DNA of 64,000 nucleotides, from assembly GCF_003855095.1 (NCBI RefSeq), contig NZ_CP033972.1:4588001-4652000 (forward strand). The letters are read 5' to 3'. Position 1 is the stretch's first letter. Each line of letters starts with the position of its first letter. The position numbers and the translations under genes are program-made. Shown here one piece after another: positions 1-64,000 of this stretch. The notes beneath the pieces were generated by a model. The model had not been told where the DNA came from, did no database searches, and worked only from the letters and a program-made list of their open reading frames with translations. The stretch comes from Gordonia insulae. GTDB lineage: Bacteria; Actinomycetota; Actinomycetes; Mycobacteriales; Mycobacteriaceae.

Positions 1-66
1 CGCTCGCTTCGCTCCCGGCGCCGGTGGTCTTGGGCCCGCTCGCTGCGCTCCTGATTCCTCGGACGG
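1..66. other. non-coding left edge with a 15-bp near-direct repeat
   Basis: No gene is visible. CGCTCGCTTCGCTCC at 1-15 recurs with one mismatch at 37-51 (CGCTCGCTGCGCTCC). Such GC-rich repeats are common between genes in high-GC actinomycetes. It may be the 3' flank of the dehydrogenase gene or of a gene outside the window. Confidence 0.4.
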
Positions 67-1116
67 TCACGGACGGACCGCGACCTTGAGCGCCTCGCGG
101 GCATCCATCGCCGAGTACGCCTTGGGCGTCTCGTCGAGGGTCATCGTCCGATCGAACACCCTGCCCGGCACGACGCTGCCGTCGAGCACCGCGGGGAGGA
201 GTTGGTCGATGTAGGACCGGACCGGTGCGGGTCCGCCGGTCAGGGTGACGTTGGGACCGAAGAGCGAGCCGAAGCCGACCGGTGCCTCGTCGTACTGCGG
301 GACACCCACCCGGCTGATGACGCCGCCGGCACGGACGGCGCCGAGCGCCTGGTCGTAGGCCGGTCGATGCCCGACGGCCTCCAAGACGATGTGGCTGCCG
401 AGCCCACCGGTCAGGTCGCGGACCTGCTCGATGCCTTCATCGCCACGGGCCGCGACGACGTCGGTGGCGCCGAACTCGCGCCCGAGGTCGGTCCGCACCT
501 GGTGACGGCCCATCAGGATGATCTGCCCGGCGCCGAGCTGGCGGGCCGACAGGACAGCGAGCAGGCCGACAGCACCGTCGCCGATCACCGTGACCGTGCT
601 GCCGGTGGTCACGCCGCCGCGCACAGCGGCGTGCCAGCCGGTGCCGTACACGTCGGAGAGAGTGAGCAGTGAGGCCAGCAATGCGTCGTCGGCGGTCTCG
701 TCGATCGGTGCCTTCACCAGGGTCCCGTCGGCGAGTGGGACACGAACCGCTTCGGCCTGGGCGCCGGCCGTACCCAGCTCGGCGTCGCTCCAGAAGCCGC
801 CGTGCAGGCAGGATGTCTGCAGCCCGGCGCGGCAGAACTCGCACGTCCCGCACGAAACGGCGAACGGTGAGATGACGAAGTCCCCCACGCCCAGTGTTGT
901 GACGTCGGCGCCGACGGCCTCGACGACGCCGATGAACTCGTGGCCCATCGGCGAACCGCCCGGGGTGGCCGGCATGGAGTGGTAGGGGTGGAGGTCGCTG
1001 CCGCAGACGCAGGCGCGGACCACCCGCACCAGAGCGTCGGTCGGCTGCTGAATGCTCGGATCGGGTACGTCGACGACGCGGACGTCGCCCGCGCCGTACA
1101 TGTAAGTCGCTTTCAT
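67..1116 (-). CDS. zinc-dependent alcohol dehydrogenase (MDR superfamily)
   Basis: A 349-residue medium-chain dehydrogenase that probably oxidises an alcohol with NAD(P). The N-terminal GroES-like half has the catalytic-zinc pattern (CGSDLHPYH, then GHEFIGVVEAVG) and a four-cysteine structural-zinc loop (CGTCEFCRAGLQTSC). A Rossmann half follows, with VTVIGDGAVGLLAVLSARQLGA. The start at 1116 (MKATYMYGAG) matches the family N-terminus; upstream in-frame codons would add about 176 unrelated residues. It is divergent from the XRE regulator at 1219, with an inverted repeat between them, so that regulator is the likely controller. The substrate is unknown. Confidence 0.9.
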   Translation of the reverse strand: MKATYMYGAGDVRVVDVPDPSIQQPTDALVRVVRACVCGSDLHPYHSMPATPGGSPMGHEFIGVVEAVGADVTTLGVGDFVISPFAVSCGTCEFCRAGLQTSCLHGGFWSDAELGTAGAQAEAVRVPLADGTLVKAPIDETADDALLASLLTLSDVYGTGWHAAVRGGVTTGSTVTVIGDGAVGLLAVLSARQLGAGQIILMGRHQVRTDLGREFGATDVVAARGDEGIEQVRDLTGGLGSHIVLEAVGHRPAYDQALGAVRAGGVISRVGVPQYDEAPVGFGSLFGPNVTLTGGPAPVRSYIDQLLPAVLDGSVVPGRVFDRTMTLDETPKAYSAMDAREALKVAVRP

Positions 1117-1167
1117 GACACCCAGTCGACCGCGATCACGCGAGCGCGGGGAGTCACCATCGTTCCG

Positions 1168-1182
1168 GGTACTGCCAGTACC
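1168..1182. promoter_or_regulatory. inverted repeat in the ADH/XRE divergent promoter
   Basis: GGTACTGCCAGTACC has two perfect 7-bp arms around a central C. It lies between the divergent starts at 1116 and 1219 and is a candidate operator for the XRE protein, controlling both genes. Confidence 0.5.
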
Positions 1183-1218
1183 TCCCTGGCCTGCGGCATC
1201 GTGCCTACCCTGGCATAC

Positions 1219-2112
1219 ATGGGTACCACCGACCTGCGCACTCAGATCCGCGAGTTCCTGAGCTCGCGGCGCGCACGCATCACCCCCGATCAGGCGGGGC
1301 TGCCGGCCTACGGCAGCAACCGTCGCGTCAAGGGACTGCGCCGTGAGGAGGTGGCGATGCTCGCCGGGGTCTCGGTCGACTACTACGTCCGGATGGAACG
1401 CGGCAGTCTGGCAGGTGCGTCGGACAGCGTGCTCGCCTCGCTCGCCGACGCCCTGCAGCTCGACGAAGCCGAACGTGATCACCTTTATGCACTTGCCCGG
1501 CAGTCGCAGACCGGTGCGGGGACGCGTCGTGCGCGGACTCCCGCCTCCACGGTTCGCCCGGCCATTCAGCAGGTACTCGACGCCATCTCCGACGCGCCGG
1601 CCTGGGTGCGCAACGGACGTCACGACATCGTCGCGATGAATCAACTTGCGCGCGCACTCTATTCACCCGTGCTCGCCGACCCTCGGCGCCCCGCCAACAC
1701 GACTCGTTTCGTGTACCTCCAGCCGGAGGAGGCGGAGGCGTTCTTCGTCGACTATGACCAGATCGCGAGAGATGCGGCCGCGATGCTCCGGCTCGAGGCC
1801 GGGCGAAACCCGAACGACAAGGCCCTGATCCAACTCGTCGGTGAGTTGTCCACGCGCAGTGAACTCTTCCGACAACGGTGGGCATCGCAGGACGTCCGGT
1901 TCCATCGCAGCGGACGCAAGCGGCTCAACCATCCGATCGTCGGGCAACTCGACCTCGACTTCGAGGGAATGGAACTGCCGTCAGAACCCGGCCTGTACCT
2001 GAACATCTATACCGCCGCGGCCGGCACACCCACAGCCGACGGCCTCACATTGCTGGCGTCCTGGGCGGCCAGTCAGGACCAGATCGACACCGAACATCAC
2101 GCGGTCGGGTGA
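1219..2112 (+). CDS. XRE-family regulator with MmyB-like ligand-binding domain
   Basis: A 297-residue transcription factor. The N-terminal helix-turn-helix covers residues 1-75 (VKGLRREEVAMLAGVSVDYY, a pattern typical of this family). The C-terminal half (AWVRNGRHDIVAMNQLARAL onward) matches the MmyB-like PAS-type sensor that binds small hydrophobic ligands in related proteins. The start at 1219 (MGTTDLRTQIREFL) begins the helix-turn-helix directly. Divergent orientation from the alcohol dehydrogenase suggests it controls that gene. Its 3' end overlaps the convergent TetR gene by 16 bp. Confidence 0.88.
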   Translation: MGTTDLRTQIREFLSSRRARITPDQAGLPAYGSNRRVKGLRREEVAMLAGVSVDYYVRMERGSLAGASDSVLASLADALQLDEAERDHLYALARQSQTGAGTRRARTPASTVRPAIQQVLDAISDAPAWVRNGRHDIVAMNQLARALYSPVLADPRRPANTTRFVYLQPEEAEAFFVDYDQIARDAAAMLRLEAGRNPNDKALIQLVGELSTRSELFRQRWASQDVRFHRSGRKRLNHPIVGQLDLDFEGMELPSEPGLYLNIYTAAAGTPTADGLTLLASWAASQDQIDTEHHAVG

Positions 2113-2699
2113 GGCCAGCGCTCGGTGATCAACTCGGTCATCTCGTCCACCCAGGTGTCGTCGAGGGCCGCGTCGTGGCGGATGAGGATGCGAAAGATCG
2201 CGGTGCCTGCGACGACTTCGGCAAGCATGGGTAGTTGGTCATCGTCGCGGCGGCCCTGACCGAATCGGGATTCGAAAGCGGTCAGGTTGCCGGCCAATCT
2301 CGCGATCATCATCGTGTGGACCTGGGGATCGGCGACGGTGTCGGCGATCAGACCCGGTAGTGCCAACCGGACTTCGGGGCTGTCGAACATCGCGCGCACT
2401 GTCTCGACGAGTGCCCGGATGTCTTCGCGCACATCACCGGACCCGTCCGGCGCGGGAATCGACTCGGCCGACAGCACCGCTTCGTGGACGAGTTGCGCTT
2501 TGCCGGACCATCGCCGGTAGATCGCGGCCGTGGTGGTCCCGGCGCGGGCGGCGATCGCCGACAGCGACAGAGCCGAGTAGCCCGTCTCGACGATCAACTC
2601 TCGGGTGGCCGAGATGATCGCGGCATCGATGCGGCCGTCACGGGGCCGCCCCGGCGACGGGGTGGACCTATTGCCATCGTCGGGGCTTTCTGCTGTCAT
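2097..2699 (-). CDS. TetR/AcrR-family regulator
   Basis: A 200-residue repressor-type protein. The N-terminal TetR helix-turn-helix is clear (SALSLSAIAARAGTTTAAIY, then RRWSGKAQLVHEAV). The rest is a helical ligand and dimerisation domain (ALVETVRAMFDSPEVRLALP). The start at 2699 (MTAESPDDGN) is preferred over 2798, which would run across the divergent promoter. It faces the operon beginning at 2750, and a palindrome at 2717-2736 lies between them, so autoregulation and control of 2750-7255 are likely. Confidence 0.9.
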   Translation of the reverse strand: MTAESPDDGNRSTPSPGRPRDGRIDAAIISATRELIVETGYSALSLSAIAARAGTTTAAIYRRWSGKAQLVHEAVLSAESIPAPDGSGDVREDIRALVETVRAMFDSPEVRLALPGLIADTVADPQVHTMMIARLAGNLTAFESRFGQGRRDDDQLPMLAEVVAGTAIFRILIRHDAALDDTWVDEMTELITERWPHPTA

Positions 2700-2716
2700 G
2701 AGGTCATCGTAATACC

Positions 2717-2736
2717 AATACAGCATGCATCGTATT
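2717..2736. promoter_or_regulatory. candidate TetR operator
   Basis: AATACAGCATGCATCGTATT has perfect 5-bp outer arms (AATAC/GTATT) around an inner GCATGC. It lies in the 50 bp between the divergent starts at 2699 and 2750, where TetR proteins typically bind. Confidence 0.45.
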
Positions 2737-2749
2737 TGAGGGAGAGTCT

Positions 2750-3865
2750 GTGAAGCTGAGCCCGCTCGACGAGTATCCGATTCATCAGACGCCGGCACCG
2801 GTGAGTTGGCCGGCGACCTCGGATCGGAACTTCTACGACCGGTCGTACTTCAACGTGCTCGATCGGGGCGGTCGTTTCATGGCGCTCACCGGAATCGGCT
2901 ACTACCCGCGCCTGGGCGTCAAGGACGCATACTTCGTGGTCCGTCGCGGCGACACCCAGACCGCGGTGCACCTGAGCGACGCCATCGACGACGACCGCCT
3001 GCACCAGCACGTCAACGGCTACCGTCTCGACGTCGTCGAACCGTTGCAGGAGATGCACCTGACCCTGGCCGAGACCGAGGGCATCTCCGCCGACCTGACC
3101 TGGCGTGGGCTGTTCCCCGCATCCCTCGAGCAGCCGCACCACATGGTGACCGAGCGTCGGGTGACGTTGCAGGCGAGCCGCTTTGCGCAGGTCGGGACAT
3201 GGCAGGGCTGGATCGACGTCGACGGCGAGCGGCTGAACGTCGATCATGACACCAGTGTGGCGAGCCGAGATCGATCCTGGGGAATCCGGCCGGTCGGCGA
3301 CGCGGAACCGGCCGGCCGGCCGGATACGTCATTCCGCGGTATGTGGTGGCTGTACCTGCCACTGGCCTTCGACGACTATCAACTGTTCCTGATCCTGCAG
3401 GAGGATCCGGACGGCCGCCGCAGCCTCTACGACTGCACCCGCCGCTGGCGCGACGGCCGCGTCGAACAATTGGACGGGGTACGGGTCACCATCCACTACA
3501 CGCCCGGCACCAGGATCCCCCACGGCGCCCACGTCGAGTTCATGAACCGTGCGGGCGATCGGATTCAACTCGATGTCGAGTCGAAGCTGTTCGCACCCAT
3601 CGCATTCGGTTCGGGCTACGGAGGTGACTCCTCCTGGGCGCACGGCACCTGGAAGGACGGGGCGTTCACCGAACGCGTCACATTCGATCTCACCGACCCC
3701 GAGGTCATGGCCCGAGCGCCGTTCAGCCTCATCGACCATGTAGGCACAGCGGTGTGTACCGAACCCGACGGACAGACCCGCGAGGGTGCGGGCCTGTTCG
3801 AGCACGGTGTCATCGGCCCGCACCATCCGTCGGGATTCGCCGACTGGACCGATGTGGCGGGCTAG
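2750..3865 (+). CDS. DUF7064/7065-like conserved protein
   Basis: A 371-residue soluble protein with no signal peptide. It resembles actinobacterial proteins annotated as DUF7064/7065 or hydroxysteroid-associated (RSYFNVLDRGGRFMALTGIG near the start; SVASRDRSWGIRPVGD and RGMWWLYLPLAFDDYQLFLI in the middle). These are beta-rich, lipocalin-like folds often found in lipid or steroid catabolic clusters; no reaction is known. The GTG start follows a GGGAGAG ribosome site. It is first in an operon with the LLM oxidoreductase (10 bp gap) and the dikinase. The family assignment is from recall of motifs and is moderate. Confidence 0.6.
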   Translation: MKLSPLDEYPIHQTPAPVSWPATSDRNFYDRSYFNVLDRGGRFMALTGIGYYPRLGVKDAYFVVRRGDTQTAVHLSDAIDDDRLHQHVNGYRLDVVEPLQEMHLTLAETEGISADLTWRGLFPASLEQPHHMVTERRVTLQASRFAQVGTWQGWIDVDGERLNVDHDTSVASRDRSWGIRPVGDAEPAGRPDTSFRGMWWLYLPLAFDDYQLFLILQEDPDGRRSLYDCTRRWRDGRVEQLDGVRVTIHYTPGTRIPHGAHVEFMNRAGDRIQLDVESKLFAPIAFGSGYGGDSSWAHGTWKDGAFTERVTFDLTDPEVMARAPFSLIDHVGTAVCTEPDGQTREGAGLFEHGVIGPHHPSGFADWTDVAG

Positions 3866-3875
3866 GGGCGACGAC

Positions 3876-4865
3876 ATGAAGATCATGACAGCGCTGTTCA
3901 GTCCCACCGGCGCGGTCGAACGCGCCGCAGCACTCCAGGAAGCCGGCGCCTCCGGGGTGTTCACGTTCGAGGGTCCGCACGATGTGTTCACCCCGCTGGT
4001 GTCGGCGTCGGCGGTCAACGGTCTCGACGTGATGTCCAACGTCGCGATCGCGTTTCCACGCAACCCGATCCAGCTCGCCCATCAGGCCAACGATCTCCAA
4101 CTCCTGTCCGAGGGTCGGTTCATCCTCGGGCTGGGCACGCAGGTGCGCGCGCAGATCGAGAAGCGCTACGGCGCCGAGTTCGACCACCCCGTCGCGCGGA
4201 TGACGGAAATGGTGGGGGCGCTCCGTGCGATCTTCGCTACCTGGAATGACGGTGAACGGCTGGACTTCCGCGGCGAGTACTACCGCCACACCTTGATGAC
4301 GCCGACGTTTGTCCCGGGGCCGAATCCGTACGGGCCGCCGCCGATCTATCTCGGGGCCTTGGGGCCGAGGATGACCCGGGCGACCGCTGAGGTGGCCGAC
4401 GGACTGCTGGTGATGCCGTTCGGTTCGAAGCGGTTTCTACACGAGACGACGCTGCCGTGCGTGCGAGAGGGACTGGCCGCCGCCGGACGGAGTGCCGACG
4501 ACTTCGAGGTGGTGCCCGAGATCATCGTGTCGGTCGACCCCGGCGCCGACACAGACCATACCTCGACCCGAATGCTGTTGGCGTTCTACGGTTCCACGCC
4601 GGCGTATCGACCGGTGCTCGACGCCCACGGTTGGGGTGATCTGCAGCCCGAACTCAACACCATGTCCAAACAGGGACGCTGGCAGGAGATGGCCACCCTC
4701 ATCGACGACGAGATCCTGCACACCATCGCCGCCTGCGGTACCCCGAAGGAGGTGGCCGCACACATCCGTGACCGGGTCGACGGCGTCTCGGACCGGATCT
4801 GCCTGTATCAGCCGGGACCGATCGGTGTCGACGCACTCGCCGAGATCGTCGACGAACTGCGGTGA
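3876..4865 (+). CDS. LLM-class (F420-dependent) oxidoreductase
   Basis: A 329-residue luciferase-like TIM barrel. Family signs are GRFILGLGTQVRAQIEKRYG, a monitored loop with RMTEMVGALRAIF, FRGEYYRHTLMTP, and the phosphate-binding region PPIYLGALGPRMTRATAEVADG. Actinobacterial members mostly use F420 rather than FMN, but the cofactor cannot be settled from sequence. It probably performs hydride transfer on a hydrophobic alcohol or ketone. Its stop overlaps the GTG start of the dikinase (GTGA), so the two are translationally coupled. Confidence 0.82.
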   Translation: MKIMTALFSPTGAVERAAALQEAGASGVFTFEGPHDVFTPLVSASAVNGLDVMSNVAIAFPRNPIQLAHQANDLQLLSEGRFILGLGTQVRAQIEKRYGAEFDHPVARMTEMVGALRAIFATWNDGERLDFRGEYYRHTLMTPTFVPGPNPYGPPPIYLGALGPRMTRATAEVADGLLVMPFGSKRFLHETTLPCVREGLAAAGRSADDFEVVPEIIVSVDPGADTDHTSTRMLLAFYGSTPAYRPVLDAHGWGDLQPELNTMSKQGRWQEMATLIDDEILHTIAACGTPKEVAAHIRDRVDGVSDRICLYQPGPIGVDALAEIVDELR

Positions 4866-7255
4866 TTCCCATGACGCCCAGCACCATCGAACTCGACGAC
4901 GTCACCGACGACCGGTACGGCGGCAAGGCGGCCGGACTCGCCCGACTGCGCCGTCTCGGCCTGCCGGTGCCCGGGGGATTCGTGATCGCCGACGTATCAG
5001 CACCCGGTGCGATCGACGACGCCGCCACCCGGTTCGCCGAGATGATTGCTGCCGGTGCCACTCCGGTGGCGGTGCGGTCCTCGGCAGTCGGGGAAGACGG
5101 CGGCGACCAGTCCTTTGCCGGGCAATACGACACGGTCCTCGACGTGGGCTCCGCCGACGACTTTGCCGCCGCCGTGCGCACATGCGCTGCCTCGGTGCAC
5201 TCCCGACGGGCCGCGTCCTACCGCGACGAACCCGCAGCCGTCATGCATGTGGTGGTTCAGCAGATGGTCGATGCTCGGGCCGCCGGAGTGGTGTTCACCG
5301 CCGATCCCACCACCGGCCGGCGCGACCTCATGGTGATCGACGCCGTCGCCGGACTCGGTGAGGCCCTGGTGGACGGGACCGCCTCACCCGATCACCTCAT
5401 CCTGGATGCGAGCGGCGCCCTGGTGGTGAACGAGGTCACCTCGCCACCGGTTCTGTCGCCAGAGGACCTCGCGGACATCCGATCCGGCGCCCAGCGGGCT
5501 GCCCGCCATTGGGGCAGGCCCATGGATCTCGAATGGGCGATCGACCGAGCCGGCAAGCTGTGGTGGCTGCAGGCCCGCCCGATCACGACGCTGCCCGGCG
5601 ATCTCAACGAGATGGATTCGCCGGTCGCCGGCGCCGACCATGTGTATACGCGTTGCAACATCGGCGAGATGATGCCGGGGGCATTCTGTCCACTGACCGC
5701 GTCGGTGTCCGGCTACGCCATCGACTACGCGATGCAGATGACACAGGTGGTGGCCCGCGCCCAGACCGGCTACGAGACACCGTGGTTGCAGGTCGGCTAC
5801 TTCTACGGCCACATGTTCCTGAACCTCACCGAGGGCACCGGACTGAGCTCAGGGATCCTGGGCAACTCCCTGGAGCAGTTCTCCATGTCTATCTGCGGGC
5901 GGGTGATCGACGAGCTGACACCCAAACCGCCGCAACCATTCCACCGGAAACTGGTCAACACGGTAAGGCTCACCACGCACGCGCTGTCGGTGGGTCCGAA
6001 GGTCCGGCGTCTGGACGAACAGATCGCCGGGTTCCGGATACCGACCGGTGACGATCCGCGAGTAGTGCTGCAGCAGTTGGAATCCGGCGTCGAGCTTTAC
6101 TGCGACGTGACGTTGACTCACGTGCGGTCGTCGTCCCGCGCCGCGGTGGCGGCCAACGTTCTCGAGAGCGTGCTGACCCGTCAGGCGATCAAGGACGGGC
6201 GCGGTGAAGACGACGGTCGTGCCGAGGCGACTCGGCTCATGGCCGGCGCCAGCGACGTCGAGAGCGCGCTCATGCTCGAAGAACTCGACGCAGTGGTGCG
6301 CTCCATCTCAGCCGACTCCGCGGCCACCGAGGCGTTTCTCTCGGCGACTGCGGAGGACGCGGTCGCCGAGTTACGGGTGACCGACAGCGTGAGCGGTATC
6401 GCGTTGCAGCGGTTCTTGTCTCGTCATGGTCATCGCGGCTACCGCGAGCTGTGCATGCGGGATCCATCGTGGGCCGAGGACCCCGCAGGTCTGGGTGCCA
6501 TGATGCAGGTCATGGTGCGCTCCGCGCTCGATCGGCCCGGCCGCGCACCGGTGCAGACCGAGGTCACACTGCCCGGGTCCGCGACCATCCGCCGGCTGGC
6601 CGGATTGGCACAGCGTGGCGCGCGTGGACGCGAAGAGACGAAATCGAAGATGGCGCTGATGGCGCACCGGCTCAAGCGGGGCTACCGCCACCTCGGCCAG
6701 ATTCTCGCCGACGAAGGTCGTCTGCCCGATGCCGATCTGGTGTTCTTCTTCGACCGTGCGGAACTGGGTCGAGTCGTCGGTGCCGAGGATGTTGCCGATC
6801 TCGTGCACCATGCGCTGGCGCGGCGAGAAGGGTTGGCATTCCAGGCGGCCCTCGAGTTCGACGACGTTTCGGTGGGGCGGCCGACGCCCCGCGTGACGCT
6901 GCCGCAGCTCGGGGCCACCGGCGATCAGATCGTCGGACGCCCGGCCAGTAGGGGCGTGGTGGAAGGCGTGGTACGAGTGGCGAAATCGATTGTCGATGCG
7001 CGTGATGTGCGGCGTGGGGAGATCCTGGTCGCGCCGGTCACAGACGTCGGCTGGACGCCGTACTTCACGGTCATCGCGGCACTCGTCACCGACATCGGCA
7101 GCTCGGTGTCCCACGGGGCTGTCGTGGCGCGCGAGTACGGCTTGCCCTGCGTGGTCAACACCCTGGTGGCGACCCGGGTCCTCCAGACCGGCGACCGCGT
7201 ACGGGTGGACGGGGATCGAGGTCTGGTCACGCGGTTGGATCCGGTCGTGGGTTAG
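4862..7255 (+). CDS. PEP-utilising dikinase-like enzyme (PEP synthase / rifampin phosphotransferase superfamily)
   Basis: A 797-residue protein (794 if the ATG at 4871 is used). The N-terminal ATP-grasp domain has RYGGKAAGLARLRRLGLPVP, AVRSSAVGED and the substrate-loop region QSFAGQYDTVLDV. The C-terminal swivelling phosphohistidine domain has SSVSHGAVVAREYGLPCVV with the catalytic His. The two-domain layout without a TIM-barrel PEP domain matches rifampin phosphotransferase and phenylphosphate-synthase-like proteins, which phosphorylate a hydroxyl group using ATP. In an operon with an LLM oxidoreductase, it may phosphorylate a catabolic alcohol. That role is inference; antibiotic inactivation is the alternative. 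Confidence 0.8.
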   Translation: MIPMTPSTIELDDVTDDRYGGKAAGLARLRRLGLPVPGGFVIADVSAPGAIDDAATRFAEMIAAGATPVAVRSSAVGEDGGDQSFAGQYDTVLDVGSADDFAAAVRTCAASVHSRRAASYRDEPAAVMHVVVQQMVDARAAGVVFTADPTTGRRDLMVIDAVAGLGEALVDGTASPDHLILDASGALVVNEVTSPPVLSPEDLADIRSGAQRAARHWGRPMDLEWAIDRAGKLWWLQARPITTLPGDLNEMDSPVAGADHVYTRCNIGEMMPGAFCPLTASVSGYAIDYAMQMTQVVARAQTGYETPWLQVGYFYGHMFLNLTEGTGLSSGILGNSLEQFSMSICGRVIDELTPKPPQPFHRKLVNTVRLTTHALSVGPKVRRLDEQIAGFRIPTGDDPRVVLQQLESGVELYCDVTLTHVRSSSRAAVAANVLESVLTRQAIKDGRGEDDGRAEATRLMAGASDVESALMLEELDAVVRSISADSAATEAFLSATAEDAVAELRVTDSVSGIALQRFLSRHGHRGYRELCMRDPSWAEDPAGLGAMMQVMVRSALDRPGRAPVQTEVTLPGSATIRRLAGLAQRGARGREETKSKMALMAHRLKRGYRHLGQILADEGRLPDADLVFFFDRAELGRVVGAEDVADLVHHALARREGLAFQAALEFDDVSVGRPTPRVTLPQLGATGDQIVGRPASRGVVEGVVRVAKSIVDARDVRRGEILVAPVTDVGWTPYFTVIAALVTDIGSSVSHGAVVAREYGLPCVVNTLVATRVLQTGDRVRVDGDRGLVTRLDPVVG

Positions 7256-7266
7256 CTCGCCCGCGT

Positions 7267-7626
7267 TCAGGTGAGCACTGTGAAGAGTCTCGCGATCTTC
7301 CCGTCTTCGATCAGCGCCACGTCGAAGCCCGACGCGATCACGGTGTCGGAGCCGGGCGCGACGACGCTCCACGCCAGGTGGCCCATCCCCGGAACCTGAT
7401 GTATCGGACCGGCTTTGACAAAGTCGAGGCCGTTGAGTGGCCCATCGAGGAGCGCGTCGACCTTGGCGGAGATCTGCTCGTGTCCGGTCACCGTGCCCTC
7501 GGCGTCGGTGAAGACGACATCGGGGGTGTAGGTGCGGGCAATCGCGTCCCGTCGACGATCGTGGTCACGTTCTCCGAACACCTCGAGGAGGTTGGCCTCC
7601 ATCAGGCGGGTGATGTCGTCACTCAT
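7267..7626 (-). CDS. SnoaL/NTF2-like protein
   Basis: A 119-residue single-domain protein with the NTF2-like alpha+beta pattern (ARTYTPDVVFTDAEGTVTG, SGFDVALIEDGKIARLFTVL). Members act as isomerases, dehydratases or small-ligand binders. A strong GGAGGA ribosome site precedes the start at 7626. It is last in the minus-strand run after 7658, the acyl-CoA synthetase and the BVMO. Its stop faces the dikinase stop only 11 bp away. Confidence 0.75.
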   Translation of the reverse strand: MSDDITRLMEANLLEVFGERDHDRRRDAIARTYTPDVVFTDAEGTVTGHEQISAKVDALLDGPLNGLDFVKAGPIHQVPGMGHLAWSVVAPGSDTVIASGFDVALIEDGKIARLFTVLT

Positions 7627-7657
7627 GTGTCCTCCGGTCGGCCGTCTGGAACGCAGG

Positions 7658-7969
7658 CTATCGCAGGTGTTGGGCCTGCGCACTCGCTCCCGCGGATAAT
7701 CGGCTCTTCAGATATAGACAGTCGAACCGCCCGTGGCACTCGGCGAACGACAGCACCTCGTCGAGCTCGGTATTCCAGTGCGGGTCGGAACCCAGCGCGC
7801 GCAACCAGAGGGTGTCGAGATAGACCGCATCTCCGTCGACGAAGCCGATGCTGCGCGCCCGCAGGCGTGCCCCGGTGTCGTCCGGGGAGAGCGAGGTGAC
7901 GACATCGATCCGCCGAAGATCTCTTCTCTCAGTCACTGTGACGGTGCGCGCACTGATGCGGATGACCAT
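7658..7969 (-). CDS. small protein of unknown function
   Basis: A 103-residue protein starting MVIRISARTVTV. It has regular beta-like stretches (GFVDGDAVYLDTLWLRALG) and one Cys pair (ECHGRFDC). No family is recognised. It lies 16 bp downstream of the acyl-CoA synthetase and 31 bp upstream of the NTF2-like gene on the same strand, so it is likely co-transcribed. Third-position GC is consistent with coding. The start at 7969 avoids overlap with the synthetase. Confidence 0.55.
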   Translation of the reverse strand: MVIRISARTVTVTERRDLRRIDVVTSLSPDDTGARLRARSIGFVDGDAVYLDTLWLRALGSDPHWNTELDEVLSFAECHGRFDCLYLKSRLSAGASAQAQHLR

Positions 7970-7985
7970 GTCCCCACCACCCGGT

Positions 7986-9830
7986 TCACTGCGCCGGCCG
8001 CGCATAGATGTCGTCGATGATCGTCGCGTACTTTGCCGCCACGCCTCGGCGTTTCAACTTCATCGTCGGCGTCAACTCGTCGGAGTCGGGCAGCCACTCG
8101 GCCGACAGGAGACGATACCGCTTGATCTGCTCGACCCGCGACAACTGGGCATTCGCCTTCTCGACAGCGTCTTCGATCTCCGCGACGAGGGCTGGATCGG
8201 CGACCAGATCCGACGGTGCGGCACCCTCTAGCCCATGCGAGGCGGCGAAGGTTCGGAGGGCATCCGGGTCGAGCACCACCAGGGCCACGTTGTAGGGCCG
8301 CTGGTCACCGATCACGCATGCTTGACCGATCAGCGGTGATGCACTCTTCAGCTTGCTCTCGATGTTGACCGGCGACATGTTCTTGCCGGCCGCGTTGATG
8401 ATGAGTTCCTTCTTCCGATCGACGATCGTGACCCAGCCGTCGTCGTCGATCGTCGCGATGTCTCCGGTATGGAGCCAGCCGTGGTCGTCGATCGCCTCGG
8501 CGGTCTTCGCCGGGTCGCGTCGATAGCCGCGCATGACATGGGGCCCGCGCAAGAGGAGTTCGCCGTCGGCGGCCAGCTTGGCCTCGGTGCCCGGCTGTGC
8601 CAGTCCGACTTTGCCCACCCTGATATCGGTGGGGATGTTGGTGAAACCGAGGGCTCCGGTCTCGGACATGCCGAAGCCTTCTTGCAACGGCAGGCCGATT
8701 GCCAGGAAGAACTCGTGCACGGCCGGCGCGATCGGCGCCGCTCCTGTCATCAGGAGTTCGACGCGGTCGAATCCGAGTTGCGTTCGGAGTGCGGCGAAGA
8801 TTTGTTCGTCGGCCAGTGATGCTCCGGTGGCGAGATCGGGCGGTACGCTCTCACCTCGCTGTTCGAGACGGACCATGGTCTCTGCGGCATCAATCGCTGC
8901 GAGGGTGGGAGTCCGCTGTTCTTCGGGCAGTGCGGAGAACCGAGCCAGCAAGGCGGAGCGCAGCTTCTCCCATATCCGTGGGACACCCAGGAACCACGTC
9001 GGATGAGCGTCTGCGACCGCAGCGAAGACGGTGCTCGCATCCTTGACGGTGGTGATCGGCCAACCGGTCACCGTGGCAAGGTAATGCGAGAACACCCGAT
9101 CCGCCGCGTGGGCGGTCGGCAGATACGAGATCGCGGCCCCGTCGGCCACGAACGGAAACCGGATGTTGCACGTGTGCATCACGAACATCAGGTTCGCGTG
9201 GGTGAGTTCGACGCCCTTGGGGGCGCCTGTGGTGCCGGAGGTGTAGATCAAGGTTGCGAGAGCGGTGGGTTCGACGGCACGCCAGGTGGCCTCGAAGTCG
9301 AACTCCGCGGGACGACGTCGGCGCAACTCGACCAATGACAAGGACTGCGCGGCACCGATACTGCGGCTCTCGGCGTCATCGTCGACTACGACCACATGCT
9401 TCAGTTGCGGTGCCGCCGTGCGTCCGAGGACATCGAGAAATGCGTCTGCAGTCACGACCACCGCATTCCCGGCGTTGCCGAACAGGTAGCTGATCTGAGC
9501 GGGCGCGGAAGTCAGGTAGATGGAGAACGGCGTGGCACCCAGGTGTAATACTGCCATGTCGACGATGTGGAACTCCGGGCTGTTCGGCAGCATGATCGCG
9601 ACGGTGTCACCCCTCGTGACACCGAGGTCGGCCAGTCCGGCTGCGACTTCTTCGACCGCACAGGCATAGTCACGCCAGGTGAGCGTTCGGTTCTCCCCGA
9701 ACGCGAGCAGTGCGGGGCTCGCGCCGCGGGCCGCTGCGGTCGCCTGAAATGCTCCGACAAGCGTGGTCTCGGCGATCCCGGGCGCGGTGGTCGTGATGGC
9801 GGATTCCGCGGTATCTGCTGTCTGGGTCAT
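7986..9830 (-). CDS. long-chain acyl-CoA synthetase (AMP-forming)
   Basis: A 614-residue ANL-superfamily enzyme that activates a carboxylic acid to its CoA thioester through an acyl-AMP. Motifs in order are the P-loop YTSGTTGAPKGVELTH, GFGMSETGALGFTN, the adenine-site GWLHTGDIATID, and the hinge/A8 segment DRKKELIINAAGKNMSP. Length and AAGKNMSP fit the long-chain FadD15-like branch. It lies 45 bp after the BVMO stop on the same strand, so it may activate the acid released after Baeyer-Villiger cleavage (inference). Confidence 0.92.
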   Translation of the reverse strand: MTQTADTAESAITTTAPGIAETTLVGAFQATAAARGASPALLAFGENRTLTWRDYACAVEEVAAGLADLGVTRGDTVAIMLPNSPEFHIVDMAVLHLGATPFSIYLTSAPAQISYLFGNAGNAVVVTADAFLDVLGRTAAPQLKHVVVVDDDAESRSIGAAQSLSLVELRRRRPAEFDFEATWRAVEPTALATLIYTSGTTGAPKGVELTHANLMFVMHTCNIRFPFVADGAAISYLPTAHAADRVFSHYLATVTGWPITTVKDASTVFAAVADAHPTWFLGVPRIWEKLRSALLARFSALPEEQRTPTLAAIDAAETMVRLEQRGESVPPDLATGASLADEQIFAALRTQLGFDRVELLMTGAAPIAPAVHEFFLAIGLPLQEGFGMSETGALGFTNIPTDIRVGKVGLAQPGTEAKLAADGELLLRGPHVMRGYRRDPAKTAEAIDDHGWLHTGDIATIDDDGWVTIVDRKKELIINAAGKNMSPVNIESKLKSASPLIGQACVIGDQRPYNVALVVLDPDALRTFAASHGLEGAAPSDLVADPALVAEIEDAVEKANAQLSRVEQIKRYRLLSAEWLPDSDELTPTMKLKRRGVAAKYATIIDDIYARPAQ

Positions 9831-9874
9831 GCTGGCCTCGTGTCGTTGATTGTGAACCGATCGAAATCAGTGTT

Positions 9875-11896
9875 CTATTGCGCGGGTATGGATTCGGCGT
9901 CAGCGTCGACGACCCCGAGGGACGGCGAGCCGTCGAGTAGGAAGTCGTCGAGGTGCGGTCGGTGAACGCGTCGCCAGTAATCGACGTATCGCCACGGGCT
10001 GTTGGTGACGATTCTTCCACCGGCGTTCCGGTAGTAGGTCGTCGTTCCGCCGAAGTCCCAGACGGTATGGGCCAGCGCCTCGTCGAGTTCGGCGTTGTAG
10101 TCGTCATGAACATCTTGACGGACTTCCACCGTGGACAGCTCGTCGTCGACCATCGCACTGATGAGGGCGGTGACGTGCTGTATCTGCATCTCGGTACCGG
10201 CGATGACCGTTCCGCCGTGTCCGGTATTCGTGTTGGGGCCATACAGACAGAAGAAGTTCGGGAAGCCGGGGATCGAGATTCCCAGATGTGCCCGCCCGTC
10301 TCCCTCTCCCCAGACGTCCCGGAGCGCCTTTCCGTCGCGACCGCGAACAGACAACGACGCCAGGACGTCGACAGCCTTGAACCCGGTGGCCAGAACGAGG
10401 ACATCGGCGTCGAACTCGGATCCATCGGCCGTACGGATGCCGGTCGCGGTGATCGATTCGATGCCTTCGGTCACCAGTTCCACATTGTCACGTGTGAGGG
10501 CCCGGAACCAGCCGGCATCGATCAGCAGGCGCTTTCCATACGGTGGGTAGTCCGGCAGGCTCTTGGCGAGAAGATCGGGGTATCCAGCCAATTCGTGTTC
10601 GATATACGTGGTGAGAAGTGCTCGGAGCCGATCGTTGGCCTTGTTGACCGCTCTACCGAGATGCGGATAGTCGGGGTCGACCTGGAGCAACTTCCACACC
10701 TTGTCGCCCATGCGCCAGAACAGACGGACTCGGTACCACGCGAGGTAATAGGGAACGTGTCGATTGAGAAAGTGGAGAGATTCAGGGACGTCGGCGCCCT
10801 TCAATGGATGCGGCATCGCCCATTGCGGTGTCCTCTGAAAGACGGTGACCTTGTCGGCGATCTCTGCGCTTGCAGGCACGAACTGCATTGCACTGGCGCC
10901 TGTTCCGATCACCGCGACGCGTTTGCCGGCGAGTTGGATGGTCGGATCCCATGTGGCGGTGTGCAGAGCAGGTCCGGTGAAGTCTTCGAGTCCGGGCAGA
11001 CTGGGGACACTCGGTTGATTGAGGAGTCCGACCGCGCTGATGACGACGTTGGCGTCGAGAACCTCGGGTTCGCCGTCCCCGGCGGCCGGACCGATCGTCA
11101 CCGACCATCGTTCTGACTCCTCGTCGAACTCTGCCGTGTGTACCAGCGTGCCGAAACGACTGTGATCGAGGACCCCGTGACGCTCAGCGAGTGCACGCCA
11201 GTAGTCCGCCAGCTCCTGCTGCGGCGCAAAGTAACTGGACCAGTCCGGCTTCGGGTCGAAGGAGAGTGCGTAGAGATAGCTCGGGGTGTCGACTCCACAT
11301 CCCGGATAGACGTTCTCGTGCCAGGTGCCGCCGACCGTATCGTTCTTGTCGATGAGTAGGTAGTCGATGCCGGCCTGACCGAGTCGGACGGCCATCGCGA
11401 GGCCAGAGATGCCCGCACCGACGATGATGACCCGGAAGCCCTCCCGGGGTGTTCGTATGGGCTCCGAGTGGCGTGGGTAGACACCCATCTCCTCGCCGAG
11501 CAACTGACCGTAGCCGTCGGGGATGGGCTCAGCCAGCATCACCGACAGAACGCGCGCAAGACGTTCTGGATTCGTCGAGGATTCGCGCGTCGACAGTTTG
11601 CCGTCGCGCCATGCGAGCAGCGCATCGGCGGCTTCGACGCGGATCTGCTGTGCCGTTTCCTCGTCGAACCCGCCCATGTCGTGATCGCCGAGATCTTTCG
11701 GAGCTGTTGGCAGGTAGGGCTGTTCGATCCATCGATCGTCGCCGGTCAACAGGGCCAGCGAACCGAGGAGGGTCGGCAGATTCGCGTTCGCGAGGGCCGC
11801 GTGGAGCTCGTCGTCGCCGAAGTCGGCGCTCGGTTCAAAAGCGCCCGCCGGTCGACCGCCGGACAGGGATTCGCTGTGAGGTCTGGACTCCGCCAT
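9875..11896 (-). CDS. Baeyer-Villiger-type flavin monooxygenase
   Basis: A 673-residue FAD/NADPH monooxygenase. A roughly 150-residue N-terminal extension, as in 4-hydroxyacetophenone monooxygenase-like proteins, precedes the FAD motif VIIVGAGISGLAMA. The diagnostic FxGxxxHTxxW fingerprint is intact (FTGPALHTATW), followed by the NADPH Rossmann motif VAVIGTGASAMQF. It would turn a ketone into an ester or lactone. The start at 11896 (MAESRPHSE) is preferred over 11908: the predicted -10 (TATGGT, minus strand, 11904-11909) puts transcription start at about 11897, implying a leaderless mRNA. Confidence 0.92.
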   Translation of the reverse strand: MAESRPHSESLSGGRPAGAFEPSADFGDDELHAALANANLPTLLGSLALLTGDDRWIEQPYLPTAPKDLGDHDMGGFDEETAQQIRVEAADALLAWRDGKLSTRESSTNPERLARVLSVMLAEPIPDGYGQLLGEEMGVYPRHSEPIRTPREGFRVIIVGAGISGLAMAVRLGQAGIDYLLIDKNDTVGGTWHENVYPGCGVDTPSYLYALSFDPKPDWSSYFAPQQELADYWRALAERHGVLDHSRFGTLVHTAEFDEESERWSVTIGPAAGDGEPEVLDANVVISAVGLLNQPSVPSLPGLEDFTGPALHTATWDPTIQLAGKRVAVIGTGASAMQFVPASAEIADKVTVFQRTPQWAMPHPLKGADVPESLHFLNRHVPYYLAWYRVRLFWRMGDKVWKLLQVDPDYPHLGRAVNKANDRLRALLTTYIEHELAGYPDLLAKSLPDYPPYGKRLLIDAGWFRALTRDNVELVTEGIESITATGIRTADGSEFDADVLVLATGFKAVDVLASLSVRGRDGKALRDVWGEGDGRAHLGISIPGFPNFFCLYGPNTNTGHGGTVIAGTEMQIQHVTALISAMVDDELSTVEVRQDVHDDYNAELDEALAHTVWDFGGTTTYYRNAGGRIVTNSPWRYVDYWRRVHRPHLDDFLLDGSPSLGVVDADAESIPAQ

Positions 11897-11903
11897 ACAT
11901 CTG

Positions 11904-11933
11904 ACCATACAATCTGTTCAGACGTGGTGTCAA
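11904..11933 (-). promoter_or_regulatory. BVMO promoter with module 1 element
   Basis: On the minus strand: -35 TTGACA (11928-11933), 18-bp spacer, -10 TATGGT (11904-11909). The spacer holds CCACGTCTGAACAGATTG, closely matching the element at 20720-20756 and 32100-32136. Confidence 0.65.
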
Positions 11934-11992
11934 TCACATCGCGTTGCTGCAGAGTCGAGCGGCGGAAGCCGCGGAGAGTGGAGACCCCATGA

Positions 11993-12127
11993 CATTGGTT
12001 CGCCGCGCGACCCGGTCGTCGCCGCGATCGAACCGACGTCGTCATCGTCGACGAAATTCCGCTCACCCGTTGGTATCGGCCCGACCATGCCGCGCTCAAG
12101 CGGAAGCTGAAGGCCTTGCGGCACTGA
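11993..12127 (+). pseudogene. possible C-terminal gene remnant
   Basis: Between the divergent BVMO and acyl-CoA dehydrogenase genes, a 44-codon open stretch without a start codon ends in TGA at 12125. It reads like a genuine protein tail (VVIVDEIPLTRWYRPD, then KRKLKALRH). The pattern EIPLT...PD..AL loosely recalls the C-terminus of AMP-forming ligases. It may be a relic of a deleted gene. The assignment is weak; no start and no complete domain are present. Confidence 0.3.
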
Positions 12128-12129
12128 CT

Positions 12130-12145
12130 GATACATAGTGTATGG
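12130..12145. promoter_or_regulatory. candidate operator/promoter of acyl-CoA dehydrogenase 1
   Basis: GATACATAGTGTATGG contains the near-perfect inverted repeat ATACA-TAG-TGTAT. Its reverse complement shares ACACTATGTAT with the module 1 element. It overlaps a plausible -10 (TATGGA, 12141-12146). Confidence 0.4.
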
Positions 12146-12165
12146 ATAGGATGTATGTTACTGGC

Positions 12166-13353
12166 ATGAATGATTCTCCGAGTTCTCGGCGCACCGTCTT
12201 CGATGACGAGCACGAGGCGTTCCGCGACAGCTTCCGCACCCTTCTTCACCGTCGGGTGATTCCCGAATACGACAAATGGGAAGCCGACGGCCTGGTGCCT
12301 CGCGAGGTATTCGTCGACGCCGGTGCCCACGGCTTCCTCGGTATGGCGGTCGATGACGAGTTCGGCGGGGGAGGTGTCGATGACTTCCGTTTCAACGCCG
12401 TCATGGCTGAAGAGGTCGCCCGTGCGGGGGTGATGTCATTCGGGATCAACCTGCACAACGACATCTGCGTTCCGTACTTCATCCGCTACGCAGAGGACGA
12501 GCAGCGACGACGCTGGCTTCCCGGACTCTGCAGCGGCGAGCTCGTCGCCGCGATCGCGATGACGGAACCGGGTACCGGCTCCGATCTGGCGGGCATCACC
12601 AGTACGGCCGTCCGCAGGGGTGATCACTTCGTGCTCAACGGTGCGAAGACCTTCATCTCCAACGGGATGAACGCCGATGTGGTGATCGTCGCCGCCCGAA
12701 CCGACAACGGCGCGAATCGACATGGCGGGCTGACTCTGTTCGTCGTCGAGCGCGACATGGCCGGCTTCTCTCGGGGACGCAATCTGGAGAAGATCGGAAT
12801 GCACGCACAGGACACAGCCGAGTTGTTCTTCGACGACGTCGAGGTTCCGGTGTCCAACGTTCTCGGTGAGGTGAACGAGGGCTTCCGCTATCTGGTGTCC
12901 AATCTGCCGCAGGAACGGATGACGATCGCCGTGGCGAGCGCTGCTGCCGCGGCCACAGCTGTTGATCTGGCCGTCGACTACGTCTCGTCGCGAAAAGCAT
13001 TCGGACGACAGCTCTCCGCGAACCAGAACACCCGATTCACGCTTGCCGACGCTCACGTCCAGACCGAGGTGGTCAGAAGCTTTGTCGACGACTGCTTACG
13101 TGCCCACGTGGCCGGGGAACTCGGTGCCGACCGTGCCGCCATGGCGAAGCTCGCGGCGACCGAGGTACAGGGCCGAGTGGTGGACAAATGTCTCCAGATG
13201 TTCGGCGGATACGGATACATGGCGGAGTATCCGATCGCACGTGCGTATGTCGATGCCCGTGTGCAGCGGATCTATGGGGGGACCAGCGAGATCATGAAGG
13301 AGATCATCGGCAAGTCCCTGTTCGACGGTGTCGGTCGGGGGGCAGCCTCGTGA
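12166..13353 (+). CDS. acyl-CoA dehydrogenase
   Basis: A 395-residue FAD-dependent acyl-CoA dehydrogenase for the alpha,beta-desaturation step of beta-oxidation. It has the FAD/substrate motif AIAMTEPGTGSDLAGITSTA, then FISNGMNADVVIVAARTD, and the C-terminal YGGTSEIMKEIIG. The catalytic-base region is MFGGYGYMAEYPIARAYVD. Starts at 12142 and 12151 are also in frame; 12166 is chosen because the domain begins right after it and the upstream codons overlap the predicted promoter. It is coupled to the next dehydrogenase by GTGA. Confidence 0.9.
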   Translation: MNDSPSSRRTVFDDEHEAFRDSFRTLLHRRVIPEYDKWEADGLVPREVFVDAGAHGFLGMAVDDEFGGGGVDDFRFNAVMAEEVARAGVMSFGINLHNDICVPYFIRYAEDEQRRRWLPGLCSGELVAAIAMTEPGTGSDLAGITSTAVRRGDHFVLNGAKTFISNGMNADVVIVAARTDNGANRHGGLTLFVVERDMAGFSRGRNLEKIGMHAQDTAELFFDDVEVPVSNVLGEVNEGFRYLVSNLPQERMTIAVASAAAAATAVDLAVDYVSSRKAFGRQLSANQNTRFTLADAHVQTEVVRSFVDDCLRAHVAGELGADRAAMAKLAATEVQGRVVDKCLQMFGGYGYMAEYPIARAYVDARVQRIYGGTSEIMKEIIGKSLFDGVGRGAAS

Positions 13354-14489
13354 AGCGGACGATATTCGAACCAGAGCACGAGCAATTTCGCGAGTCGGTG
13401 CATGCGTTCCTGCTGAAAGAGGCCGTCCCCCAAACGAAGCGATGGGAAGAGCGCGGAGAGGTCGATCGCGACTTCTGGACGGCGGCTGCAGAGCAGGGCA
13501 TGGTCGGCTTCGCCGCGCCGGAAGAGTACGGCGGGGCCGGACTCCGGGACTTCCGCTTCAACGCGGTGCTGAACGAGGAAGTGGTACGAACCGGAACGGT
13601 CGGAGACGGATTCTCACTGACCAATGACATCGTGCTCCCGTACTTCCTCGACATCGCCACCGAGGAGCAGCAGGGGAGATGGCTGCCCGGCATTGTGTCC
13701 GGTGACATCGCAATCGCGATTGCCATGTCCGAACCGGGAGCGGGTTCAGATCTCCGTGCAATCAAGACTGCGGCGGTTAAGGTCGCAGACGGCTGGAAGC
13801 TCAACGGGTCGAAGACCTTCATCACCCGCGGCATTCAGGCAGATCTGGTCATCGTTGCCGCGCGGGTACCCGAAGATTTCGGCGGCGGGCTGGGTCTGTT
13901 CGTCGTCACAGCCGGTCACGATGGCTTCGTCAAGGGACGCAAACTGGAGAAGATCGGCCGAAAAGCTCAAGACACGGCCGAGCTCTTTTTCGAAGATGTC
14001 ATCGTGCCCGACTCCGATGTGCTCGGTGAGCCGGAAAAAGGGCTGTCCCTGATGATGGGCAACCTTGCCCAGGAACGACTGTCCATGGCGGTTGTGGCCG
14101 TGGCCAACGCCGAGTTCGCGCTCGAGACGTCGGTGTCGTATGGGTTGGAGCGCAAAGCGTTCGGGCAGCCTGTCGGAAGCTTCCAGGCGAACCGCTTCAC
14201 CCTCGCGGAGCTGGCGACGCAGGTGTCGATCGCGCGTGTGTACGTGGACCGGTGCATCGAGGCGCAGAATGCCGGCGAGCTGACGGCCGCAGAGGCCGCA
14301 GGAGCGAAGTTCTGGACGACCGAGTTGGAGTTCTCGGCACTCGACACCTGCCTCCAGCTGCACGGCGGCTACGGCTACATGGAGGAGTACGACATCGCGC
14401 GACGCTGGCGAGACGCTCGGGTCCAGCGAATCTACGGCGGTACCAACGAGATCATGCGCGAGATCGTCGGTCGGTCTCTGGGTCTGTGA
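13350..14489 (+). CDS. acyl-CoA dehydrogenase
   Basis: A 379-residue paralogue of the preceding gene, with AIAMSEPGAGSDLRAIKTAA, TFITRGIQADLVIVAARV, LHGGYGYMEEYDIARRWRD and YGGTNEIMREIVG. It starts at GTG 13350, overlapping the upstream stop by 4 bp; the longer frame from 13188 is a shadow. Adjacent paralogous dehydrogenases in actinomycete steroid catabolism often form heterotetramers, so these two may work as one enzyme (inference). A strong terminator hairpin follows. Confidence 0.9.
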   Translation: MKRTIFEPEHEQFRESVHAFLLKEAVPQTKRWEERGEVDRDFWTAAAEQGMVGFAAPEEYGGAGLRDFRFNAVLNEEVVRTGTVGDGFSLTNDIVLPYFLDIATEEQQGRWLPGIVSGDIAIAIAMSEPGAGSDLRAIKTAAVKVADGWKLNGSKTFITRGIQADLVIVAARVPEDFGGGLGLFVVTAGHDGFVKGRKLEKIGRKAQDTAELFFEDVIVPDSDVLGEPEKGLSLMMGNLAQERLSMAVVAVANAEFALETSVSYGLERKAFGQPVGSFQANRFTLAELATQVSIARVYVDRCIEAQNAGELTAAEAAGAKFWTTELEFSALDTCLQLHGGYGYMEEYDIARRWRDARVQRIYGGTNEIMREIVGRSLGL

Positions 14490-14490
14490 T

Positions 14491-14543
14491 GACCTGAACG
14501 GTGGTTGCCCGGGAGGGGAGGTCGACCGGGCAACCACCAGGTC
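14491..14543. terminator. bidirectional terminator hairpin
   Basis: Perfect 13-bp arms GGTGGTTGCCCGG (14500-14512) and CCGGGCAACCACC (14526-14538), plus outer GACCT/AGGTC arms, fill the gap between convergent stops at 14489 and 14544. Confidence 0.75.
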
Positions 14544-15698
14544 TCATTCGCTCACAACGCATCCGGATGCGCAGAGATCGTCGATCTCGTCCGTCGAGAA
14601 TCCGGCTGATCGCAAGATCTCGATGGTGTCCGCACCCGGGGCACGGCGTGGCCGCGGCATGGTCGGCGGCCGGCCGTCGAAACGTGGCGCGGGCGCCGGC
14701 TGTACGACTCCGCTCACGGACGTGAATGTCCCGCGCGACACGTGGTGTGGGTGCGACACGGCTTCGGACATCGTCAGGACGGGTGCATAACAGGTGTTTC
14801 GTCCTTCGAATGCGCGATCCAGTTCCGCGCGATCGAACGAGGCGACGCGGTCTGCGAGGACCGTCCGGTACTCATCCCACCGGTCCGGGTCCAGGTGATC
14901 GTGACGCATGTCCGCGGGCAGTCCGAGCACATCGCACATCTCCGTCCAGAACTGATTCTCGATGGCTCCGATGCTGACCCAGTGACCATCCCTCGTCTGG
15001 TAGACGTCGTAGAAGAATGCGCCGGTGTCGAGGAGATTGGATCCCCGCTCCTCGACGAGTCCGCCCTCGGCGCGGTAGGAGTGAAACATCGCCATCAGCG
15101 CGGAAGCTCCGTCGATCATCGCGGCGTCGACGACGCGACCGCCACCACCCGCTCGGGCTCTGAGTATCCCGGCCACCATGCCGAATGCGAGAAACGTTCC
15201 ACCACCGCCGAAGTCGCCCACAAGATTCAATGGTGGCACCGGTGGTTCGTCCTTGCGACCGATGGCGTGGAGTGCGCCGGTGAGGGCGATATAGTTGATG
15301 TCGTGCCCCGGCATCGAGGCCAGGGGGCCGGTCTGTCCCCACCCGGTCATGCGTCCGTACACGAGGTTCGGGTTGACGGTCACGCACTCATCCGGACCGA
15401 TGCCGAGCCGTTCGGCGACACCGGGCCGAAACGTCTCGATGAGACCGTCGGCCCCGGCGCACAGTCGACGAACGATGCCGACTCCCGCGTCCGTCTTGAG
15501 GTCGACGGCGATGTGTTTGCGGCTGCGGAACAGGATGCCGTGACCGCCGACCGCCCAGGGGTTTCCACCCGGGCGGTCGACTGTGATCACTTCAGCGCCC
15601 ATGTCGGCCAACATCATCGCGGCGAACGGGCCGGGCCCGATCCCTGCCAGCTCGATCACCCGAACGCCCTCGAGGGGCGGCCGCTCGGCGTCCGTCAT
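14544..15698 (-). CDS. mcr: alpha-methylacyl-CoA racemase (family III CoA-transferase fold)
   Basis: A 384-residue protein resembling the mycobacterial racemase MCR. It interconverts 2R/2S-methylacyl-CoAs so that branched side chains can enter beta-oxidation. Catalytic elements are in place: Arg91 region (ETFRPGVAERLG), His132 in GHDINYIALTGALHAIGR, Asp162 in NLVGDFGGGG, and the Glu-bearing GAIENQFW. GHDINYI and GDFGGG distinguish racemases from CoA transferases. Its start overlaps the stop of the DUF2236 gene (ATGA). The presence of this enzyme suggests a 2-methyl-branched intermediate. Confidence 0.88.
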   Translation of the reverse strand: MTDAERPPLEGVRVIELAGIGPGPFAAMMLADMGAEVITVDRPGGNPWAVGGHGILFRSRKHIAVDLKTDAGVGIVRRLCAGADGLIETFRPGVAERLGIGPDECVTVNPNLVYGRMTGWGQTGPLASMPGHDINYIALTGALHAIGRKDEPPVPPLNLVGDFGGGGTFLAFGMVAGILRARAGGGGRVVDAAMIDGASALMAMFHSYRAEGGLVEERGSNLLDTGAFFYDVYQTRDGHWVSIGAIENQFWTEMCDVLGLPADMRHDHLDPDRWDEYRTVLADRVASFDRAELDRAFEGRNTCYAPVLTMSEAVSHPHHVSRGTFTSVSGVVQPAPAPRFDGRPPTMPRPRRAPGADTIEILRSAGFSTDEIDDLCASGCVVSE

Positions 15699-17011
15699 GA
15701 ATGCGACACCACGGGCATCGCCCCCTTGTTGGCGGCGATGTCGGCATGAACCTCATCAGGATTCGCGACCGCGGTGGCCTTGTCGGCGTGGTCGGGAAGC
15801 TTGATGGCGTCATTGAATTGACGCAACATCCCGAATGCTGTCTTCTCGTCGTCGTGCGGGAGCAGTCGACCGAGCCGGTCGGCCGCGGTGACCAGAGGTC
15901 GCACTGTCGGCAAGATGTGTCTCCAGCCGGTGCGTTCGGCGCCCAGAGCCTTCATCACGTCGTCGTCGATCCAGGTGTCGAGCAGCCCGTAGACGAGCTT
16001 CAGGCGCCGTTCGGTGGTCATGAACTTCGCCACCGGGCCGGGGAGGACCTCGACGTCGCCCGGCGGGTGTTCGACGCTGAACTTGATCACCGAGTGGACC
16101 ACGTCGCGACAGAAGTCGTCCGGCGGCTGCTCGATCATGGTGTGGAAGTCCGACTTCAGCCGTGCATCCTCGTAGCCGGTGTGCAGGATCTCCTCCGGGA
16201 CACCGATCACATATCCGACGTACCGGCTGAGAGCGAAGATGTCCTCGAGTTCCCGGTCACTGTAACGGATTCCCGAACTCTGCACCGCGTCGACGAACTT
16301 CACGCCGAACTGACCCGCCTGTGTCTCCATGCTGTCGAGATTGTTGATCGGGATGCCCCAGTCGGCCCAATCCCACGAATCCGAGCGACTCAGACTGTGC
16401 CGCACCGCGGCATGGATCATGCGGACCTTGGCAGTGAGCCGGAACCCTTCCTCGAATCGATCCATCCCGCCCGGGGTGTAGGCCGCAACGACGTAGCGGA
16501 AGCTCTCGACGAGTCGGGTACCGACGTGGTCGGCACTCTTGAGCCGGCCGCTGAACAACACGGGTCGGGTCGCGCTGTACATCGAGAAGCCGCCGGCGAT
16601 CGTCGCCCATGCCAAGACCGGGGGCACGATGGGGCCGGCACGCCAGAAGGCCACCGCGCCACGGTAGAGCTGATCGAAATCGACCCAGTCGGGCACGTGG
16701 TCGAGTTGCTCGAAGAGCGAGACCATACCCGGTGTCGGATCGTCGATCGAGTCGATCCCGCTCTCCAGGGCACGGTCGAATGTTCGCCAGCTCGTCCTGT
16801 TGCTCTTGTCCTTGAAATCGAGCATCGCCTGGTACGCGTAGTCGTCCGCGAGCATCGCGTGGTCTGTCATCTTCTCGACGAAACCACGACCGTACATCGC
16901 GATCGCCTTGTCCTTGTTGACGATTCGACCCAGATCGATTCCCCGGGGTAGACCTTCCGGGATGTCGAGGTCGCCGCGAAAAGTTCGCCCGCCCGTCTGT
17001 GCTGCTGTCAT
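15695..17011 (-). CDS. DUF2236 / MpaB-Lcp-like oxygenase
   Basis: A 438-residue protein of the DUF2236 family, which includes the fungal MpaB oxygenase and latex-clearing protein Lcp (heme enzymes that cleave isoprenoid double bonds). Recognisable segments are WRTFDRALESGIDSIDDPTP, GPIVPPVLAWATIAGGFSMY and ARLKSDFHTMIEQPPDDFCR. No signal peptide is visible, so it should be cytoplasmic, unlike secreted Lcp. The start at 17011 is preferred; the longer frame from a GTG at 17089 crosses the promoter. It is coupled to the racemase gene by a 4-bp overlap. Substrate unknown. Confidence 0.75.
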   Translation of the reverse strand: MTAAQTGGRTFRGDLDIPEGLPRGIDLGRIVNKDKAIAMYGRGFVEKMTDHAMLADDYAYQAMLDFKDKSNRTSWRTFDRALESGIDSIDDPTPGMVSLFEQLDHVPDWVDFDQLYRGAVAFWRAGPIVPPVLAWATIAGGFSMYSATRPVLFSGRLKSADHVGTRLVESFRYVVAAYTPGGMDRFEEGFRLTAKVRMIHAAVRHSLSRSDSWDWADWGIPINNLDSMETQAGQFGVKFVDAVQSSGIRYSDRELEDIFALSRYVGYVIGVPEEILHTGYEDARLKSDFHTMIEQPPDDFCRDVVHSVIKFSVEHPPGDVEVLPGPVAKFMTTERRLKLVYGLLDTWIDDDVMKALGAERTGWRHILPTVRPLVTAADRLGRLLPHDDEKTAFGMLRQFNDAIKLPDHADKATAVANPDEVHADIAANKGAMPVVSHS

Positions 17012-17080
17012 CGCTCTCTCCCTCGCCGATTGCGGTGGGCACGGCCGGTTGTGATTGCCGTTACAGCGAGGGTAGACCGA

Positions 17081-17100
17081 ACTGAACACTGTGTCTACAC
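17081..17100. promoter_or_regulatory. probable module 1 element (DUF2236 / nitroreductase gap)
   Basis: ACTGAACACTGTGTCTACAC matches TCTGAACACTATGTATGCTC at most positions and contains the inverted repeat GTGT-CT-ACAC. It lies between the divergent starts at 17011 and 17174. Confidence 0.45.
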
Positions 17101-17173
17101 TTAATGTCTGGCTACGCGTCCAGGTCCGCCCTCACGTCGGGCGCGGACATTCCGCTGATCACGAGGGAGATCC

Positions 17174-17635
17174 ATGCAATCAGTGCGCGGTCGAATCGAC
17201 GATCAGTCCACCGATGTCCCGCGCGACCTGCTCGCCACGCGATGGAGTTGCCGGGCATTCCTGCCCTCGCCGGTGCCGCGTTCCGAGATCGAGGTGATCC
17301 TCGATCTGGCTCGCCGAACGCCGTCGTGGTGCAACACGCAGCCGTGCGGCGTCAGCGCGTCAGGCACTGCGGAACTTCGGACCGTACGGGGCGGTGGACT
17401 GCGGTCTGTTCGTCGAGAGCCTTCTCCTGGCTGCGCGCAGCCGTGGCGTCGCCACCATTCCCCTGGAGGCGCTGGCGACACAGGCCCGACCATCCGGGAG
17501 CACCTGAGAATCCCAGCAGAACGTCATGTGCTGCTCGGTATCTCGTTCGGCTATGCCGATCTCGATCAGCCGGTCAACGGATATCGCACGAACCGGCAGG
17601 AGCTGTCAGACATGACCACGTTCGTCCAGAGTTGA
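17174..17635 (+). pseudogene. decayed nitroreductase-family gene
   Basis: The open frame gives 153 residues, but only its ends fit a nitroreductase: SCRAFLPSPVPRSEIEVILD and PSWCNTQPCG at the start, HVLLGISFGYADLDQPVNGY at the end. The middle continues in the +1 frame from about 17367 to 17495 (FGPYGAVDCG, then LLLAARSRGVATIPLEALAT), and about 70 residues expected between CNTQP and GAVDCG are missing. An internal deletion plus two compensating frameshifts is the simplest account. The FMN site cannot form, so it is probably non-functional. Confidence 0.7.
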
Positions 17636-17645
17636 GGAGAAATCG

Positions 17646-18506
17646 ATGAGCGCACGCGATGTCGTGACCGCCGACGGCGTCCGAATCCACATCCGCGAGG
17701 TCGGTGACGGCCCGGGCGTGCTGCTGATCCACGGCTGGAGTCTCAGTGGGGAGGTGTGGGACCGGCAGATACGGGTACTGGCCGAAGGAGGTCACCGCGT
17801 TGTCGCGATGGACATGCGGGGGCACGGACTCTCCGACGCCCCACTCGATGGATACGACATCGGCACGCTCACCGCCGATGCGGAAACCGTCATCGAACAG
17901 CGCGGCCTCGGGCCGGCTGCGATCGTCGGCTGGTCGCTCGGTGGGATGGTCGGCTTACGGTTGGCCCGTCGACGTCCTGACCTGGTGCGTGCTCTGGTCC
18001 TGGTCGCGTCGAACGGTGTCGCCGCGTCCCGCTTCGACTCTTTCCCGTTCGGGGTACCGGCCGAGGCGCCCCTGTCGTCGATCCTTGCGGGTGAGCACGC
18101 CCATCGGGTGTCGTTGCGCCGAAGCGCTGTCGGTGACCCGTTCAAGGACACACCTGATCCGCACGTTCTGGACTGGCTGCATCGGGTGTCGCTGCAGACG
18201 CCGAGCTGGGCCGGCGGTGCCGCGATGCGAACGCTGATGTGCACGGAACAAACCGATCTCCTGGATGGGCTCGAGGTGCCCGTGACGCAGATCGTCGGGA
18301 CTGCCGACCCGGCGTTGTCGCTGCGAGGTGCGCGATGGCTTCAGGCCCGGCTCGGGAGCGTGCTCATCGAACTCGATTGCGGTCACTACCCGATGCTCGA
18401 GCGAGCAGACGAGTTCGATGATGCGCTGACCGGAGCGCTTACCGGACTTCCGACGGCGAATCCCGAGGTGAATGGCGCAGACGCCATGTCCGGACATCAA
18501 GTATGA
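17646..18506 (+). CDS. alpha/beta hydrolase
   Basis: A 286-residue cytoplasmic hydrolase. The oxyanion region is LLIHGWSLSGEVWDRQ, the nucleophile elbow VGWSLGGMVGL, and the C-terminal catalytic His is in DCGHYPMLER, with an acid in VGTADPALS. It may hydrolyse an ester or lactone, for example a Baeyer-Villiger product (inference from the BVMO nearby). A GAGGAG ribosome site precedes the ATG. Its last codons contain the candidate operator of the following TetR gene, whose start is only 7 bp past the stop. Confidence 0.85.
   Translation: MSARDVVTADGVRIHIREVGDGPGVLLIHGWSLSGEVWDRQIRVLAEGGHRVVAMDMRGHGLSDAPLDGYDIGTLTADAETVIEQRGLGPAAIVGWSLGGMVGLRLARRRPDLVRALVLVASNGVAASRFDSFPFGVPAEAPLSSILAGEHAHRVSLRRSAVGDPFKDTPDPHVLDWLHRVSLQTPSWAGGAAMRTLMCTEQTDLLDGLEVPVTQIVGTADPALSLRGARWLQARLGSVLIELDCGHYPMLERADEFDDALTGALTGLPTANPEVNGADAMSGHQV
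18486..18497. promoter_or_regulatory. 12-bp perfect palindrome before the two-domain TetR gene
   Basis: ATGTCCGGACAT is a perfect palindrome inside the 3' end of the hydrolase gene, 17 bp before the regulator start at 18514. It is a candidate autoregulatory operator, but short palindromes also occur by chance in GC-rich coding DNA. Confidence 0.35.
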
Positions 18507-18513
18507 TCGTCGC

Positions 18514-19809
18514 ATGACCCAGGGCTCTTTCGTTCGCCGACGACCCCGTGACCACGACGGGAGTTCGACCGCGGAGCTGGCGGTGTTCGACGCGACCGAG
18601 AGGCTCCTCGCCGACACGTCCCTCCAGGACCTCACTGTCGCACAGATCCTCGAGACGGCGGGGCTCTCCCGCGCGAACTTCTACCACTATTTCGCCAACA
18701 AGTACGACGTGCTCGTGGCACTGCTCGGTCGGGTGTTCGACGAGTCCTACGGGACCGATGCGCCGTGGTACACCGATCCGGGTCGAGACCGCGCCCGGCG
18801 GATGGGATCGAGTCTGGAGCAGACGCTCGAGATGTGGTCCGAACACGGCGCGGTCATCTGCGCGGTGATCGAACACATGCACAGCCAACCGTCCGTGGCC
18901 GCGGCGTGGCAGCGCATGTTCGAACGATTCGTGTCGGCAGTCGCCGAGCAGGTCACGTTCGAACGAGCCGAAGGCCGGGCACCCGACGGGCCGCCGGCCG
19001 AGATGCTCGGCGCGATGTTGGTCGGCGGAGCCGAGCGCGCGTTCTACGTCAGTTCACGCGGACTCGATGATCGGCTCCCCGCGATCGCGAGTGTCACGTC
19101 CTCGTTGAGTGCGATCAACGAGGCGGCCATCTATGGGGGGCGGACGGTACGCCGCACGGCGAAGAAGCGGGTCCCCGTCACGGCTGAACGACGCAGCGGC
19201 CGAGTGATTCCGGTCCCGGATCCGGCGGCGGACACGGAGACCGCGCAGGGCATCCTGCAGGCCATGCGCGAACTGCTCTTGTCGAGCACCCTGGCGGAAC
19301 TGTCCGTGGCCTCGATCCTGAAGAAGGCGGGGATATCTCGTGCGTCGTTCTACTTCTACTTCCGGAGCAAGGAAGACGCCTTCATCGTCCTGTTCCGAGA
19401 AGCGGCAGCGGACATCGTCGCGGGACTGTCGGGGGTGGCCGACGTCGACCGCAAGGACCCGTCCGCTCTCCTCGCACAGGTCGGCAATTGGTTGAACCTC
19501 GACGGCCACGCCGGCGCGATCATCAAGAACGCCGTGCACGAATGGCCCCGACTGCCCGAATTGCGGGTCGAGTATCTGGCGGCGATGACGGCGATGGAGA
19601 GCACGCTGGAATCCATCATCGCGGCAGACCGCGAGCGGGGTATCGCCCCGCCCGGCCCGCCGGCCGGTGAGTTCACGGCCACCGTGCTGTGGACGGTCGA
19701 GCGCACAATCGCCGGATCTCTTGCGGGCGAAGCGCATCTCGACGATCTCGACGCAGTGACGGCCATGGTCGGTCAGTTCCTGTACGCCTCGATCTACGGA
19801 ACCCGCTGA
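18514..19809 (+). CDS. fused two-domain TetR-type regulator
   Basis: A 431-residue protein with two complete TetR units in tandem. The first helix-turn-helix is near residues 30-70 (DLTVAQILETAGLSRANFYH, then YFANKYDVLVALL). After a linker (RTAKKRVPVTAERR) comes the second (ELSVASILKKAGISRASFYF, then YFRSKEDAFIVLF) and a second ligand domain. TetR proteins are normally single-unit dimers of about 200 residues, so this looks like an internal duplication giving a pseudo-dimer. The start at 18514 (MTQGSFVRRR) follows the hydrolase stop; 18472 is possible. It may control module 1. Confidence 0.85.
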   Translation: MTQGSFVRRRPRDHDGSSTAELAVFDATERLLADTSLQDLTVAQILETAGLSRANFYHYFANKYDVLVALLGRVFDESYGTDAPWYTDPGRDRARRMGSSLEQTLEMWSEHGAVICAVIEHMHSQPSVAAAWQRMFERFVSAVAEQVTFERAEGRAPDGPPAEMLGAMLVGGAERAFYVSSRGLDDRLPAIASVTSSLSAINEAAIYGGRTVRRTAKKRVPVTAERRSGRVIPVPDPAADTETAQGILQAMRELLLSSTLAELSVASILKKAGISRASFYFYFRSKEDAFIVLFREAAADIVAGLSGVADVDRKDPSALLAQVGNWLNLDGHAGAIIKNAVHEWPRLPELRVEYLAAMTAMESTLESIIAADRERGIAPPGPPAGEFTATVLWTVERTIAGSLAGEAHLDDLDAVTAMVGQFLYASIYGTR

Positions 19810-19840
19810 TCGCACCCGGCTGATCGCACGTGGCTGGTCG

Positions 19841-20665
19841 TCACACGGACGACGACTTCGAGCCCGGCTGCTGAAACCGCTTGACGGCGCGCCGGAAGTC
19901 CGGACCGTCGACAAGCGCTGTCTGCCCGACGATCTCGGCCTCGAATGCTGCATCCAGGTGGGGCAGGAGAGCCGCGTTGAGACTGGCCTTCGTCGCCGCG
20001 TAGGCCGCCGTCGGGCCATTCGACAATTGCGTCGCGATGCGCTCGACCTGATCGGTGAACAGATCGTCGTCGACGACGGCGTCGACCATGCCCCAGGACA
20101 GAGCCGTCTCGGCATCCACCGTCTCCGCAAGCAATGCCATCCGTGTGGCACGAGTGAGACCGATGCGGGCACCCACCAGCAACGACGCGCCGGCGTCGAG
20201 TGTCAGTCCCACCCGGGAGAACGCGAGCGAGAACGAGGCCGCCCGTGCGGCGATCACGTGATCGCAGGCCAGCACAACCGAACAGCCGACGCCGACGGCG
20301 GGTCCGTTCACCGCTGCGACAACGGGTTTCGGCATCTCCCGCAGGGCGCGAATGATCGGGTTGTAGAACTGTCGGAGTTCGCTCTCGGTTCGCGGGGCGA
20401 GTCGCGTCGCGTCGGTGATCCCCTCCATGGCGATGTCCGCACCGGAGGAGAATGCTCGACCGCGTCCGGTCATGATGACGCTTCGGACGTCGGGATCCGA
20501 CCCTGCCCGACGGATCGCAACGAGCAGATCCGACTGGAGCCGATCATCAAAAGCGTTGAGCGACTGGGGCCGTGACAGGGTGAGGCGCAGGACCCCCTCG
20601 TGTCCTGCGCTCTCGAGAACGTCCGTCTGATCCTTCACCGTCCAGTCCACCATCCCGTCGACCAT
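19841..20665 (-). CDS. enoyl-CoA hydratase/isomerase
   Basis: A 274-residue crotonase-family protein (PaaG-like branch). Oxyanion-hole segments are TGRGRAFSSGADIAMEG and PKPVVAAVNGPAVGVGCSVVLACD, followed by GLTLDAGASLLVGARIGLTR. It would hydrate or isomerise an enoyl-CoA after the dehydrogenase step. The alternative start at 20653 is equally plausible. It is divergent from the ALDH at 20823; both promoters carry versions of the module 1 element. Confidence 0.87.
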   Translation of the reverse strand: MVDGMVDWTVKDQTDVLESAGHEGVLRLTLSRPQSLNAFDDRLQSDLLVAIRRAGSDPDVRSVIMTGRGRAFSSGADIAMEGITDATRLAPRTESELRQFYNPIIRALREMPKPVVAAVNGPAVGVGCSVVLACDHVIAARAASFSLAFSRVGLTLDAGASLLVGARIGLTRATRMALLAETVDAETALSWGMVDAVVDDDLFTDQVERIATQLSNGPTAAYAATKASLNAALLPHLDAAFEAEIVGQTALVDGPDFRRAVKRFQQPGSKSSSV

Positions 20666-20669
20666 AGAT

Positions 20670-20710
20670 CAGACGGCATATCCATACAAGCTGTCTGACG
20701 CACACGACAA
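20670..20710 (-). promoter_or_regulatory. enoyl-CoA hydratase promoter with module 1-like element
   Basis: On the minus strand: -35 TTGTCG (20705-20710), 18-bp spacer, -10 TATGGA (20681-20686). The sequence CAGACAGCTTGTATGG resembles the BVMO element (GAACAGATTGTATGG), and outer CAGAC/GTCTG arms frame 20670-20697. Confidence 0.5.
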
Positions 20711-20719
20711 CAGCGCAAG

Positions 20720-20756
20720 AGTGATTGACATCACGTCTGAACACTATGTATGCTCG
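20720..20756 (+). promoter_or_regulatory. ALDH promoter; 37-bp copy also upstream of mce
   Basis: -35 TTGACA (20725-20730), 18-bp spacer, -10 TATGCT (20749-20754). All 37 bases recur identically at 32100-32136. The core is TCTGAACACTATGTATGCTC. Confidence 0.75.
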
Positions 20757-20822
20757 CGCCATCCCGTCAACGGTCGTGCCGCCTCGGTGTGGTTGCGGCA
20801 CAGAAGGTCACGGAGTTCACAC

Positions 20823-22214
20823 ATGAGCGTCATCGACATCTCACCCGCTGCACGATCCCTCGACTCGACGGATGATCTCGCCGTCGCGCGTTCGGCCTTC
20901 AAGAGCGGACGTACCAGGGCGCTGTCCTGGCGCGTCGCGCAACTCGAGGGGCTCCTGCGCTTCATCGACGAATGCGAGAAGGAGATCGTGGCCGCGATCG
21001 ACGCCGATCTCGGGCGCGGTGCGATGGCCACGTTCATGGCCGATCTGGCGCCTGTGCGGCACGAGATCAAGCACACGCTGGCGAAGCTGGGCAGATGGAT
21101 GAAGCCGGAGAGGGTCCGCATGAGTGCAGCGACATTACCGGGCAAGGCGTGGGTGGTGGCCGAGCCGAAGGGCGTCGCGCTGATTCTCGGCGCCTGGAAC
21201 TTTCCGATCCTGCTCACCCTCCATCCGTTGGTGAGTTGCCTCGCAGCAGGGAACGCGGCGGTGCTGAAGCCGTCGGAGTTCGCGGAGAACACTGCGCAGC
21301 TGTTGGCCGAGCAGCTCCCACGGTTCGTCGACGCCGAAGCGGTGCGCGTCGTGATCGGCGATGCGACGGTCAGCGCATCGCTCGCCGGCCAACCCTTCGA
21401 TCACACGTTCTTCACCGGGTCGACGAACGTCGGTCGCGCGGTGATGGAGGCCTGTGCGCGCAATCTGACGCCGGTGACACTGGAACTGGGCGGCAAGAGT
21501 CCGGTGATCGTGGCCGCGGATGCCGACCTCGACGTCGCGGCGCGGCGGATCGCCTGGGCCAAGTCGGTCAACGCGGGCCAGACCTGCACCGCGCCCGACT
21601 ACGTCGTGGTGGAGGAATCGGTGCGACCGGCACTGGTCGAACGACTCCTTGCGGAACTGCCGCATCACGGCTCCCATGACACGACCAGGATCGTGAACGA
21701 TCGGCACGTTGAGCGTCTTCAACGGGTGCTCGCCGGTCACGGTGGTGAGCAGGTCGGCGGCGTGGTCGACACGGGCAAGCGGACGGTCACGCCGGCGCTG
21801 ATCACTGACCCGCGCCTCGACTCGGAGCTGATGTGCGAGGAGATCTTCGGTCCGGTTCTCCCGCTCGTCTCCGTCCGAGACCTCGACGACGCGATCGACT
21901 TCGTGAACGCACGTCCCAAGCCGTTGGCGTTGTATCTGTTCACCGAGTCGCGTGACGTGGAGCAGGCGGTGGTGGCGCGGACCTCCTCCGGATCGGTCAC
22001 CGTGAACCACCTTCTCTATCACCTGCTGGTACCCGAACTCCCGTTCGGCGGTGTCGGCGGCTCGGGGATGGGCAACTATCACGGCAAGAACGGCTTCGAC
22101 ACCTTCAGCCATCGGAAGGCGGTCCTGCGTAAGGGGTCGCGGCCCGATCTGGCCGCGATGTATCCGCCCTACGGCCGGCCGATGCAGGCGATGATGCGTC
22201 GCCTCATGGGTTGA
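20823..22214 (+). CDS. aldehyde dehydrogenase (class 3-like)
   Basis: A 463-residue NAD(P)-dependent ALDH. It has PKGVALILGAWNFPILLTLH, the catalytic Glu in TLELGGKSPVIVAAD, the catalytic Cys in NAGQTCTAPDYVVV, and PFGGVGGSGMGNYHGKNGFD. Its length and the absence of a long N-terminus fit the class 3 / coniferyl- or fatty-aldehyde branch. It would oxidise an aldehyde from the pathway to an acid for CoA activation. The start at 20823 follows a GTTCAC spacer; upstream codons from 20721 lie in the promoter. Confidence 0.92.
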   Translation: MSVIDISPAARSLDSTDDLAVARSAFKSGRTRALSWRVAQLEGLLRFIDECEKEIVAAIDADLGRGAMATFMADLAPVRHEIKHTLAKLGRWMKPERVRMSAATLPGKAWVVAEPKGVALILGAWNFPILLTLHPLVSCLAAGNAAVLKPSEFAENTAQLLAEQLPRFVDAEAVRVVIGDATVSASLAGQPFDHTFFTGSTNVGRAVMEACARNLTPVTLELGGKSPVIVAADADLDVAARRIAWAKSVNAGQTCTAPDYVVVEESVRPALVERLLAELPHHGSHDTTRIVNDRHVERLQRVLAGHGGEQVGGVVDTGKRTVTPALITDPRLDSELMCEEIFGPVLPLVSVRDLDDAIDFVNARPKPLALYLFTESRDVEQAVVARTSSGSVTVNHLLYHLLVPELPFGGVGGSGMGNYHGKNGFDTFSHRKAVLRKGSRPDLAAMYPPYGRPMQAMMRRLMG

Positions 22215-22270
22215 CGCACCCTCGCCGGATCGCGAGCGACCGTGAAACAAAGGACAGATTCTGTCATCTG

Positions 22271-22299
22271 TTGACCTAAAGCCTTTCGGTTACTACTCT
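22271..22299 (+). promoter_or_regulatory. promoter of ALDH 2 with degenerate CTAA-N5-TTAG site
   Basis: -35 TTGACC (22271-22276), 17-bp spacer, -10 TACTCT (22294-22299). CTAAAGCCTTTCG at 22276-22288 keeps the left half-site but has a degenerate right half. Confidence 0.5.
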
Positions 22300-22368
22300 A
22301 CGGTTTGTGACCCCGTTCACAGGGCCGTGTACGGCCCTCTCACCACGAGCTCGAGGAGTGCGACTGCA

Positions 22369-23865
22369 ATGACGACGACGGAACAGGCCGCGGACCCGAT
22401 CGCCGCGATCGGCGACAGGGATCAGGTCTTCATCGGGGGGCGGTGGGTCGACTCCACCGGCTCGGACTGGATCGAGGTCGTGGATTCCTGGTCAGAGAAG
22501 ACTGCCGCACGTGTCCGGGCCGCCACCGCCGATGACATGACGCGTGCGGTGGACGCGGCCCGCGCGTCGTTCGACGCCGGTGTGTGGGCGAACAAGCCGA
22601 TCGCCGAGCGCGCCGACATCATCGACACCATCGCCGACCGCCTCGATGCCCGCGTGGAGGAACTGACCACGCTCGGTGTCGTCGAGGTCGGTGTCCCGCT
22701 TCCGGTCAGTGCGATGACACAGCAGATGACGACCGGCCTCTTCCGTGCGGTGGCCCAGGAGGCGCGAACCGCGACGATAAGTGAGGAGCGGACCCGCGCC
22801 GACGGTGGAGTATCCCGAATCCTCAAGGAGCCCAGCGGTGTCGTGGGTGTCATCATCCCGTGGAACGGCCCGATCGGAACGATCGCGTTCAAGGTGATCC
22901 CGGCGCTCGCGGCGGGATGCTCGGTCGTGTTGAAGACGTCGCCGGAAGCTCCGCTGTCCCCGTCGATCTTCGCCGACGTCGTCGGTGAACTCGTCACCGA
23001 AGGGGCCATCCCGGAAGGTGTTCTGAGCGTTCTGGTCGCCGACCGCGAGGTCTCCGAGTCGCTCGTCACCAACCCGAAGGTCGATCACATCACCTTCACC
23101 GGGAGCACCTCCACCGGACGCCGGATCATGAACCTGGCCAGCGAGCGTGTCGCGAAGGTCTCGCTCGAACTCGGCGGCAAGTCCGCGGCGATCATCCTCG
23201 ACGATGCCGACCTGAACGCCGTGATGCAGGCCCTCCCGATGGGCGGTTGCATGCAGTCGGGGCAGGCGTGCATCGCGCTCACGCGAGTCCTGGTGTCGCG
23301 CAACCGCCACGACGAGGTGGTGGCCGCCTACAAGGCGGCGCTGGGCATGATTCCCATGGGCAACCCATGGGAGCAGACGAACTTCCTCGGCCCGCTGACC
23401 TCGGCACGCCAGCGGGATCGCGTCGAGAGCTACATCGAGACCGCCCGAGCCGAGGGCGCGGAGATCGTGCACGGTGGTGGGCGTGGCGTCGATCAGGGCT
23501 TCTTCGTCGAGCCGACCATCGTCGACAACGTGCGCAATGACATGACGATCGCGCAGGAAGAGGTGTTCGGTCCGGTCATCTCGATCATCACCTACGAGGA
23601 CGAGGACGAAGCGGTGGCGATCGCCAACGACTCGATCTACGGACTCTCGGGCGCGGTGTTCACTGCCGATCCCGAGCGTGGTTTCGCACTCGCGCAACGT
23701 ATTCGGACCGGAACGGTCAACGTGAACACGTCCACGATCGACTTCACGCTGCCGTTCGGCGGGTACAAGCAATCCGGCGTCGGACGTGAAGGTGGGCCGG
23801 AAGGACTCGAGGAGTTCTTCGAGACCAAGACGGTCCACTTCCCGGCACCGCAGCCGGCCCAGTGA
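22369..23865 (+). CDS. aldehyde dehydrogenase
   Basis: A 498-residue NAD-dependent ALDH of the betaine/benzaldehyde-like class. Motifs: SGVVGVIIPWNGPIGTIAFK, the NAD loop FTGSTSTGRRIM, catalytic Glu in SLELGGKSAAI, catalytic Cys in SGQACIALTRVLV, and EEVFGPVISIITYEDEDEAV. The start at 22369 has GAGG about 14 bp upstream. It is a single-gene unit followed by a terminator shared with the convergent TetR gene. It may follow the alcohol/SDR steps of the P450 pathway (inference). Confidence 0.92.
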   Translation: MTTTEQAADPIAAIGDRDQVFIGGRWVDSTGSDWIEVVDSWSEKTAARVRAATADDMTRAVDAARASFDAGVWANKPIAERADIIDTIADRLDARVEELTTLGVVEVGVPLPVSAMTQQMTTGLFRAVAQEARTATISEERTRADGGVSRILKEPSGVVGVIIPWNGPIGTIAFKVIPALAAGCSVVLKTSPEAPLSPSIFADVVGELVTEGAIPEGVLSVLVADREVSESLVTNPKVDHITFTGSTSTGRRIMNLASERVAKVSLELGGKSAAIILDDADLNAVMQALPMGGCMQSGQACIALTRVLVSRNRHDEVVAAYKAALGMIPMGNPWEQTNFLGPLTSARQRDRVESYIETARAEGAEIVHGGGRGVDQGFFVEPTIVDNVRNDMTIAQEEVFGPVISIITYEDEDEAVAIANDSIYGLSGAVFTADPERGFALAQRIRTGTVNVNTSTIDFTLPFGGYKQSGVGREGGPEGLEEFFETKTVHFPAPQPAQ

Positions 23866-23869
23866 CCCG

Positions 23870-23910
23870 GCGAGGCCGTGGCCGAGGCGCTCAGCCGGCC
23901 ACGGCCTCGC
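23870..23910. terminator. bidirectional terminator hairpin
   Basis: Perfect 14-bp arms GCGAGGCCGTGGCC (23870-23883) and GGCCACGGCCTCGC (23897-23910) lie between convergent genes; the right arm is inside the last TetR codons. Confidence 0.65.
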
Positions 23911-24538
23911 TGTCCAATTCGTGATCCCGGATGATCCCGTGCAGGAAGCTGCGCACCATCTCCTCGAACAGTTGCTTCTGCGTCAGCGGGTTGGTGGCGA
24001 GGGCCTCGGTGAGTAGGGGTTGCGAGGTCTTGTCGACGTTCGGGAAGATCGTCGACTTCGTGCTCGGCGGACGCATCGCCTCCATGAGCACGGTCCCGAT
24101 CGACAGTGTTTCCATGCCGTCGAGGATGCGCACGTGCAGGTGTGCGGGGACCCCGGAGTCGAGGAGGAACTGAGCGGTGTCCTCGTAGGTGCCGACGAAG
24201 AGCTCGCGCGGAAGGTGTTGCAGCAGGATCGGAGCGGCATTGCGGTGGCGCAGGATCGACTGGCGGAAGTTGAGTGCCAACGCGACGAAATACTCGGGCC
24301 AGTCGGGACCTGGCCGCCGACGGGGGCGGGCCACGGACGTCCCGGCGATGAAGCGGGCCACCTCGGTGAGGATCTCGTTCTTGTCCGAGAAGTGGTGATA
24401 CAGCGAGGGCGCTCGTACTCCCATGTGCTTGGCCAGCCTCGGCAGACTGAAAGCCTCGAGGCCTTCGGAGTCGATGATCTCGATCGATGCCTCGACCGCC
24501 GCATCGCGACTGATCAGCGGCTTGGATGGTCGCGCCAT
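23891..24538 (-). CDS. TetR-family regulator
   Basis: A 215-residue regulator with helix-turn-helix AFSLPRLAKHMGVRAPSLYH followed by HFSDKNEILTEVARFIAG. The ligand domain includes RNAAPILLQHLPRELFVGTY. The start at 24538 (MARPSKPLISRD) is chosen because the longer frame to 24742 is arginine- and threonine-rich non-family sequence. A CTAG-N5-GTAG site lies 35 bp upstream (24573-24585), a relative of the CTAA-N5-TTAG motif. That makes this protein the best local candidate for reading the motif (inference). Confidence 0.88.
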   Translation of the reverse strand: MARPSKPLISRDAAVEASIEIIDSEGLEAFSLPRLAKHMGVRAPSLYHHFSDKNEILTEVARFIAGTSVARPRRRPGPDWPEYFVALALNFRQSILRHRNAAPILLQHLPRELFVGTYEDTAQFLLDSGVPAHLHVRILDGMETLSIGTVLMEAMRPPSTKSTIFPNVDKTSQPLLTEALATNPLTQKQLFEEMVRSFLHGIIRDHELDSEAVAG

Positions 24539-24572
24539 CGGTCCACCTTCCCGTGCCCTCGTGTTGCCGTAC

Positions 24573-24585
24573 CTAGCAAGAGTAG
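24573..24585. promoter_or_regulatory. possible variant CTAA-N5-TTAG site (TetR promoter)
   Basis: CTAGCAAGAGTAG keeps CTA and TAG ends with 7 bp between. It is 35 bp before the TetR start and is the weakest clear member of the set. Confidence 0.35.
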
Positions 24586-24749
24586 TTTTTCGCGCCGCGG
24601 CGGTCCATGTCCGCGTCCCGGTGGTCGTCTGTGGACGCGTCATCGACTCCGCCTGCACGTGGTCTGTGTCCACGAGGTCGGGTTCCCGGGCTCGAGATCT
24701 GTTGCGTGCCAGCCGGTTGCTGGGTGGACAAGGTGCTGACAAATATCGC

Positions 24750-24778
24750 TTGACGTCTCATGTAAAAAGTCTTACGGT
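24750..24778 (+). promoter_or_regulatory. promoter of the SDR-ferredoxin-P450 operon
   Basis: -35 TTGACG (24750-24755), 17-bp spacer, -10 TACGGT (24773-24778). The flank TGACAAATATCGCTTGACG and the following CTCATGTA recur upstream of mce at 32206-32240 with a 7-bp insertion. GTAA-N6-TTAC sits in the spacer. Confidence 0.6.
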
Positions 24779-24915
24779 GGCTGCAAGGTGGTCGACATCA
24801 CATTTCTCGTCAGGTGTGGCGGTCGAGCATCTCAGTGGAGCCCACTCAAGGTGCAGTCGTCGGCGGCCCAGATCGGCGGATGCCCGGGCAATTCGAGAGC
24901 AAGGAATCCGATCAC

Positions 24916-25785
24916 ATGAAGCTTGAAGGCAAGGTAGCCCTGATCACCGGTGCCGGTTCGGGCCTGGGACGTCAATCGTCCCAACTCTTCTCGTCCGAGG
25001 GCGCGCGGATCGCCGTCGTGGACATCGACGGTGACCGGGCAGAGCAGACCGCGAAGCTCGTCGAGCAGCAGGGTGGCGAGGCCATCGCCATCACGGCCGA
25101 CGTGGCGCAGAAGTCGCAGATCGTCTCCGCTGTGGACGAGACGGTCAAGCACTTCGGCAAGCTCGACATCGCTTGGGCCAACGCGGGAATCGTCTCTCGC
25201 GGAGGTGTTCCCACCGTTGCGGGTGGAGAGTCGGTCCTCTTCGAGGACCTGACCGAGGACGACTGGCAGCACGTGTTGGGGATCAATCTCAGCGGCGTGA
25301 TCTACACCGCGCAGGCCGCTGTGCCGGCACTGAAGGCCAATGGTGGCGGCACGATCCTCGCGACGTCATCGGCGGCGTCGCTCGTCGCGTACCACGACAT
25401 CGCGCTCTACAGCGCGACCAAGGCGGGCGTCAACGGTTTCGTTCGCGGCCTGAGCCTGGACCTCGGCCCATACGGTATCCGCGTCAACGCGCTGGCGCCG
25501 ACTCACGGTATGTCGCCGAACTTCCTGATGCCCGCCGGTTCGCCCGTCGTCGGCCAGTCCTACGAAGAGGTCTCCGGCCCGTGGGATCCGTTCGTCTCGC
25601 CGATCCCGCTCAAGCTCAACCGTCCGCCGTCACTGGTCGACAATGCCAAGGTCGCGCTCTTCCTGGCCTCGGACGACTCCGCATACATCACCGGCGCCAC
25701 CATCGGCTCGACGGATGGCGGAACCCTCTCGCGCGTCGGTATGTGGTTCGCGGAGGATCTCGACCAGAAGAATCCCAACGCCTGA
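24916..25785 (+). CDS. short-chain dehydrogenase/reductase
   Basis: A 289-residue classical SDR. The cofactor motif is ALITGAGSGLGRQSSQLFSS; Asp in VVDIDGDRAEQ suggests NAD. WANAGIVSRGG is followed by the catalytic Ser region (ATSSAASLVAYHDIALYS) and YSATKAG. It has a longer loop than minimal SDRs (VAGGESVLFEDLTEDDWQHV). First gene of an operon with ferredoxin (5 bp gap) and P450, so it probably oxidises the alcohol made by the P450 (inference). The start at 24916 begins the fold; the upstream frame is non-coding leader. Confidence 0.9.
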   Translation: MKLEGKVALITGAGSGLGRQSSQLFSSEGARIAVVDIDGDRAEQTAKLVEQQGGEAIAITADVAQKSQIVSAVDETVKHFGKLDIAWANAGIVSRGGVPTVAGGESVLFEDLTEDDWQHVLGINLSGVIYTAQAAVPALKANGGGTILATSSAASLVAYHDIALYSATKAGVNGFVRGLSLDLGPYGIRVNALAPTHGMSPNFLMPAGSPVVGQSYEEVSGPWDPFVSPIPLKLNRPPSLVDNAKVALFLASDDSAYITGATIGSTDGGTLSRVGMWFAEDLDQKNPNA

Positions 25786-25790
25786 ACGCC

Positions 25791-26027
25791 ATGTCATCCA
25801 CGCAGGAGAGCATTCTGACCGTGGATCGGGTCGCGTGCGCCGGGCACGGATTGTGTTACGGCGCCGCACCGGACCTGATCGACTGCGACGACCAGGGCGA
25901 CCCGATAGTGCCCGATCATGCGCTCGGATCAGACGAGGTCGGACCGGCCAATGAGGCCGTGTCCCTCTGCCCCGAGCGTGCCCTGGCGCTCCAGCCCATC
26001 ACCACAGCCCCGGAGGATCAGTCATGA
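25791..26027 (+). CDS. 3Fe-4S-type P450 ferredoxin
   Basis: A 78-residue small ferredoxin. The cluster motif is CAGHGLC followed by a distant CP (SLCPERAL), the CxxXxxC...CP pattern of actinobacterial P450 ferredoxins, with His at the variable position. Three cysteines imply a [3Fe-4S] cluster or one with an unusual ligand. It overlaps the P450 start by 4 bp (ATGA), so it is almost certainly that enzyme's electron donor. The reductase may be the fused ferredoxin-NADP reductase at 53926 or one elsewhere. Confidence 0.88.
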   Translation: MSSTQESILTVDRVACAGHGLCYGAAPDLIDCDDQGDPIVPDHALGSDEVGPANEAVSLCPERALALQPITTAPEDQS

Positions 26028-27253
26028 CAACAGCCGAACGTTCCCGTGAGGACGTCACCGTCGACTTCGACGTCTACGACCAGAACATCGCCGCACCGGT
26101 GGACCGCTTCCAGGAGATGGCCGCCGAACTCGCGTCCAAAGGGCCGGTGGTCTACTCGACCGCGTACGGCGGTCACTGGATCGTCACCCGCTACCAGGAG
26201 ATCCATGAGGTGCTCCGGGATGCCGAGACCTTCTCCAGTTACCCCAACAACCTGGTGACGAACGAGGCGTTCGGGAAGTTCATCCCGATCGAACTCGATC
26301 CCCCGGAGCACACCGGGTACCGCAAGGCGCTGCAACCGCTGTTCGGGCCCGCGCGCATGAAGAAGCTGTCCGAGAGCATCCGCACGGTGGTCAACGACCT
26401 GCTCGACGAGTTCGCGAGCAAGGGTGAGGCCGAGTACATCTCGGCGTTCGCGCACGAGCTGCCCGCCCGGATCTTCCTCGCCCTCATGGATTGGCCCATC
26501 GAGGACGCGCCGCTGTTCACCGACGCCACCGATGTGGTGCTGTTCGGCAAGCCCGGTGGTACCGAGGAAGAGTCGCTGGAGGCCCGTGCCATCGCCGGTA
26601 TGCAGATGCTCGGCTACTTCCAGAAGATGGTCGACGAACGGCGGGCCAACCCCGGCGACGACGTGACATCGCAACTGATCCACACCGAGGTCGAGCTCGC
26701 CGACGGGCTGCGTCTGCTGACCGACGAAGAGCTGAACCGCATGTTCTTCCTGCTCCTCATCGCCGGCCTGCACACCGTGCAGGGTTCGTTGGCGTGGGCG
26801 ATCGTGCACCTGGTCAACAACCCCGAACAGCGGCAGCAGATCATCGACGACCCGGCGATGATCCCGAGCGCGGTCGAGGAGATCCTCCGGATCGAGGCCG
26901 CGGTGGTCCCGGGTCGTCGCGCCACGCGTGACGTCGAGTTGGGCGGCATGTCAGTCAAGGAAGGCGAACAGCTGATCCTGCTGCTGTGTTCGGCCAATCG
27001 TGACGACGGCGAGTTCGACGAGCCGGACGAGCTCGACGTCACCCGCCGCCCGAATCGCCACCTCGCCTTCGGCGGCGGCGCGCACCGATGCCTGGGCTCG
27101 CACCTCGCGCGGATCGAGCTGACCATCGCCCTGGAGGAGATCCACCGGCGGATTCCCGACTACGACCTCGTCGAATCCGACCCGCCCGTCTTCCATGCGA
27201 GTCAGGTCCGGGGCTGCGTGAAGATGCCCATCCGGTTCACTCCGGAGTCCTGA
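26024..27253 (+). CDS. cytochrome P450
   Basis: A 409-residue soluble bacterial P450. The heme loop is FGGGAHRCLGSHLA with the Cys ligand, the K-helix ExxR is in EEILRIEAAVVPGRRATRDV, and the C-terminal part is RFTPES. The I-helix reads LLIAGLHTVQGSLAWAI: the Thr is kept, but the acidic residue usual before it (AGxDT or AGxET) is His. It presumably hydroxylates a hydrophobic substrate using the adjacent ferredoxin; the SDR would oxidise the product. The family number and substrate cannot be told from sequence alone. Confidence 0.93.
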   Translation: MTTAERSREDVTVDFDVYDQNIAAPVDRFQEMAAELASKGPVVYSTAYGGHWIVTRYQEIHEVLRDAETFSSYPNNLVTNEAFGKFIPIELDPPEHTGYRKALQPLFGPARMKKLSESIRTVVNDLLDEFASKGEAEYISAFAHELPARIFLALMDWPIEDAPLFTDATDVVLFGKPGGTEEESLEARAIAGMQMLGYFQKMVDERRANPGDDVTSQLIHTEVELADGLRLLTDEELNRMFFLLLIAGLHTVQGSLAWAIVHLVNNPEQRQQIIDDPAMIPSAVEEILRIEAAVVPGRRATRDVELGGMSVKEGEQLILLLCSANRDDGEFDEPDELDVTRRPNRHLAFGGGAHRCLGSHLARIELTIALEEIHRRIPDYDLVESDPPVFHASQVRGCVKMPIRFTPES

Positions 27254-27266
27254 CCAGGGGGAAGTG

Positions 27267-27309
27267 ACGACGGCCGGCCTTCCCTCTCATCGTCATCGGC
27301 GGCCGTCGT
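27267..27309. terminator. hairpin after the P450 gene
   Basis: Arms ACGACGGCCG (27267-27276) and CGGCCGTCGT (27300-27309) pair perfectly over a 23-nt loop, 14 bp after the P450 stop and just before the Rieske promoter. Confidence 0.5.
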
Positions 27310-27337
27310 TGCCTCTTAAACCTTATAGCTGTAGATT
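27309..27337 (+). promoter_or_regulatory. Rieske oxygenase 1 promoter with CTAA-N5-TTAG site
   Basis: -35 TTGCCT (27309-27314), 17-bp spacer, -10 TAGATT (27332-27337). The motif copy CTTATAGCTGTAG (27322-27334) overlaps the -10. Confidence 0.6.
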
Positions 27338-27407
27338 AATGGCAGTGCTGGACCTGATCGGGTCCGGTACTCACAGACCCGGCCAACGACAGCCTTTCGG
27401 AGGACCC

Positions 27408-28589
27408 ATGACCACCTCGCTCCCGCGTCAGGATCGGATCCGTCGAGCGCTCGAACTCCTGCGACACGAGACGACGGACAAGTTCGACGAGATCATTCCC
27501 TTCGAGCCGGGCGAGTTCACCGACCCGATACTGGCCAAGGACGAACGCGATCACGTCTTCGGTCGGGTCCCGTCGATCGTCGCCCACTCGTCGGAGCTGG
27601 CGAAAGCCAACGACTTCATCACCGTGACGATGCCGCGCAACAACATCATCGTGGTCCGTCAGAAGGACGGCGGGGTCAAGTCGTTCGTGAACCTGTGCCG
27701 CCACCGGGGTGCCCTGCTGGAGGAGAGCGAGAAGGGCCGTTGCCGCATCTTCTCGTGCGGCTACCACCGCTGGTCCTACGACCCGGACGGGTCGCTGCGA
27801 ACCATCACCCGCGACTCCACATTCGGTGACGTCGACCGCGGCGACCACGGGCTGATCGAGATCCCGACCGAGGAGCGACACGGCTTCATCTGGGTCGTCG
27901 ACAACGCCAAGGAGGACATCGATGTCGCCGCGTGGCTCGGACCGGAGATCGACGGAATCCTCGCCGAGTACGAACTCGACAAGTCGGTGTGTTTCCGGGC
28001 CGGCGGCTTCGACGAGCCCACCAACTGGAAGATCATGCAGGACGCCTTCCTGGACGGTTATCACATCCAGTACGCGCATCCCAACACCGCCGGCAAGATC
28101 ATCCACACGAACGTGATGGCGTTCGAGGACTTCGGTCGGCACTGCCGGTTCATCGCACCGCGCAAGTCGATCGATCGGTTCCTCGAGGAGGACCCCGGTG
28201 ACGAGAACCTCGACAAGTACGTCACCGAAACGCACTTCCTACTGCCCAACAGCACTCTCCTCCGGCAGCCGGATCACTTCCAGCTGTTGACCTTCCGGCC
28301 ACATCCCACCGACCCGACGAAGTCCCGGATGGAGCAACGGCTGATCGTTCCGACGGTCGAGGACAGCGGGATGGCACAGGAGCGGTGGGAGCGGCTCTGG
28401 AACAAGAACTGGGAGATCCTCCTCGCGGTGCTGCACAACGAGGACTTCCCCCTCCTGCGGGACTCCCAGCGCGGCATGGGCAGTGCGGACGCCGGCGACA
28501 TGTTGCTCGGCCGCAACGAGATCGCCAACCAGGTGTTCCGCAGGGAGATCAAGAAACTCGTCGCCACCGGGCGGTCGAACATCGGCTGA
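27408..28589 (+). CDS. Rieske non-heme iron oxygenase, alpha subunit
   Basis: A 393-residue ring-hydroxylating-type oxygenase. The Rieske [2Fe-2S] ligands are CRHRG and CGYHRWSYD. The mononuclear iron site lies in MQDAFLDGYHIQYAHP with two His and a nearby acid. No beta subunit or dedicated reductase is adjacent, so it is probably an alpha-only oxygenase (as in KshA-like enzymes) using shared electron donors. GGAGG precedes the start at 27408. A CTAA-N5-TTAG site overlaps its promoter. Substrate unknown. Confidence 0.9.
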   Translation: MTTSLPRQDRIRRALELLRHETTDKFDEIIPFEPGEFTDPILAKDERDHVFGRVPSIVAHSSELAKANDFITVTMPRNNIIVVRQKDGGVKSFVNLCRHRGALLEESEKGRCRIFSCGYHRWSYDPDGSLRTITRDSTFGDVDRGDHGLIEIPTEERHGFIWVVDNAKEDIDVAAWLGPEIDGILAEYELDKSVCFRAGGFDEPTNWKIMQDAFLDGYHIQYAHPNTAGKIIHTNVMAFEDFGRHCRFIAPRKSIDRFLEEDPGDENLDKYVTETHFLLPNSTLLRQPDHFQLLTFRPHPTDPTKSRMEQRLIVPTVEDSGMAQERWERLWNKNWEILLAVLHNEDFPLLRDSQRGMGSADAGDMLLGRNEIANQVFRREIKKLVATGRSNIG

Positions 28590-28649
28590 CCCATGGTGAC
28601 CCGACGTGTTGGGCCGAATCGCCCACCCGTCGGCGCTGTCCGAATTATC

Positions 28650-28662
28650 CTAATTGCGTTAG
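28650..28662. promoter_or_regulatory. CTAA-N5-TTAG site, acyl-CoA ligase promoter
   Basis: CTAATTGCGTTAG has perfect outer CTAA/TTAG arms and is followed by ATG as in the other copies. It is 65 bp before the ligase start at 28727; TAGATG may be the -10. Confidence 0.6.
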
Positions 28663-28726
28663 ATGACGGCCACGGCCGCACCCGATGACACCAACCGTCG
28701 CACAGACACCGGATGAAGGAAGAACG

Positions 28727-30247
28727 ATGACCGCAACGATCGGAGCCGCCCTGGACTGGTGGGCCCGCACCAAGGGAGACACCGACGCGGTGGTGTTCTC
28801 CGAATCCTCGCTCACCTACCGGGATCTGAGGGACTGGAGCAGCCGGGTGGCTCGACTCCTCGTCGAGGAACGCGGTGTCGCCGAGGGGGATCGGGTCGGT
28901 GTGCTGGGTCCCAACTCGCTCGAGTGGCCGGTCGCGTCGCTCGGTGTGCTCAAGTCCGGGGCTGTACTCGTCCCGTTGAACAGCCGGTACAAGCCGGCCG
29001 AGCTGCGGAAGATCGCCGACGACGCGGGGATCTCGGTGGTGATCGCGGCTCCGGGATTCGAACAGCTCGCCGAGGACACCGCTGCCATCGGGGAGGAGTT
29101 CACGGTCATCTCCTACGCGGAGCTCGACGGACTCCGATCGGGTGGGGCAGACGACTTCCGCGTCGATCGCGAGCCCGATGAACCGACCACGGTTCTGTTC
29201 ACGAGTGGATCGACGGGGCTGTCGAAGGGGGTGATCCTGACCAACCGCACGCTGCTGTCGATCGTGCTGGAGAACACCCTCACCGAGGAGGGTTTCCGGC
29301 CGGGCACGACGACGCTGCTCGTACTCCCGCTGGCGTTCACCCCGGGCCTCGTCTACGGACTTCTGATCACCACCGTTCTCGGGGGAACGCTGATCGTCGA
29401 ACCCGAATTGAATCCGTCCAACGCCGTGACGTTGCTCGAGAAGCATGCGGTCAAGGCGATCTTCGGGGTGCCGCTCATCTTCGAGGCGATCTCGCGCGCA
29501 CCGGAATTCGTCGACGCGGACCTCAGCTCGCTCAAGACGGCGATCGTCGGCGGCGCCGCCGTGCCCGGCCAGCTTCTCAAGCGATGGGCCGACAAAGGCG
29601 TACTGCTGCGCCAGATCTACGGCATGACCGAAGCGGGTGGCGTGGCCACCGCGACGATCCGTGACGAGGCGCTGGAGTTCCCGGATCGTTGCGGCACGGG
29701 CTCGATCTTCACCGAGGTGAAGGTGTTCACCCCGGAGGGAGAGCCGGCCGCGCCGGGCGAGCAGGGGGAGCTGGTCGTCCGCGGACCGGGTGTGACACCC
29801 GGTTACTGGAACGACCCGGAATCGACGTCACAGGCGATACGCGACGGGTGGTTGCACAGTGGTGACCTCGGGGTCAGCGACCCCGAGGGCCGGGTGCAAT
29901 TCGTCGATCGACTGAAGGATCTGATCATCTCGGGCGGGATCAACATCTCCCCGGTCGAACTGGAGATCGCCATCGGCGCGATCGACGGCGTCGCCGAAGT
30001 GTCGGTGATCGCTGCGCACGACGACCGATTCGGCGAGACCCCCGCCGCCATCGTCACCGTCTCGAAGGATCTCGACGCCGACACGATCGTCGCCCACTGC
30101 GAGAAGGTCCTCGCCGACTTCAAGGTCCCGCGATATGTGGTGATCCGCCAGGATCCGCTCCCGCGTCTGCCCTCCGGCAAGATCGCCAAGACGATGATCC
30201 GCGACGAATACAAGGACGTCGACACCCGATTCAGCAAGGTGCGCTGA
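28727..30247 (+). CDS. acyl-CoA ligase (AMP-forming)
   Basis: A 506-residue ANL enzyme: P-loop FTSGSTGLSKGVILTN, YGMTEAGGVATA, DGWLHSGDLGVSD, hinge DRLKDLIISGGINISPVELE, and the catalytic Lys in LPSGKIAKTMIRDEY. It is related to the ligase at 57832, including a matching C-terminus (SKVR versus PKVR). It probably activates a pathway acid with CoA. An AAGGAAG ribosome site precedes the start. A terminator and a convergent-like gap separate it from the downstream TetR gene. Confidence 0.92.
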   Translation: MTATIGAALDWWARTKGDTDAVVFSESSLTYRDLRDWSSRVARLLVEERGVAEGDRVGVLGPNSLEWPVASLGVLKSGAVLVPLNSRYKPAELRKIADDAGISVVIAAPGFEQLAEDTAAIGEEFTVISYAELDGLRSGGADDFRVDREPDEPTTVLFTSGSTGLSKGVILTNRTLLSIVLENTLTEEGFRPGTTTLLVLPLAFTPGLVYGLLITTVLGGTLIVEPELNPSNAVTLLEKHAVKAIFGVPLIFEAISRAPEFVDADLSSLKTAIVGGAAVPGQLLKRWADKGVLLRQIYGMTEAGGVATATIRDEALEFPDRCGTGSIFTEVKVFTPEGEPAAPGEQGELVVRGPGVTPGYWNDPESTSQAIRDGWLHSGDLGVSDPEGRVQFVDRLKDLIISGGINISPVELEIAIGAIDGVAEVSVIAAHDDRFGETPAAIVTVSKDLDADTIVAHCEKVLADFKVPRYVVIRQDPLPRLPSGKIAKTMIRDEYKDVDTRFSKVR

Positions 30248-30272
30248 CCGTCTGCTGACCACAGCTCGGCCA

Positions 30273-30302
30273 CGAGGCATCACCGACCCCGGTGATGCCT
30301 CG
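30273..30302. terminator. terminator hairpin after acyl-CoA ligase
   Basis: Perfect 12-bp arms CGAGGCATCACC (30273-30284) and GGTGATGCCTCG (30291-30302) with a 6-nt loop, 25 bp after the ligase stop. Confidence 0.75.
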
Positions 30303-30347
30303 TACCATCTGTTACGCCGAACCTGCTGGTCGCTACAACGGACGGAA

Positions 30348-30379
30348 TGCGTTTCTTGTATCGTGACCGATGAAACGCA
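30348..30379. promoter_or_regulatory. inverted repeat before TetR gene
   Basis: 8-bp arms TGCGTTTC (30348-30355) and GAAACGCA (30372-30379) surround a 16-bp centre, ending just before the AGGAGG ribosome site of the TetR gene at 30391. It could be an operator or a leader hairpin hiding the ribosome site. Confidence 0.45.
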
Positions 30380-30390
30380 GGAGGTGAACG

Positions 30391-31026
30391 GTGGCGCGGC
30401 GTAAAACAGGCAATGTCCTCAGCGAGGACGTCGACGAGGCCCGTAAACAGATCATGGTCGCGGCCGAGCGCGTGTTCCAGCGTTACGGGGTCGCCAAGAC
30501 CACGATGGACGACATCGGTCGGGAGGCGGGAGTCTCGCGTCCCACGGTGTACCGGTACTTCGGTGATCGGGACACGCTGATCTCCGCACTCATCGAACGT
30601 CGCGCCCGCATGCTCTTCGTCAAGGCGCGAAAGTTCCTGCTGGATCAGGAGACGTTCGCGGATCAACTCGTCGAGGGGTTGATCTTCCTCGTCGACCGCG
30701 GTCGCAAAGATCCGCTCGTCCGCATCCTGGTCAGTCCCGAGCACATGCAGATGGCCGAACCGCTCGTCGGCAGTTCGGGTCTCGCGGCGCGGCTCACCGC
30801 AGAGATGTGGGAGCCGGTCATCGACCGGGCCGTCGAGCGTGGTGAGGTCCGCCCGGATCTGGACAAACAGAAGATGGCGGAGTGGATCGCACTGGTGCAG
30901 TTCATCCTGGTCGGTCGGCTCGACTTCGATCGCCCGGACGATCCGGTCCATCGTGAGATGCTGCGGGACTTCGTCCTACCGGCCTTTCTCCCGTCGGCCG
31001 TGCCGGCCGCGGAGCGCCTGACCTGA
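30391..31026 (+). CDS. TetR-family regulator
   Basis: A 211-residue regulator with helix-turn-helix KTTMDDIGREAGVSRPTVYR followed by YFGDRDTLISALIERRARM. It resembles the TetR protein at 43231 across the N-terminal domain and in the ligand-domain motif LVSPE(H/S)M. GTG start at 30391 with a good ribosome site (CAGGAGGTGAAC). It stands alone between two terminators and has its own inverted repeat (30348-30379). Targets are unknown. Confidence 0.88.
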   Translation: MARRKTGNVLSEDVDEARKQIMVAAERVFQRYGVAKTTMDDIGREAGVSRPTVYRYFGDRDTLISALIERRARMLFVKARKFLLDQETFADQLVEGLIFLVDRGRKDPLVRILVSPEHMQMAEPLVGSSGLAARLTAEMWEPVIDRAVERGEVRPDLDKQKMAEWIALVQFILVGRLDFDRPDDPVHREMLRDFVLPAFLPSAVPAAERLT

Positions 31027-31048
31027 TATCCGGGAGTCCGATCAGACA

Positions 31049-31094
31049 GACAGACGACGTCGCCCCTCGCGGAGGAGAGGCGACGTCGTCTGTC
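31049..31094. terminator. bidirectional terminator hairpin
   Basis: Perfect 16-bp arms GACAGACGACGTCGCC (31049-31064) and GGCGACGTCGTCTGTC (31079-31094) lie between the convergent TetR and SDR genes. Confidence 0.8.
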
Positions 31095-31099
31095 ATCCG

Positions 31100-31924
31100 T
31101 CAGCGGTTGTTGTAGCCCGCGTCGACCGGCAAGGTGACGCCGGTGATGTAGCGGGCCTCGTCCGAGGCCAGGAAAACCATCGCGTTGCTCACGTCGACGG
31201 CCTCGATCAGTTCGACCGGCATCGGGTTCTTGTACGCCTCGTCGTTCGCGACCTCCGGATGGGAGTTCACGAACTCGCCGTACTCGGCATTGGCCACCAT
31301 GGGGGTGTTGACCCCGGTCGGGTGGATGGTGTTGACGCGGATCGATTCTTTCGCCAACTGCTTGGAGAACAGTCGCATCAGGCCGACGACACCGTGTTTG
31401 GATGCCGAGTACCCCGCCTGTCCCGCAAAGGTGTTGAGCCCCATGCTCGTCAGGCCGGCAGCGGAACTGGTGATGATGATCGAGCCACCCTCGCCCTGCG
31501 CGACGAGCCGCGGTGTGGCGATGTCGAGGACGTTCCAGACCCCGGTGAGCATCACGTCGATGGCATCGTGCCACGCCTGGGACTGCTCGCCCGGGCCGAT
31601 CACCGGCATGATCCCGGCGTTGGCGATGACGATGTCGAGGCGACCGAACTGTTCGGTGCCCAGATCGAGGATGCGTCCGATGTCCTCGCGATTCCGTACA
31701 TCGCCGACCGACGTGACGATCTGGCCGCCAACGGCCTTCACGAGTCGTTCGGTCTCGGCGAGATCTTCGCGGGTGGCCATCGGGTAGAACACGGACGGGA
31801 TCTGATCGCAGATGTCGAGCCCGATGATCGACGCACCCTCCTCGGCCATCCGGATGGCGTGCGACCGTCCCTGTCCGCGGGCCACGCCCGTGATGAAGAC
31901 GACCTTGCCGTCGAGTCTCTGCAT
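31100..31924 (-). CDS. mycofactocin-type SDR
   Basis: A 274-residue SDR with the pattern of the mycofactocin-dependent subfamily: FITGVARGQGRSHAIRMAEE, GLDICDQIP followed by an insertion (FYPMATREDLAETERLVKAV), then DVRNREDIGRIL. The catalytic residues are in ITSSAAGL and YSASKHG. Such enzymes hold NAD tightly and hand electrons to mycofactocin; carveol dehydrogenase is a relative. No mft biosynthesis gene is in the window, so the cofactor would be made elsewhere. The start at 31924 is preferred over 32059, which crosses the promoter. Confidence 0.85.
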   Translation of the reverse strand: MQRLDGKVVFITGVARGQGRSHAIRMAEEGASIIGLDICDQIPSVFYPMATREDLAETERLVKAVGGQIVTSVGDVRNREDIGRILDLGTEQFGRLDIVIANAGIMPVIGPGEQSQAWHDAIDVMLTGVWNVLDIATPRLVAQGEGGSIIITSSAAGLTSMGLNTFAGQAGYSASKHGVVGLMRLFSKQLAKESIRVNTIHPTGVNTPMVANAEYGEFVNSHPEVANDEAYKNPMPVELIEAVDVSNAMVFLASDEARYITGVTLPVDAGYNNR

Positions 31925-31995
31925 GTCGGTTCCTTTCTCGCCGGGCCTCTTCTGGGCACGGGGGCATCCGAGTGTGACACCACTCACAAGCAGTA

Positions 31996-32025
31996 AAACT
32001 AACACCAGTAGATTGATGTTGGCAA
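31996..32025 (-). promoter_or_regulatory. mycofactocin-type SDR promoter with CTAA-N5-TTAG site
   Basis: On the minus strand: -35 TTGCCA (32020-32025), 18-bp spacer, -10 TAGTTT (31996-32001). The motif copy reads CTAACACCAGTAG on the plus strand (31999-32011). Confidence 0.6.
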
Positions 32026-32099
32026 CACCCGCGCCGAGGCACAGGTCTGAGCCGGCCAAGGGGACGCCGCAGGCCGCTGAACTGGGTCAACTGTTCAGA

Positions 32100-32136
32100 A
32101 GTGATTGACATCACGTCTGAACACTATGTATGCTCG
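32100..32136 (+). promoter_or_regulatory. module 1 element upstream of mce operon
   Basis: Identical over 37 bases to 20720-20756, including -35 TTGACA (32105-32110) and -10 TATGCT (32129-32134). It lies about 265 bp before yrbEA. Confidence 0.75.
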
Positions 32137-32217
32137 GCGTGTTCAAACGCCCAGGATCGCCGCCCGTTACGCGAACGATGACGTTTGGACAGCGGCGGAG
32201 CTGATGACAAATAACGA

Positions 32218-32247
32218 TTGACGTATCGCGTCTCATGTAGGTATACA
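32218..32247 (+). promoter_or_regulatory. second, proximal mce promoter
   Basis: -35 TTGACG (32218-32223), 18-bp spacer, -10 TATACA (32242-32247). The segment from TGACAAATA to CTCATGTA (32206-32239) matches the promoter at 24741-24763 apart from 2 mismatches and a 7-bp insertion (TATCGCG). Confidence 0.65.
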
Positions 32248-32401
32248 CATAGACGTTGTGATGCAGCACACGTGATCAGCCCGGTGTGGTCGCCGCATCA
32301 ACGAACGGCCCACGCCTGCAGTACCCGACTCGACAGTCCGAGACGACGAATACCGACCGCTTCCGCGGATCGGCAGCCGACAGAGGTAGGAGGAAGGTGT
32401 G

Positions 32402-33262
32402 ATGGGCGCAGTTGCGCTTCGCGCAGGTCGCGCATCGCCACGGGGGGCGATCAAGGTACAGAGGATTGCGGCAGGTGTCCTGGACCGTCTGATCCGGAGC
32501 ATCAACACTCTGGGCCGCTCTGCCCGGCTCGCCGCGGATGTCTTCCGGTTCTCCGTCACCGACTCGCTGGCGCTTCGACTTCCGGTCGGCGAGGTCATCG
32601 AGCAGATGTGGAAGCTCTTCAAGGTCACCGCGCTGCCGGCGCTGTTGATGGCCGTGCCGATCGGCGCGGAGGTCTCGGTTCAGGTCGGCGGCGTGATGGA
32701 CCAGGTCGGTGCCAACTCGCTGGCCGGAGCCGCCAGCGGTCTCGGTGTCGTCGGCCAGGGGGCTCCCATGGCCGCGGGCCTGCTGATGAGTGGTGCCGCG
32801 GCGTCCGCCATCGCATCCGACCTCGGAGCCAGGTCGATTCGCGAAGAGATCGAGGCGATGCGGGTCATGGGCGTCAACCCGATCCAGCGGCTCATCGTCC
32901 CGCGATTTCTCGCGATGTTGATGATCGCGCCCGCCCTGTGCATCATCATCATCGCGTCGGGCGTGGCCGCCGGCCTGGCGATCTCGGCAAACGTGAACGA
33001 CGTGGTCCCGGCAAGCTTCTGGCAGTCGTTCGGTGCCTTCGCGACACCGACCGATCTGGCGTTCTCGATGCTCAAGGCAGTGCTGTTCGCGATCCTCGTC
33101 GTCATCATCGCCAGCCTGCGAGGGCTCGAGGCGAAAGGCGGCCCGAAGGGTGTCGCGAACGCGGTGAACGCCTCCGTGGTGCTGTCCGTGTTCTGCATCT
33201 TCATGACCAATTTGATGGTCAGCCAGTTGCAGACGATGTTCTTCCCGCCGAGGCTGGCCTGA
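32402..33262 (+). CDS. yrbEA: YrbE/MlaE-family permease A of Mce transporter
   Basis: A 286-residue inner-membrane permease with about five or six hydrophobic segments (LFKVTALPALLMAVPIGAEV, LIVPRFLAMLMIAPALCIII, SMLKAVLFAILVVIIASLRG). The cytoplasmic coupling loop is SDLGARSIREEIEAMRVMGV, the YrbE signature that contacts the ATPase. With YrbEB it forms the transmembrane core for lipid import. An AGGAGGAA ribosome site precedes ATG 32402; GTG 32399 is also in frame. First gene of a ten-gene run to 42193. Confidence 0.93.
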   Translation: MGAVALRAGRASPRGAIKVQRIAAGVLDRLIRSINTLGRSARLAADVFRFSVTDSLALRLPVGEVIEQMWKLFKVTALPALLMAVPIGAEVSVQVGGVMDQVGANSLAGAASGLGVVGQGAPMAAGLLMSGAAASAIASDLGARSIREEIEAMRVMGVNPIQRLIVPRFLAMLMIAPALCIIIIASGVAAGLAISANVNDVVPASFWQSFGAFATPTDLAFSMLKAVLFAILVVIIASLRGLEAKGGPKGVANAVNASVVLSVFCIFMTNLMVSQLQTMFFPPRLA

Positions 33263-33263
33263 G

Positions 33264-34133
33264 ATGGCGTCGTTGACCGGTGAACCGGCAGGCGCCAACC
33301 TCCTCACCAGAGGGGTGCAGGGGATCGGCCGAGGACTCCTCGGCATCGCGATGGAGATCGGGCAGATTGTCGTCTTCGTCTGGAAGACCATCGTTCTGTT
33401 GCCCACCACGATCCGTCACTACCGCAAGCAGACGGCCAAGACGATGAACGACATGGCCTGGGGGAGCGGATCTCTCATCGTCGACGGCGGCGTGGTGAGT
33501 CTGATGTTCTTCCTGGGGGTCGCCGTCGGGGCGGTCGTGGCCATCCAGGCGTTCATGGCGTTCGACCTCCTCGGTTTCGGTGCGCTCACCGGCATCATCG
33601 GCTCGTTCGGCAACATCCGCGTCATCGCGCCCATCATCACCGGTATCGGATTCGCGGCGCAGGCGGGGTGTCGGATGACCGCGGAGATCGGGGCCATGCG
33701 GATCTCGGAGGAGATCGACGCCACCGAGTCGATGGGCCTTCGCGCCATCCCGTTCGTCGTCGGGACCCGCCTCGTCGGCGGAATGCTGGTGGTACTGCCC
33801 AGCTATCTGATGGCGCTGGTGGTCAGCTTCATCACCGGCGGTTTGATCATCAAACTGTTCCACGAGCAACCGAGTGGGACCTACGACCACTACTTCGCTC
33901 AGTTCGTCACGCTGCCCGACCTCATCGCCTCGGTGATCAAGGCGCTGGTGTTCTGTGCCGTGGTGACGATGATCCATTGCTACTACGGCTATTTCGCCAA
34001 CGGCGGGCCGGCGGGGGTCGGTTCGGCGTCGGGCCGTGCGATCCGCGCGAGCCTGGTGGCGATCGTCGTACTGAACTTCTTGATGACCGTCGCGATTTGG
34101 GGCCTGAACCCCGAGTTGCCCTTCAGAGGATGA
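33264..34133 (+). CDS. yrbEB: YrbE/MlaE-family permease B of Mce transporter
   Basis: A 289-residue partner permease. The coupling-loop signature is very clear (RMTAEIGAMRISEEIDATES), with hydrophobic segments VSLMFFLGVAVGAVVAIQAF, VGGMLVVLPSYLMALVVSFI and ALVFCAVVTMIHCYYGYFA. It begins 1 bp after yrbEA ends. The pair should form a heterodimer in the cytoplasmic membrane, with MceG below and the MceA-F tube above. Confidence 0.93.
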   Translation: MASLTGEPAGANLLTRGVQGIGRGLLGIAMEIGQIVVFVWKTIVLLPTTIRHYRKQTAKTMNDMAWGSGSLIVDGGVVSLMFFLGVAVGAVVAIQAFMAFDLLGFGALTGIIGSFGNIRVIAPIITGIGFAAQAGCRMTAEIGAMRISEEIDATESMGLRAIPFVVGTRLVGGMLVVLPSYLMALVVSFITGGLIIKLFHEQPSGTYDHYFAQFVTLPDLIASVIKALVFCAVVTMIHCYYGYFANGGPAGVGSASGRAIRASLVAIVVLNFLMTVAIWGLNPELPFRG

Positions 34134-34134
34134 C

Positions 34135-35220
34135 ATGGCCAGGCACACGAGCCAGGATTTCATCCGCGGGGATCTCCGCGGACAGTTACGCACACTTGGA
34201 GTGGTGGGCACAGCCAGTATCGCGGTGATTGTGCTCGTCGTCGCGGTCGCGTGGATCGTCTACCCCAAGGCGACAGAGCCCGAGGGCACCCGGGTCCAGT
34301 TGGTGATCCCGGCGCTCGGTCCGGGGGTCAAGGTGGGCTCCAAGGTCCTCCTCCGCGGAGCCGAGGTCGGCGAGGTGACCAGCGTATCCTCCCCTCGCGC
34401 AGGCGATGTCCAGGTGGACGTCGTTCTCCGGCCATCGGCGACCTCGGTGCTGAGCGACAGTCTCGATGTCGACTTCCGGCCCGAGAACTATTTCGGCATC
34501 ACCGCGGTCAACCTCATCGAGAAGTCCGGCGGAGCGCCCCTGCGCGACGGTCAGGTGCTGGCACGGGACTCGTCCCCCGACTACACGATGTCGACGATGC
34601 TCGAGCGAGGGTCGCTCGTCGTCGACGGCACCCTGACGAAGGACATGATCGCGAGTCTGGACAAGGCGATCCGGTACGCCAACGGACTCGCTCCCTTGAT
34701 CCGGTCGGGCATCATCGTCGCGGACACCGTCGCCAAGACCCAGCGGCAGATGCCCATCACGCTGATCCGCCGTATGAATGCGGTACTCGACGAGTTCCCG
34801 GCGTTCAACCGACAGGTCACCAGTGCGCTCTATGCGATCACGGAGAGTCCCTACAACAAGTTGCCGGACGGTAGCCGGGGGGTCGACGACGCGTTCCACA
34901 AGGAGACCGACGCAGCGCTCGAGATCGCGTCGAGCGACCTGTTCGGCAAGGCGGGTGCGCTGCTGGCGTCCCATGACAGCGAATTGACCCCTTTGACAAC
35001 ACTTCTGGAGAAGATGGCCGATCCACTGCCCGGCGTGATCGGCGGCGGGGTGACGATGGACAAGACGGTTGCGCTCATCGACGGTCTGGAGAGCGCGTTC
35101 GTCGGGACCAAGGATCAGCAGACCCTCCAGTTGCGTATCGTCCTCGACTCCATGCCCGCCGTCGCAGGTCCGTTGGCACAGATGGGCGTCACGCAACGCC
35201 TGCCGAGAAAGGGGAGGTGA
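34135..35220 (+). CDS. mceA: MceA protein
   Basis: A 361-residue Mce-family protein. One N-terminal membrane anchor (GTASIAVIVLVVAVAWIV) is followed by the MCE/MlaD beta-barrel domain (GVKVGSKVLLRGAEVGEVTS, ENYFGITAVNLIEKSGGAPL) and a long helical domain. Six such chains (A-F) are thought to assemble into a tube that crosses the periplasm and carries hydrophobic substrates. Order and spacing (1 bp after yrbEB; followed by mceB) are canonical. Confidence 0.92.
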   Translation: MARHTSQDFIRGDLRGQLRTLGVVGTASIAVIVLVVAVAWIVYPKATEPEGTRVQLVIPALGPGVKVGSKVLLRGAEVGEVTSVSSPRAGDVQVDVVLRPSATSVLSDSLDVDFRPENYFGITAVNLIEKSGGAPLRDGQVLARDSSPDYTMSTMLERGSLVVDGTLTKDMIASLDKAIRYANGLAPLIRSGIIVADTVAKTQRQMPITLIRRMNAVLDEFPAFNRQVTSALYAITESPYNKLPDGSRGVDDAFHKETDAALEIASSDLFGKAGALLASHDSELTPLTTLLEKMADPLPGVIGGGVTMDKTVALIDGLESAFVGTKDQQTLQLRIVLDSMPAVAGPLAQMGVTQRLPRKGR

Positions 35221-35222
35221 CC

Positions 35223-36230
35223 ATGTCGCACAGGACGCAGACGATCGTCTCCGCTGTGAAGGTGCTGGCGGTGGCAACCATCACCGTGCTGTTGTTCGTC
35301 CTCGTGATCAATGCCATGCGCAATCCCGTACAGGTCGAGACCAGCTCGTACTCAGCCGATTTCACCGACGCCTCCGGTCTGAACGTGAACGGGGACGTGC
35401 GGATGAAGGGCATGCGGATCGGAAAGGTGACTTCCGTCGAGCTGCGAGAGGTGGACGGCCGGCCGGTGGCCCATGTCGCCTTCACGATGGGTAGCGAGCA
35501 CCAGCTGACCGATACGACAGCGCTCGCCATCAAGTATCAGAACCTGACCGGTGTGCGCTACGTCGACGTGTCCGAGGGTGAGAATCCCGGGCGACCCGTG
35601 TCGTCGATCCCGGCGAGCAAGACGACGCCGTCGTTCGACATCACCGAACTGTTCAACGGTCTGCAGCCGGTCCTGTCCACGATGAACACGCAACAGGTGA
35701 ACGAGTTCAGCGAGAATGCCATCGCTCTGCTGCAAGGGGATGGATCAGGCCTCGGGCCGATGCTGGACAACGCGCAGAAACTCGCATCCTTCGCGGACGA
35801 TCGCCAACGGGTCATCGAGACGCTCGCCCGCAACATGGGACGGATCTCGGACTCGATGGGCGGTCGGTCGAAGTACGTGCTGCAGTTCCTCCATGCGGTG
35901 AATCTGCCGATCAGCAACGCGATGACGGTCCTCGACGAGTTCCCGAAGACCGCGACCTACGGACCGGCGTTGCTCGAGCCGATCGAGCGCATCCTGAAGT
36001 CCCTGGGAGTGAGTCCTGAGCTGGACGTCGACGTCTTGCTGACGTCGGTGTTCCACTCCATGACGGATGCACTGAACTCGTTCAAGCTCATGCCGAGCGC
36101 GCTGGCCGGGTTGCAGATCTCGAACTCGGGGCGGTCGACGTCGACCGGATGCAGCAAGGGTCGCGCACAACTGCCGACTGACGTCCAGGTCCTACTGAAC
36201 GGGAGCGGGGTCGTGCTGTGCGCGAAGTGA
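35223..36230 (+). CDS. mceB: MceB protein
   Basis: A 335-residue Mce-family protein with anchor VKVLAVATITVLLFVLVINA and MCE domain DASGLNVNGDVRMKGMRIGK followed by IKYQNLTGVRYVDVSEG. The helical part ends with two cysteines (TGCSKGRAQ, VVLCAK), as in many MceB proteins. The ATG at 35223 has AGGGGAGG at proper distance; GTG 35217 would overlap mceA. Confidence 0.92.
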   Translation: MSHRTQTIVSAVKVLAVATITVLLFVLVINAMRNPVQVETSSYSADFTDASGLNVNGDVRMKGMRIGKVTSVELREVDGRPVAHVAFTMGSEHQLTDTTALAIKYQNLTGVRYVDVSEGENPGRPVSSIPASKTTPSFDITELFNGLQPVLSTMNTQQVNEFSENAIALLQGDGSGLGPMLDNAQKLASFADDRQRVIETLARNMGRISDSMGGRSKYVLQFLHAVNLPISNAMTVLDEFPKTATYGPALLEPIERILKSLGVSPELDVDVLLTSVFHSMTDALNSFKLMPSALAGLQISNSGRSTSTGCSKGRAQLPTDVQVLLNGSGVVLCAK

Positions 36231-37222
36231 GACAACGCAGATTCGGCGACCGGGTCAAGAACGCATGGTCCAGCGACGCCCTGTTGGGTGTCGGGGTCAT
36301 CGTCGTCGTGGTCGCCATCCTGGCCACGTTGGGAATCTTCTACCTGCGGCCGGCGAACCAGAAGACCATCGCGTTCGAGACGACCGATGCCTCCGCCATC
36401 ACCACCGGCCAAGACGTCCGAGTGGCAGGCATCAGCGTCGGCAAGGTGTCCGACGTGACCCTCGAACCGAACCGGGTCAAGGTGTCCATGCGGGTCGACG
36501 AGTCGACCGCAGTCGGCGATCAGTCACGCGTCGAGGTGCGGATGCTGACCCCTGTCGGCGGATACGCGATCACCCTGATCCCCATGGGGACACAGGCATC
36601 CGCAGGAGTGATCCCCGCCGACCGTGTCGCCGTGCCGTACTCGATCGGTGACGTCCTGCAGAGTGCGCCGACGGTCACCGATCAAGTCGACGCCACCGAC
36701 GTCAACGCGAATCTCGAACAGGTGGCGAGCGCACTGCAATCAAACTCCACATCACTGCGGTCGATCGTCGAGGGGATGAACGCCGTCACGGGAGTCTTCG
36801 ACCGACAACGAGCCCAGATGCACCGGGTTGCCGCGCTTGCGAGCGAATACCTGCAGAACTTCAATGCCAACCGGGAGTTCGTGTTCGACCTCATCCGGAA
36901 GATCGACATCGTGGTGACGACGTACAACAACAACGCGGCGGGCTTCAATTACACCTATTACCTGCTGGGCATGATCCTCAGTCGGGTGATGCCGTTCGAG
37001 AAGTTCTACCTCAAGCACAGCGATCTCGTGCGCACGAACATCTATGCGATCCGTGATGCGATCACCGAGATGCAGAAGCACATGGGACCTGCGTTGGACA
37101 ATCTCCTGGCGATGCGTGATCAGCTCGCGAAGTGGTTGACGCCGAACGGTATCCGTGAGATCGGTGGCGGCACGATCCTCGCCTCGGACGTCTGCGTGCC
37201 GATTCCCGGACGGAGGTGCTGA
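36218..37222 (+). CDS. mceC: MceC protein
   Basis: A 334-residue Mce-family protein: anchor LLGVGVIVVVVAILATLGIF, MCE domain ASAITTGQDVRVAGISVGKV with VEVRMLTPVGGYAITLIPMG, then an extended helical region (LRSIVEGMNAVTGVFDRQRA). It overlaps mceB by 13 bp from GTG 36218; GTG 36227 would give a GTGA coupling and is an equally good start. Confidence 0.9.
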   Translation: MREVRQRRFGDRVKNAWSSDALLGVGVIVVVVAILATLGIFYLRPANQKTIAFETTDASAITTGQDVRVAGISVGKVSDVTLEPNRVKVSMRVDESTAVGDQSRVEVRMLTPVGGYAITLIPMGTQASAGVIPADRVAVPYSIGDVLQSAPTVTDQVDATDVNANLEQVASALQSNSTSLRSIVEGMNAVTGVFDRQRAQMHRVAALASEYLQNFNANREFVFDLIRKIDIVVTTYNNNAAGFNYTYYLLGMILSRVMPFEKFYLKHSDLVRTNIYAIRDAITEMQKHMGPALDNLLAMRDQLAKWLTPNGIREIGGGTILASDVCVPIPGRRC

Positions 37223-37223
37223 G

Positions 37224-38312
37224 ATGGGAACACACAAAATGAGCAGGCGGTCGCTTGCCGCGATCGGTGCAGTCGTGGTCGTCGCGATCGGTGCGACCCT
37301 GGGCCTCGGGATCAGCAGGGCCGCCGACCGCACCGGTGGAGCGGGTACCGGAGGAGACGGTTTCTGTGCCGAGATGACCGATGCCATCGGGCTCTACGTG
37401 GGCAACCCGGTCACCCAGATGGGCATGCCGGTCGGTGAGGTCACCGGCATACGATCCGCCGGGGACCACGTCCAGGTCACCTTCGATCTGCGGTCGGGCC
37501 GGGACTACCCGGCCGACGTGCAGGCGGTGACCCGATCCAAATCGCTCCTCGCGGACCGAACCCTGGAACTCGTCGGAAACTATTCCGGCGGAACGACTCT
37601 GAGATCCGGAGAGTGTATCGCGGGGTCGCGAACACACACTCCGAAGAGCATTTCCGAGATCACCGGCTCCGCATCCGATTTCATCAAGAACCTGACCAAA
37701 TCGGGTACCGATGACGTCGGAGGCACGATCAACGGACTCGACAAGGCTCTCGCGGGTACCGCACCGGACGCGGAGAACGTGTTCCGCCACGCGGCGGCCG
37801 CATCGAAGAACCCGGATCAGTTCATCGCCGACATCGGCGCCTCGATCGCGAACATGGCTCCGCTCACCGACAACGCATTACGTCAGTGGCCGCAGATCAT
37901 GTCGATCCTGAACCAGATGCCGGACGTGGCGAGCCTGGGAACAGAGTTGTTCGCGTCCGTCTCCAAGTTCGACCGCGGGGTCGGCTGGACGGTGGCGACC
38001 ATCTATGACATCCAGCGCAACTACGGCTCGATCCTGTGGCCATTGATGCACGGGCCGGTGACCGACCTGATCACCTTGGCGGCCGCACGCGCACCGGATC
38101 TTCAGAAGTTGTACGGAATGGTGCCGTCCATCGCCACTGCCCTGCGGCAGCAGGAGAATGCTGCTGGCGGACTCTCCTTGCCCTACAAGGCACCTGGGGT
38201 CTCGGTCTCGGCAGCTCAATGCCGCGCGCTCGGTGCGGCGTGCTCGGCCGAGGGCCGTACAGGCTCGGTGAACCTCCTGAACCTCATCCTGCAGAAGGCG
38301 GCGACACGGTGA
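37224..38312 (+). CDS. mceD: MceD protein
   Basis: A 362-residue Mce-family protein with anchor LAAIGAVVVVAIGATLGLGI and MCE-domain features FCAEMTDAIGLYVGNPVTQM and VTRSKSLLADRTLELVGNYS. The tail includes CRALGAACSAEG. It starts 1 bp after mceC and overlaps the GTG start of mceE by 4 bp. The longer frame from 37155 is a shadow of the mceC end. Confidence 0.9.
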   Translation: MGTHKMSRRSLAAIGAVVVVAIGATLGLGISRAADRTGGAGTGGDGFCAEMTDAIGLYVGNPVTQMGMPVGEVTGIRSAGDHVQVTFDLRSGRDYPADVQAVTRSKSLLADRTLELVGNYSGGTTLRSGECIAGSRTHTPKSISEITGSASDFIKNLTKSGTDDVGGTINGLDKALAGTAPDAENVFRHAAAASKNPDQFIADIGASIANMAPLTDNALRQWPQIMSILNQMPDVASLGTELFASVSKFDRGVGWTVATIYDIQRNYGSILWPLMHGPVTDLITLAAARAPDLQKLYGMVPSIATALRQQENAAGGLSLPYKAPGVSVSAAQCRALGAACSAEGRTGSVNLLNLILQKAATR

Positions 38313-39334
38313 CGATCCTGGGAGCGACCTCCATGCGAACGACTTTGCGTACGTGGCTCTGTCTGTTGGCACTTCTACCCGTTCTGCTGGTCAGCGGATG
38401 TGCCTTCGGCCCCAACGACCTTCCCTCGGTGCGGGCGGGCGTCAGCCAGGATTTCGACGTCACACTGCAGTTCGACAGCGTCCTGAATCTCCCGGCGGGC
38501 GCGGACGCGATGATGAATGGACTTCGGGTGGGGCAGGTCCGGTCGACCGCGGTCACCGATGACGGTGTCGATGTGAAAGTGGGACTTACGCAGGATGCCC
38601 GCGTGCCCGCCGATACGACGGCGATCATCCGGCAGAACACGCTACTCGGTGACACCTATCTCGCCCTGACGCCGGAGGCGCGTGACACCGGTCAATCCGG
38701 GTACCTGGCCGAAGGAAGTGTGGTACCGAAGTCGCGCACGACGTCACCGCCGCAATTGGAGGACACGATCGCCGTACTCGCATACTTCGTCAACGGCGGC
38801 AGCATCCAGAAGGTCCAGGACACGATGGCGACCCTGAACAAGACGTTGCCCCAGTTGAAGGACGTCCGGAAGATGGCGTCGACTGTGTCCGCCGACCTCG
38901 ACGACCTGGCGGACAGTACCTCCGAGATCGACCGCCTGCTCGTCGGCTTGGATCGAACGTCCACCTCGTTCACCGATCGGAAGGATCAGATCGCTGCGGT
39001 GTTCGGTGAACAGGGCGCGGATTTCTGGACTCGTGTCTCCAAGTCGGTTGTCGGACACATCAGTACGTTGCTCCCGTCGGTGGGTTCGATCTTCGTCGGC
39101 GGACTGTGGCTGATCCCGATGCTCACCTCGGTCGCCGAGACCACCGAGGCGGGCCGCGGGATGTGGGACAAGGGCCCGGCGACGGCAGCCCGGCTGTCCG
39201 ACTTCCTACGAACAACGATCCTGCCGTTCGCGGAGAAGCCGTCGGTCAATGTCACGTCGGTCCAGAATCGGGACGGCGATCAACTCGTCGGCGACGCCAC
39301 CACGGTCCTGCGGATGCTTGGGGCGGTTCGATGA
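38309..39334 (+). CDS. mceE: MceE lipoprotein
   Basis: A 341-residue Mce-family lipoprotein. The lipobox is LVSGC after the hydrophobic segment LCLLALLPVLL, as expected for the MceE (LprK-type) subunit, so it is membrane-anchored through lipidated Cys. The MCE domain follows (NLPAGADAMMNGLRVGQVRS, RQNTLLGDTYLALTPEARDT). GTG 38309 couples it to mceD; ATG 38333 (MRTTLRTW) gives a more typical signal peptide. Confidence 0.91.
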   Translation: MTILGATSMRTTLRTWLCLLALLPVLLVSGCAFGPNDLPSVRAGVSQDFDVTLQFDSVLNLPAGADAMMNGLRVGQVRSTAVTDDGVDVKVGLTQDARVPADTTAIIRQNTLLGDTYLALTPEARDTGQSGYLAEGSVVPKSRTTSPPQLEDTIAVLAYFVNGGSIQKVQDTMATLNKTLPQLKDVRKMASTVSADLDDLADSTSEIDRLLVGLDRTSTSFTDRKDQIAAVFGEQGADFWTRVSKSVVGHISTLLPSVGSIFVGGLWLIPMLTSVAETTEAGRGMWDKGPATAARLSDFLRTTILPFAEKPSVNVTSVQNRDGDQLVGDATTVLRMLGAVR

Positions 39335-40287
39335 TCACCAAGACCAGAGTCTCCGTGCTCGCCATGCTCGTCCTCGCCGCAGTGTCGGTCGCCTACATCA
39401 TGAATGTCGGTCTGCACGTGCGTACCCCGAGTGAGCGGTCCGCGTCGTTGGTGGTCCCCGACACGAACGGGATCATGACCGGGTCCCGGGTGTTGTTGCG
39501 CGGCATCGAGATAGGTCACGTCGTCGGTATCGACCAGACCGCGACAGGCGTGAAGTTGACCCTGAATTACGACCAGGCTCAGCAGATCCCGGTCGACAGC
39601 AGGTTCCGCGTGGACAACCTCTCCGCCCTCGGCGAGGCCTACGTGGCGGTTCTGCCCGAGACGGCTGCGGGTCCCTACCTGGCGGAGAATGCCACGATCG
39701 ATACGGATCGTGTCTCCGTCCCGACCACGTTCAAGGAACTGTCCGAGCAGCTCACAGTCCTCCTGCAGCAGACCGATTCGGACGCGGTCCGGCGGATCTT
39801 CGGCACGGTGGACGAGGGTCTCCCCGACGGGGTCGATGTGCTCGGTACCCTGAACCGGGCCGGCGGACTGCTGTCCGGTGAGCTGACGCAGCAGTCGGAC
39901 TCGTTCATCACGTTGCTCAGCACGATGCAGCCACTGCTGATGAGATCGGCCCCCATCCCTGCCCTGATGCGGGAGACCTCGCCGAGAATGCTGGGCTTCG
40001 GTACGGGTTTCGAGGAGCTGCTGGCCTCCGTCCGGGACGCCACGGTGACCGGACCGCTGCTTGCCGGTATCCGCGACGGCGGTAGTCCGCTGTTCACCGA
40101 GCTGCAGAAGTTCCTCGACGAGAACTCGGCACACCTCAACGTGATCGGGGTCAATCTTCTGCCTGCCGCCCAGGCGGGGGCTGCATCGCTCCGCACCGTC
40201 GACGTGGGCGCCGTCCTCGATCGCGCACTCGCCGCGACCACACCGAGAGGTGCCCTCACCGTGCGGGTCCCGGCGGGAGGTCGTTGA
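39331..40287 (+). CDS. mceF: MceF protein
   Basis: A 318-residue Mce-family protein: anchor VSVLAMLVLAAVSVAYIMNV, MCE domain TNGIMTGSRVLLRGIEIGHV and RVDNLSALGEAYVAVLPETA, and a helical domain without the long proline-rich tail some MceF proteins have. It overlaps mceE by 4 bp (ATGA) and completes the six-gene mce set. Confidence 0.91.
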   Translation: MITKTRVSVLAMLVLAAVSVAYIMNVGLHVRTPSERSASLVVPDTNGIMTGSRVLLRGIEIGHVVGIDQTATGVKLTLNYDQAQQIPVDSRFRVDNLSALGEAYVAVLPETAAGPYLAENATIDTDRVSVPTTFKELSEQLTVLLQQTDSDAVRRIFGTVDEGLPDGVDVLGTLNRAGGLLSGELTQQSDSFITLLSTMQPLLMRSAPIPALMRETSPRMLGFGTGFEELLASVRDATVTGPLLAGIRDGGSPLFTELQKFLDENSAHLNVIGVNLLPAAQAGAASLRTVDVGAVLDRALAATTPRGALTVRVPAGGR

Positions 40288-41054
40288 TGGTCGACCGCAC
40301 CGACGAGAGCGACTCAGGAACCGAGAACGACCCAGACACCGGACAAGGTGAACAACACCGGAAGGAGGCCGACGCCATGTCGACCACGACCACCGAGACC
40401 ACGACCGAGAAGACAGCCGCAACAACCGAAGACGTCAACCCGGAATCCGACAAGGCCCCGGAATCGACCGACTCCGGAGCCGCGGCGAGCGAGCCGTCCA
40501 CTGGCGGATCGAGCCGTTGGACCAACAGATCGTTCTCGACTCGGTCGATTCTCGTCACACTGGCCGTCGTCGCGGCCATCGCCGTCATCGCAGTACTGAG
40601 CTGGCAGCTCGTCGCGGCACGCTCCGAGGTGGATGATCTGAACGCGGCGAGTGCCGATCGGACGAAAGCCGAGCAGGTGGCGCTGGACTACGCCACCGGC
40701 GCAGCACAGATGAGCTTCGAGAACCCGGACGACTGGCGATCGCGGCTGACCAAGGGGACCACGCCGGAACTCGGCGATCGGCTCGACAAGGCGTCGACGT
40801 CGATGGAACAACTCATCAAGCCGCTCCAGTGGAGTTCGACCGCGCAGCCCATCTCGGCGAAGGTCGAGTCGGAGTCCGGTGGTGTCTACCAGGTTCAGGC
40901 GTTCGTCAACGTGTTCACCAAGAACGCGCAGGCGCCGGACGGCATCGAGTCCACTGCGACCTACAAGATGACCATCGACAAGAACAACGACTGGGTCATC
41001 ACCGACATCAGCGGGATCGGGTCGAACCTCGGGGGCCAGGCGGCACCGAAGTGA
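40287..41054 (+). CDS. Mce-associated membrane protein
   Basis: A 255-residue protein. The first 90 residues are Thr/Glu-rich and disordered, followed by one membrane segment (SILVTLAVVAAIAVIAVLSW) and an extracytoplasmic NTF2-like domain (ADRTKAEQVALDYATGAAQM, IESTATYKMTIDKNNDWVI). This layout is typical of Mas proteins downstream of mce operons, which stabilise the transporter. ATG 40287 overlaps the mceF stop by 1 bp. Confidence 0.85.
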   Translation: MVDRTDESDSGTENDPDTGQGEQHRKEADAMSTTTTETTTEKTAATTEDVNPESDKAPESTDSGAAASEPSTGGSSRWTNRSFSTRSILVTLAVVAAIAVIAVLSWQLVAARSEVDDLNAASADRTKAEQVALDYATGAAQMSFENPDDWRSRLTKGTTPELGDRLDKASTSMEQLIKPLQWSSTAQPISAKVESESGGVYQVQAFVNVFTKNAQAPDGIESTATYKMTIDKNNDWVITDISGIGSNLGGQAAPK

Positions 41055-41104
41055 TGCGCCGTCGGATGCAGGTGACGCCGTCCGGATCGACCAGGGAGTG
41101 AGTG

Positions 41105-42193
41105 ATGGGTGTTGAGGTCAGTGTTTCGGGTCTGACGAAATCGTTTGGTTCGCAGAATATTTGGCGAGATGTCTCGCTGACGTTGCCGACGGGTGAGGTG
41201 TCGGCGTTGTTGGGGCCGTCGGGTACGGGTAAGTCGGTGTTCTTGAAGACGCTGATCGGGTTGCTGCATCCCGAGCAGGGGTCGGTGATCGTCGACGGTA
41301 CCGACATCACGCAGTGTTCGGCCAAGGAGCTCTACGAGATCCGCAAGTTGTTCGGGGTGTTGTTCCAGGACGGTGCGTTGTTCGGGTCGATGAGCCTGTT
41401 CGACAACATCGCGTTCCCGCTTCGTGAGCACACGAAGAAGAAGGAAGACGAAGTCCGCGACATCGTGATGGAGAAGATCGACCTCGTCGGTCTGACCGGT
41501 GCCGAGGACAAACTCCCGGGTGAGATCTCCGGTGGTATGCGCAAGCGTGCCGGGCTGGCGCGTGCGCTGGTGCTGGATCCGCAGATCATCCTGTGCGACG
41601 AGCCGGACTCGGGTCTCGATCCCGTCCGTACCGCCTACATCTCGCAGTTGCTGATCGACATCAACGCGCAGATCGATGCGACGGTGTTGGTGGTGACGCA
41701 CAACATCAACATCGCCCGCACCATCCCGGACAACATCGGCATGCTCTTCCGCAAGGAACTCGTCATGTTCGGTCCGCGGGAGGTGCTGTTGACCTCGGAG
41801 CAGCCGGTGGTCAAGCAGTTCCTCTCCGGTGACCGGTTCGGTCCCATCGGTATGTCGGAGGAGAAAGACTCTGCGGTGGCCGCGCAGGAGGAGGCGATGG
41901 CGGCAGCGGGTATCTCCGGTGGTGGTACCAAGGATGATTTCACCGAGATCATCCCGCAGGTGCAGCCGAACCCGGGCATGCCCGAACGCAAGGCCATTGC
42001 CAGGCATCGGCAGCGAGTGCTCGAGTTGCTCCCGACGCTACCGCCCGACGCCCAGGAAGCGGTCCGCCGAGGCATGGCCGAAGAGGACGAGATCCGTGCC
42101 GAGAACCGGGCACGAGATCATTCGGGTCTCGTGCCGGACGACGCACCTACCGCGCCGCTGCGTGTGGTGGGCGGACGGACCCAGTCGGTCTAG
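41105..42193 (+). CDS. mceG: MceG/MlaF-type ABC ATPase
   Basis: A 362-residue ATPase energising the Mce importer. Walker A GPSGTGKSVFLKTL, Q-loop VLFQDGALFGSM, signature ISGGMRKRAGLARAL, Walker B IILCDEPDSGLDP and switch His in VVTHNINIA are all intact. A C-terminal extension of about 100 residues after FGPIGMSEEK is typical of actinobacterial Mkl. MceG is often encoded away from mce operons, so the linkage here is useful. Its opening codons use more T-ending codons than its neighbours. The stop overlaps the convergent lipase stop. Confidence 0.93.
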   Translation: MGVEVSVSGLTKSFGSQNIWRDVSLTLPTGEVSALLGPSGTGKSVFLKTLIGLLHPEQGSVIVDGTDITQCSAKELYEIRKLFGVLFQDGALFGSMSLFDNIAFPLREHTKKKEDEVRDIVMEKIDLVGLTGAEDKLPGEISGGMRKRAGLARALVLDPQIILCDEPDSGLDPVRTAYISQLLIDINAQIDATVLVVTHNINIARTIPDNIGMLFRKELVMFGPREVLLTSEQPVVKQFLSGDRFGPIGMSEEKDSAVAAQEEAMAAAGISGGGTKDDFTEIIPQVQPNPGMPERKAIARHRQRVLELLPTLPPDAQEAVRRGMAEEDEIRAENRARDHSGLVPDDAPTAPLRVVGGRTQSV

Positions 42194-43131
42194 CCCGGCG
42201 CGACGGGGTGGCAATGTGGCGCCTGCGCCGAGGACGGGTGGAGTGCGTTCTGTACGAGTCGGAGAGTGATGTCGTCGTAGATGACGGAGCCGTGAAAGAC
42301 ATGATCTTCGGGGCAAGAGTCCTGGATCACGGTGTTGGTCACGTTAGGGGCGGGAGTGAGCGTCGCCTCCGCGGGATCGACGACGAGGTCGTGTCTGGAA
42401 CTGACGGTCACGTATCGGACGTCGGGGCGCGTCAGGCCGTCGCGCCGGATTGCCCGCATGTACTCGGAGTTCTTGGTGCCGTCCACGGCTGCCGGGAGGC
42501 TTGCCTTTAAACCTCCAGTGCCGCCCGGGATCTGGGCGATCCACTCGAGAAATCCGTAACCACTCATGCCCTGGACGGGTGAGGCGAGAGCAATGAAGGT
42601 GTTCACCCTGCGGGTGCCGCCGAGCTCGTTGAGGTAGTGGAAGGGCACCAGGCCGCCCTCGGAGTATCCGACGACGTCGACCTGGTCGGAACCGGTGCGG
42701 GCGGCCACGCGCTCGATGAACGCACCGATCTCGCGGGCCGAAGTGCGGAGGTCGCCGACCTGATGGAAGGGACCCGAGGTGGGGCCGCCGTAGTCCAGGC
42801 CGAACACGCAATAGCCCGCTGCCGCCAGCTGTGGGGCGTACATGGACCACGTCGCATACTTGTTCAGGAATGCGCCGTTCAACAGCACCACGGGACGCGG
42901 GTGATCGGTTGTCGGCCGACATCCCGGAACGTTCATCCCGATCGGTAAGGCCTCCGGGTGCTGGATCGAGTAGGCGACAGCTGATTTCCAGTCTGATTGC
43001 GTCGGCCCATAGAGGTCGTCCGCGCGAGCGCTCGGCGCCACAGCGAGAACGGCGACCGCAACCATCCAGGCAGTCGTCAGGATGGCGCGATGAAGGCGCT
43101 GTGGACGGTCGGTGATCCGGACTCTGCCCAT
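42190..43131 (-). CDS. secreted alpha/beta-fold lipase/esterase
   Basis: A 313-residue exported hydrolase. It has a signal peptide (ILTTAWMVAVAVLAVAPSAR, probable cleavage after ARA), then PVVLLNGAFLNKYATWSMYA, the nucleophile elbow VVGYSEGGLVPFHY, and catalytic acid/His candidates in SSRHDLVVD and CPEDHVFHG. It fits the lipase class 2 (EstB-like) branch. Outside the cell it could release an acid or alcohol from an ester for import by the adjacent Mce system (inference). A CTAC-N5-GTAG site lies 54 bp upstream. Confidence 0.87.
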   Translation of the reverse strand: MGRVRITDRPQRLHRAILTTAWMVAVAVLAVAPSARADDLYGPTQSDWKSAVAYSIQHPEALPIGMNVPGCRPTTDHPRPVVLLNGAFLNKYATWSMYAPQLAAAGYCVFGLDYGGPTSGPFHQVGDLRTSAREIGAFIERVAARTGSDQVDVVGYSEGGLVPFHYLNELGGTRRVNTFIALASPVQGMSGYGFLEWIAQIPGGTGGLKASLPAAVDGTKNSEYMRAIRRDGLTRPDVRYVTVSSRHDLVVDPAEATLTPAPNVTNTVIQDSCPEDHVFHGSVIYDDITLRLVQNALHPSSAQAPHCHPVAPG

Positions 43132-43184
43132 GTGGTCCTCGGTTCCGAGCGGGCTTCATGTTGCTGTCAGAACGATCACACTAC

Positions 43185-43197
43185 CTACTGCACGTAG
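43185..43197. promoter_or_regulatory. variant CTAA-N5-TTAG site, lipase promoter
   Basis: CTACTGCACGTAG has perfect CTAC/GTAG arms, and on the plus strand is followed by ATT as in the stronger copies. It lies in the 99-bp gap upstream of the lipase gene. Confidence 0.45.
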
Positions 43198-43230
43198 ATT
43201 TGTGGCCGAAACGCGGCAGGCCGCCGAGCG

Positions 43231-43821
43231 TCAGCGACCGACGATCGCCGGCGCGACGAAAGTCCGGAGTTTGGTACGGATGCGCTCCAGTGCGTCACCG
43301 TCGTCGTCGTACTGACTGATGTACATGATCTCCATCTCGGAGATCCATTCCGAGATCATGCGCAGATCCAGATCTGCCCGAATGGTGCCGGCGGCCTGTT
43401 CATCGGCCAGGATCGGTCCCCACAGCTCGTGGGTCAGTTCGACGGCGCGACCCGACACATTCAGGAGTTGGACCGACAGCGCCATCGACTCCGGTGACAC
43501 CAGCCGATTGACCATCGGGTCGGAATGGCCCTTCCGAATATCGCGGCAGATGCCCTCGACGATCCGCTCCTCTACGGTCGGCCATCGCTTGATGTACTCA
43601 CGCGCCTTGTCCATGTTCGCGCGGGCGCGTCGTACGACGAGCTCGGTGATCAGGGCCTCACGGTCCGCGAAGTATCGGTAGACGGTCGCGCGTGACAGCG
43701 ACGCGGCGCGGGCGATGTCCTCCATCGTCGTCTTCGCGATGCCGAACTGAGCGAAGCATTCCTCGGCAGCCGTGAGGAGCGCCTCGCGGGCGTCGGCGGG
43801 GAGTTCGGTGCGTGTGACCAC
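43231..43821 (-). CDS. TetR-family regulator
   Basis: A 196-residue regulator with helix-turn-helix KTTMEDIARAASLSRATVYR followed by YFADREALITELVVRRARAN. It is a relative of the TetR protein at 30391. It is divergent from the Rieske operon at 43906, and the 15-bp palindrome at 43872-43886 lies between them, so it probably represses that operon and itself. Confidence 0.9.
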   Translation of the reverse strand: MVTRTELPADAREALLTAAEECFAQFGIAKTTMEDIARAASLSRATVYRYFADREALITELVVRRARANMDKAREYIKRWPTVEERIVEGICRDIRKGHSDPMVNRLVSPESMALSVQLLNVSGRAVELTHELWGPILADEQAAGTIRADLDLRMISEWISEMEIMYISQYDDDGDALERIRTKLRTFVAPAIVGR

Positions 43822-43865
43822 ACGAGAACGGTATCAAGCGGTTGATATCGAAAGGCAATAGATAA

Positions 43866-43894
43866 GACACTAGACATTGAATGTCTCGTGTGTC
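43866..43894. promoter_or_regulatory. TetR operator in Rieske operon promoter
   Basis: AGACATTGAATGTCT (43872-43886) is a palindrome with perfect 7-bp arms; GACAC and GTGTGTC extend it outward to 29 bp. It lies 51 bp before the TetR start and 12 bp before the Rieske start. Confidence 0.7.
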
Positions 43895-43905
43895 AGTCTC
43901 GACAC

Positions 43906-45105
43906 ATGGACCGTGACGAAAAGATCAGGCTCACGCAGCGGCTCATCGCCCACGTGGACAACGACAGCACCGACTATGCGGATGACCTGCTGCGGGTGCC
44001 GTTCGCGGTGTTCAACGATCCCGATCTGGCGGCGAAGGAGCGTGACGTGGTGCGGCGATTCCCGCACATCGTCGCCCACATGGACGAACTGGAGAAGACG
44101 GGTTCCTACATCACCACCGAGCTCATCGGAACGCCGCTGCTCGTGGTGAAGCAGAACGACGGAACGGTCAAAGCGTTCTCCAATGTCTGTCGGCATCGGG
44201 GTTCCAAGGTCGAGTTCGGTGAGTCGGGCTGCAAACGAGTGTTCGCCTGCCCGTATCACAACTGGTCGTACGGCAAGGACGGTGCGCTGCGGGGTATGCC
44301 GCACGCCGAGGGCTTCGACGGTATGGACCGTGCAGAGTACGGACTGGTGGAGTTCCCGTGCGAGGTCCGTCACGGACTCGTGTGGGTGGTGCCGACCGTC
44401 GGGGCGGATCTCGACATCAAGGCGGTCCTCGGTGACAAGCACGATGCCGAGGTGGCCGACACCGGTATGGCCGGGTCATTCCAGGTCCGCAAAGAGACCT
44501 GGAAGCTCGACATGAACTGGAAGATCGCCGTCGACGGGGTCCAGGACTCCTATCACCTGTGCCAGTTGCACACGAAGACGGTGTGCAACTATCTCGAGGG
44601 CAACATCACCGCGCTGGACGTCGTTGACCGATCCTGGCGACTTGTGGTGGCGCGCAAGGCGATCACCGAGGTTCGGGATGCCGATCCGGACAGTTTCGAT
44701 GTTCGCGACTACTCTCTCGCGAACTACACCGTCTATCCGGGCACCATGCTCGTCACCGAACCCAACCACTTCGAGATCTGGACGATCGTGCCGGACAAGG
44801 ACGATCCGAACGTCAGCCACTGCACCATCCGCCTCCTGTCCCCGAGGAAGCCGGAGACCCCGCGCGAGGAGCGCATCCTGGACAAGAACTGGGAACTGCT
44901 GATGGAGACCCTCCACGCGGAGGATTGGTTCGTCACGAAGACGATCACCGACAACGCAGCTTTCGGGCAGGTCGACGAGCTGATCTACGGACGTAATGAA
45001 CTGCCCGGGCAGCTTTTTCACAAGATGGTGGCCGGAGACGTCGAAGCCCTGGAACGCGAGGGCGCAACGGCGACCGCGGCCGCCGACTACACGCCCGCGG
45101 GCTGA
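43906..45105 (+). CDS. Rieske non-heme iron oxygenase, alpha subunit
   Basis: A 399-residue oxygenase paralogous to the one at 27408. Rieske ligands are CRHRGSKVEF and CPYHNWSYG; the iron site is in AVDGVQDSYHLCQLHTKT. There is no beta subunit. It heads an operon with a hydratase, hotdog thioesterase and CoA transferase, so it may act on a CoA ester or a substrate whose product is later CoA-bound (inference). ATG 43906 (MDRDEKIRL) is preferred to 43888, which lies in the operator. Confidence 0.9.
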   Translation: MDRDEKIRLTQRLIAHVDNDSTDYADDLLRVPFAVFNDPDLAAKERDVVRRFPHIVAHMDELEKTGSYITTELIGTPLLVVKQNDGTVKAFSNVCRHRGSKVEFGESGCKRVFACPYHNWSYGKDGALRGMPHAEGFDGMDRAEYGLVEFPCEVRHGLVWVVPTVGADLDIKAVLGDKHDAEVADTGMAGSFQVRKETWKLDMNWKIAVDGVQDSYHLCQLHTKTVCNYLEGNITALDVVDRSWRLVVARKAITEVRDADPDSFDVRDYSLANYTVYPGTMLVTEPNHFEIWTIVPDKDDPNVSHCTIRLLSPRKPETPREERILDKNWELLMETLHAEDWFVTKTITDNAAFGQVDELIYGRNELPGQLFHKMVAGDVEALEREGATATAAADYTPAG

Positions 45106-45109
45106 TCCG

Positions 45110-45889
45110 ATGGGAGAGTTACGTGTCGATCAACCGGCGCCGGGTGTACGCCGACTGACCATCGACCGGCCGGAGGTCCGCAACGCGATCTCGCTGCCTC
45201 TGCAACGCGAGCTCGACAGGGTTCTCGCATCAGTGGCCGGCGACGACACGGTCCGGTCTGTGATCGTCGCCGGCGCGGGCCCGGTTGCCTTCTCCGCAGG
45301 CTATGACCTCGCAGAACTCGCCGAGTGGACAACCGACGAGGTGGCGGACGCTGCGGCCGAGCGGGATGAGCTGATCTGGCGCTTCGTGACGTTCCCCAAG
45401 CCGGTGGTCGCCGCCGTGCACGGGGCGGCGCATGGCGCGGGCACGATCCTGGCCGCGTGTGCCGACATCCGGGTCGGGGGACCACACACGCGATTCACGG
45501 TGACCGCCGCACGATACGGTGGCGCCAACCTCACCTGGCTGCTCGACGAACTCATCGGTGCCGGTCTCACCCGGGACCTGTTGATGACCTCTCGGACCAT
45601 CGATGGGGACGAGGCCCACCGCATCGGCCTCCTGAGCCGGCTGGCCGACGACGGGGATGTGGAAGCCGCGGCCCTGCGCGCGGCCATCGAGCTCGCCGGT
45701 CAGCCGCCCGAGGCGCTACGGGAGATCAAGGCGCTCCTGCTCGCCGGTCCCGGTCGGTCTCTGCGATCGCGGTATGACCGTGAGAACGAGATCGCCCGAA
45801 CGTTGCTGCGCCCTCGCCCGATCTCGGATGTGTTCGCCGACTTCTTCGATCGCGACCGCGCCCGGGCCGAGACGACGAGCACGCCATGA
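45110..45889 (+). CDS. enoyl-CoA hydratase/isomerase family protein
   Basis: A 259-residue crotonase-fold protein with VAGAGPVAFSAGYDLAELAE and KPVVAAVHGAAHGAGTILAA forming the oxyanion hole. The usual second acid region reads RYGGANLTWLLDELIGAGLT without the common catalytic Glu, so the reaction may differ from simple hydration. It starts 4 bp after the Rieske stop and overlaps the next gene by 4 bp. Confidence 0.83.
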   Translation: MGELRVDQPAPGVRRLTIDRPEVRNAISLPLQRELDRVLASVAGDDTVRSVIVAGAGPVAFSAGYDLAELAEWTTDEVADAAAERDELIWRFVTFPKPVVAAVHGAAHGAGTILAACADIRVGGPHTRFTVTAARYGGANLTWLLDELIGAGLTRDLLMTSRTIDGDEAHRIGLLSRLADDGDVEAAALRAAIELAGQPPEALREIKALLLAGPGRSLRSRYDRENEIARTLLRPRPISDVFADFFDRDRARAETTSTP

Positions 45890-46530
45890 CCGACTCCTCG
45901 ACGATGATCGATCCGTGGCGGCCGCACTGGCCGGATCCGTTCCGCCCGACCATTGAGTGCGACGACGACTACGAGGCGCTGGTGGGAGCCTTGCGCGACG
46001 TGCAGGAAGCGGTGACGCGGAGTCGTCCGACGCCGGAGGTCGCAGCGTTCGCGTGCGACACCCTGCGACGGGTGCGAGATCTGCTGTCTCCCTTCGAGGT
46101 GGACGAGGACGATCAGATCGCGGGGAAGCGTTGGGAGACAGCCGGTAAGGGCCACGCCCTCGCCCCTGTACTGCATATCGACGAGGTCACCGACACCCGG
46201 GCGGTCGCGCATGTGACGGTCGGCCGGTTCCATTCGGGCCGCTACGCCATGAACGGTGGCGTCACGCCCTTGATCTTCGACGAGCTTCTCGCCCGGCTGG
46301 CGAACAGTGCGGGTCGGCCGTGGGGCCGGACGGCGTATCTCAACGTCGATTACCGTGCGCCCGCACCGCTCCACGAAGAACTGATCGTGACCGCCGAGCT
46401 GGTGGGGCAGCAGGGAAGAAAGCGATTCCTCCGAGGCGCGATGCGCCACGGCGATCGGCTGGTCGCGGAAGCCGAAGGTCTTTGGGTGGAGCTCAAACCT
46501 GATCAGACGCAGAATATTTCGCAGACATGA
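45886..46530 (+). CDS. hotdog-fold thioesterase-like protein
   Basis: A 214-residue protein whose C-terminal half matches the PaaI-type hotdog fold (HSGRYAMNGGVTPLIFDELL, TAYLNVDYRAPAPLHEELIV, GAMRHGDRLVAEAEGLWVEL). The N-terminal part (residues 1-85) is helical and may be a cap. Probable role is hydrolysis of an acyl-CoA intermediate. It is coupled to the hydratase by ATGA; the CoA transferase follows 13 bp later. Confidence 0.8.
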   Translation: MTDSSTMIDPWRPHWPDPFRPTIECDDDYEALVGALRDVQEAVTRSRPTPEVAAFACDTLRRVRDLLSPFEVDEDDQIAGKRWETAGKGHALAPVLHIDEVTDTRAVAHVTVGRFHSGRYAMNGGVTPLIFDELLARLANSAGRPWGRTAYLNVDYRAPAPLHEELIVTAELVGQQGRKRFLRGAMRHGDRLVAEAEGLWVELKPDQTQNISQT

Positions 46531-46543
46531 GAAAGTGTGCACG

Positions 46544-47794
46544 ATGAGTGGGTACTCCCTGTTGACCGGCATGAGGATTCTCGAGGTCGCCCAGTTGGCG
46601 CCGGCTTCGCTGGGTGGTCATCTCGCCGACCTTGGTGCGGAGGTGATCAAGATCGAATCCGGCCCTCTCGGTGATCCGGTGCGTGTCGGTGGCAGCCGAG
46701 CGGTCGGTTCACCTGACGGTCCGGCCTTCATGCATCTGCGCTGGAACCGTGGCAAGAAGTCGGTGGCCCTCGACCTGCGCAGTCGCGAGGGCAAGCAGGC
46801 GTTTCTCGATCTCGCACGAACCTGTGACGCGGTGATCGAGGGTATGCGAGGTGGCTACCTCGATTGGCTCGAGGTCGGCTATGAGCAACTGCGCGAGGTG
46901 AATCCGGCAATCGTGCTGTGTACCGTCTCGGGAATGGGCGGCGACGGGCCGTATCGCACGCTCGGCACCGGCGGACCCGTGTTCGACGCCTACGCCGGTC
47001 TGCGTGACGTGGACACCCCCGACGAGCCACCGTCGACGGGGATGGCCGGGTCGACGACGCCCCCGATCGCGATGTACGCACTCGGCGCCTACGGGGCGAT
47101 GGGACTGCTTGCAGCAGTGCACCGTGCCGGTGTCACGGGCGTGGGGTGCCACGTCGAGGTGGCCGGTATCGACGTGGCCGCCGCGTGGATGCCGGACATG
47201 GTCGATGCCGAACTGAACAAAGACCGGTCGGTTGCCCGTCCCACCTGGCTCGCCGACGGCCGGCTTCCTGATTGGCCACGACTCGAGGCCTACCGTACGA
47301 GCGACGGTGAGGCGGTTCTGTTCGGTTCGCACGTCGAGAAGTTCTGGCACAACTTCCTGCGCGCCGTCGACCGCGAAGATCTGATCGACGTCGACCTGGT
47401 CACGGTCGACGAGGGCGCTCCTGCGCGCGCGGACATGGTGTGGCGCGCGCTGACGGAGATCTTCGCGCAACGGACGAGGGCGGAGTGGCTCGAGTTGTTC
47501 GTCGAACACGGGATCGCGGGCGGCCCCGTCAACAGTGTGGATGACATGCTCGCCGATCCCCATTTCCGATCGCGCGCGAACACCTATCGCGTCGACTACG
47601 ACGGCGTGGGTGAAATGGAGTTCGTCGTCAGTCCCGTTCGCGTCGCGGGACAGCAGTTCGCTCCCGACCTCCCACCCGGCGTCGGAGACGACAGCGAGGA
47701 TGTGCTGCGCGACGTGGCCGGATACAGCGCGGAACAAGCCGCTGCGGCGGTCGATCCCAGGTCGCGAGCGCGGGCGGGGAGCTCTACCGGCTGA
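46544..47794 (+). CDS. family III CoA transferase (CaiB/BaiF)
   Basis: A 416-residue family III enzyme: LAPASLGGHLADLGAEVIKI, HLRWNRGKKSVALDLRSREG, VIEGMRGGYLDWLEVGYEQL, and the central GTGGPVFDAYAGLRD where racemases have GHDINY. Lack of that His favours CoA transfer over racemisation. It would move CoA between a donor thioester and a pathway acid. Last gene of the Rieske operon. GTG 46535 would add three residues. Confidence 0.88.
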   Translation: MSGYSLLTGMRILEVAQLAPASLGGHLADLGAEVIKIESGPLGDPVRVGGSRAVGSPDGPAFMHLRWNRGKKSVALDLRSREGKQAFLDLARTCDAVIEGMRGGYLDWLEVGYEQLREVNPAIVLCTVSGMGGDGPYRTLGTGGPVFDAYAGLRDVDTPDEPPSTGMAGSTTPPIAMYALGAYGAMGLLAAVHRAGVTGVGCHVEVAGIDVAAAWMPDMVDAELNKDRSVARPTWLADGRLPDWPRLEAYRTSDGEAVLFGSHVEKFWHNFLRAVDREDLIDVDLVTVDEGAPARADMVWRALTEIFAQRTRAEWLELFVEHGIAGGPVNSVDDMLADPHFRSRANTYRVDYDGVGEMEFVVSPVRVAGQQFAPDLPPGVGDDSEDVLRDVAGYSAEQAAAAVDPRSRARAGSSTG

Positions 47795-47895
47795 ATCGAT
47801 CGATGCGGTCGCACTCATGCGAAATATGTTGCGTGAGTGTACTTGTCGTTGCGCTCGGTCAGCCAACGGGTGTGCGATATGTCCGGAATGGGTCA

Positions 47896-47924
47896 TTGCC
47901 ACCGGAGCCTAAAGCTGTTAGATT
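47896..47924 (+). promoter_or_regulatory. acyl-CoA ligase/Mo-enzyme operon promoter with CTAA-N5-TTAG site
   Basis: -35 TTGCCA (47896-47901), 17-bp spacer, -10 TAGATT (47919-47924). CTAAAGCTGTTAG (47909-47921) is one of the best motif copies and overlaps the -10. Confidence 0.7.
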
Positions 47925-48002
47925 TATGTCACACTTCGTGAGGGGGATCACACCCCTTGCAGCAGCCCTGTCGGCGACGCCGCCGGCGATGAAGGAGTAC
48001 CT

Positions 48003-49544
48003 ATGAATCTCTCGGACCTGACCCGATTCTGGGGTAAGACGCGTCCGCAGCAGGACGCCATCGTGTTCGGAGGTGCAACGCAGACGTGGGCGGAGGTCGA
48101 CGCGATCACCGACGCCGTGGCGCGCGGTCTGGCCGCCAGGGGTGTGCGCAAAGGTGACCGGGTCTCGGTGATGATGCTCAATCGTCCGGAGCTCGCGCAC
48201 ATCATCCTTGCAACCCTCAAGCTGGGTGCGATCAGCGTGCCCCTGAACTTCCGGTTGACGGCCACCGAACTGGCTCCGATGGTCGTCGACGCCGCTCCGC
48301 GGGTCGTGATCGTCGAGGACGCGTTCGCTCCGCTGCTCGACGTCGCCGCCGAGCAGATCGAGTTCCAGACGTTCTCCATCGAAGGCGGGTCGCATCCCGC
48401 ATACTCTGCGCTGGTCGACGCCGGGCCCGCACCGATCGTGGCCATCGACGCCGATGACCCCGCTTTCATCTGTTACACGTCGGGGACCACGGGGGTGCAG
48501 AAGGGTGCGCTCATCACGCATCGCAATGCGATCACTCCCGGGATCTCGCAGACGATCACGTTCGGCTTCTCTGCCCGCGATCGCGTGCTGTGCTCCGCGC
48601 CGCTCGTCTACACCGGATCGGTTCTCTCGATCTTCATGCAGTTGGTGGTCGTCCCCGGGGCGACCATGGTCTTGCTTCGTGAGTACGACCCCGAGATCGC
48701 GCTCGACACCTTCGAGCGGGAGCAGATCACTGCGACCACGACCGTTCCGGTGATCTGGGAACGTATGACGACGCTGCCGGACTTCGGTTCCCGTAAGCTG
48801 GCGGCCTTCACCTTCGCGGGAACCGGCGGTGCACCCGTCAGTCTCGATCTGCTCGACTTCTATCGCGAGCACGGCATCCCGTTGACCCAGTGTTACGGGC
48901 TGACCGAGGCGTCGGGGATGGTGTCGACCCTCGAATACAAGGACGCGATGTCGCGGCCGGGTTTTGCCGGGCTGCCCCTCGTCGGCACCCACATCCGGAT
49001 CGGTGAGCCCGAGGCCGATACGACCGTGGGCGAGGTCGGCGAGATCCTGGTCCGAGGTGGACATGTGTTGCGCGAGTACTGGAACAAGCCGGAGGCCACC
49101 GCCGCGACATTGGCCGACGGTTGGCTACGGACCGGAGACCTCGGGCTGCTGGACGACGGTGGATTCCTGAAGATCGTCGACCGCAGCAAGGACATGCTGA
49201 TCTCGGGTGGACTCAATGTCTACCCCGCAGAGATCGAGAACGCCCTGCACGGTATCGAGGGCCTGGTCGACCTCGCGGTGATCGGGGTGAAGGACGACCG
49301 ATGGGGTGAGGTTCCGATGGTGGTGTTCCACAGCGAGCGCCCCGCCACCGACATCGTTCATGACATCGCCGCGATCGCCGGTGAGAATCTTGCCAAGTTC
49401 AAGCGTCCGAAACATGCTGTTGCCCTTGATGAACCGCTTCCCCGTACGTTCTCGGGCAAGCTCGCAAAGCCCTCTCTGCGCGCGCGCTTCCCGGAGCCGC
49501 CGGCCGATGCCATCGTCGTCGACGGCACCGTGGCACCCGCCTGA
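48003..49544 (+). CDS. acyl-CoA ligase (AMP-forming)
   Basis: A 513-residue ANL enzyme: YTSGTTGVQKGALITHRNAI, CYGLTEASGMVSTLEY, GWLRTGDLGLLDDGGFLK, DRSKDMLISGGLNVYPAEIE and the catalytic Lys in PRTFSGKLAKPSLR. It heads the operon that runs through the three molybdoenzymes to 57692, with only 3 bp to the next gene. The molybdoenzymes may therefore act on its CoA ester (inference). Confidence 0.92.
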   Translation: MNLSDLTRFWGKTRPQQDAIVFGGATQTWAEVDAITDAVARGLAARGVRKGDRVSVMMLNRPELAHIILATLKLGAISVPLNFRLTATELAPMVVDAAPRVVIVEDAFAPLLDVAAEQIEFQTFSIEGGSHPAYSALVDAGPAPIVAIDADDPAFICYTSGTTGVQKGALITHRNAITPGISQTITFGFSARDRVLCSAPLVYTGSVLSIFMQLVVVPGATMVLLREYDPEIALDTFEREQITATTTVPVIWERMTTLPDFGSRKLAAFTFAGTGGAPVSLDLLDFYREHGIPLTQCYGLTEASGMVSTLEYKDAMSRPGFAGLPLVGTHIRIGEPEADTTVGEVGEILVRGGHVLREYWNKPEATAATLADGWLRTGDLGLLDDGGFLKIVDRSKDMLISGGLNVYPAEIENALHGIEGLVDLAVIGVKDDRWGEVPMVVFHSERPATDIVHDIAAIAGENLAKFKRPKHAVALDEPLPRTFSGKLAKPSLRARFPEPPADAIVVDGTVAPA

Positions 49545-49547
49545 CCG

Positions 49548-51689
49548 GTGCCGACGACCGTGCCGCCCGCCACGACCCGCCATACGTCGTACTGCAGGTT
49601 GTGTGCTTCCTCATGCGGCGTTCTGCTCGACGTCGTGGACGGCCGGATCACGCGTGTCCTCGGCGACACCCAGCACGCGATCTCGGGCGGCTACACCTGT
49701 CCGAAAGGGCGACGGGGCGGTGACCTCGTCCACGGCGCCGATCGACTCACCAGCTCGATGCGACGATCGACGAAGGGCGTGCACGAGCCCATCCCTGTGG
49801 CGCAGGCGACCACGGAGATAGCCGATCGGCTGCGGAGGATCGTCGACCGGCACGGGCCGGACTCGGTCGCACTCTTCATGGGGACGCAACAGAACTTCGC
49901 CGCACTCACCCCGCCGATGGCACGAGCCTGGTTCCGCGGTACCGGATCGCACAAGCTGTTCTCCACGATGACGATCGACCAGTCTGCCAAATGGGTTGTC
50001 GCGGAGAGGATGGGAACGTACCTGGGCGGCAGACAACGGTTCGGGGATGCGGACGTGTGGCTGCTGGCGGGGACCAATCCGGTCGTCTCCGCGAACGGCG
50101 GCGACGGCGATGGGGCCGTCGTGCACAATCCGTCCGCCACGCTGCGCGCGGCACGCGAGCGGGGACTGCGCCTCATCGTGATCGATCCGCGGCGCACCGA
50201 GACCGCCGCCCTGGCCGATATCCACCTGGCCCCGCGGCCCGGCACCGATGCGGTGCTCCTGGCGGGAATGCTGCGTGTCATCCTCGCGGACGGTCTCGAG
50301 GACACCGAGTTCTGCCGCCGATTCACCGCAGATCTCTCCGCGCTCCGGGACGCGGTGAGCGCTGTGACTCCCGGTGTCGTCCAGCGTATCTGCGGCGTAC
50401 CCGCCGATCAGGTGACGGCGGCCGCCCGTGTCTTCGCGAACGGTCGACGCGGGATGGCGACCTCGGGGACCGGACTGTGCATGGGGCCGCATTCGAATCT
50501 CGGCGAGCACCTCGTCGCCGCCCTGAACGTGGTGTGCGGCCGGTACCTCCGTGAGGGTGAACCGGCGGACGATCGCGCAGTCCTCATCCGGCAGGTGACG
50601 GCTCGCGCCGAGGTGGCCCCGCCGGCCCGGTCCTACGAGAGCGGATTCCGCAGTCGCATCAACGGTGTGCGGGCGATGCGTGGAGAGTTGCCCTCCGGGA
50701 TCCTTGCCGACGAGATACTCGAGCCCGGCCCGGATCGGGTACGGGCGCTGATCGTGTCGGGCGGCAATCCGGCTGCGGCGCTGCCTGATCGGTTGAAGGC
50801 GCTGCGTGCACTGCGGTCACTGGACCTGCTGGTGTGCGTCGATCCGCGCATGTCGGACACCGCTCGACTGGCCGACTATGTGATCGCTCCGACGACGATG
50901 TACGAACGTGCGGACCACACCGCGATCATGGAGGCGTTCTTCCCGCGTCCGTTCGCGCAGTTCACGCCTGCCGTCGTGACACCTCCACCCGGTGTCGTCG
51001 ATGACTGGCGGTTCTTCCTCGATCTCGCGGCGGCATCGGGCCAGGCGGTCAAGTTCGCAGGCCGCATCCTCGATCCCGCATCGCCGCCGAGCGCCGAGGA
51101 GATGCTGGCGATGATGACCGAACGGGGGCGCGTCCCGTTCGACGACCTCGTCGGTGCTCCGCACGGGATTCTCGCCGGTACCGGTGGGGCGGTCGTGGGG
51201 CGACCGAGCGCCGACGGCGCGGTCCACCGTCTCCTGCTGATGCCCGACGACGTCCTCGGTGAACTCCGTGCCGCGCTGACGGAGACCGCTGCCGTGAAGC
51301 ACCTTCCGATGTTGTTGACGGTCCGTCGAATCCGCGAGGCCGTCAACTCCACGGGAACCCGCGTGCCGGGTCTCGTCCCGGGCGGGGACAACCCGCTGAG
51401 CATGCATCCCGACGACCTCGACGACCTCGGGATCGCCGACGGGGAGTCGGTGACCGTGCGTTCAGCCTCCGGGCACCTGTGCGCGACGGTTCGGGCGGAC
51501 GCGACGCTGGCCCGCGGCACGGTGTCGATGACCCATTGTTTCGGCAGTGTCGACCCGACCGCTGACGCCGGGGTGAACGTGAACGAGCTGACCGGTTCCC
51601 GTGACGGTGTGCAGGCCATCAACGCGATGCCCACCATGACCGCCGTCCGGGTCGCGGTGGAGCCGGCCGGATGCGGAGAAGCATCGTGA
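49548..51689 (+). CDS. molybdopterin (bis-MGD) oxidoreductase 1
   Basis: A 713-residue member of the DMSO-reductase superfamily (BisC/formate-dehydrogenase-like). The N-terminal [4Fe-4S] motif is YCRLCASSCGV with a distant Cys in YTCPKGRRGG. The pterin region includes LLAGTNPVVSANGGDGDGAV and LIVIDPRRTETAALADIHLA. At the position of the Mo ligand (Cys/Sec near residue 140 in relatives) it has Asp144 in TIDQSAKW. The C-terminal dinucleotide-binding domain has GTRVPGLVPGGDNPLSMHPD. No Tat signal, so cytoplasmic. GTG start 3 bp after the ligase stop. Confidence 0.88.
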   Translation: MPTTVPPATTRHTSYCRLCASSCGVLLDVVDGRITRVLGDTQHAISGGYTCPKGRRGGDLVHGADRLTSSMRRSTKGVHEPIPVAQATTEIADRLRRIVDRHGPDSVALFMGTQQNFAALTPPMARAWFRGTGSHKLFSTMTIDQSAKWVVAERMGTYLGGRQRFGDADVWLLAGTNPVVSANGGDGDGAVVHNPSATLRAARERGLRLIVIDPRRTETAALADIHLAPRPGTDAVLLAGMLRVILADGLEDTEFCRRFTADLSALRDAVSAVTPGVVQRICGVPADQVTAAARVFANGRRGMATSGTGLCMGPHSNLGEHLVAALNVVCGRYLREGEPADDRAVLIRQVTARAEVAPPARSYESGFRSRINGVRAMRGELPSGILADEILEPGPDRVRALIVSGGNPAAALPDRLKALRALRSLDLLVCVDPRMSDTARLADYVIAPTTMYERADHTAIMEAFFPRPFAQFTPAVVTPPPGVVDDWRFFLDLAAASGQAVKFAGRILDPASPPSAEEMLAMMTERGRVPFDDLVGAPHGILAGTGGAVVGRPSADGAVHRLLLMPDDVLGELRAALTETAAVKHLPMLLTVRRIREAVNSTGTRVPGLVPGGDNPLSMHPDDLDDLGIADGESVTVRSASGHLCATVRADATLARGTVSMTHCFGSVDPTADAGVNVNELTGSRDGVQAINAMPTMTAVRVAVEPAGCGEAS

Positions 51690-53926
51690 CACGGTCCACC
51701 GATACCGCTGTCGGGCAGAGGATCTGTCCCCTCTGTGAGTCGTGCTGCGGCCTGATGGTCGAGCTGTCCGGCCGTGCCATCGTGGGTGTCGCGCCGAACC
51801 CCGCGGACTTGATGAGTGCGGGGCACAGCTGCGCCAAGGGTCTGGGGCTCGGGCGGATCGAAGGCGACCCGGAACGGATCCGGACACCGCTGCTCCGCAC
51901 CGCCGATGGCGGTTTCCGTGAGGCCACCTGGGACGAGGCGTTCGCGGAGATCGAACGCCGGCTGCCGGCTTTCACCGTGGACGATCCAGGTAGTTGCGCC
52001 ATCTACCACGGTAATCCGGCCGCCCACCACCTGGATGCGACGTTCTACCTGGGTGAGCTGATCGCAGCACTGCGCACCCGCAACATCTACTCGCCGGCCA
52101 GCGTGGACACCTGGCCGAAGAACCTCGCCCACATGCTGCTGTACGGAACCGGCCTGGGGATGACCCTGCCCGACCTTGACCGCACCGACTACCTGCTGAT
52201 CCTCGGCTCGAATCCGTTGGTGTCGAACGGCAGCACCGTGACCGCGCCCGGCATGCATCGCCGACTGGCGGAATTGCGAGAACGGGGCGGCACGCTCGTC
52301 GTCGTCGATCCGGTGCGCACGCGCACGGCCGAGGTGGCGGACGTGCACGTTCCGATCCGGCCCGGAACCGACGCACAGTTCCTGCTCGGGGTGTTGTCGG
52401 TGATCGCCACCGAGGGCCTCGCCCGGGCCGACCGTATCCCGGACGTGGTCGACGGCGTGGAGACCGTACTGGAGCTGGCCGCCCAATTCGACCCCGAACA
52501 GATGGCGGCCTCCTGCGGAATCGACCTCGATCTGATCCGGAACGTGGCCCGCGGATTCGCGGGAGCGCCTGCCGCGGTGGCCCATTCGCGGATCGGAACC
52601 TGCATGCAGGAGTTCGGGACACTCGCGAACTGGCTCGTCGAGGTGCTCACCATAGTCACCGGGAACCTGGATCGCCCTGGTGGAGCGATGTTCTCGCTCC
52701 CTGCCGCCGGCGGCCAGAACACCTGGCCCGTCACGAGGCCGCCGAGGCTCATGTTCGACCGGTGGCGGTCCCGGGTACGGGGATTGCCCGAGGCGATGGG
52801 AGAACTGCCGGCGGTCTGCTTCGCAGAGGAGATCCTCACTCCCGGCGCGGGCCGAACGCGTGCACTGATCACACTCGCGGGCAACCCGGCCCGTTCCCTT
52901 CCCAACAGCGGCGCGATCGAAGAGGCGCTCGAGGCGCTGGACTTCATGGTCTCCGTGGACTGCTACCTGAACGAGACCACTCGGTACGCGGACGTCATCC
53001 TGCCGCCGCCGCCGGTGATCACGCGAGGCCATCACGATGTGACCCTCTCCCACTTCCAGATCCGTAACGTCGCCCGGTACACACCGCCGCTGATCCCCCT
53101 CGGCGTCGGAGAGATGTCGGAGTGGCACATCCTGCTCCGGCTGGCCGCGATCGCCAAGGGCACACCGGACCGGCCCGTGGCCGAGATCGACGACGAGGTT
53201 GCTGCCGTCGCGACGCGACGTGCCGCGAGACTTGCGGGATGCGAGACCGACCGCGCCGCGGATGCCACGGCTGAACGCAGCGGACCTCAACGACTCCTCG
53301 ACCTGAGGCTACGGAGCGGGCCCTACGGTGACCGGTTCGGCCTCGAGCCAGGCGGACTGACCCTGGCAGCATTGGAGGATCGTCCCGACGGCATCGACTT
53401 CGGCCCACTGTCGCCACGATTACCGGAGGTGCTGCGCACGCCGAACGGCCGCATCGACCTGATGCCGGAGATGATCACCCGCGACCTGCCGCGACTGCGG
53501 ACGAGCCTGTCCCGGCCGGCTGACGGGTTGTTGTTGATCAACCGGCGGCAGCGACGCGGTATGAACTCGTGGCTGCACAATGCGCTACCGCAGCCGGATG
53601 ACAGCCAGTGCGCCTTGCTGATGAGTCCGGCGGACGCGGCCGAACATGGCCTGATGACGGGTGATCGGGTAGCGGTGTCGTCGCACGTCGCCACTGTCAC
53701 CGCCGAACTGCGCGTCGACCAGGCGCTACGCGCCGGCGTCGTGAGCATGCCACACGGATGGGGTCACGACGGGCCGGGACTGCGGACGTCGCGATCCGCG
53801 GCGGCTCCGGGCAGCAACTACAACGCGTTGGTTGACGACACCACCGACCTCGAGACACCTACGGCCTCACCGATCTTCAACGGCGTCCCCGTGACGGTGA
53901 CCCGCACGACCCAGGAGGAGCCCTGA
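51686..53926 (+). CDS. molybdopterin (bis-MGD) oxidoreductase 2
   Basis: A 746-residue paralogue. The [4Fe-4S] motif is ICPLCESCCGLM with Cys in GHSCAKGLGLG. The pterin region has LLILGSNPLVSNGSTVTAPG and LVVVDPVRTRTAEVADVHVP. The Mo-ligand position holds Asp141 in SVDTWPKN. The C-terminal domain has RRGMNSWLHNALPQ and SMPHGWGHDGPG. GTG 51686 overlaps the upstream stop (GTGA) and has GGAGAA at good distance; ATG 51671 is an alternative. Overlaps the ferredoxin/reductase start by 1 bp. Confidence 0.88.
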   Translation: MTRSTDTAVGQRICPLCESCCGLMVELSGRAIVGVAPNPADLMSAGHSCAKGLGLGRIEGDPERIRTPLLRTADGGFREATWDEAFAEIERRLPAFTVDDPGSCAIYHGNPAAHHLDATFYLGELIAALRTRNIYSPASVDTWPKNLAHMLLYGTGLGMTLPDLDRTDYLLILGSNPLVSNGSTVTAPGMHRRLAELRERGGTLVVVDPVRTRTAEVADVHVPIRPGTDAQFLLGVLSVIATEGLARADRIPDVVDGVETVLELAAQFDPEQMAASCGIDLDLIRNVARGFAGAPAAVAHSRIGTCMQEFGTLANWLVEVLTIVTGNLDRPGGAMFSLPAAGGQNTWPVTRPPRLMFDRWRSRVRGLPEAMGELPAVCFAEEILTPGAGRTRALITLAGNPARSLPNSGAIEEALEALDFMVSVDCYLNETTRYADVILPPPPVITRGHHDVTLSHFQIRNVARYTPPLIPLGVGEMSEWHILLRLAAIAKGTPDRPVAEIDDEVAAVATRRAARLAGCETDRAADATAERSGPQRLLDLRLRSGPYGDRFGLEPGGLTLAALEDRPDGIDFGPLSPRLPEVLRTPNGRIDLMPEMITRDLPRLRTSLSRPADGLLLINRRQRRGMNSWLHNALPQPDDSQCALLMSPADAAEHGLMTGDRVAVSSHVATVTAELRVDQALRAGVVSMPHGWGHDGPGLRTSRSAAAPGSNYNALVDDTTDLETPTASPIFNGVPVTVTRTTQEEP

Positions 53927-55560
53927 TGGCCTACGTGGTCACGCAGAACTGTTGCAACGATGCGACGTGCGTCGCCGTGTGCCCGGTCGACTGCATCCAC
54001 CCGACGCCCGCCGAGCGCGAGTACAAGCGCACCGAGATGCTGTACATCGATCCGGACACCTGTATCGATTGCGGAGCATGCTCTGACGTGTGCCCGGTGG
54101 ACGCCATCGTCCCCGGCGACGAGATCGCACCCGACATCGATTTCTACCGAGAGCTGAACGCCGAGTATTTTCGGCATCACCCGCGCGAGACACCTCTGGG
54201 TGCGCATGTCCAGCCACTTCCGCTGACGGTCGCGACCTCCGGCGTCGCCGACCCGCCTCCGCTGCGCGTCGCGATCGTGGGGTCCGGACCATCGGCGTTC
54301 TACGCGGCCGAGGAGTTGCTGGCCCGGCGTGACATCGCCGCCGAGATCACGATGTTCGAGAAGCTCCCCGTCGCAGGCGGTCTCGTGCGCTTCGGCGTGG
54401 CACCGGATCATTGGCACACCAAGACCGTCGACCGGGTGTTCGACCGCACCGCGCGGCGAGAAGGTTTCACCTTCCACCTCGGCGTCGAGGTGGGACGCGA
54501 CGTCACCGTCGACGAACTGATGACCCACCACCATGCGGTGATACACGCATCGGGAGCGGCGGGCGACCGGCGTCTCGGCGTCCCCGGCGAGAATCTCTCC
54601 GGCAGTCACGCCGCGCGGGAGATGGTGGCGTGGTACAACGGTCACCCCGACCACGCCGACCACACCTTCGACCTGACAGGGCATCGCGCCGTCGTCGTCG
54701 GCAACGGTAACGTGGCATTGGACGTCGCCCGGATTCTCGTCTCGGACCCCGAATCCCTGCGCAGCACCGACATCGCCGATCACGCACTCTCCGCACTCGT
54801 CGACAACCGGATCGAGGAAGTGGTGGTGCTCGGGCGACGCGGACCCGAGCACGCCGCCTGCACCACTCCGGAACTCCTCGCTCTCGGGTCTCTGCCGGGG
54901 ATCGACGTGCTCGTCGACGGTCCCCTGCACGTGGGCATGGACGCGCCGATGAAGATGAGGATCCTCGCCGACTACGCCGGACGGACGCCCACCCCGGGCA
55001 ATCGGCGTATCGTTCTCCGATTCGGTTGCAAGCCTGAGGAAGTCGTCGGCGTGGAGCATGTCGAGTCGCTGATCGTCGCGGACACCGACACCGGCGTGAC
55101 CGAGAAGATCGTGTGCGGGCTGGTGCTCCGAGCGATCGGTTACCGGGGCACGCCCATCGCAGGGCTCCCGTTCGACGACGAAGCGTTCACGGTGGGCAAT
55201 GTCGCGGGTCGCGTCGTCGTGCCGGAGACGAGCGAGCCGGTCGTGGGGCAGTACGTCGCGGGCTGGATCAAACGAGGAGCGACCGGAGTGATCGGCACCA
55301 ACCGCTACTGTGCCGCCGAGACTGTCGAGTCCCTTCTCGACGATCACCGTGCGGGCCGGCTCGCTGCACCGACCGCGTCGTCGGCAGATCTGACGGCGCT
55401 CGTGCACGCGCGACGACCCGATGCGCTCGGTGGTGGCGATTGGCGCGCGATCGACCGCCACGAGCGCGAGCAGGGCCGGGCCGCCGGGCGCCCGCGGGTG
55501 AAGATCGTCGACGCCACCGCGGCAGTCGATGTCGCGATCGCATCCAGAGCATCGCGATGA
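53926..55560 (+). CDS. ferredoxin-ferredoxin/NADP reductase fusion (FprB-like)
   Basis: A 544-residue fusion. Residues 1-70 are a bacterial 7Fe/8Fe-type ferredoxin (NCCNDATCVAVCPVDCIHP and CIDCGACSDVCPVDAI). The rest is an adrenodoxin-reductase-type flavoprotein with FAD motif VAIVGSGPSAFYAAEELLA and NADP motif AVVVGNGNVALDVARIL. Mycobacterial FprB has the same order. It is sandwiched between molybdoenzymes 2 and 3 with overlapping codons, so it should link them to NADP(H), in either direction. It could also serve the P450 or Rieske enzymes. Confidence 0.92.
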   Translation: MAYVVTQNCCNDATCVAVCPVDCIHPTPAEREYKRTEMLYIDPDTCIDCGACSDVCPVDAIVPGDEIAPDIDFYRELNAEYFRHHPRETPLGAHVQPLPLTVATSGVADPPPLRVAIVGSGPSAFYAAEELLARRDIAAEITMFEKLPVAGGLVRFGVAPDHWHTKTVDRVFDRTARREGFTFHLGVEVGRDVTVDELMTHHHAVIHASGAAGDRRLGVPGENLSGSHAAREMVAWYNGHPDHADHTFDLTGHRAVVVGNGNVALDVARILVSDPESLRSTDIADHALSALVDNRIEEVVVLGRRGPEHAACTTPELLALGSLPGIDVLVDGPLHVGMDAPMKMRILADYAGRTPTPGNRRIVLRFGCKPEEVVGVEHVESLIVADTDTGVTEKIVCGLVLRAIGYRGTPIAGLPFDDEAFTVGNVAGRVVVPETSEPVVGQYVAGWIKRGATGVIGTNRYCAAETVESLLDDHRAGRLAAPTASSADLTALVHARRPDALGGGDWRAIDRHEREQGRAAGRPRVKIVDATAAVDVAIASRASR

Positions 55561-57692
55561 CGCGCCACGTCCACACCTTCTGCCGCATCTGTGAGCCGGG
55601 ATGCGGTTTGCTCGCGGAGGTCGACGACGGCGACGACGGCGACGAGCAGATCGTCCGGCTGCAACCCGACCGGGAACACCCGGTGCATCGGGGCTTCTCC
55701 TGCCACAAAGGTGTGCACTACCTGCAGGTCCATCGCGACCCGGACCGGCTGGACCGGCCGCTGAAGCGGACCAACCCGCGCAGCGAGGAACGCGGAGTGT
55801 TCGAACCGGTCGAGTGGGACGACGCAGCCCGGGACATCGCAACACGACTCGGGGAACTCCGTAGCCGCCACGGCCGCAATGCCCTCGCCGTCTATCAGGG
55901 AAACCCGTCGGCGTTCAACGGCGCGTACTACGCCAACGCCGGGCGGATCGCCCGGGGATTCGACACCCGGATGCGCTTCAGCGCCGGTACCCAGGACACG
56001 TCCGCCAAATACGCGGCGAGCGAGGCGATCTACGGGGCGTCCATGGCGCACCCGATCCCGGATCTGCTGCACACCGACTACTTCCTGTGTCTCGGCAGCA
56101 ATCCGCAGGTCTCGCACATGACGCTGATCCACATCTCGGATCCGATGGCGAAGATCCGTGAGATCACCCGGCGCGGCGGGACGGTGTTGTTCGTCAATCC
56201 GCGACGAATCGAGTCGTCGTCACCAGAGACCGGCGACGTCCTGCTGGTCCGGCCGGACACCGACTTCTACTTTCTCGCAGCGGTCCTGCACGAGATCGTC
56301 TTCCGCATCGGATACGACCGGGACGCGGTGGAATCGCACGCCAGACATGTCGACGACGTGCTCGACTTCGTCCGTCGCTATCCCGTCGAGAGGGTGGCCG
56401 AGGTGGTGGGCGTGCCGGCTGAGGAGATCCGACGGGTCGCGGATGACTTCTGCTCGGCCCCGAGTGCGAGCATCTACATGGCGACCGGTGTGAACCAGGG
56501 TCGGCAGGGCGCTCTGGCCTACTGGATGCTCACCATGGTGAGTCTGTTCTCGGGCAATCTCGGCCGGCGGGGCGGCAACATCTACTCACGGGGTGTCGCG
56601 GACACCGTGCAGCACTCCACGCGTAAGCGGGAGGACCCGTTCTTCGACGGCCCCCTCGGCGAGATGCGCACCGTGAGCGGCGATCTGCCTGCAGCCCGGC
56701 TGGCGGAGTTCATCGAGGACCCGGCCGACCCGATCCGCGCGCTGATCGTGGTCTCGGGAAACCCGCTGCTGTCGGTCGGTGGAGACGGACGACTGCTTCG
56801 AGCACTGCGGTCACTGGAGCTGATCGTGACGATCGATCTGTACCGGACGGTCACCGGGGAACTCGCGGACTATGTTCTGCCGGCTACGGATTGGCTCGAA
56901 CGGGAGGATGTCAACGTCCTCAACACCATGGGTGTCGCGATGGAACCGTACGTCCAGTACACGCCCGCGGTCGTACCCTCGAAAGGGGAGCGACGCGACG
57001 ACTGGTGGATCCTGTCCCGCATCCAGCAGGAGATGGGTGTCGCAACGCTGCTCGACGATCCAGACCCTAATCCGTTCGCTGCGATCGACGCGATGATGGC
57101 GGGCTCCGGCCTGACGATCGAGGCGCTGTCGACCATGCCGTGCCAGACCGCGGTGTTGCCCCCGGCGGTACCGACGGATGTCTTCGACATCGCGGTTCAG
57201 CACGAGGACGGACTGATCGACTGCTGCCCGAACATTTTTCGTCGCTTCTTCCCGGTCGCCGAGCGCATCCTCGACGAGCTGTCGGCAGAACCGCCGGACC
57301 AGCTGAAGCTGATCACTCGTCGTACCAACTACATGGTCAACAGCTGGATGCACAACCTGCCCATCCTCAAGCACGGGGTACACCAGGACAATCCGCTGTG
57401 GATGAATCCGTGCGACGCGCACCGGCGTGGACTGGTCGAGGGCGATGACGTCGAGGTTCGGAACTCTCACGGACACGTCACCGCTGTTCTGGCGTACGAC
57501 GACGGACTGCGTGACGGCGTGGTGGCGATGACGCACGGGTGGGGTCAGCGAACGGCTCACGGTCTCGACGTGGCCCGTCGACACCCCGGCGTGAACGTCA
57601 ACCGCCTGGCGCCGACGGGAGCGGACGGCTACGACCCTCTCAGCAACCAGTCCCAGCTCACCGGGATCAACGTCGACGTCGTGAGGTGTTGA
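55557..57692 (+). CDS. molybdopterin (bis-MGD) oxidoreductase 3
   Basis: A 711-residue paralogue. The [4Fe-4S] motif is FCRICEPGCGLL with Cys in GFSCHKGVHYL. The pterin region has FLCLGSNPQVSHMTLIHISD and VLFVNPRRIESSSPETGDVL. Asp147 in TQDTSAKY occupies the Mo-ligand position. The C-terminal domain has RRTNYMVNSWMHNLPILKHG and VVAMTHGWGQRTAHGLDVAR. It starts at 55557, overlapping the reductase stop (ATGA); the longer frame from 55113 is a shadow. Last gene of the operon. Confidence 0.88.
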   Translation: MTRHVHTFCRICEPGCGLLAEVDDGDDGDEQIVRLQPDREHPVHRGFSCHKGVHYLQVHRDPDRLDRPLKRTNPRSEERGVFEPVEWDDAARDIATRLGELRSRHGRNALAVYQGNPSAFNGAYYANAGRIARGFDTRMRFSAGTQDTSAKYAASEAIYGASMAHPIPDLLHTDYFLCLGSNPQVSHMTLIHISDPMAKIREITRRGGTVLFVNPRRIESSSPETGDVLLVRPDTDFYFLAAVLHEIVFRIGYDRDAVESHARHVDDVLDFVRRYPVERVAEVVGVPAEEIRRVADDFCSAPSASIYMATGVNQGRQGALAYWMLTMVSLFSGNLGRRGGNIYSRGVADTVQHSTRKREDPFFDGPLGEMRTVSGDLPAARLAEFIEDPADPIRALIVVSGNPLLSVGGDGRLLRALRSLELIVTIDLYRTVTGELADYVLPATDWLEREDVNVLNTMGVAMEPYVQYTPAVVPSKGERRDDWWILSRIQQEMGVATLLDDPDPNPFAAIDAMMAGSGLTIEALSTMPCQTAVLPPAVPTDVFDIAVQHEDGLIDCCPNIFRRFFPVAERILDELSAEPPDQLKLITRRTNYMVNSWMHNLPILKHGVHQDNPLWMNPCDAHRRGLVEGDDVEVRNSHGHVTAVLAYDDGLRDGVVAMTHGWGQRTAHGLDVARRHPGVNVNRLAPTGADGYDPLSNQSQLTGINVDVVRC

Positions 57693-57706
57693 TCCTGAGC
57701 CGGATC

Positions 57707-57735
57707 TTGTCATCACAATCGAATGGCTTTAGATT
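57707..57735 (+). promoter_or_regulatory. acyl-CoA ligase promoter with CTAA-N5-TTAG site
   Basis: -35 TTGTCA (57707-57712), 17-bp spacer, -10 TAGATT (57730-57735). CGAATGGCTTTAG (57720-57732) overlaps the -10. Confidence 0.65.
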
Positions 57736-57831
57736 TACTGATGTGGCGCAGCACACGTTCCGAGCCGACGTGCGAACCGCCGGATCGGCGGTGGGACAAC
57801 CCGCCGCGCCGACACCCCTGGGAGGCAACCG

Positions 57832-59355
57832 ATGAGCGGTACCGTGATCGACGCACTCACCTACTGGGCGAAGATCGTTCCCGACCAGGCGGCCATCGAC
57901 TTCGCCGGTGACGTCGTCACCTATCGTGAGCTCAACACCTGGGCCGACGGCGTTGCGCACGACCTCGATGATCGCGGCGTCACCGCCGGAGACCGGGTCA
58001 GCTATCTCGGTGTCAACACGCTCGAGTGGTGCGTCGCCGCCATCGGAGCGATGAAGGTCGGGGCGATCTCGGCGCCGTTCAACCAGCGCATGCTGGCCGG
58101 CGAGCTGACCGTGCTCGTCGACGATTGCGAGCCCGCAGTGGTCTACTGCGACGCCGACCTCCGCGACCGCCTCGAGGAGGTTCACGCGGCGCGGGAGACC
58201 TTCGCGATCGCCGAGTTCGAGGCGAACGTCCGATCGTTGCGAGGTGTTGCACATGCGCCGTTCCGCGCCCCCGTCACGGAACAGTCCGACCCCACCGCGA
58301 TCGTGTTCACCAGTGGCACCACCGGCAAACCGAAGGGAGTGGTGTTCACCCATGCCACCATCGCCGGTGAGATGCACGAATGGTCGTTGATGGAACCGAT
58401 CGAGCAGAACGGCCTGCGGCCGCTGCTGGTGCTGCCGCTCTTCACCGCGGCCGGCATCATCTGGGGCATCTCCCGGACCGTGCTCCACGGCGGCACCCTC
58501 CTGCTGCAACCAGGGTTCGACCCTGCGTCCGCGTTGCGGGTGATGACCGACAGCAAGGCCACCACGTTGACCGGGCCGCCCATCCTCTTCGAGCAGATCT
58601 CCCGTGTCCCGGGCTTCGATGACACGGACCTGAGTCACCTGACCACCGCACACGTCGGTGGCGCGCGCGTACCGTCGGCTCTGGTCGGAACCTGGCTCGC
58701 CCGCGGTGTGCAATTGCGACAGATATACGGCCAGACCGAGATCGGCGGATCGGCCACCGCGATGCCCCGCCACGAGGCGGCCCAGCATCCGGACAAATGC
58801 GGATTCGGTGGCATCTTCACGAAGATCCGTGTGGTCGATGCGGACGGGAAGGAGTGCCGACCCGACGAAGTGGGACAGATCCTCCTGCGTGGCCCCGGCA
58901 TGATGCCGGGGTACTGGCGCAACGATGACGCCACCCGGGCCGCCCTCATCGACGGATGGCTACACACCGGCGATCTCGGGAAGCTCGACGAGAACGGCTA
59001 TCTGACGTTCGTCGATCGGCTCAAGGACATGATCATCTCCGGCGGCCTCAACATCTCACCGGCAGAGATCGAGCAGGTCATCAATCGGATGCCGGGCGTC
59101 GAGGAGGTCGCCGTCATCAGCGTTCCCGACGACAAGTTCGGCGAGACGCCCGCTGCGATCGTCAAGAAGGTCACCGGCCTCACCGAGATCGACGTCGTCG
59201 AGTTCTGCAATCGGAATCTCGCCGACTACAAGGTGCCGCGCTATGTCGTCTTCGTCGACTCCGGTCTGCCTCGGATGGCCAGCGGCAAGATCTCGAAGCG
59301 AGAACTCCGCGACACCTATTCGGATGTGCCCCAGACCTACCCGAAGGTCCGCTGA
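57832..59355 (+). CDS. acyl-CoA ligase (AMP-forming)
   Basis: A 507-residue ANL enzyme: FTSGTTGKPKGVVFTHATIA, IYGQTEIGGSATAMPRHEAA, DGWLHTGDLGKLDENGYLT, DRLKDMIISGGLNISPAEIE and catalytic Lys in MASGKISKRELRDTY. It is closest in the window to the ligase at 28727. It starts an operon with an SDR (2 bp gap) and an enoyl-CoA hydratase. A GGGAGG ribosome site precedes the ATG. Confidence 0.92.
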   Translation: MSGTVIDALTYWAKIVPDQAAIDFAGDVVTYRELNTWADGVAHDLDDRGVTAGDRVSYLGVNTLEWCVAAIGAMKVGAISAPFNQRMLAGELTVLVDDCEPAVVYCDADLRDRLEEVHAARETFAIAEFEANVRSLRGVAHAPFRAPVTEQSDPTAIVFTSGTTGKPKGVVFTHATIAGEMHEWSLMEPIEQNGLRPLLVLPLFTAAGIIWGISRTVLHGGTLLLQPGFDPASALRVMTDSKATTLTGPPILFEQISRVPGFDDTDLSHLTTAHVGGARVPSALVGTWLARGVQLRQIYGQTEIGGSATAMPRHEAAQHPDKCGFGGIFTKIRVVDADGKECRPDEVGQILLRGPGMMPGYWRNDDATRAALIDGWLHTGDLGKLDENGYLTFVDRLKDMIISGGLNISPAEIEQVINRMPGVEEVAVISVPDDKFGETPAAIVKKVTGLTEIDVVEFCNRNLADYKVPRYVVFVDSGLPRMASGKISKRELRDTYSDVPQTYPKVR

Positions 59356-59357
59356 TC

Positions 59358-60101
59358 GTGACCGCGCCCCACCGGGTGGCGGTCGTGACCGGCGGCGGTC
59401 GCGGCATCGGCGCCGCGATCTCGAGGCGGTTGGCATCCGACGGATTCGCCGTCGCGGTCAACTACTCGTCGAGTCCATCGGACGCACAGCAGGTGGTCGA
59501 CGGGATCACCGCCGACGGCGGGAGCGCGGTCGCGATCCGCGCGGACGTCTCCGATCCCGGGCAGGCCGCGAACCTGATCGACACGACCACGGCCGAACTC
59601 GGAGCACCGACCGTCCTGGTGAACAACGCCGGGATGAACATCGCGGGTGCGGCCCGTAAGCAGTCACCCGGCGACTGGGACCGGGTGATCGGTGTCAATC
59701 TCAGTGGCGCCTTCTACTGTGCACATGCGGCCTTGTCGTACATGTACGAGAATGGCTGGGGGCGCGTGATTTTCGTCAGCAGTCCCTCCGGTGGGCGTCG
59801 ACCCTCACCGGGGATGAGCGCGTACTCCGCGGCCAAGGCCGGCCTGGTCGGGATGACCCGGTCGATGGCGCTCGAGGTAGCGCGCCGAGGCATCACGGTC
59901 AACACCGTCATGCCCGGATTCGTGGAGACCGACATCATCTCCTCCGGCGGTGCGAACGCTGCGGAAAGCCTTGCGGCGCACTGGCCCCGCATTCCCGCCG
60001 AGTCCATCGCCTCGACCATCTCGTTCCTCGTCAGCGAGGAGGGCGGGCATGTCTCGGGGGAAGAGGTAGGGGTGTGGCTCGGCGGGCCCGTCGGCGTGTG
60101 A
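59358..60101 (+). CDS. short-chain dehydrogenase (3-oxoacyl-ACP reductase-like)
   Basis: A 247-residue FabG-type SDR: VAVVTGGGRGIGAAISRRLA, VNNAGMNIAGAARKQSPGDW, catalytic Ser in FVSSPSGGRRPSPGMS, and YSAAKAGLVGMTRSMALEVA. Arg/Ser residues after the second strand (VNYSSSPSDAQQ) favour NADP. Likely a 3-hydroxyacyl-CoA dehydrogenase step between the hydratase and thiolase. GTG start 2 bp after the ligase stop. Confidence 0.88.
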   Translation: MTAPHRVAVVTGGGRGIGAAISRRLASDGFAVAVNYSSSPSDAQQVVDGITADGGSAVAIRADVSDPGQAANLIDTTTAELGAPTVLVNNAGMNIAGAARKQSPGDWDRVIGVNLSGAFYCAHAALSYMYENGWGRVIFVSSPSGGRRPSPGMSAYSAAKAGLVGMTRSMALEVARRGITVNTVMPGFVETDIISSGGANAAESLAAHWPRIPAESIASTISFLVSEEGGHVSGEEVGVWLGGPVGV

Positions 60102-60153
60102 CGGGCCACGTCGGCGACGCCGATGCTGTGAGATCACGAGGAGAGGGCAGACG

Positions 60154-60963
60154 ATGGCAGAGATGATCGTGACCGAACGGCCACGACCCGGGGTCCTGGT
60201 GATCCGACTGAATCGCGCTGACGCGCTGAACGCGATGAACGTGGAGTTGGTCGACGCTCTACACGCCGTGTTGGCCGAGGTCAGGCACGACTCCGAGACG
60301 CGGGCGATCGTGTTGACCGGCAACGGCAGGGCCTTCTGCGCGGGCATCGACCTGCGTGGCTACGGCACCCCACCCGGGGCCGCCGAGGGTGAGGGGCGGG
60401 CACAGGCGGGTATGCGCGTCCAGCAGCACATCGCCTCGCTTGTCGAGGCGTTCCGGGGTGCCCGGCCGCCGGTCGTCGCGGCGATCAACGGGGCTGCCGC
60501 GGGCGGGGGCATGGCCCTCGCGCTGATGGCCGATGTGCGGATCATGGCCGACACGGCCGCGCTGCACGCGTCGTTCATCAACCGTGGGCAGTCGAGTTGC
60601 GACATCGGCGTCAGTTGGCTGCTTCCGAGGATGATCGGATTCTCCAGGGCCGCAGAGATTCTGCTCACCGGACGTCCCGTCGATGCCGCCGAGTGCGAGC
60701 GTGTCGGGATCGTGTCGTCAGTTGAGTCCGCGGAGTCGCTGCTCGACAAGGCCCTCGACACCGCCGAGAACATCGCCCGCAACAGCCCGTTCGGGGTGTG
60801 GATGACCAAGGAGGTGATGTGGTCCAACCTCGAGGTACCGAGCCTGCGTGCCGCGATCGACCTGGAGAACCGGACACAGATCCTCGCGGCGATGACCAAG
60901 GATCATCGCGAGGCCGTCCACTCGTTCTTGGAGAAGCGGCCTCCCGTTTATCGCAACCACTGA
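60154..60963 (+). CDS. enoyl-CoA hydratase/isomerase
   Basis: A 269-residue crotonase-family protein: LTGNGRAFCAGIDLRGYGTP and PPVVAAINGAAAGGGMALAL form the oxyanion hole, followed by SSCDIGVSWLLPRMIGFSRA and LLTGRPVDAAECERVGIVSS. It should hydrate an enoyl-CoA in the same beta-oxidation cycle as the adjacent ligase and SDR. A GAGGAGAGGG ribosome site precedes the ATG. Confidence 0.9.
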   Translation: MAEMIVTERPRPGVLVIRLNRADALNAMNVELVDALHAVLAEVRHDSETRAIVLTGNGRAFCAGIDLRGYGTPPGAAEGEGRAQAGMRVQQHIASLVEAFRGARPPVVAAINGAAAGGGMALALMADVRIMADTAALHASFINRGQSSCDIGVSWLLPRMIGFSRAAEILLTGRPVDAAECERVGIVSSVESAESLLDKALDTAENIARNSPFGVWMTKEVMWSNLEVPSLRAAIDLENRTQILAAMTKDHREAVHSFLEKRPPVYRNH

Positions 60964-60980
60964 CCGGAACCCCTGCCCGC

Positions 60981-61046
60981 TCTTCCCCCGGGTATGCGTT
61001 CCTCCTCCGCCTGCACGTGGGGGACGAAGCGATACCCGGGGGAAGA
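60981..61046. terminator. long hairpin after enoyl-CoA hydratase
   Basis: Two 21-nt arms, 60981-61001 and 61026-61046, pair over about 18 positions, including a perfect TCTTCCCCCGGGTAT / ATACCCGGGGGAAGA block, around a 24-nt loop. It sits 17 bp after the stop, without a U-tract. Confidence 0.6.
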
Positions 61047-61100
61047 ACTACCTGCTGATCTTCGACGTCGCCATGACAACGTCATGCCCCCCGCCCGCTC

Positions 61101-61140
61101 CTGACAGCCCGGCGCGTGCGCGATAATCTAAAGCCATTAG
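61101..61140 (+). promoter_or_regulatory. thiolase operon promoter with CTAA-N5-TTAG site
   Basis: -35 CTGACA (61101-61106), 17-bp spacer, -10 TAATCT (61124-61129). CTAAAGCCATTAG (61128-61140) has perfect CTAA/TTAG ends and begins at the -10. Confidence 0.65.
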
Positions 61141-61217
61141 CCTAGGTTTGTGAGGATGATCGTGAAACGCTGTACACCCGCGCACCCGGCCGCTGCGAAC
61201 CTGGAGGCGGCGCGACC

Positions 61218-62714
61218 ATGAGTGGACCCAGCGTGCCCCTCGACCCACGCACGCCGGTCCTCGTCGGCGGAGGTCAGATCAACGACCGGGACGGCGGCCG
61301 TGAGCCCGTGGATCTGATCGCCGACGCGGCGCGCAGTGCTGCCGGGCAGGCGGGCAGCGAGCGGCTGCTCGAACTCGTCGACTCCGTCCGGATCGTCGGC
61401 CTGCTGTCGTGGCGGTACCGCGATCCCGGCGCCCTGGTGGGTGAGCGCATCGGGGCATCACCTCGGCACACCGCATACACCGGCAGTGGCGGCAGCACTC
61501 CACAGGTCCTCGTCAACATGGCTGCCGAGGACATCATCGCGGGTCGTTCCGACGTGGTGTTGATCGGCGGAGCCGAGTCGTGGCGTACGCGAATGAAACT
61601 GCGGGCGCAGGGTGCTCGCCCGGACTGGACGACGCAGGACGAGTCGGTGGCCGCGGCGCCGATCGTCGTCGACGAGGTGCCGATGCGATCGGACACCGAG
61701 ATGCGTGCGGGTCTGGACCGACCCGCCTACGTCTATCCGTTGTTCGAGCAGGCGCTGCGTCTGCGCGCGGGCAGGACCGTCGCCGAGCACCGAGGCGCGA
61801 TCGGAGCCCTGTGGTCGGGTTTCAGCAAGGTTGCCGCGACGAACCCGCACGCCTGGACGCAACGCGAGTACACCGCCGACGAGATCGCCACGCCGTCGGC
61901 GGACAACCGGTGGATCGTCTCGCCGTACACCAAGTTGCTGAACTCGAACAACATGGTCGAGCAGGGTGCCGCGGTGCTCCTGTGCTCGGTCGAGACCGCC
62001 ACGGCACTCGGCATCCCACGCGACAACTGGGTGTTCCCGCAGTCCGGAACCGAGTCACACGACACCTATGACATCGCCGAGCGCGGCGCGCTGGATCGCT
62101 CGCCGGCCATCCGCATCGCCGGCGCCAGGGCCCTCGAACTGGCCGGCATCGGCATCGACGACGTGGCCCATGTCGACGTGTATTCCTGCTTCCCGTCGGC
62201 GGTTCAGGTCGCCGCGCGGGAACTAGGACTGCCGCTCGACGATCCGGGCCGTCCGCTGACTCTCACCGGAGGGCTCACGTTCGCCGGCGGGCCGTGGAAC
62301 AACTACAGCACCCATGCGATCGCGACGATGGCCGGCCGGTTGCGGGAATCGCCGGGCTCCTACGGACTCGTGACCGCGAACAGCGGCTACCTGACCAAAC
62401 ATGCCTTCGGGGTGTATCGGACCGAGCCGCCCGCCGGTGGATTCCGGCGCGAGGACGTGCAGGCTGCGGTCGACCGGGAACCGACCGTACGGGCCGACCC
62501 GACCTACGCGGGGCCGGCGACAACCGAGTCGTGGGCCGTGCTGTACGACCGGTCGGGTGTGCCCGAGCGCGGCTTCGTGGCTGCTCGCGTCGTCGACGGG
62601 GCGCGGACACTGGCTTCCACCGCAGACCCCGAGGCGCTGCAGCGGCTGCTGGTCGCGGAGGAGGCCGGAGCGTCCCTCGTCGTGACGGCGGACGGCGGAT
62701 TCGACTTCGCCTGA
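61218..62714 (+). CDS. thiolase-like acetyl-CoA acetyltransferase family protein
   Basis: A 498-residue thiolase-superfamily protein (TPVLVGGGQINDRDGGREPV at the start; NMAAEDIIAGRSDVVLIGGA in the core; SGGLTFAG-type loop LTGGLTFAGGPWNNYSTHAI). A C-terminal extra domain starts near PTYAGPATTESWAVLYD. The nucleophile loop reads YTGSGGSTPQVLV with no Cys, so classical Claisen thiolysis is unlikely; lyase/aldolase or scaffold roles as in SCP2/Ltp relatives are possible. It is monocistronic, or the first of a set with 62853-64000. Confidence 0.78.
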   Translation: MSGPSVPLDPRTPVLVGGGQINDRDGGREPVDLIADAARSAAGQAGSERLLELVDSVRIVGLLSWRYRDPGALVGERIGASPRHTAYTGSGGSTPQVLVNMAAEDIIAGRSDVVLIGGAESWRTRMKLRAQGARPDWTTQDESVAAAPIVVDEVPMRSDTEMRAGLDRPAYVYPLFEQALRLRAGRTVAEHRGAIGALWSGFSKVAATNPHAWTQREYTADEIATPSADNRWIVSPYTKLLNSNNMVEQGAAVLLCSVETATALGIPRDNWVFPQSGTESHDTYDIAERGALDRSPAIRIAGARALELAGIGIDDVAHVDVYSCFPSAVQVAARELGLPLDDPGRPLTLTGGLTFAGGPWNNYSTHAIATMAGRLRESPGSYGLVTANSGYLTKHAFGVYRTEPPAGGFRREDVQAAVDREPTVRADPTYAGPATTESWAVLYDRSGVPERGFVAARVVDGARTLASTADPEALQRLLVAEEAGASLVVTADGGFDFA

Positions 62715-62758
62715 GCCGGTGCTCAACGGCCGCCGCGTCGACGGCGCGTGGGCGCCCG

Positions 62759-62788
62759 TTGACTCACCAATATCTAAAGGCTTAAGGT
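62759..62788 (+). promoter_or_regulatory. promoter of NTF2/DUF35/thiolase operon with CTAA-N5-TTAG site
   Basis: -35 TTGACT (62759-62764), 18-bp spacer, -10 TAAGGT (62783-62788). CTAAAGGCTTAAG (62774-62786) is a motif copy with an inverted right half. Confidence 0.55.
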
Positions 62789-62852
62789 TAATGGCGAGTC
62801 GGCGCACTGCGTCGCAGTGCGCCGACGGCGCCGGTGGATCAAGGAGAATCGA

Positions 62853-63167
62853 ATGGCTGCAGAAGACTTCCGCACGCTGTATGAGCGTCACGTGGGGCAT
62901 GTCGTGTCGGGGGACATGAAGGCGGCGATCGCCGACATGGTGCAGGAGAACATCCCCGCCGTGTTCGAAGGGGTCGCCGTGCCGCGCGGTGCGGTGAACG
63001 GGTTCGAGATCAAGGACGTACGGCTCGACGGGGAGCGACAGATCGGCGAGACGATCTATGACACCGGAGACGGCGTGATCGGGTTGCGATCGATCTGGGA
63101 ACTCCGCGACGGAGAGTGGAAGGCCGCGGCGCTGGAGAACTTCCCCGTGCCCGGAGCGACGGCATGA
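62853..63167 (+). CDS. small NTF2-like protein
   Basis: A 104-residue protein with NTF2-like features (FRTLYERHVGHVVSGDMKAA, GLRSIWELRDGEWKAAALEN). Proteins of this type next to DUF35/thiolase pairs can be hydratase-like or structural partners. An AAGGAG site precedes ATG 62853; upstream codons are Arg-rich leader. It overlaps the DUF35 gene by 4 bp. Confidence 0.72.
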   Translation: MAAEDFRTLYERHVGHVVSGDMKAAIADMVQENIPAVFEGVAVPRGAVNGFEIKDVRLDGERQIGETIYDTGDGVIGLRSIWELRDGEWKAAALENFPVPGATA

Positions 63168-63607
63168 CCGCCGACACCGTCGTGCGCGACCTCCCGTGGG
63201 GGCCGGCCGCGGACGGGCTCGACCGAGAGTACTGGGACGGTCTCCTCGCTGGTGAGCTTCGCCTGCAGCGGTGCGGGAACTGCGCTCGATGGATCTGGGG
63301 TCCACAGTGGATCTGCGCCACCTGCCACACGTTCGATCCCGGATGGGAGGCGGTGGAAGCAGTGGGCACGGTCTACAGCTGGGCTCGCAGCCACACCCCG
63401 TTCATCGCCGAACTCGCCGATCGGCTGCCGTACGTGACCGTTCTCGTCGAACTGCCCGGAGCGGACAACCGGCGCGTGCTCGGCATTCTGACCGGCGACG
63501 ACACCGATGTGCAGATCGGGGAGCAGGTCGTCGGACACATCGAACTCGACGAGGGCGCGACGTGGCCGCTGCTGCGGTGGCGTCGACGCGAAGGGACGCA
63601 GTCATGA
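63164..63607 (+). CDS. DUF35 OB-fold / zinc-ribbon acyl-CoA-associated protein
   Basis: A 147-residue protein: rubredoxin-like zinc ribbon (RCGNCARWIWGPQWICATC) followed by an OB-fold (GTVYSWARSHTPFIAELADR). This is the DUF35 architecture of the ChsH2 C-terminal part, which binds Ltp2-type thiolase-fold aldolases in steroid side-chain degradation. The next gene is such a thiolase-fold protein, overlapping by 4 bp, so the two probably form a complex. Confidence 0.87.
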   Translation: MTADTVVRDLPWGPAADGLDREYWDGLLAGELRLQRCGNCARWIWGPQWICATCHTFDPGWEAVEAVGTVYSWARSHTPFIAELADRLPYVTVLVELPGADNRRVLGILTGDDTDVQIGEQVVGHIELDEGATWPLLRWRRREGTQS

Positions 63608-64000
63608 GCGGAATCGCGTTGCGGGGGACCACCGCGGTCGTCGGTGTCTCCGAGCTGCACTACAAACGTGGCGAGGCGCCGCACGGCGAGCTGCGGATGA
63701 CGCTGGAGGCAGTTGTCTCGGCCTGCACAGATGCCGGGATCTCGCCTCGCGAGCTCGACGGTTTCGTCTCCTATGCCGGCGGCGGTCACGACGGTGCCAC
63801 CATCGGGGGCGCGCTCGGCGTCCACGACGTGCGGTGGTCGAACATGATGTGGGGCGGCGGCGGTGGCACCGTCGCGGCGGCGATCAACAACGCCGCGGTC
63901 GCGATCGCGGCCGGGCAAGCAGAGTGCGTCGTCGTGTACCGCTCGATGTCGCAGGACGACACCGGACGTCTCGGCTACGCCAAGTACTTCTACGGATCCC
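63604..64000 (+). CDS. thiolase-fold protein, Ltp2-like (partial)
   Basis: The first 132 residues of a thiolase-superfamily protein cut by the window end. It starts VVGVSELHYKRGEAPHGELR and continues SPRELDGFVSYAGGG and MMWGGGGGTVAAAINNAAVA. The nucleophile region MWGGGGGTV has Gly where degradative thiolases have Cys, matching Ltp2-type retro-aldolases, which cleave a side-chain hydroxyacyl-CoA. Coupling to a DUF35 gene supports this. Confidence 0.82.
   Translation, partial: MSGIALRGTTAVVGVSELHYKRGEAPHGELRMTLEAVVSACTDAGISPRELDGFVSYAGGGHDGATIGGALGVHDVRWSNMMWGGGGGTVAAAINNAAVAIAAGQAECVVVYRSMSQDDTGRLGYAKYFYGS

Follow-up and report, generated by a model that had tools for sequence, protein, structure and literature searches.

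A CTAA-N5-TTAG palindrome as the predicted operator of a TetR-family repressor in a catabolic gene island of Gordonia insulae

A 13-bp palindrome, CTAA-N5-TTAG, recurs upstream of catabolic genes in the 64,000-nucleotide stretch of Gordonia insulae DNA analysed here (the window), which raises the question of which protein reads it. We propose, with a probability of roughly 0.84, that the sites are operators of the TetR-family protein TetR_A (23891-24538), which is predicted to repress a large regulon of local catabolic genes. The genes of the island are as follows.

22369..23865, plus strand: aldehyde dehydrogenase ALDH2 (Pfam Aldedh)
23891..24538, minus strand: TetR_A, predicted repressor of 215 aa, helix-turn-helix SLPRLAKHMGVRAPSLYHHF
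24880..27253, plus strand: SDR1, small 4Fe-4S ferredoxin, cytochrome P450
27408..28589, plus strand: Rieske oxygenase 1 (start set at 27408; longest ORF from 27264)
28727..30247, plus strand: acyl-CoA ligase FadD1 (ATG at 28685)
30391..31026, plus strand: TetR_B, a local TetR without the motif upstream
31100..31924, minus strand: mycofactocin-type SDR (NCBIfam TIGR03971, 356.8 bits, cut-off 300, for ORF 31100-32059)
43231..43821, minus strand: TetR_C, 40% identical to TetR_B
43906..47794, plus strand: operon of Rieske oxygenase 2, enoyl-CoA hydratase, thioesterase and CaiB
48003..57692, plus strand: FadD2, three molybdopterin oxidoreductases, ferredoxin/NAD(P) oxidoreductase
57832..60963, plus strand: FadD3, SDR, enoyl-CoA hydratase
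61218..62714, plus strand: thiolase-like protein

The gene classes named in an earlier note on this DNA proved right, save that no Pfam family backs its NTF2 label. A search for relatives of the thiolase in viral contigs gave none, and the PDB matches of Rieske oxygenase 1 and the P450 gave no substrate name.

All ten 13-mers quoted in the earlier note were recovered at their positions. The exact motif occurs four times in the complete 5,962,176-base genome, and three of these copies lie inside the window (P=5e-6). Allowing at most one mismatch gave 34 sites in the whole genome, ten of them within 52 kb (P about 3e-13 for a span picked afterwards): seven in the window and three past its right edge (P = 1.5e-5 for these three). 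All ten are intergenic according to a simple gene caller. Four of the 34 make up two identical pairs separated by 85 bp, also found in two other genera, which we take to be 16S rRNA. The predicted operator is longer than 13 bp, with TWAA flanks added. Its long form with AT-rich flanks, WAANCTAAN5TTAGNTTW (WAANCTAANNNNNTTAGNTTW), has 11 matches genome-wide at up to two mismatches, and all 11 fall in one 52-kb stretch extending 10 kb beyond the window.

A weight matrix was trained on other genomes only, with the own genome held out; both strands of every site enter the counts, and its symmetry is therefore imposed. In 164 kb here it found 14 sites with scores of 14.8-34.5, the next-best match scoring 7.1. 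With gene starts from the simple gene caller all 14 are intergenic. The predicted operators in the window are listed with their matrix scores and the frequency of the site in orthologous promoters.

22276..22288: before ALDH2 (22369), CTAAAGCCTTTCG, 21.8; 11/11 Gordonia relatives, 0/20 elsewhere
24573..24585: weak, 35 bp before TetR_A (putative autoregulation), CTAGCAAGAGTAG, 6.7
27322..27334: before Rieske oxygenase 1, CTTATAGCTGTAG, 30.6; 11/11 Gordonia, 28/43 elsewhere
28650..28662: before FadD1, exact CTAATTGCGTTAG, 22.4; 4/11 Gordonia, 8/31 others
31999..32011: before the mycofactocin-type SDR (minus), CTAACACCAGTAG, 27.9; 2/7 Gordonia, 7/21 elsewhere
43185..43197: before alpha/beta hydrolase 42190-43131 (minus), CTACTGCACGTAG, 14.8; 4/4 Gordonia
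43849..43861: between TetR_C and Rieske oxygenase 2, CGAAAGGCAATAG, 19.4; in Gordonia 6/6 Rieske 2 promoters, 2/5 TetR_C promoters
47909..47921: before the operon of FadD2 and three molybdopterin oxidoreductases, exact CTAAAGCTGTTAG, 23.9; 4/6 Gordonia
57720..57732: before the FadD3 operon, CGAATGGCTTTAG, 26.0; 2/3 Gordonia
61128..61140: before the thiolase-like gene (61218), exact CTAAAGCCATTAG, 23.3; 6/7 Gordonia, 0/7 others
62774..62786: before the small-protein/DUF35/thiolase-like/ALDH/CaiB operon, CTAAAGGCTTAAG, 31.0; 9/9 Gordonia, 14/18 others

Nine of the ten sites proposed earlier pass the matrix (28650, 47909, 61128, 57720, 31999, 27322, 62774, 43185 and 22276), the exception being 24573 with its score of only 6.7. 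Further matrix sites are 43849 in the window and 69610, 72261, 72317 and 74225 beyond it; the predicted regulon, first described as spanning 40 kb, extends beyond the window as far as about 74.3 kb. Of 26 units lying between 19.8 and 77.7 kb, 19 have a site no more than 350 bp from the unit head, a count in which divergent pairs share sites and two units depend on the weak 24573. The operator at 31999 may possibly also serve an mce operon 397 bp away. In 12 relatives, sites precede many of the same genes, and they also recur at TetR_A loci of other actinobacteria.

TetR_A belongs to the TetR family (TetR_N helix-turn-helix, 39.7 bits, cut-off 24), has the TetR fold with a helical ligand-binding domain, and is the sole island TetR resembling tetracycline repressors. 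Its choice as the best candidate is supported by its homologues, whose own promoters often carry the site, although the own-genome copy (24573) is weak. With a matrix score of at least 12 within 300 bp upstream, the site was present at 4/9 Gordonia and 28/68 non-Gordonia TetR_A promoters. Among 13 Gordonia genomes, eight TetR_A promoters, that of the own genome among them, have a site with at most two mismatches starting at -36 to -71 (five of them at one mismatch), and five have none. An exact site also precedes a 45% homologue from another family. Seven of 80 TetR_A loci lack a site with at most one mismatch; one of them is the locus of the G. alkanivorans homologue (61%), whose recognition helix is unchanged. 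Another homologue (63%, genome G018) has no site in the 20 kb examined. Since the loci were retrieved by APSLYHHF or M[AP]RPS[KN]PLI, the constancy of the helix is partly selection. In these 80 loci the motif with at most one mismatch occurs 189 times versus a mean of 129 for shuffled half-site controls (sd 131, maximum 749), and one control (ATCA, gap 6) reaches 37 exact matches; because of these high controls, only exact matches and the gap comparison are informative there. A further point against TetR_A as the reader is that the long pattern in reverse is also slightly commoner in TetR_A genomes (2.6 vs 1.5 per genome, P=0.048).

TetR_B (30391) or TetR_C (43231) is unlikely to be the reader of the operator in place of TetR_A. 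TetR_B lies inside the island and shares its 13 Gordonia genomes with TetR_A, and co-occurrence within the genus therefore cannot separate the two. However, none of 24 TetR_B promoters (12 Gordonia relatives and 12 non-Gordonia) has the site at a matrix score of at least 12 within 300 bp upstream, and these promoters have a different stretch in common. The TetR_C promoter holds 43849. This site could speak for TetR_C as the reader, but TetR_C (at least 45% identity) was not found in the examined 14-80 kb regions of six of the 12 relatives, although in two of these (G019 and G021) a TetR_B-like gene (41-43%) at another place could be TetR_C. Since its own promoter carries the site, TetR_C is probably itself a target. 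In addition, some TetR_A loci have sites but neither TetR_B nor TetR_C in the 11-21 kb examined (e.g. L185, L195, L196 and L202), where either gene could sit elsewhere in the genome.

The local regulon under one regulator is supported by these sequence comparisons, and from them we infer binding by TetR_A, the repression assumed in the earlier note, an effector and a substrate. TetR_A would bind TWAAHCTAA-N5-TTAGDTTWA as a dimer, with its two recognition helices resting on CTA...TAG as in the tetracycline repressor on tetO. Bound TetR_A would occlude the core promoter and keep RNA polymerase from starting, and would limit its own gene too. Release would come from a pathway substrate or intermediate, perhaps a CoA thioester, and would allow joint expression of oxygenases, acyl-CoA ligases and beta-oxidation genes.

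The sites had been described as nearly all lying between or on promoter boxes, a description that held only in part. A promoter-like hexamer pair was present at 9/15 sites by a loose hexamer rule applied to both strands without a shuffle control, for example TTGCCA-17-TAGATT overlapping 47909 and TTGTCA-17-TAGATT overlapping 57720; one of the nine pairs (61128) points away from its gene, and the other 6/15 sites have no recognisable pair. Some TetR proteins are activators, and TetR_A might accordingly recruit polymerase at these sites. We regard such activation as quite unlikely, since the site overlaps the spacer or the -10 wherever a gene-facing promoter-like pair was found, an argument made weak by the six sites without a pair. 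It is very unlikely that the motif is a promoter element for an alternative sigma factor. Its right arm does run into TAGATT/TAAGAT-like -10 hexamers at 6/15 sites, the -10-like hexamer beginning at +9/+10 of the site in six cases, but the best single sites (74225 and 69610) retain both arms as well as both flanks, a single site often stands between divergent genes, the gap is exactly 5, and the presence of the motif tracks a TetR gene. That an AT-rich palindrome merely clusters by chance in intergenic DNA has a negligible probability: the window has 28 matches at up to two mismatches versus a mean of 33.2 in dinucleotide shuffles (so that two-mismatch copies alone are no evidence), and the genome has more exact copies of the reversed pattern (18) than of the motif, but the held-out matrix at a score of at least 14 gives 14 matches in the real 164 kb vs one in the reversed sequence, and the site is found at orthologous promoters of other genera. 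The fourth exact genome site (5641159), with a matrix score of 6.2, was taken as chance.

The outer TAAA was also considered as a full second half-site, an idea mostly rejected in view of a C at -5 before TAA in only 64/223 cases. CTAA at -6 is commoner than at other offsets (64/708 half-views). QacR-type repressors bind as overlapping dimers, and CTAA-N11-TTAG variant sites would, from their spacing alone, likewise put two dimers 6 bp apart. The evidence for such paired dimers consists of seven CTAA-N11-TTAG sites without an N5 core at up to one mismatch, in 7/80 loci.

Tentatively, the island may encode an actinobacterial pathway, not described so far, that acts on a hydrophobic substrate of polycyclic or branched structure. 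Its gene sets would draw on P450, Rieske oxygenases, acyl-CoA ligases, thiolase-like/DUF35 proteins, mce uptake and molybdopterin oxidoreductases, and from Streptomyces to Mycobacterium one dedicated tetO-like repressor would control it, in some lineages as a pair of overlapping dimers spaced by 6 bp (CTAA-N11-TTAG). Up to 19 transcription units of unassigned purpose would be tied to one regulator by the operator, which makes substrate discovery practical: any compound releasing TetR_A from its operator would be a candidate substrate or intermediate. Literature matches for the pathway among open-licence PMC papers were mostly steroid, mycobacterial and rubber work, and by the titles and abstract openings listed none of them describes this gene set.

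KstR and KstR2 are likewise TetR repressors of local lipid-like catabolic clusters with short palindromes near start codons. The earlier note did not recognise the island motif as either, and the KstR motif differs from it. The KstR2 motif as given in PMC3068626, AnCAAGnnCTTGnT, is not what the island sites show. By its description in PMC7062782, SRTF1 of Nocardioides/Pimelobacter simplex resembles TetR_A as a TetR protein with a palindrome (22 bp, steroid-released) in a local island. Its gene is divergent to ketosteroid dehydrogenase, unlike that of TetR_A, and no such dehydrogenase was noticed among the genes typed in the island. Rubber degradation, which involves mce uptake and molybdenum hydroxylase according to PMC8235351, was considered as a candidate, and the LcpR operator given there for S. 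coelicolor, the only one compared, is TATGTTAAT-N2-AAAATCACA, unlike the island matrix. The text of Balhana 2015 (PMC4482099), motif tables apart, contains no CTAA or TTAG, and that of the N. simplex transcriptome paper (PMC7807495), as far as covered, no CTAA. Among open-licence PMC papers, CTAA-N5-TTAG was found only for the non-canonical LexA of Bacteroidetes (PMC8565304), a LexA-like protein of SOS genes and not a TetR; we read the common core as convergence.

The island motif and tetO have the frame CTA-N7-TAG in common, although the inner bases of tetO are not kept. TetR_A is 20-23% identical to tetracycline repressor TetR classes B and D and falls below the equivalog cut-off for the tetracycline repressor (NCBIfam NF010319, 85.6 bits vs 265), and its predicted regulon is catabolic and wide, unlike TetR/tetO. 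In TetR, Arg28 and Gln38 hydrogen-bond operator bases, and Arg28Ala abolishes tetO binding, as reported in PMC7102968. TetR_A has Pro and Ala at these places, so that the readers of the tetO inner bases are replaced and affinity must be gained elsewhere. This suggests that a tetO-like operator frame was put to use again in catabolism and that its inner-base contacts were lost, which makes it a clean example for work on specificity.

The palindrome CTAA-N5-TTAG, a putative operator with a 13-bp core, was assessed in the window (bases 4588001-4652000) and across the complete host genome (5.96 Mb). All ten 13-mers listed in the earlier note were found at their positions. The number of copies with up to two mismatches (28 in the window versus 33.2 expected from shuffled sequence) is evidence of nothing by itself; the exact copies are evidence, with three of the four in the genome falling in the window. 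Allowing one mismatch, 34 sites occur genome-wide, ten of them within 52 kb (three of these just beyond the window edge), and all ten are intergenic and near gene starts. Among the remaining 24, 15 were examined (13 stretches), and the top matrix score anywhere in these stretches was 6.6. The long motif WAANCTAANNNNNTTAGNTTW, which includes the AT-rich flanks, had 11 genome-wide matches with up to two mismatches, all in the catabolic island that runs past the right edge of the window to ~74.3 kb; ten further matches at three mismatches were all scattered over the genome. These results confirm the observation of a repeated operator motif.

A weight matrix was trained on 219 sites (230 before removal of the weakest) from twelve Gordonia relatives and other genera, leaving out the host genome and the near-identical G. 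tangerina. Its consensus is TWAAHCTAANNNNNTTAGDTTWA, whose symmetry is a product of counting both strands. When 164 kb of the host genome was scanned, 14 sites scored 14.8-34.5, all intergenic, with the next score at 7.1; the reversed sequence gave one match at the level of the 14. Nine of the ten sites first noted are among the 14, whereas 24573 scores just 6.7.

Sites found with the held-out matrix (window coordinates)
In the window: 22276, 27322, 28650, 31999, 43185, 43849, 47909, 57720, 61128, 62774
Beyond the window: 69610, 72261, 72317, 74225

To assess conservation, we compared regions of 14-80 kb from the twelve relatives, selected for TetR_B at no less than 80% identity. They contain 83 sites with up to one mismatch, versus 7.1 expected from the rest of the genomes (sizes rounded). 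Orthologous promoters carry a site for Rieske 1 (11/11), ALDH2 (11/11), the 62.85-kb operon (9/9), Rieske 2 (6/6), the thiolase-like gene (6/7) and SDR4 (3/3), and less regularly for FadD1 (4/11), the mycofactocin SDR (2/7), mce yrbEA (2/9) and FadE (1/5). Sites were absent from the Gordonia promoters of P450 (0/11), DUF35 (0/10), mce ATPase (0/7) and TetR_B (0/12). No matrix match of at least 12 fell within mapped genes, in Gordonia or other loci; 12 such matches in Gordonia and 62 elsewhere lie neither within nor just upstream of mapped genes, and perhaps precede genes that have no island homologue.

Three TetR-type genes of the island were considered as readers of the motif.

23891-24538, minus strand: TetR_A
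30391-31026, plus strand: TetR_B
43231-43821, minus strand: TetR_C

TetR_A is 97% identical to its G. tangerina counterpart, and 11 of its 12 best matches are from Gordonia, which places the host in that genus. Long-motif sites number 2-11 per Gordonia genome with TetR_A (n=13) versus 0-2 without (n=24), the latter class including G014 and G018, which have homologues of 61-63% identity and 0 and 1 sites; the backwards pattern differs slightly (2.6 versus 1.5 per genome, P=0.048). TetR_B occurs in the same 13 genomes, so co-occurrence within Gordonia alone cannot choose between the two. TetR_A is favored because sites occur in TetR_A promoters and none in TetR_B promoters, because some TetR_A loci of other genera have sites with no TetR_B seen there, and because the promoter of a 45% homologue from another family carries CTAATGCAGTTAG. 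The proposal of a local regulon under one repressor, with TetR_A as the best candidate, is supported and extended. A second TetR_A paralogue (34-37% identical, recognition helix APSLYNHF) is present in G021, G029, G034, G025 and G007, and its G021 promoter carries CTATCGCCATTAG.

Of 143 TetR_A loci, we analyzed the best 80, and these range from Streptomyces to Mycobacterium. Exact sites occur in 24 and sites with up to one mismatch in 73, the other seven having none. Exact half-site pairs number 35 at gap 5, 1 at gap 7, 6 at gap 10 and 32 at gap 11, with none at gaps 0-4, 6, 8 and 9. Three control results weigh on the other side: rearrangements of C, T, A and A at gap 5 gave 0-14 exact matches, ATCA at gap 6 gave 37, and with up to one mismatch the motif had 189 matches versus an average of 129 for shuffled controls. 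Outside Gordonia, promoters with a site include those of Rieske 1 (28/43), SDR4 (23/26) and TetR_A itself (28/68), and none of those of ALDH2 (0/20) or the 61218 thiolase (0/7). CTAA-N11-TTAG variants lacking an N5 core with up to one mismatch were seen in seven loci (L184, L188, L189, L194, L181, L183, L154), four of them upstream of TetR_A homologues.

Of the three island regulators, only TetR_A has family or PDB matches that list tetracycline repressors (TetR_C matches extending to 1e-8 only). The tetracycline operator tetO has outer CTA..TAG, which the motif shares, whereas the inner tetO bases are gone. In TetR, the operator is contacted through Arg28 and Gln38, which bond with bases +2 and +3, and through Tyr42 at +4 (PMC7102968). 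TetR_A aligns to this region without gaps, with Pro33 and Ala43 replacing Arg28 and Gln38, a substitution that predicts the loss of the inner bases; Pro44, Ser45, Tyr47 and His49 are retained. Arg3 of the N-terminal arm is invariant in 32 homologues, partly chosen on this stretch. By analogy with SimR, whose N-terminal arm contacts flanking DNA, Arg3 could contact the AT-rich operator flanks.

Promoter-like hexamer pairs accompany 9 of 15 sites, one facing away from its own gene, under a loose rule applied to both strands without a control. In six cases the -10 hexamer has its first base at site position +9 or +10, and site 22276 falls in the spacer of a pair. The simplest reading of this arrangement is that TetR_A on the operator would block polymerase, leading to repression. 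Local catabolic regulons governed by a TetR-type repressor are a known kind of system; no description of this regulon, operator or pathway was met in the literature searched.

Between 19.8 and 77.7 kb, 19 of 26 transcription units have a site at their head. They encode aldehyde dehydrogenases, short-chain dehydrogenases (one of mycofactocin type), two Rieske oxygenases and three molybdopterin oxidoreductases; three acyl-CoA ligases, enoyl-CoA hydratases, thiolase-like proteins, CaiB-type CoA transferases and an acyl-CoA dehydrogenase; and hydrolases, a DUF35 protein, an MFS transporter, a GNAT-type protein and a ferredoxin reductase. The NTF2 label given earlier to the gene at 62853 is supported by no Pfam family. 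The SDR1 unit, which contains the P450 and a ferredoxin, has the weak 24573 as its sole nearby site, and the closest site to the mce operon is 397 bp away. The three molybdopterin oxidoreductase genes belong to a single predicted operon (48003-57692), which also encodes an acyl-CoA ligase and a ferredoxin/NAD(P) oxidoreductase.

Other sequence features were also observed. AGACATTGAATGTCT lies between TetR_C and Rieske 2 (43872-43886) within a longer inverted repeat; it adjoins the TetR_A site 43849 and is a likely operator of TetR_C itself. TetR_B promoters in the 13 genomes (window 30330-30391) have common GTCTC-TTGTA or GTCTC-ATGTA stretches, with variations; these differ from CTAA-N5-TTAG and are perhaps TetR_B's own operator. 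CGAAT-N3-ATTCG with AT-rich flanks appeared among the long-motif matches in G001, G009, G017, G025, G028 and G034, a set of Gordonia genomes of which some have TetR_A and others lack it. In G021:C1 (~1.168-1.174 Mb), at a great distance from the TetR_B locus of this genome, a 41% TetR_B-like gene and a long-motif site lie ~5 kb apart; this may be a portion of the regulon that has become separated.
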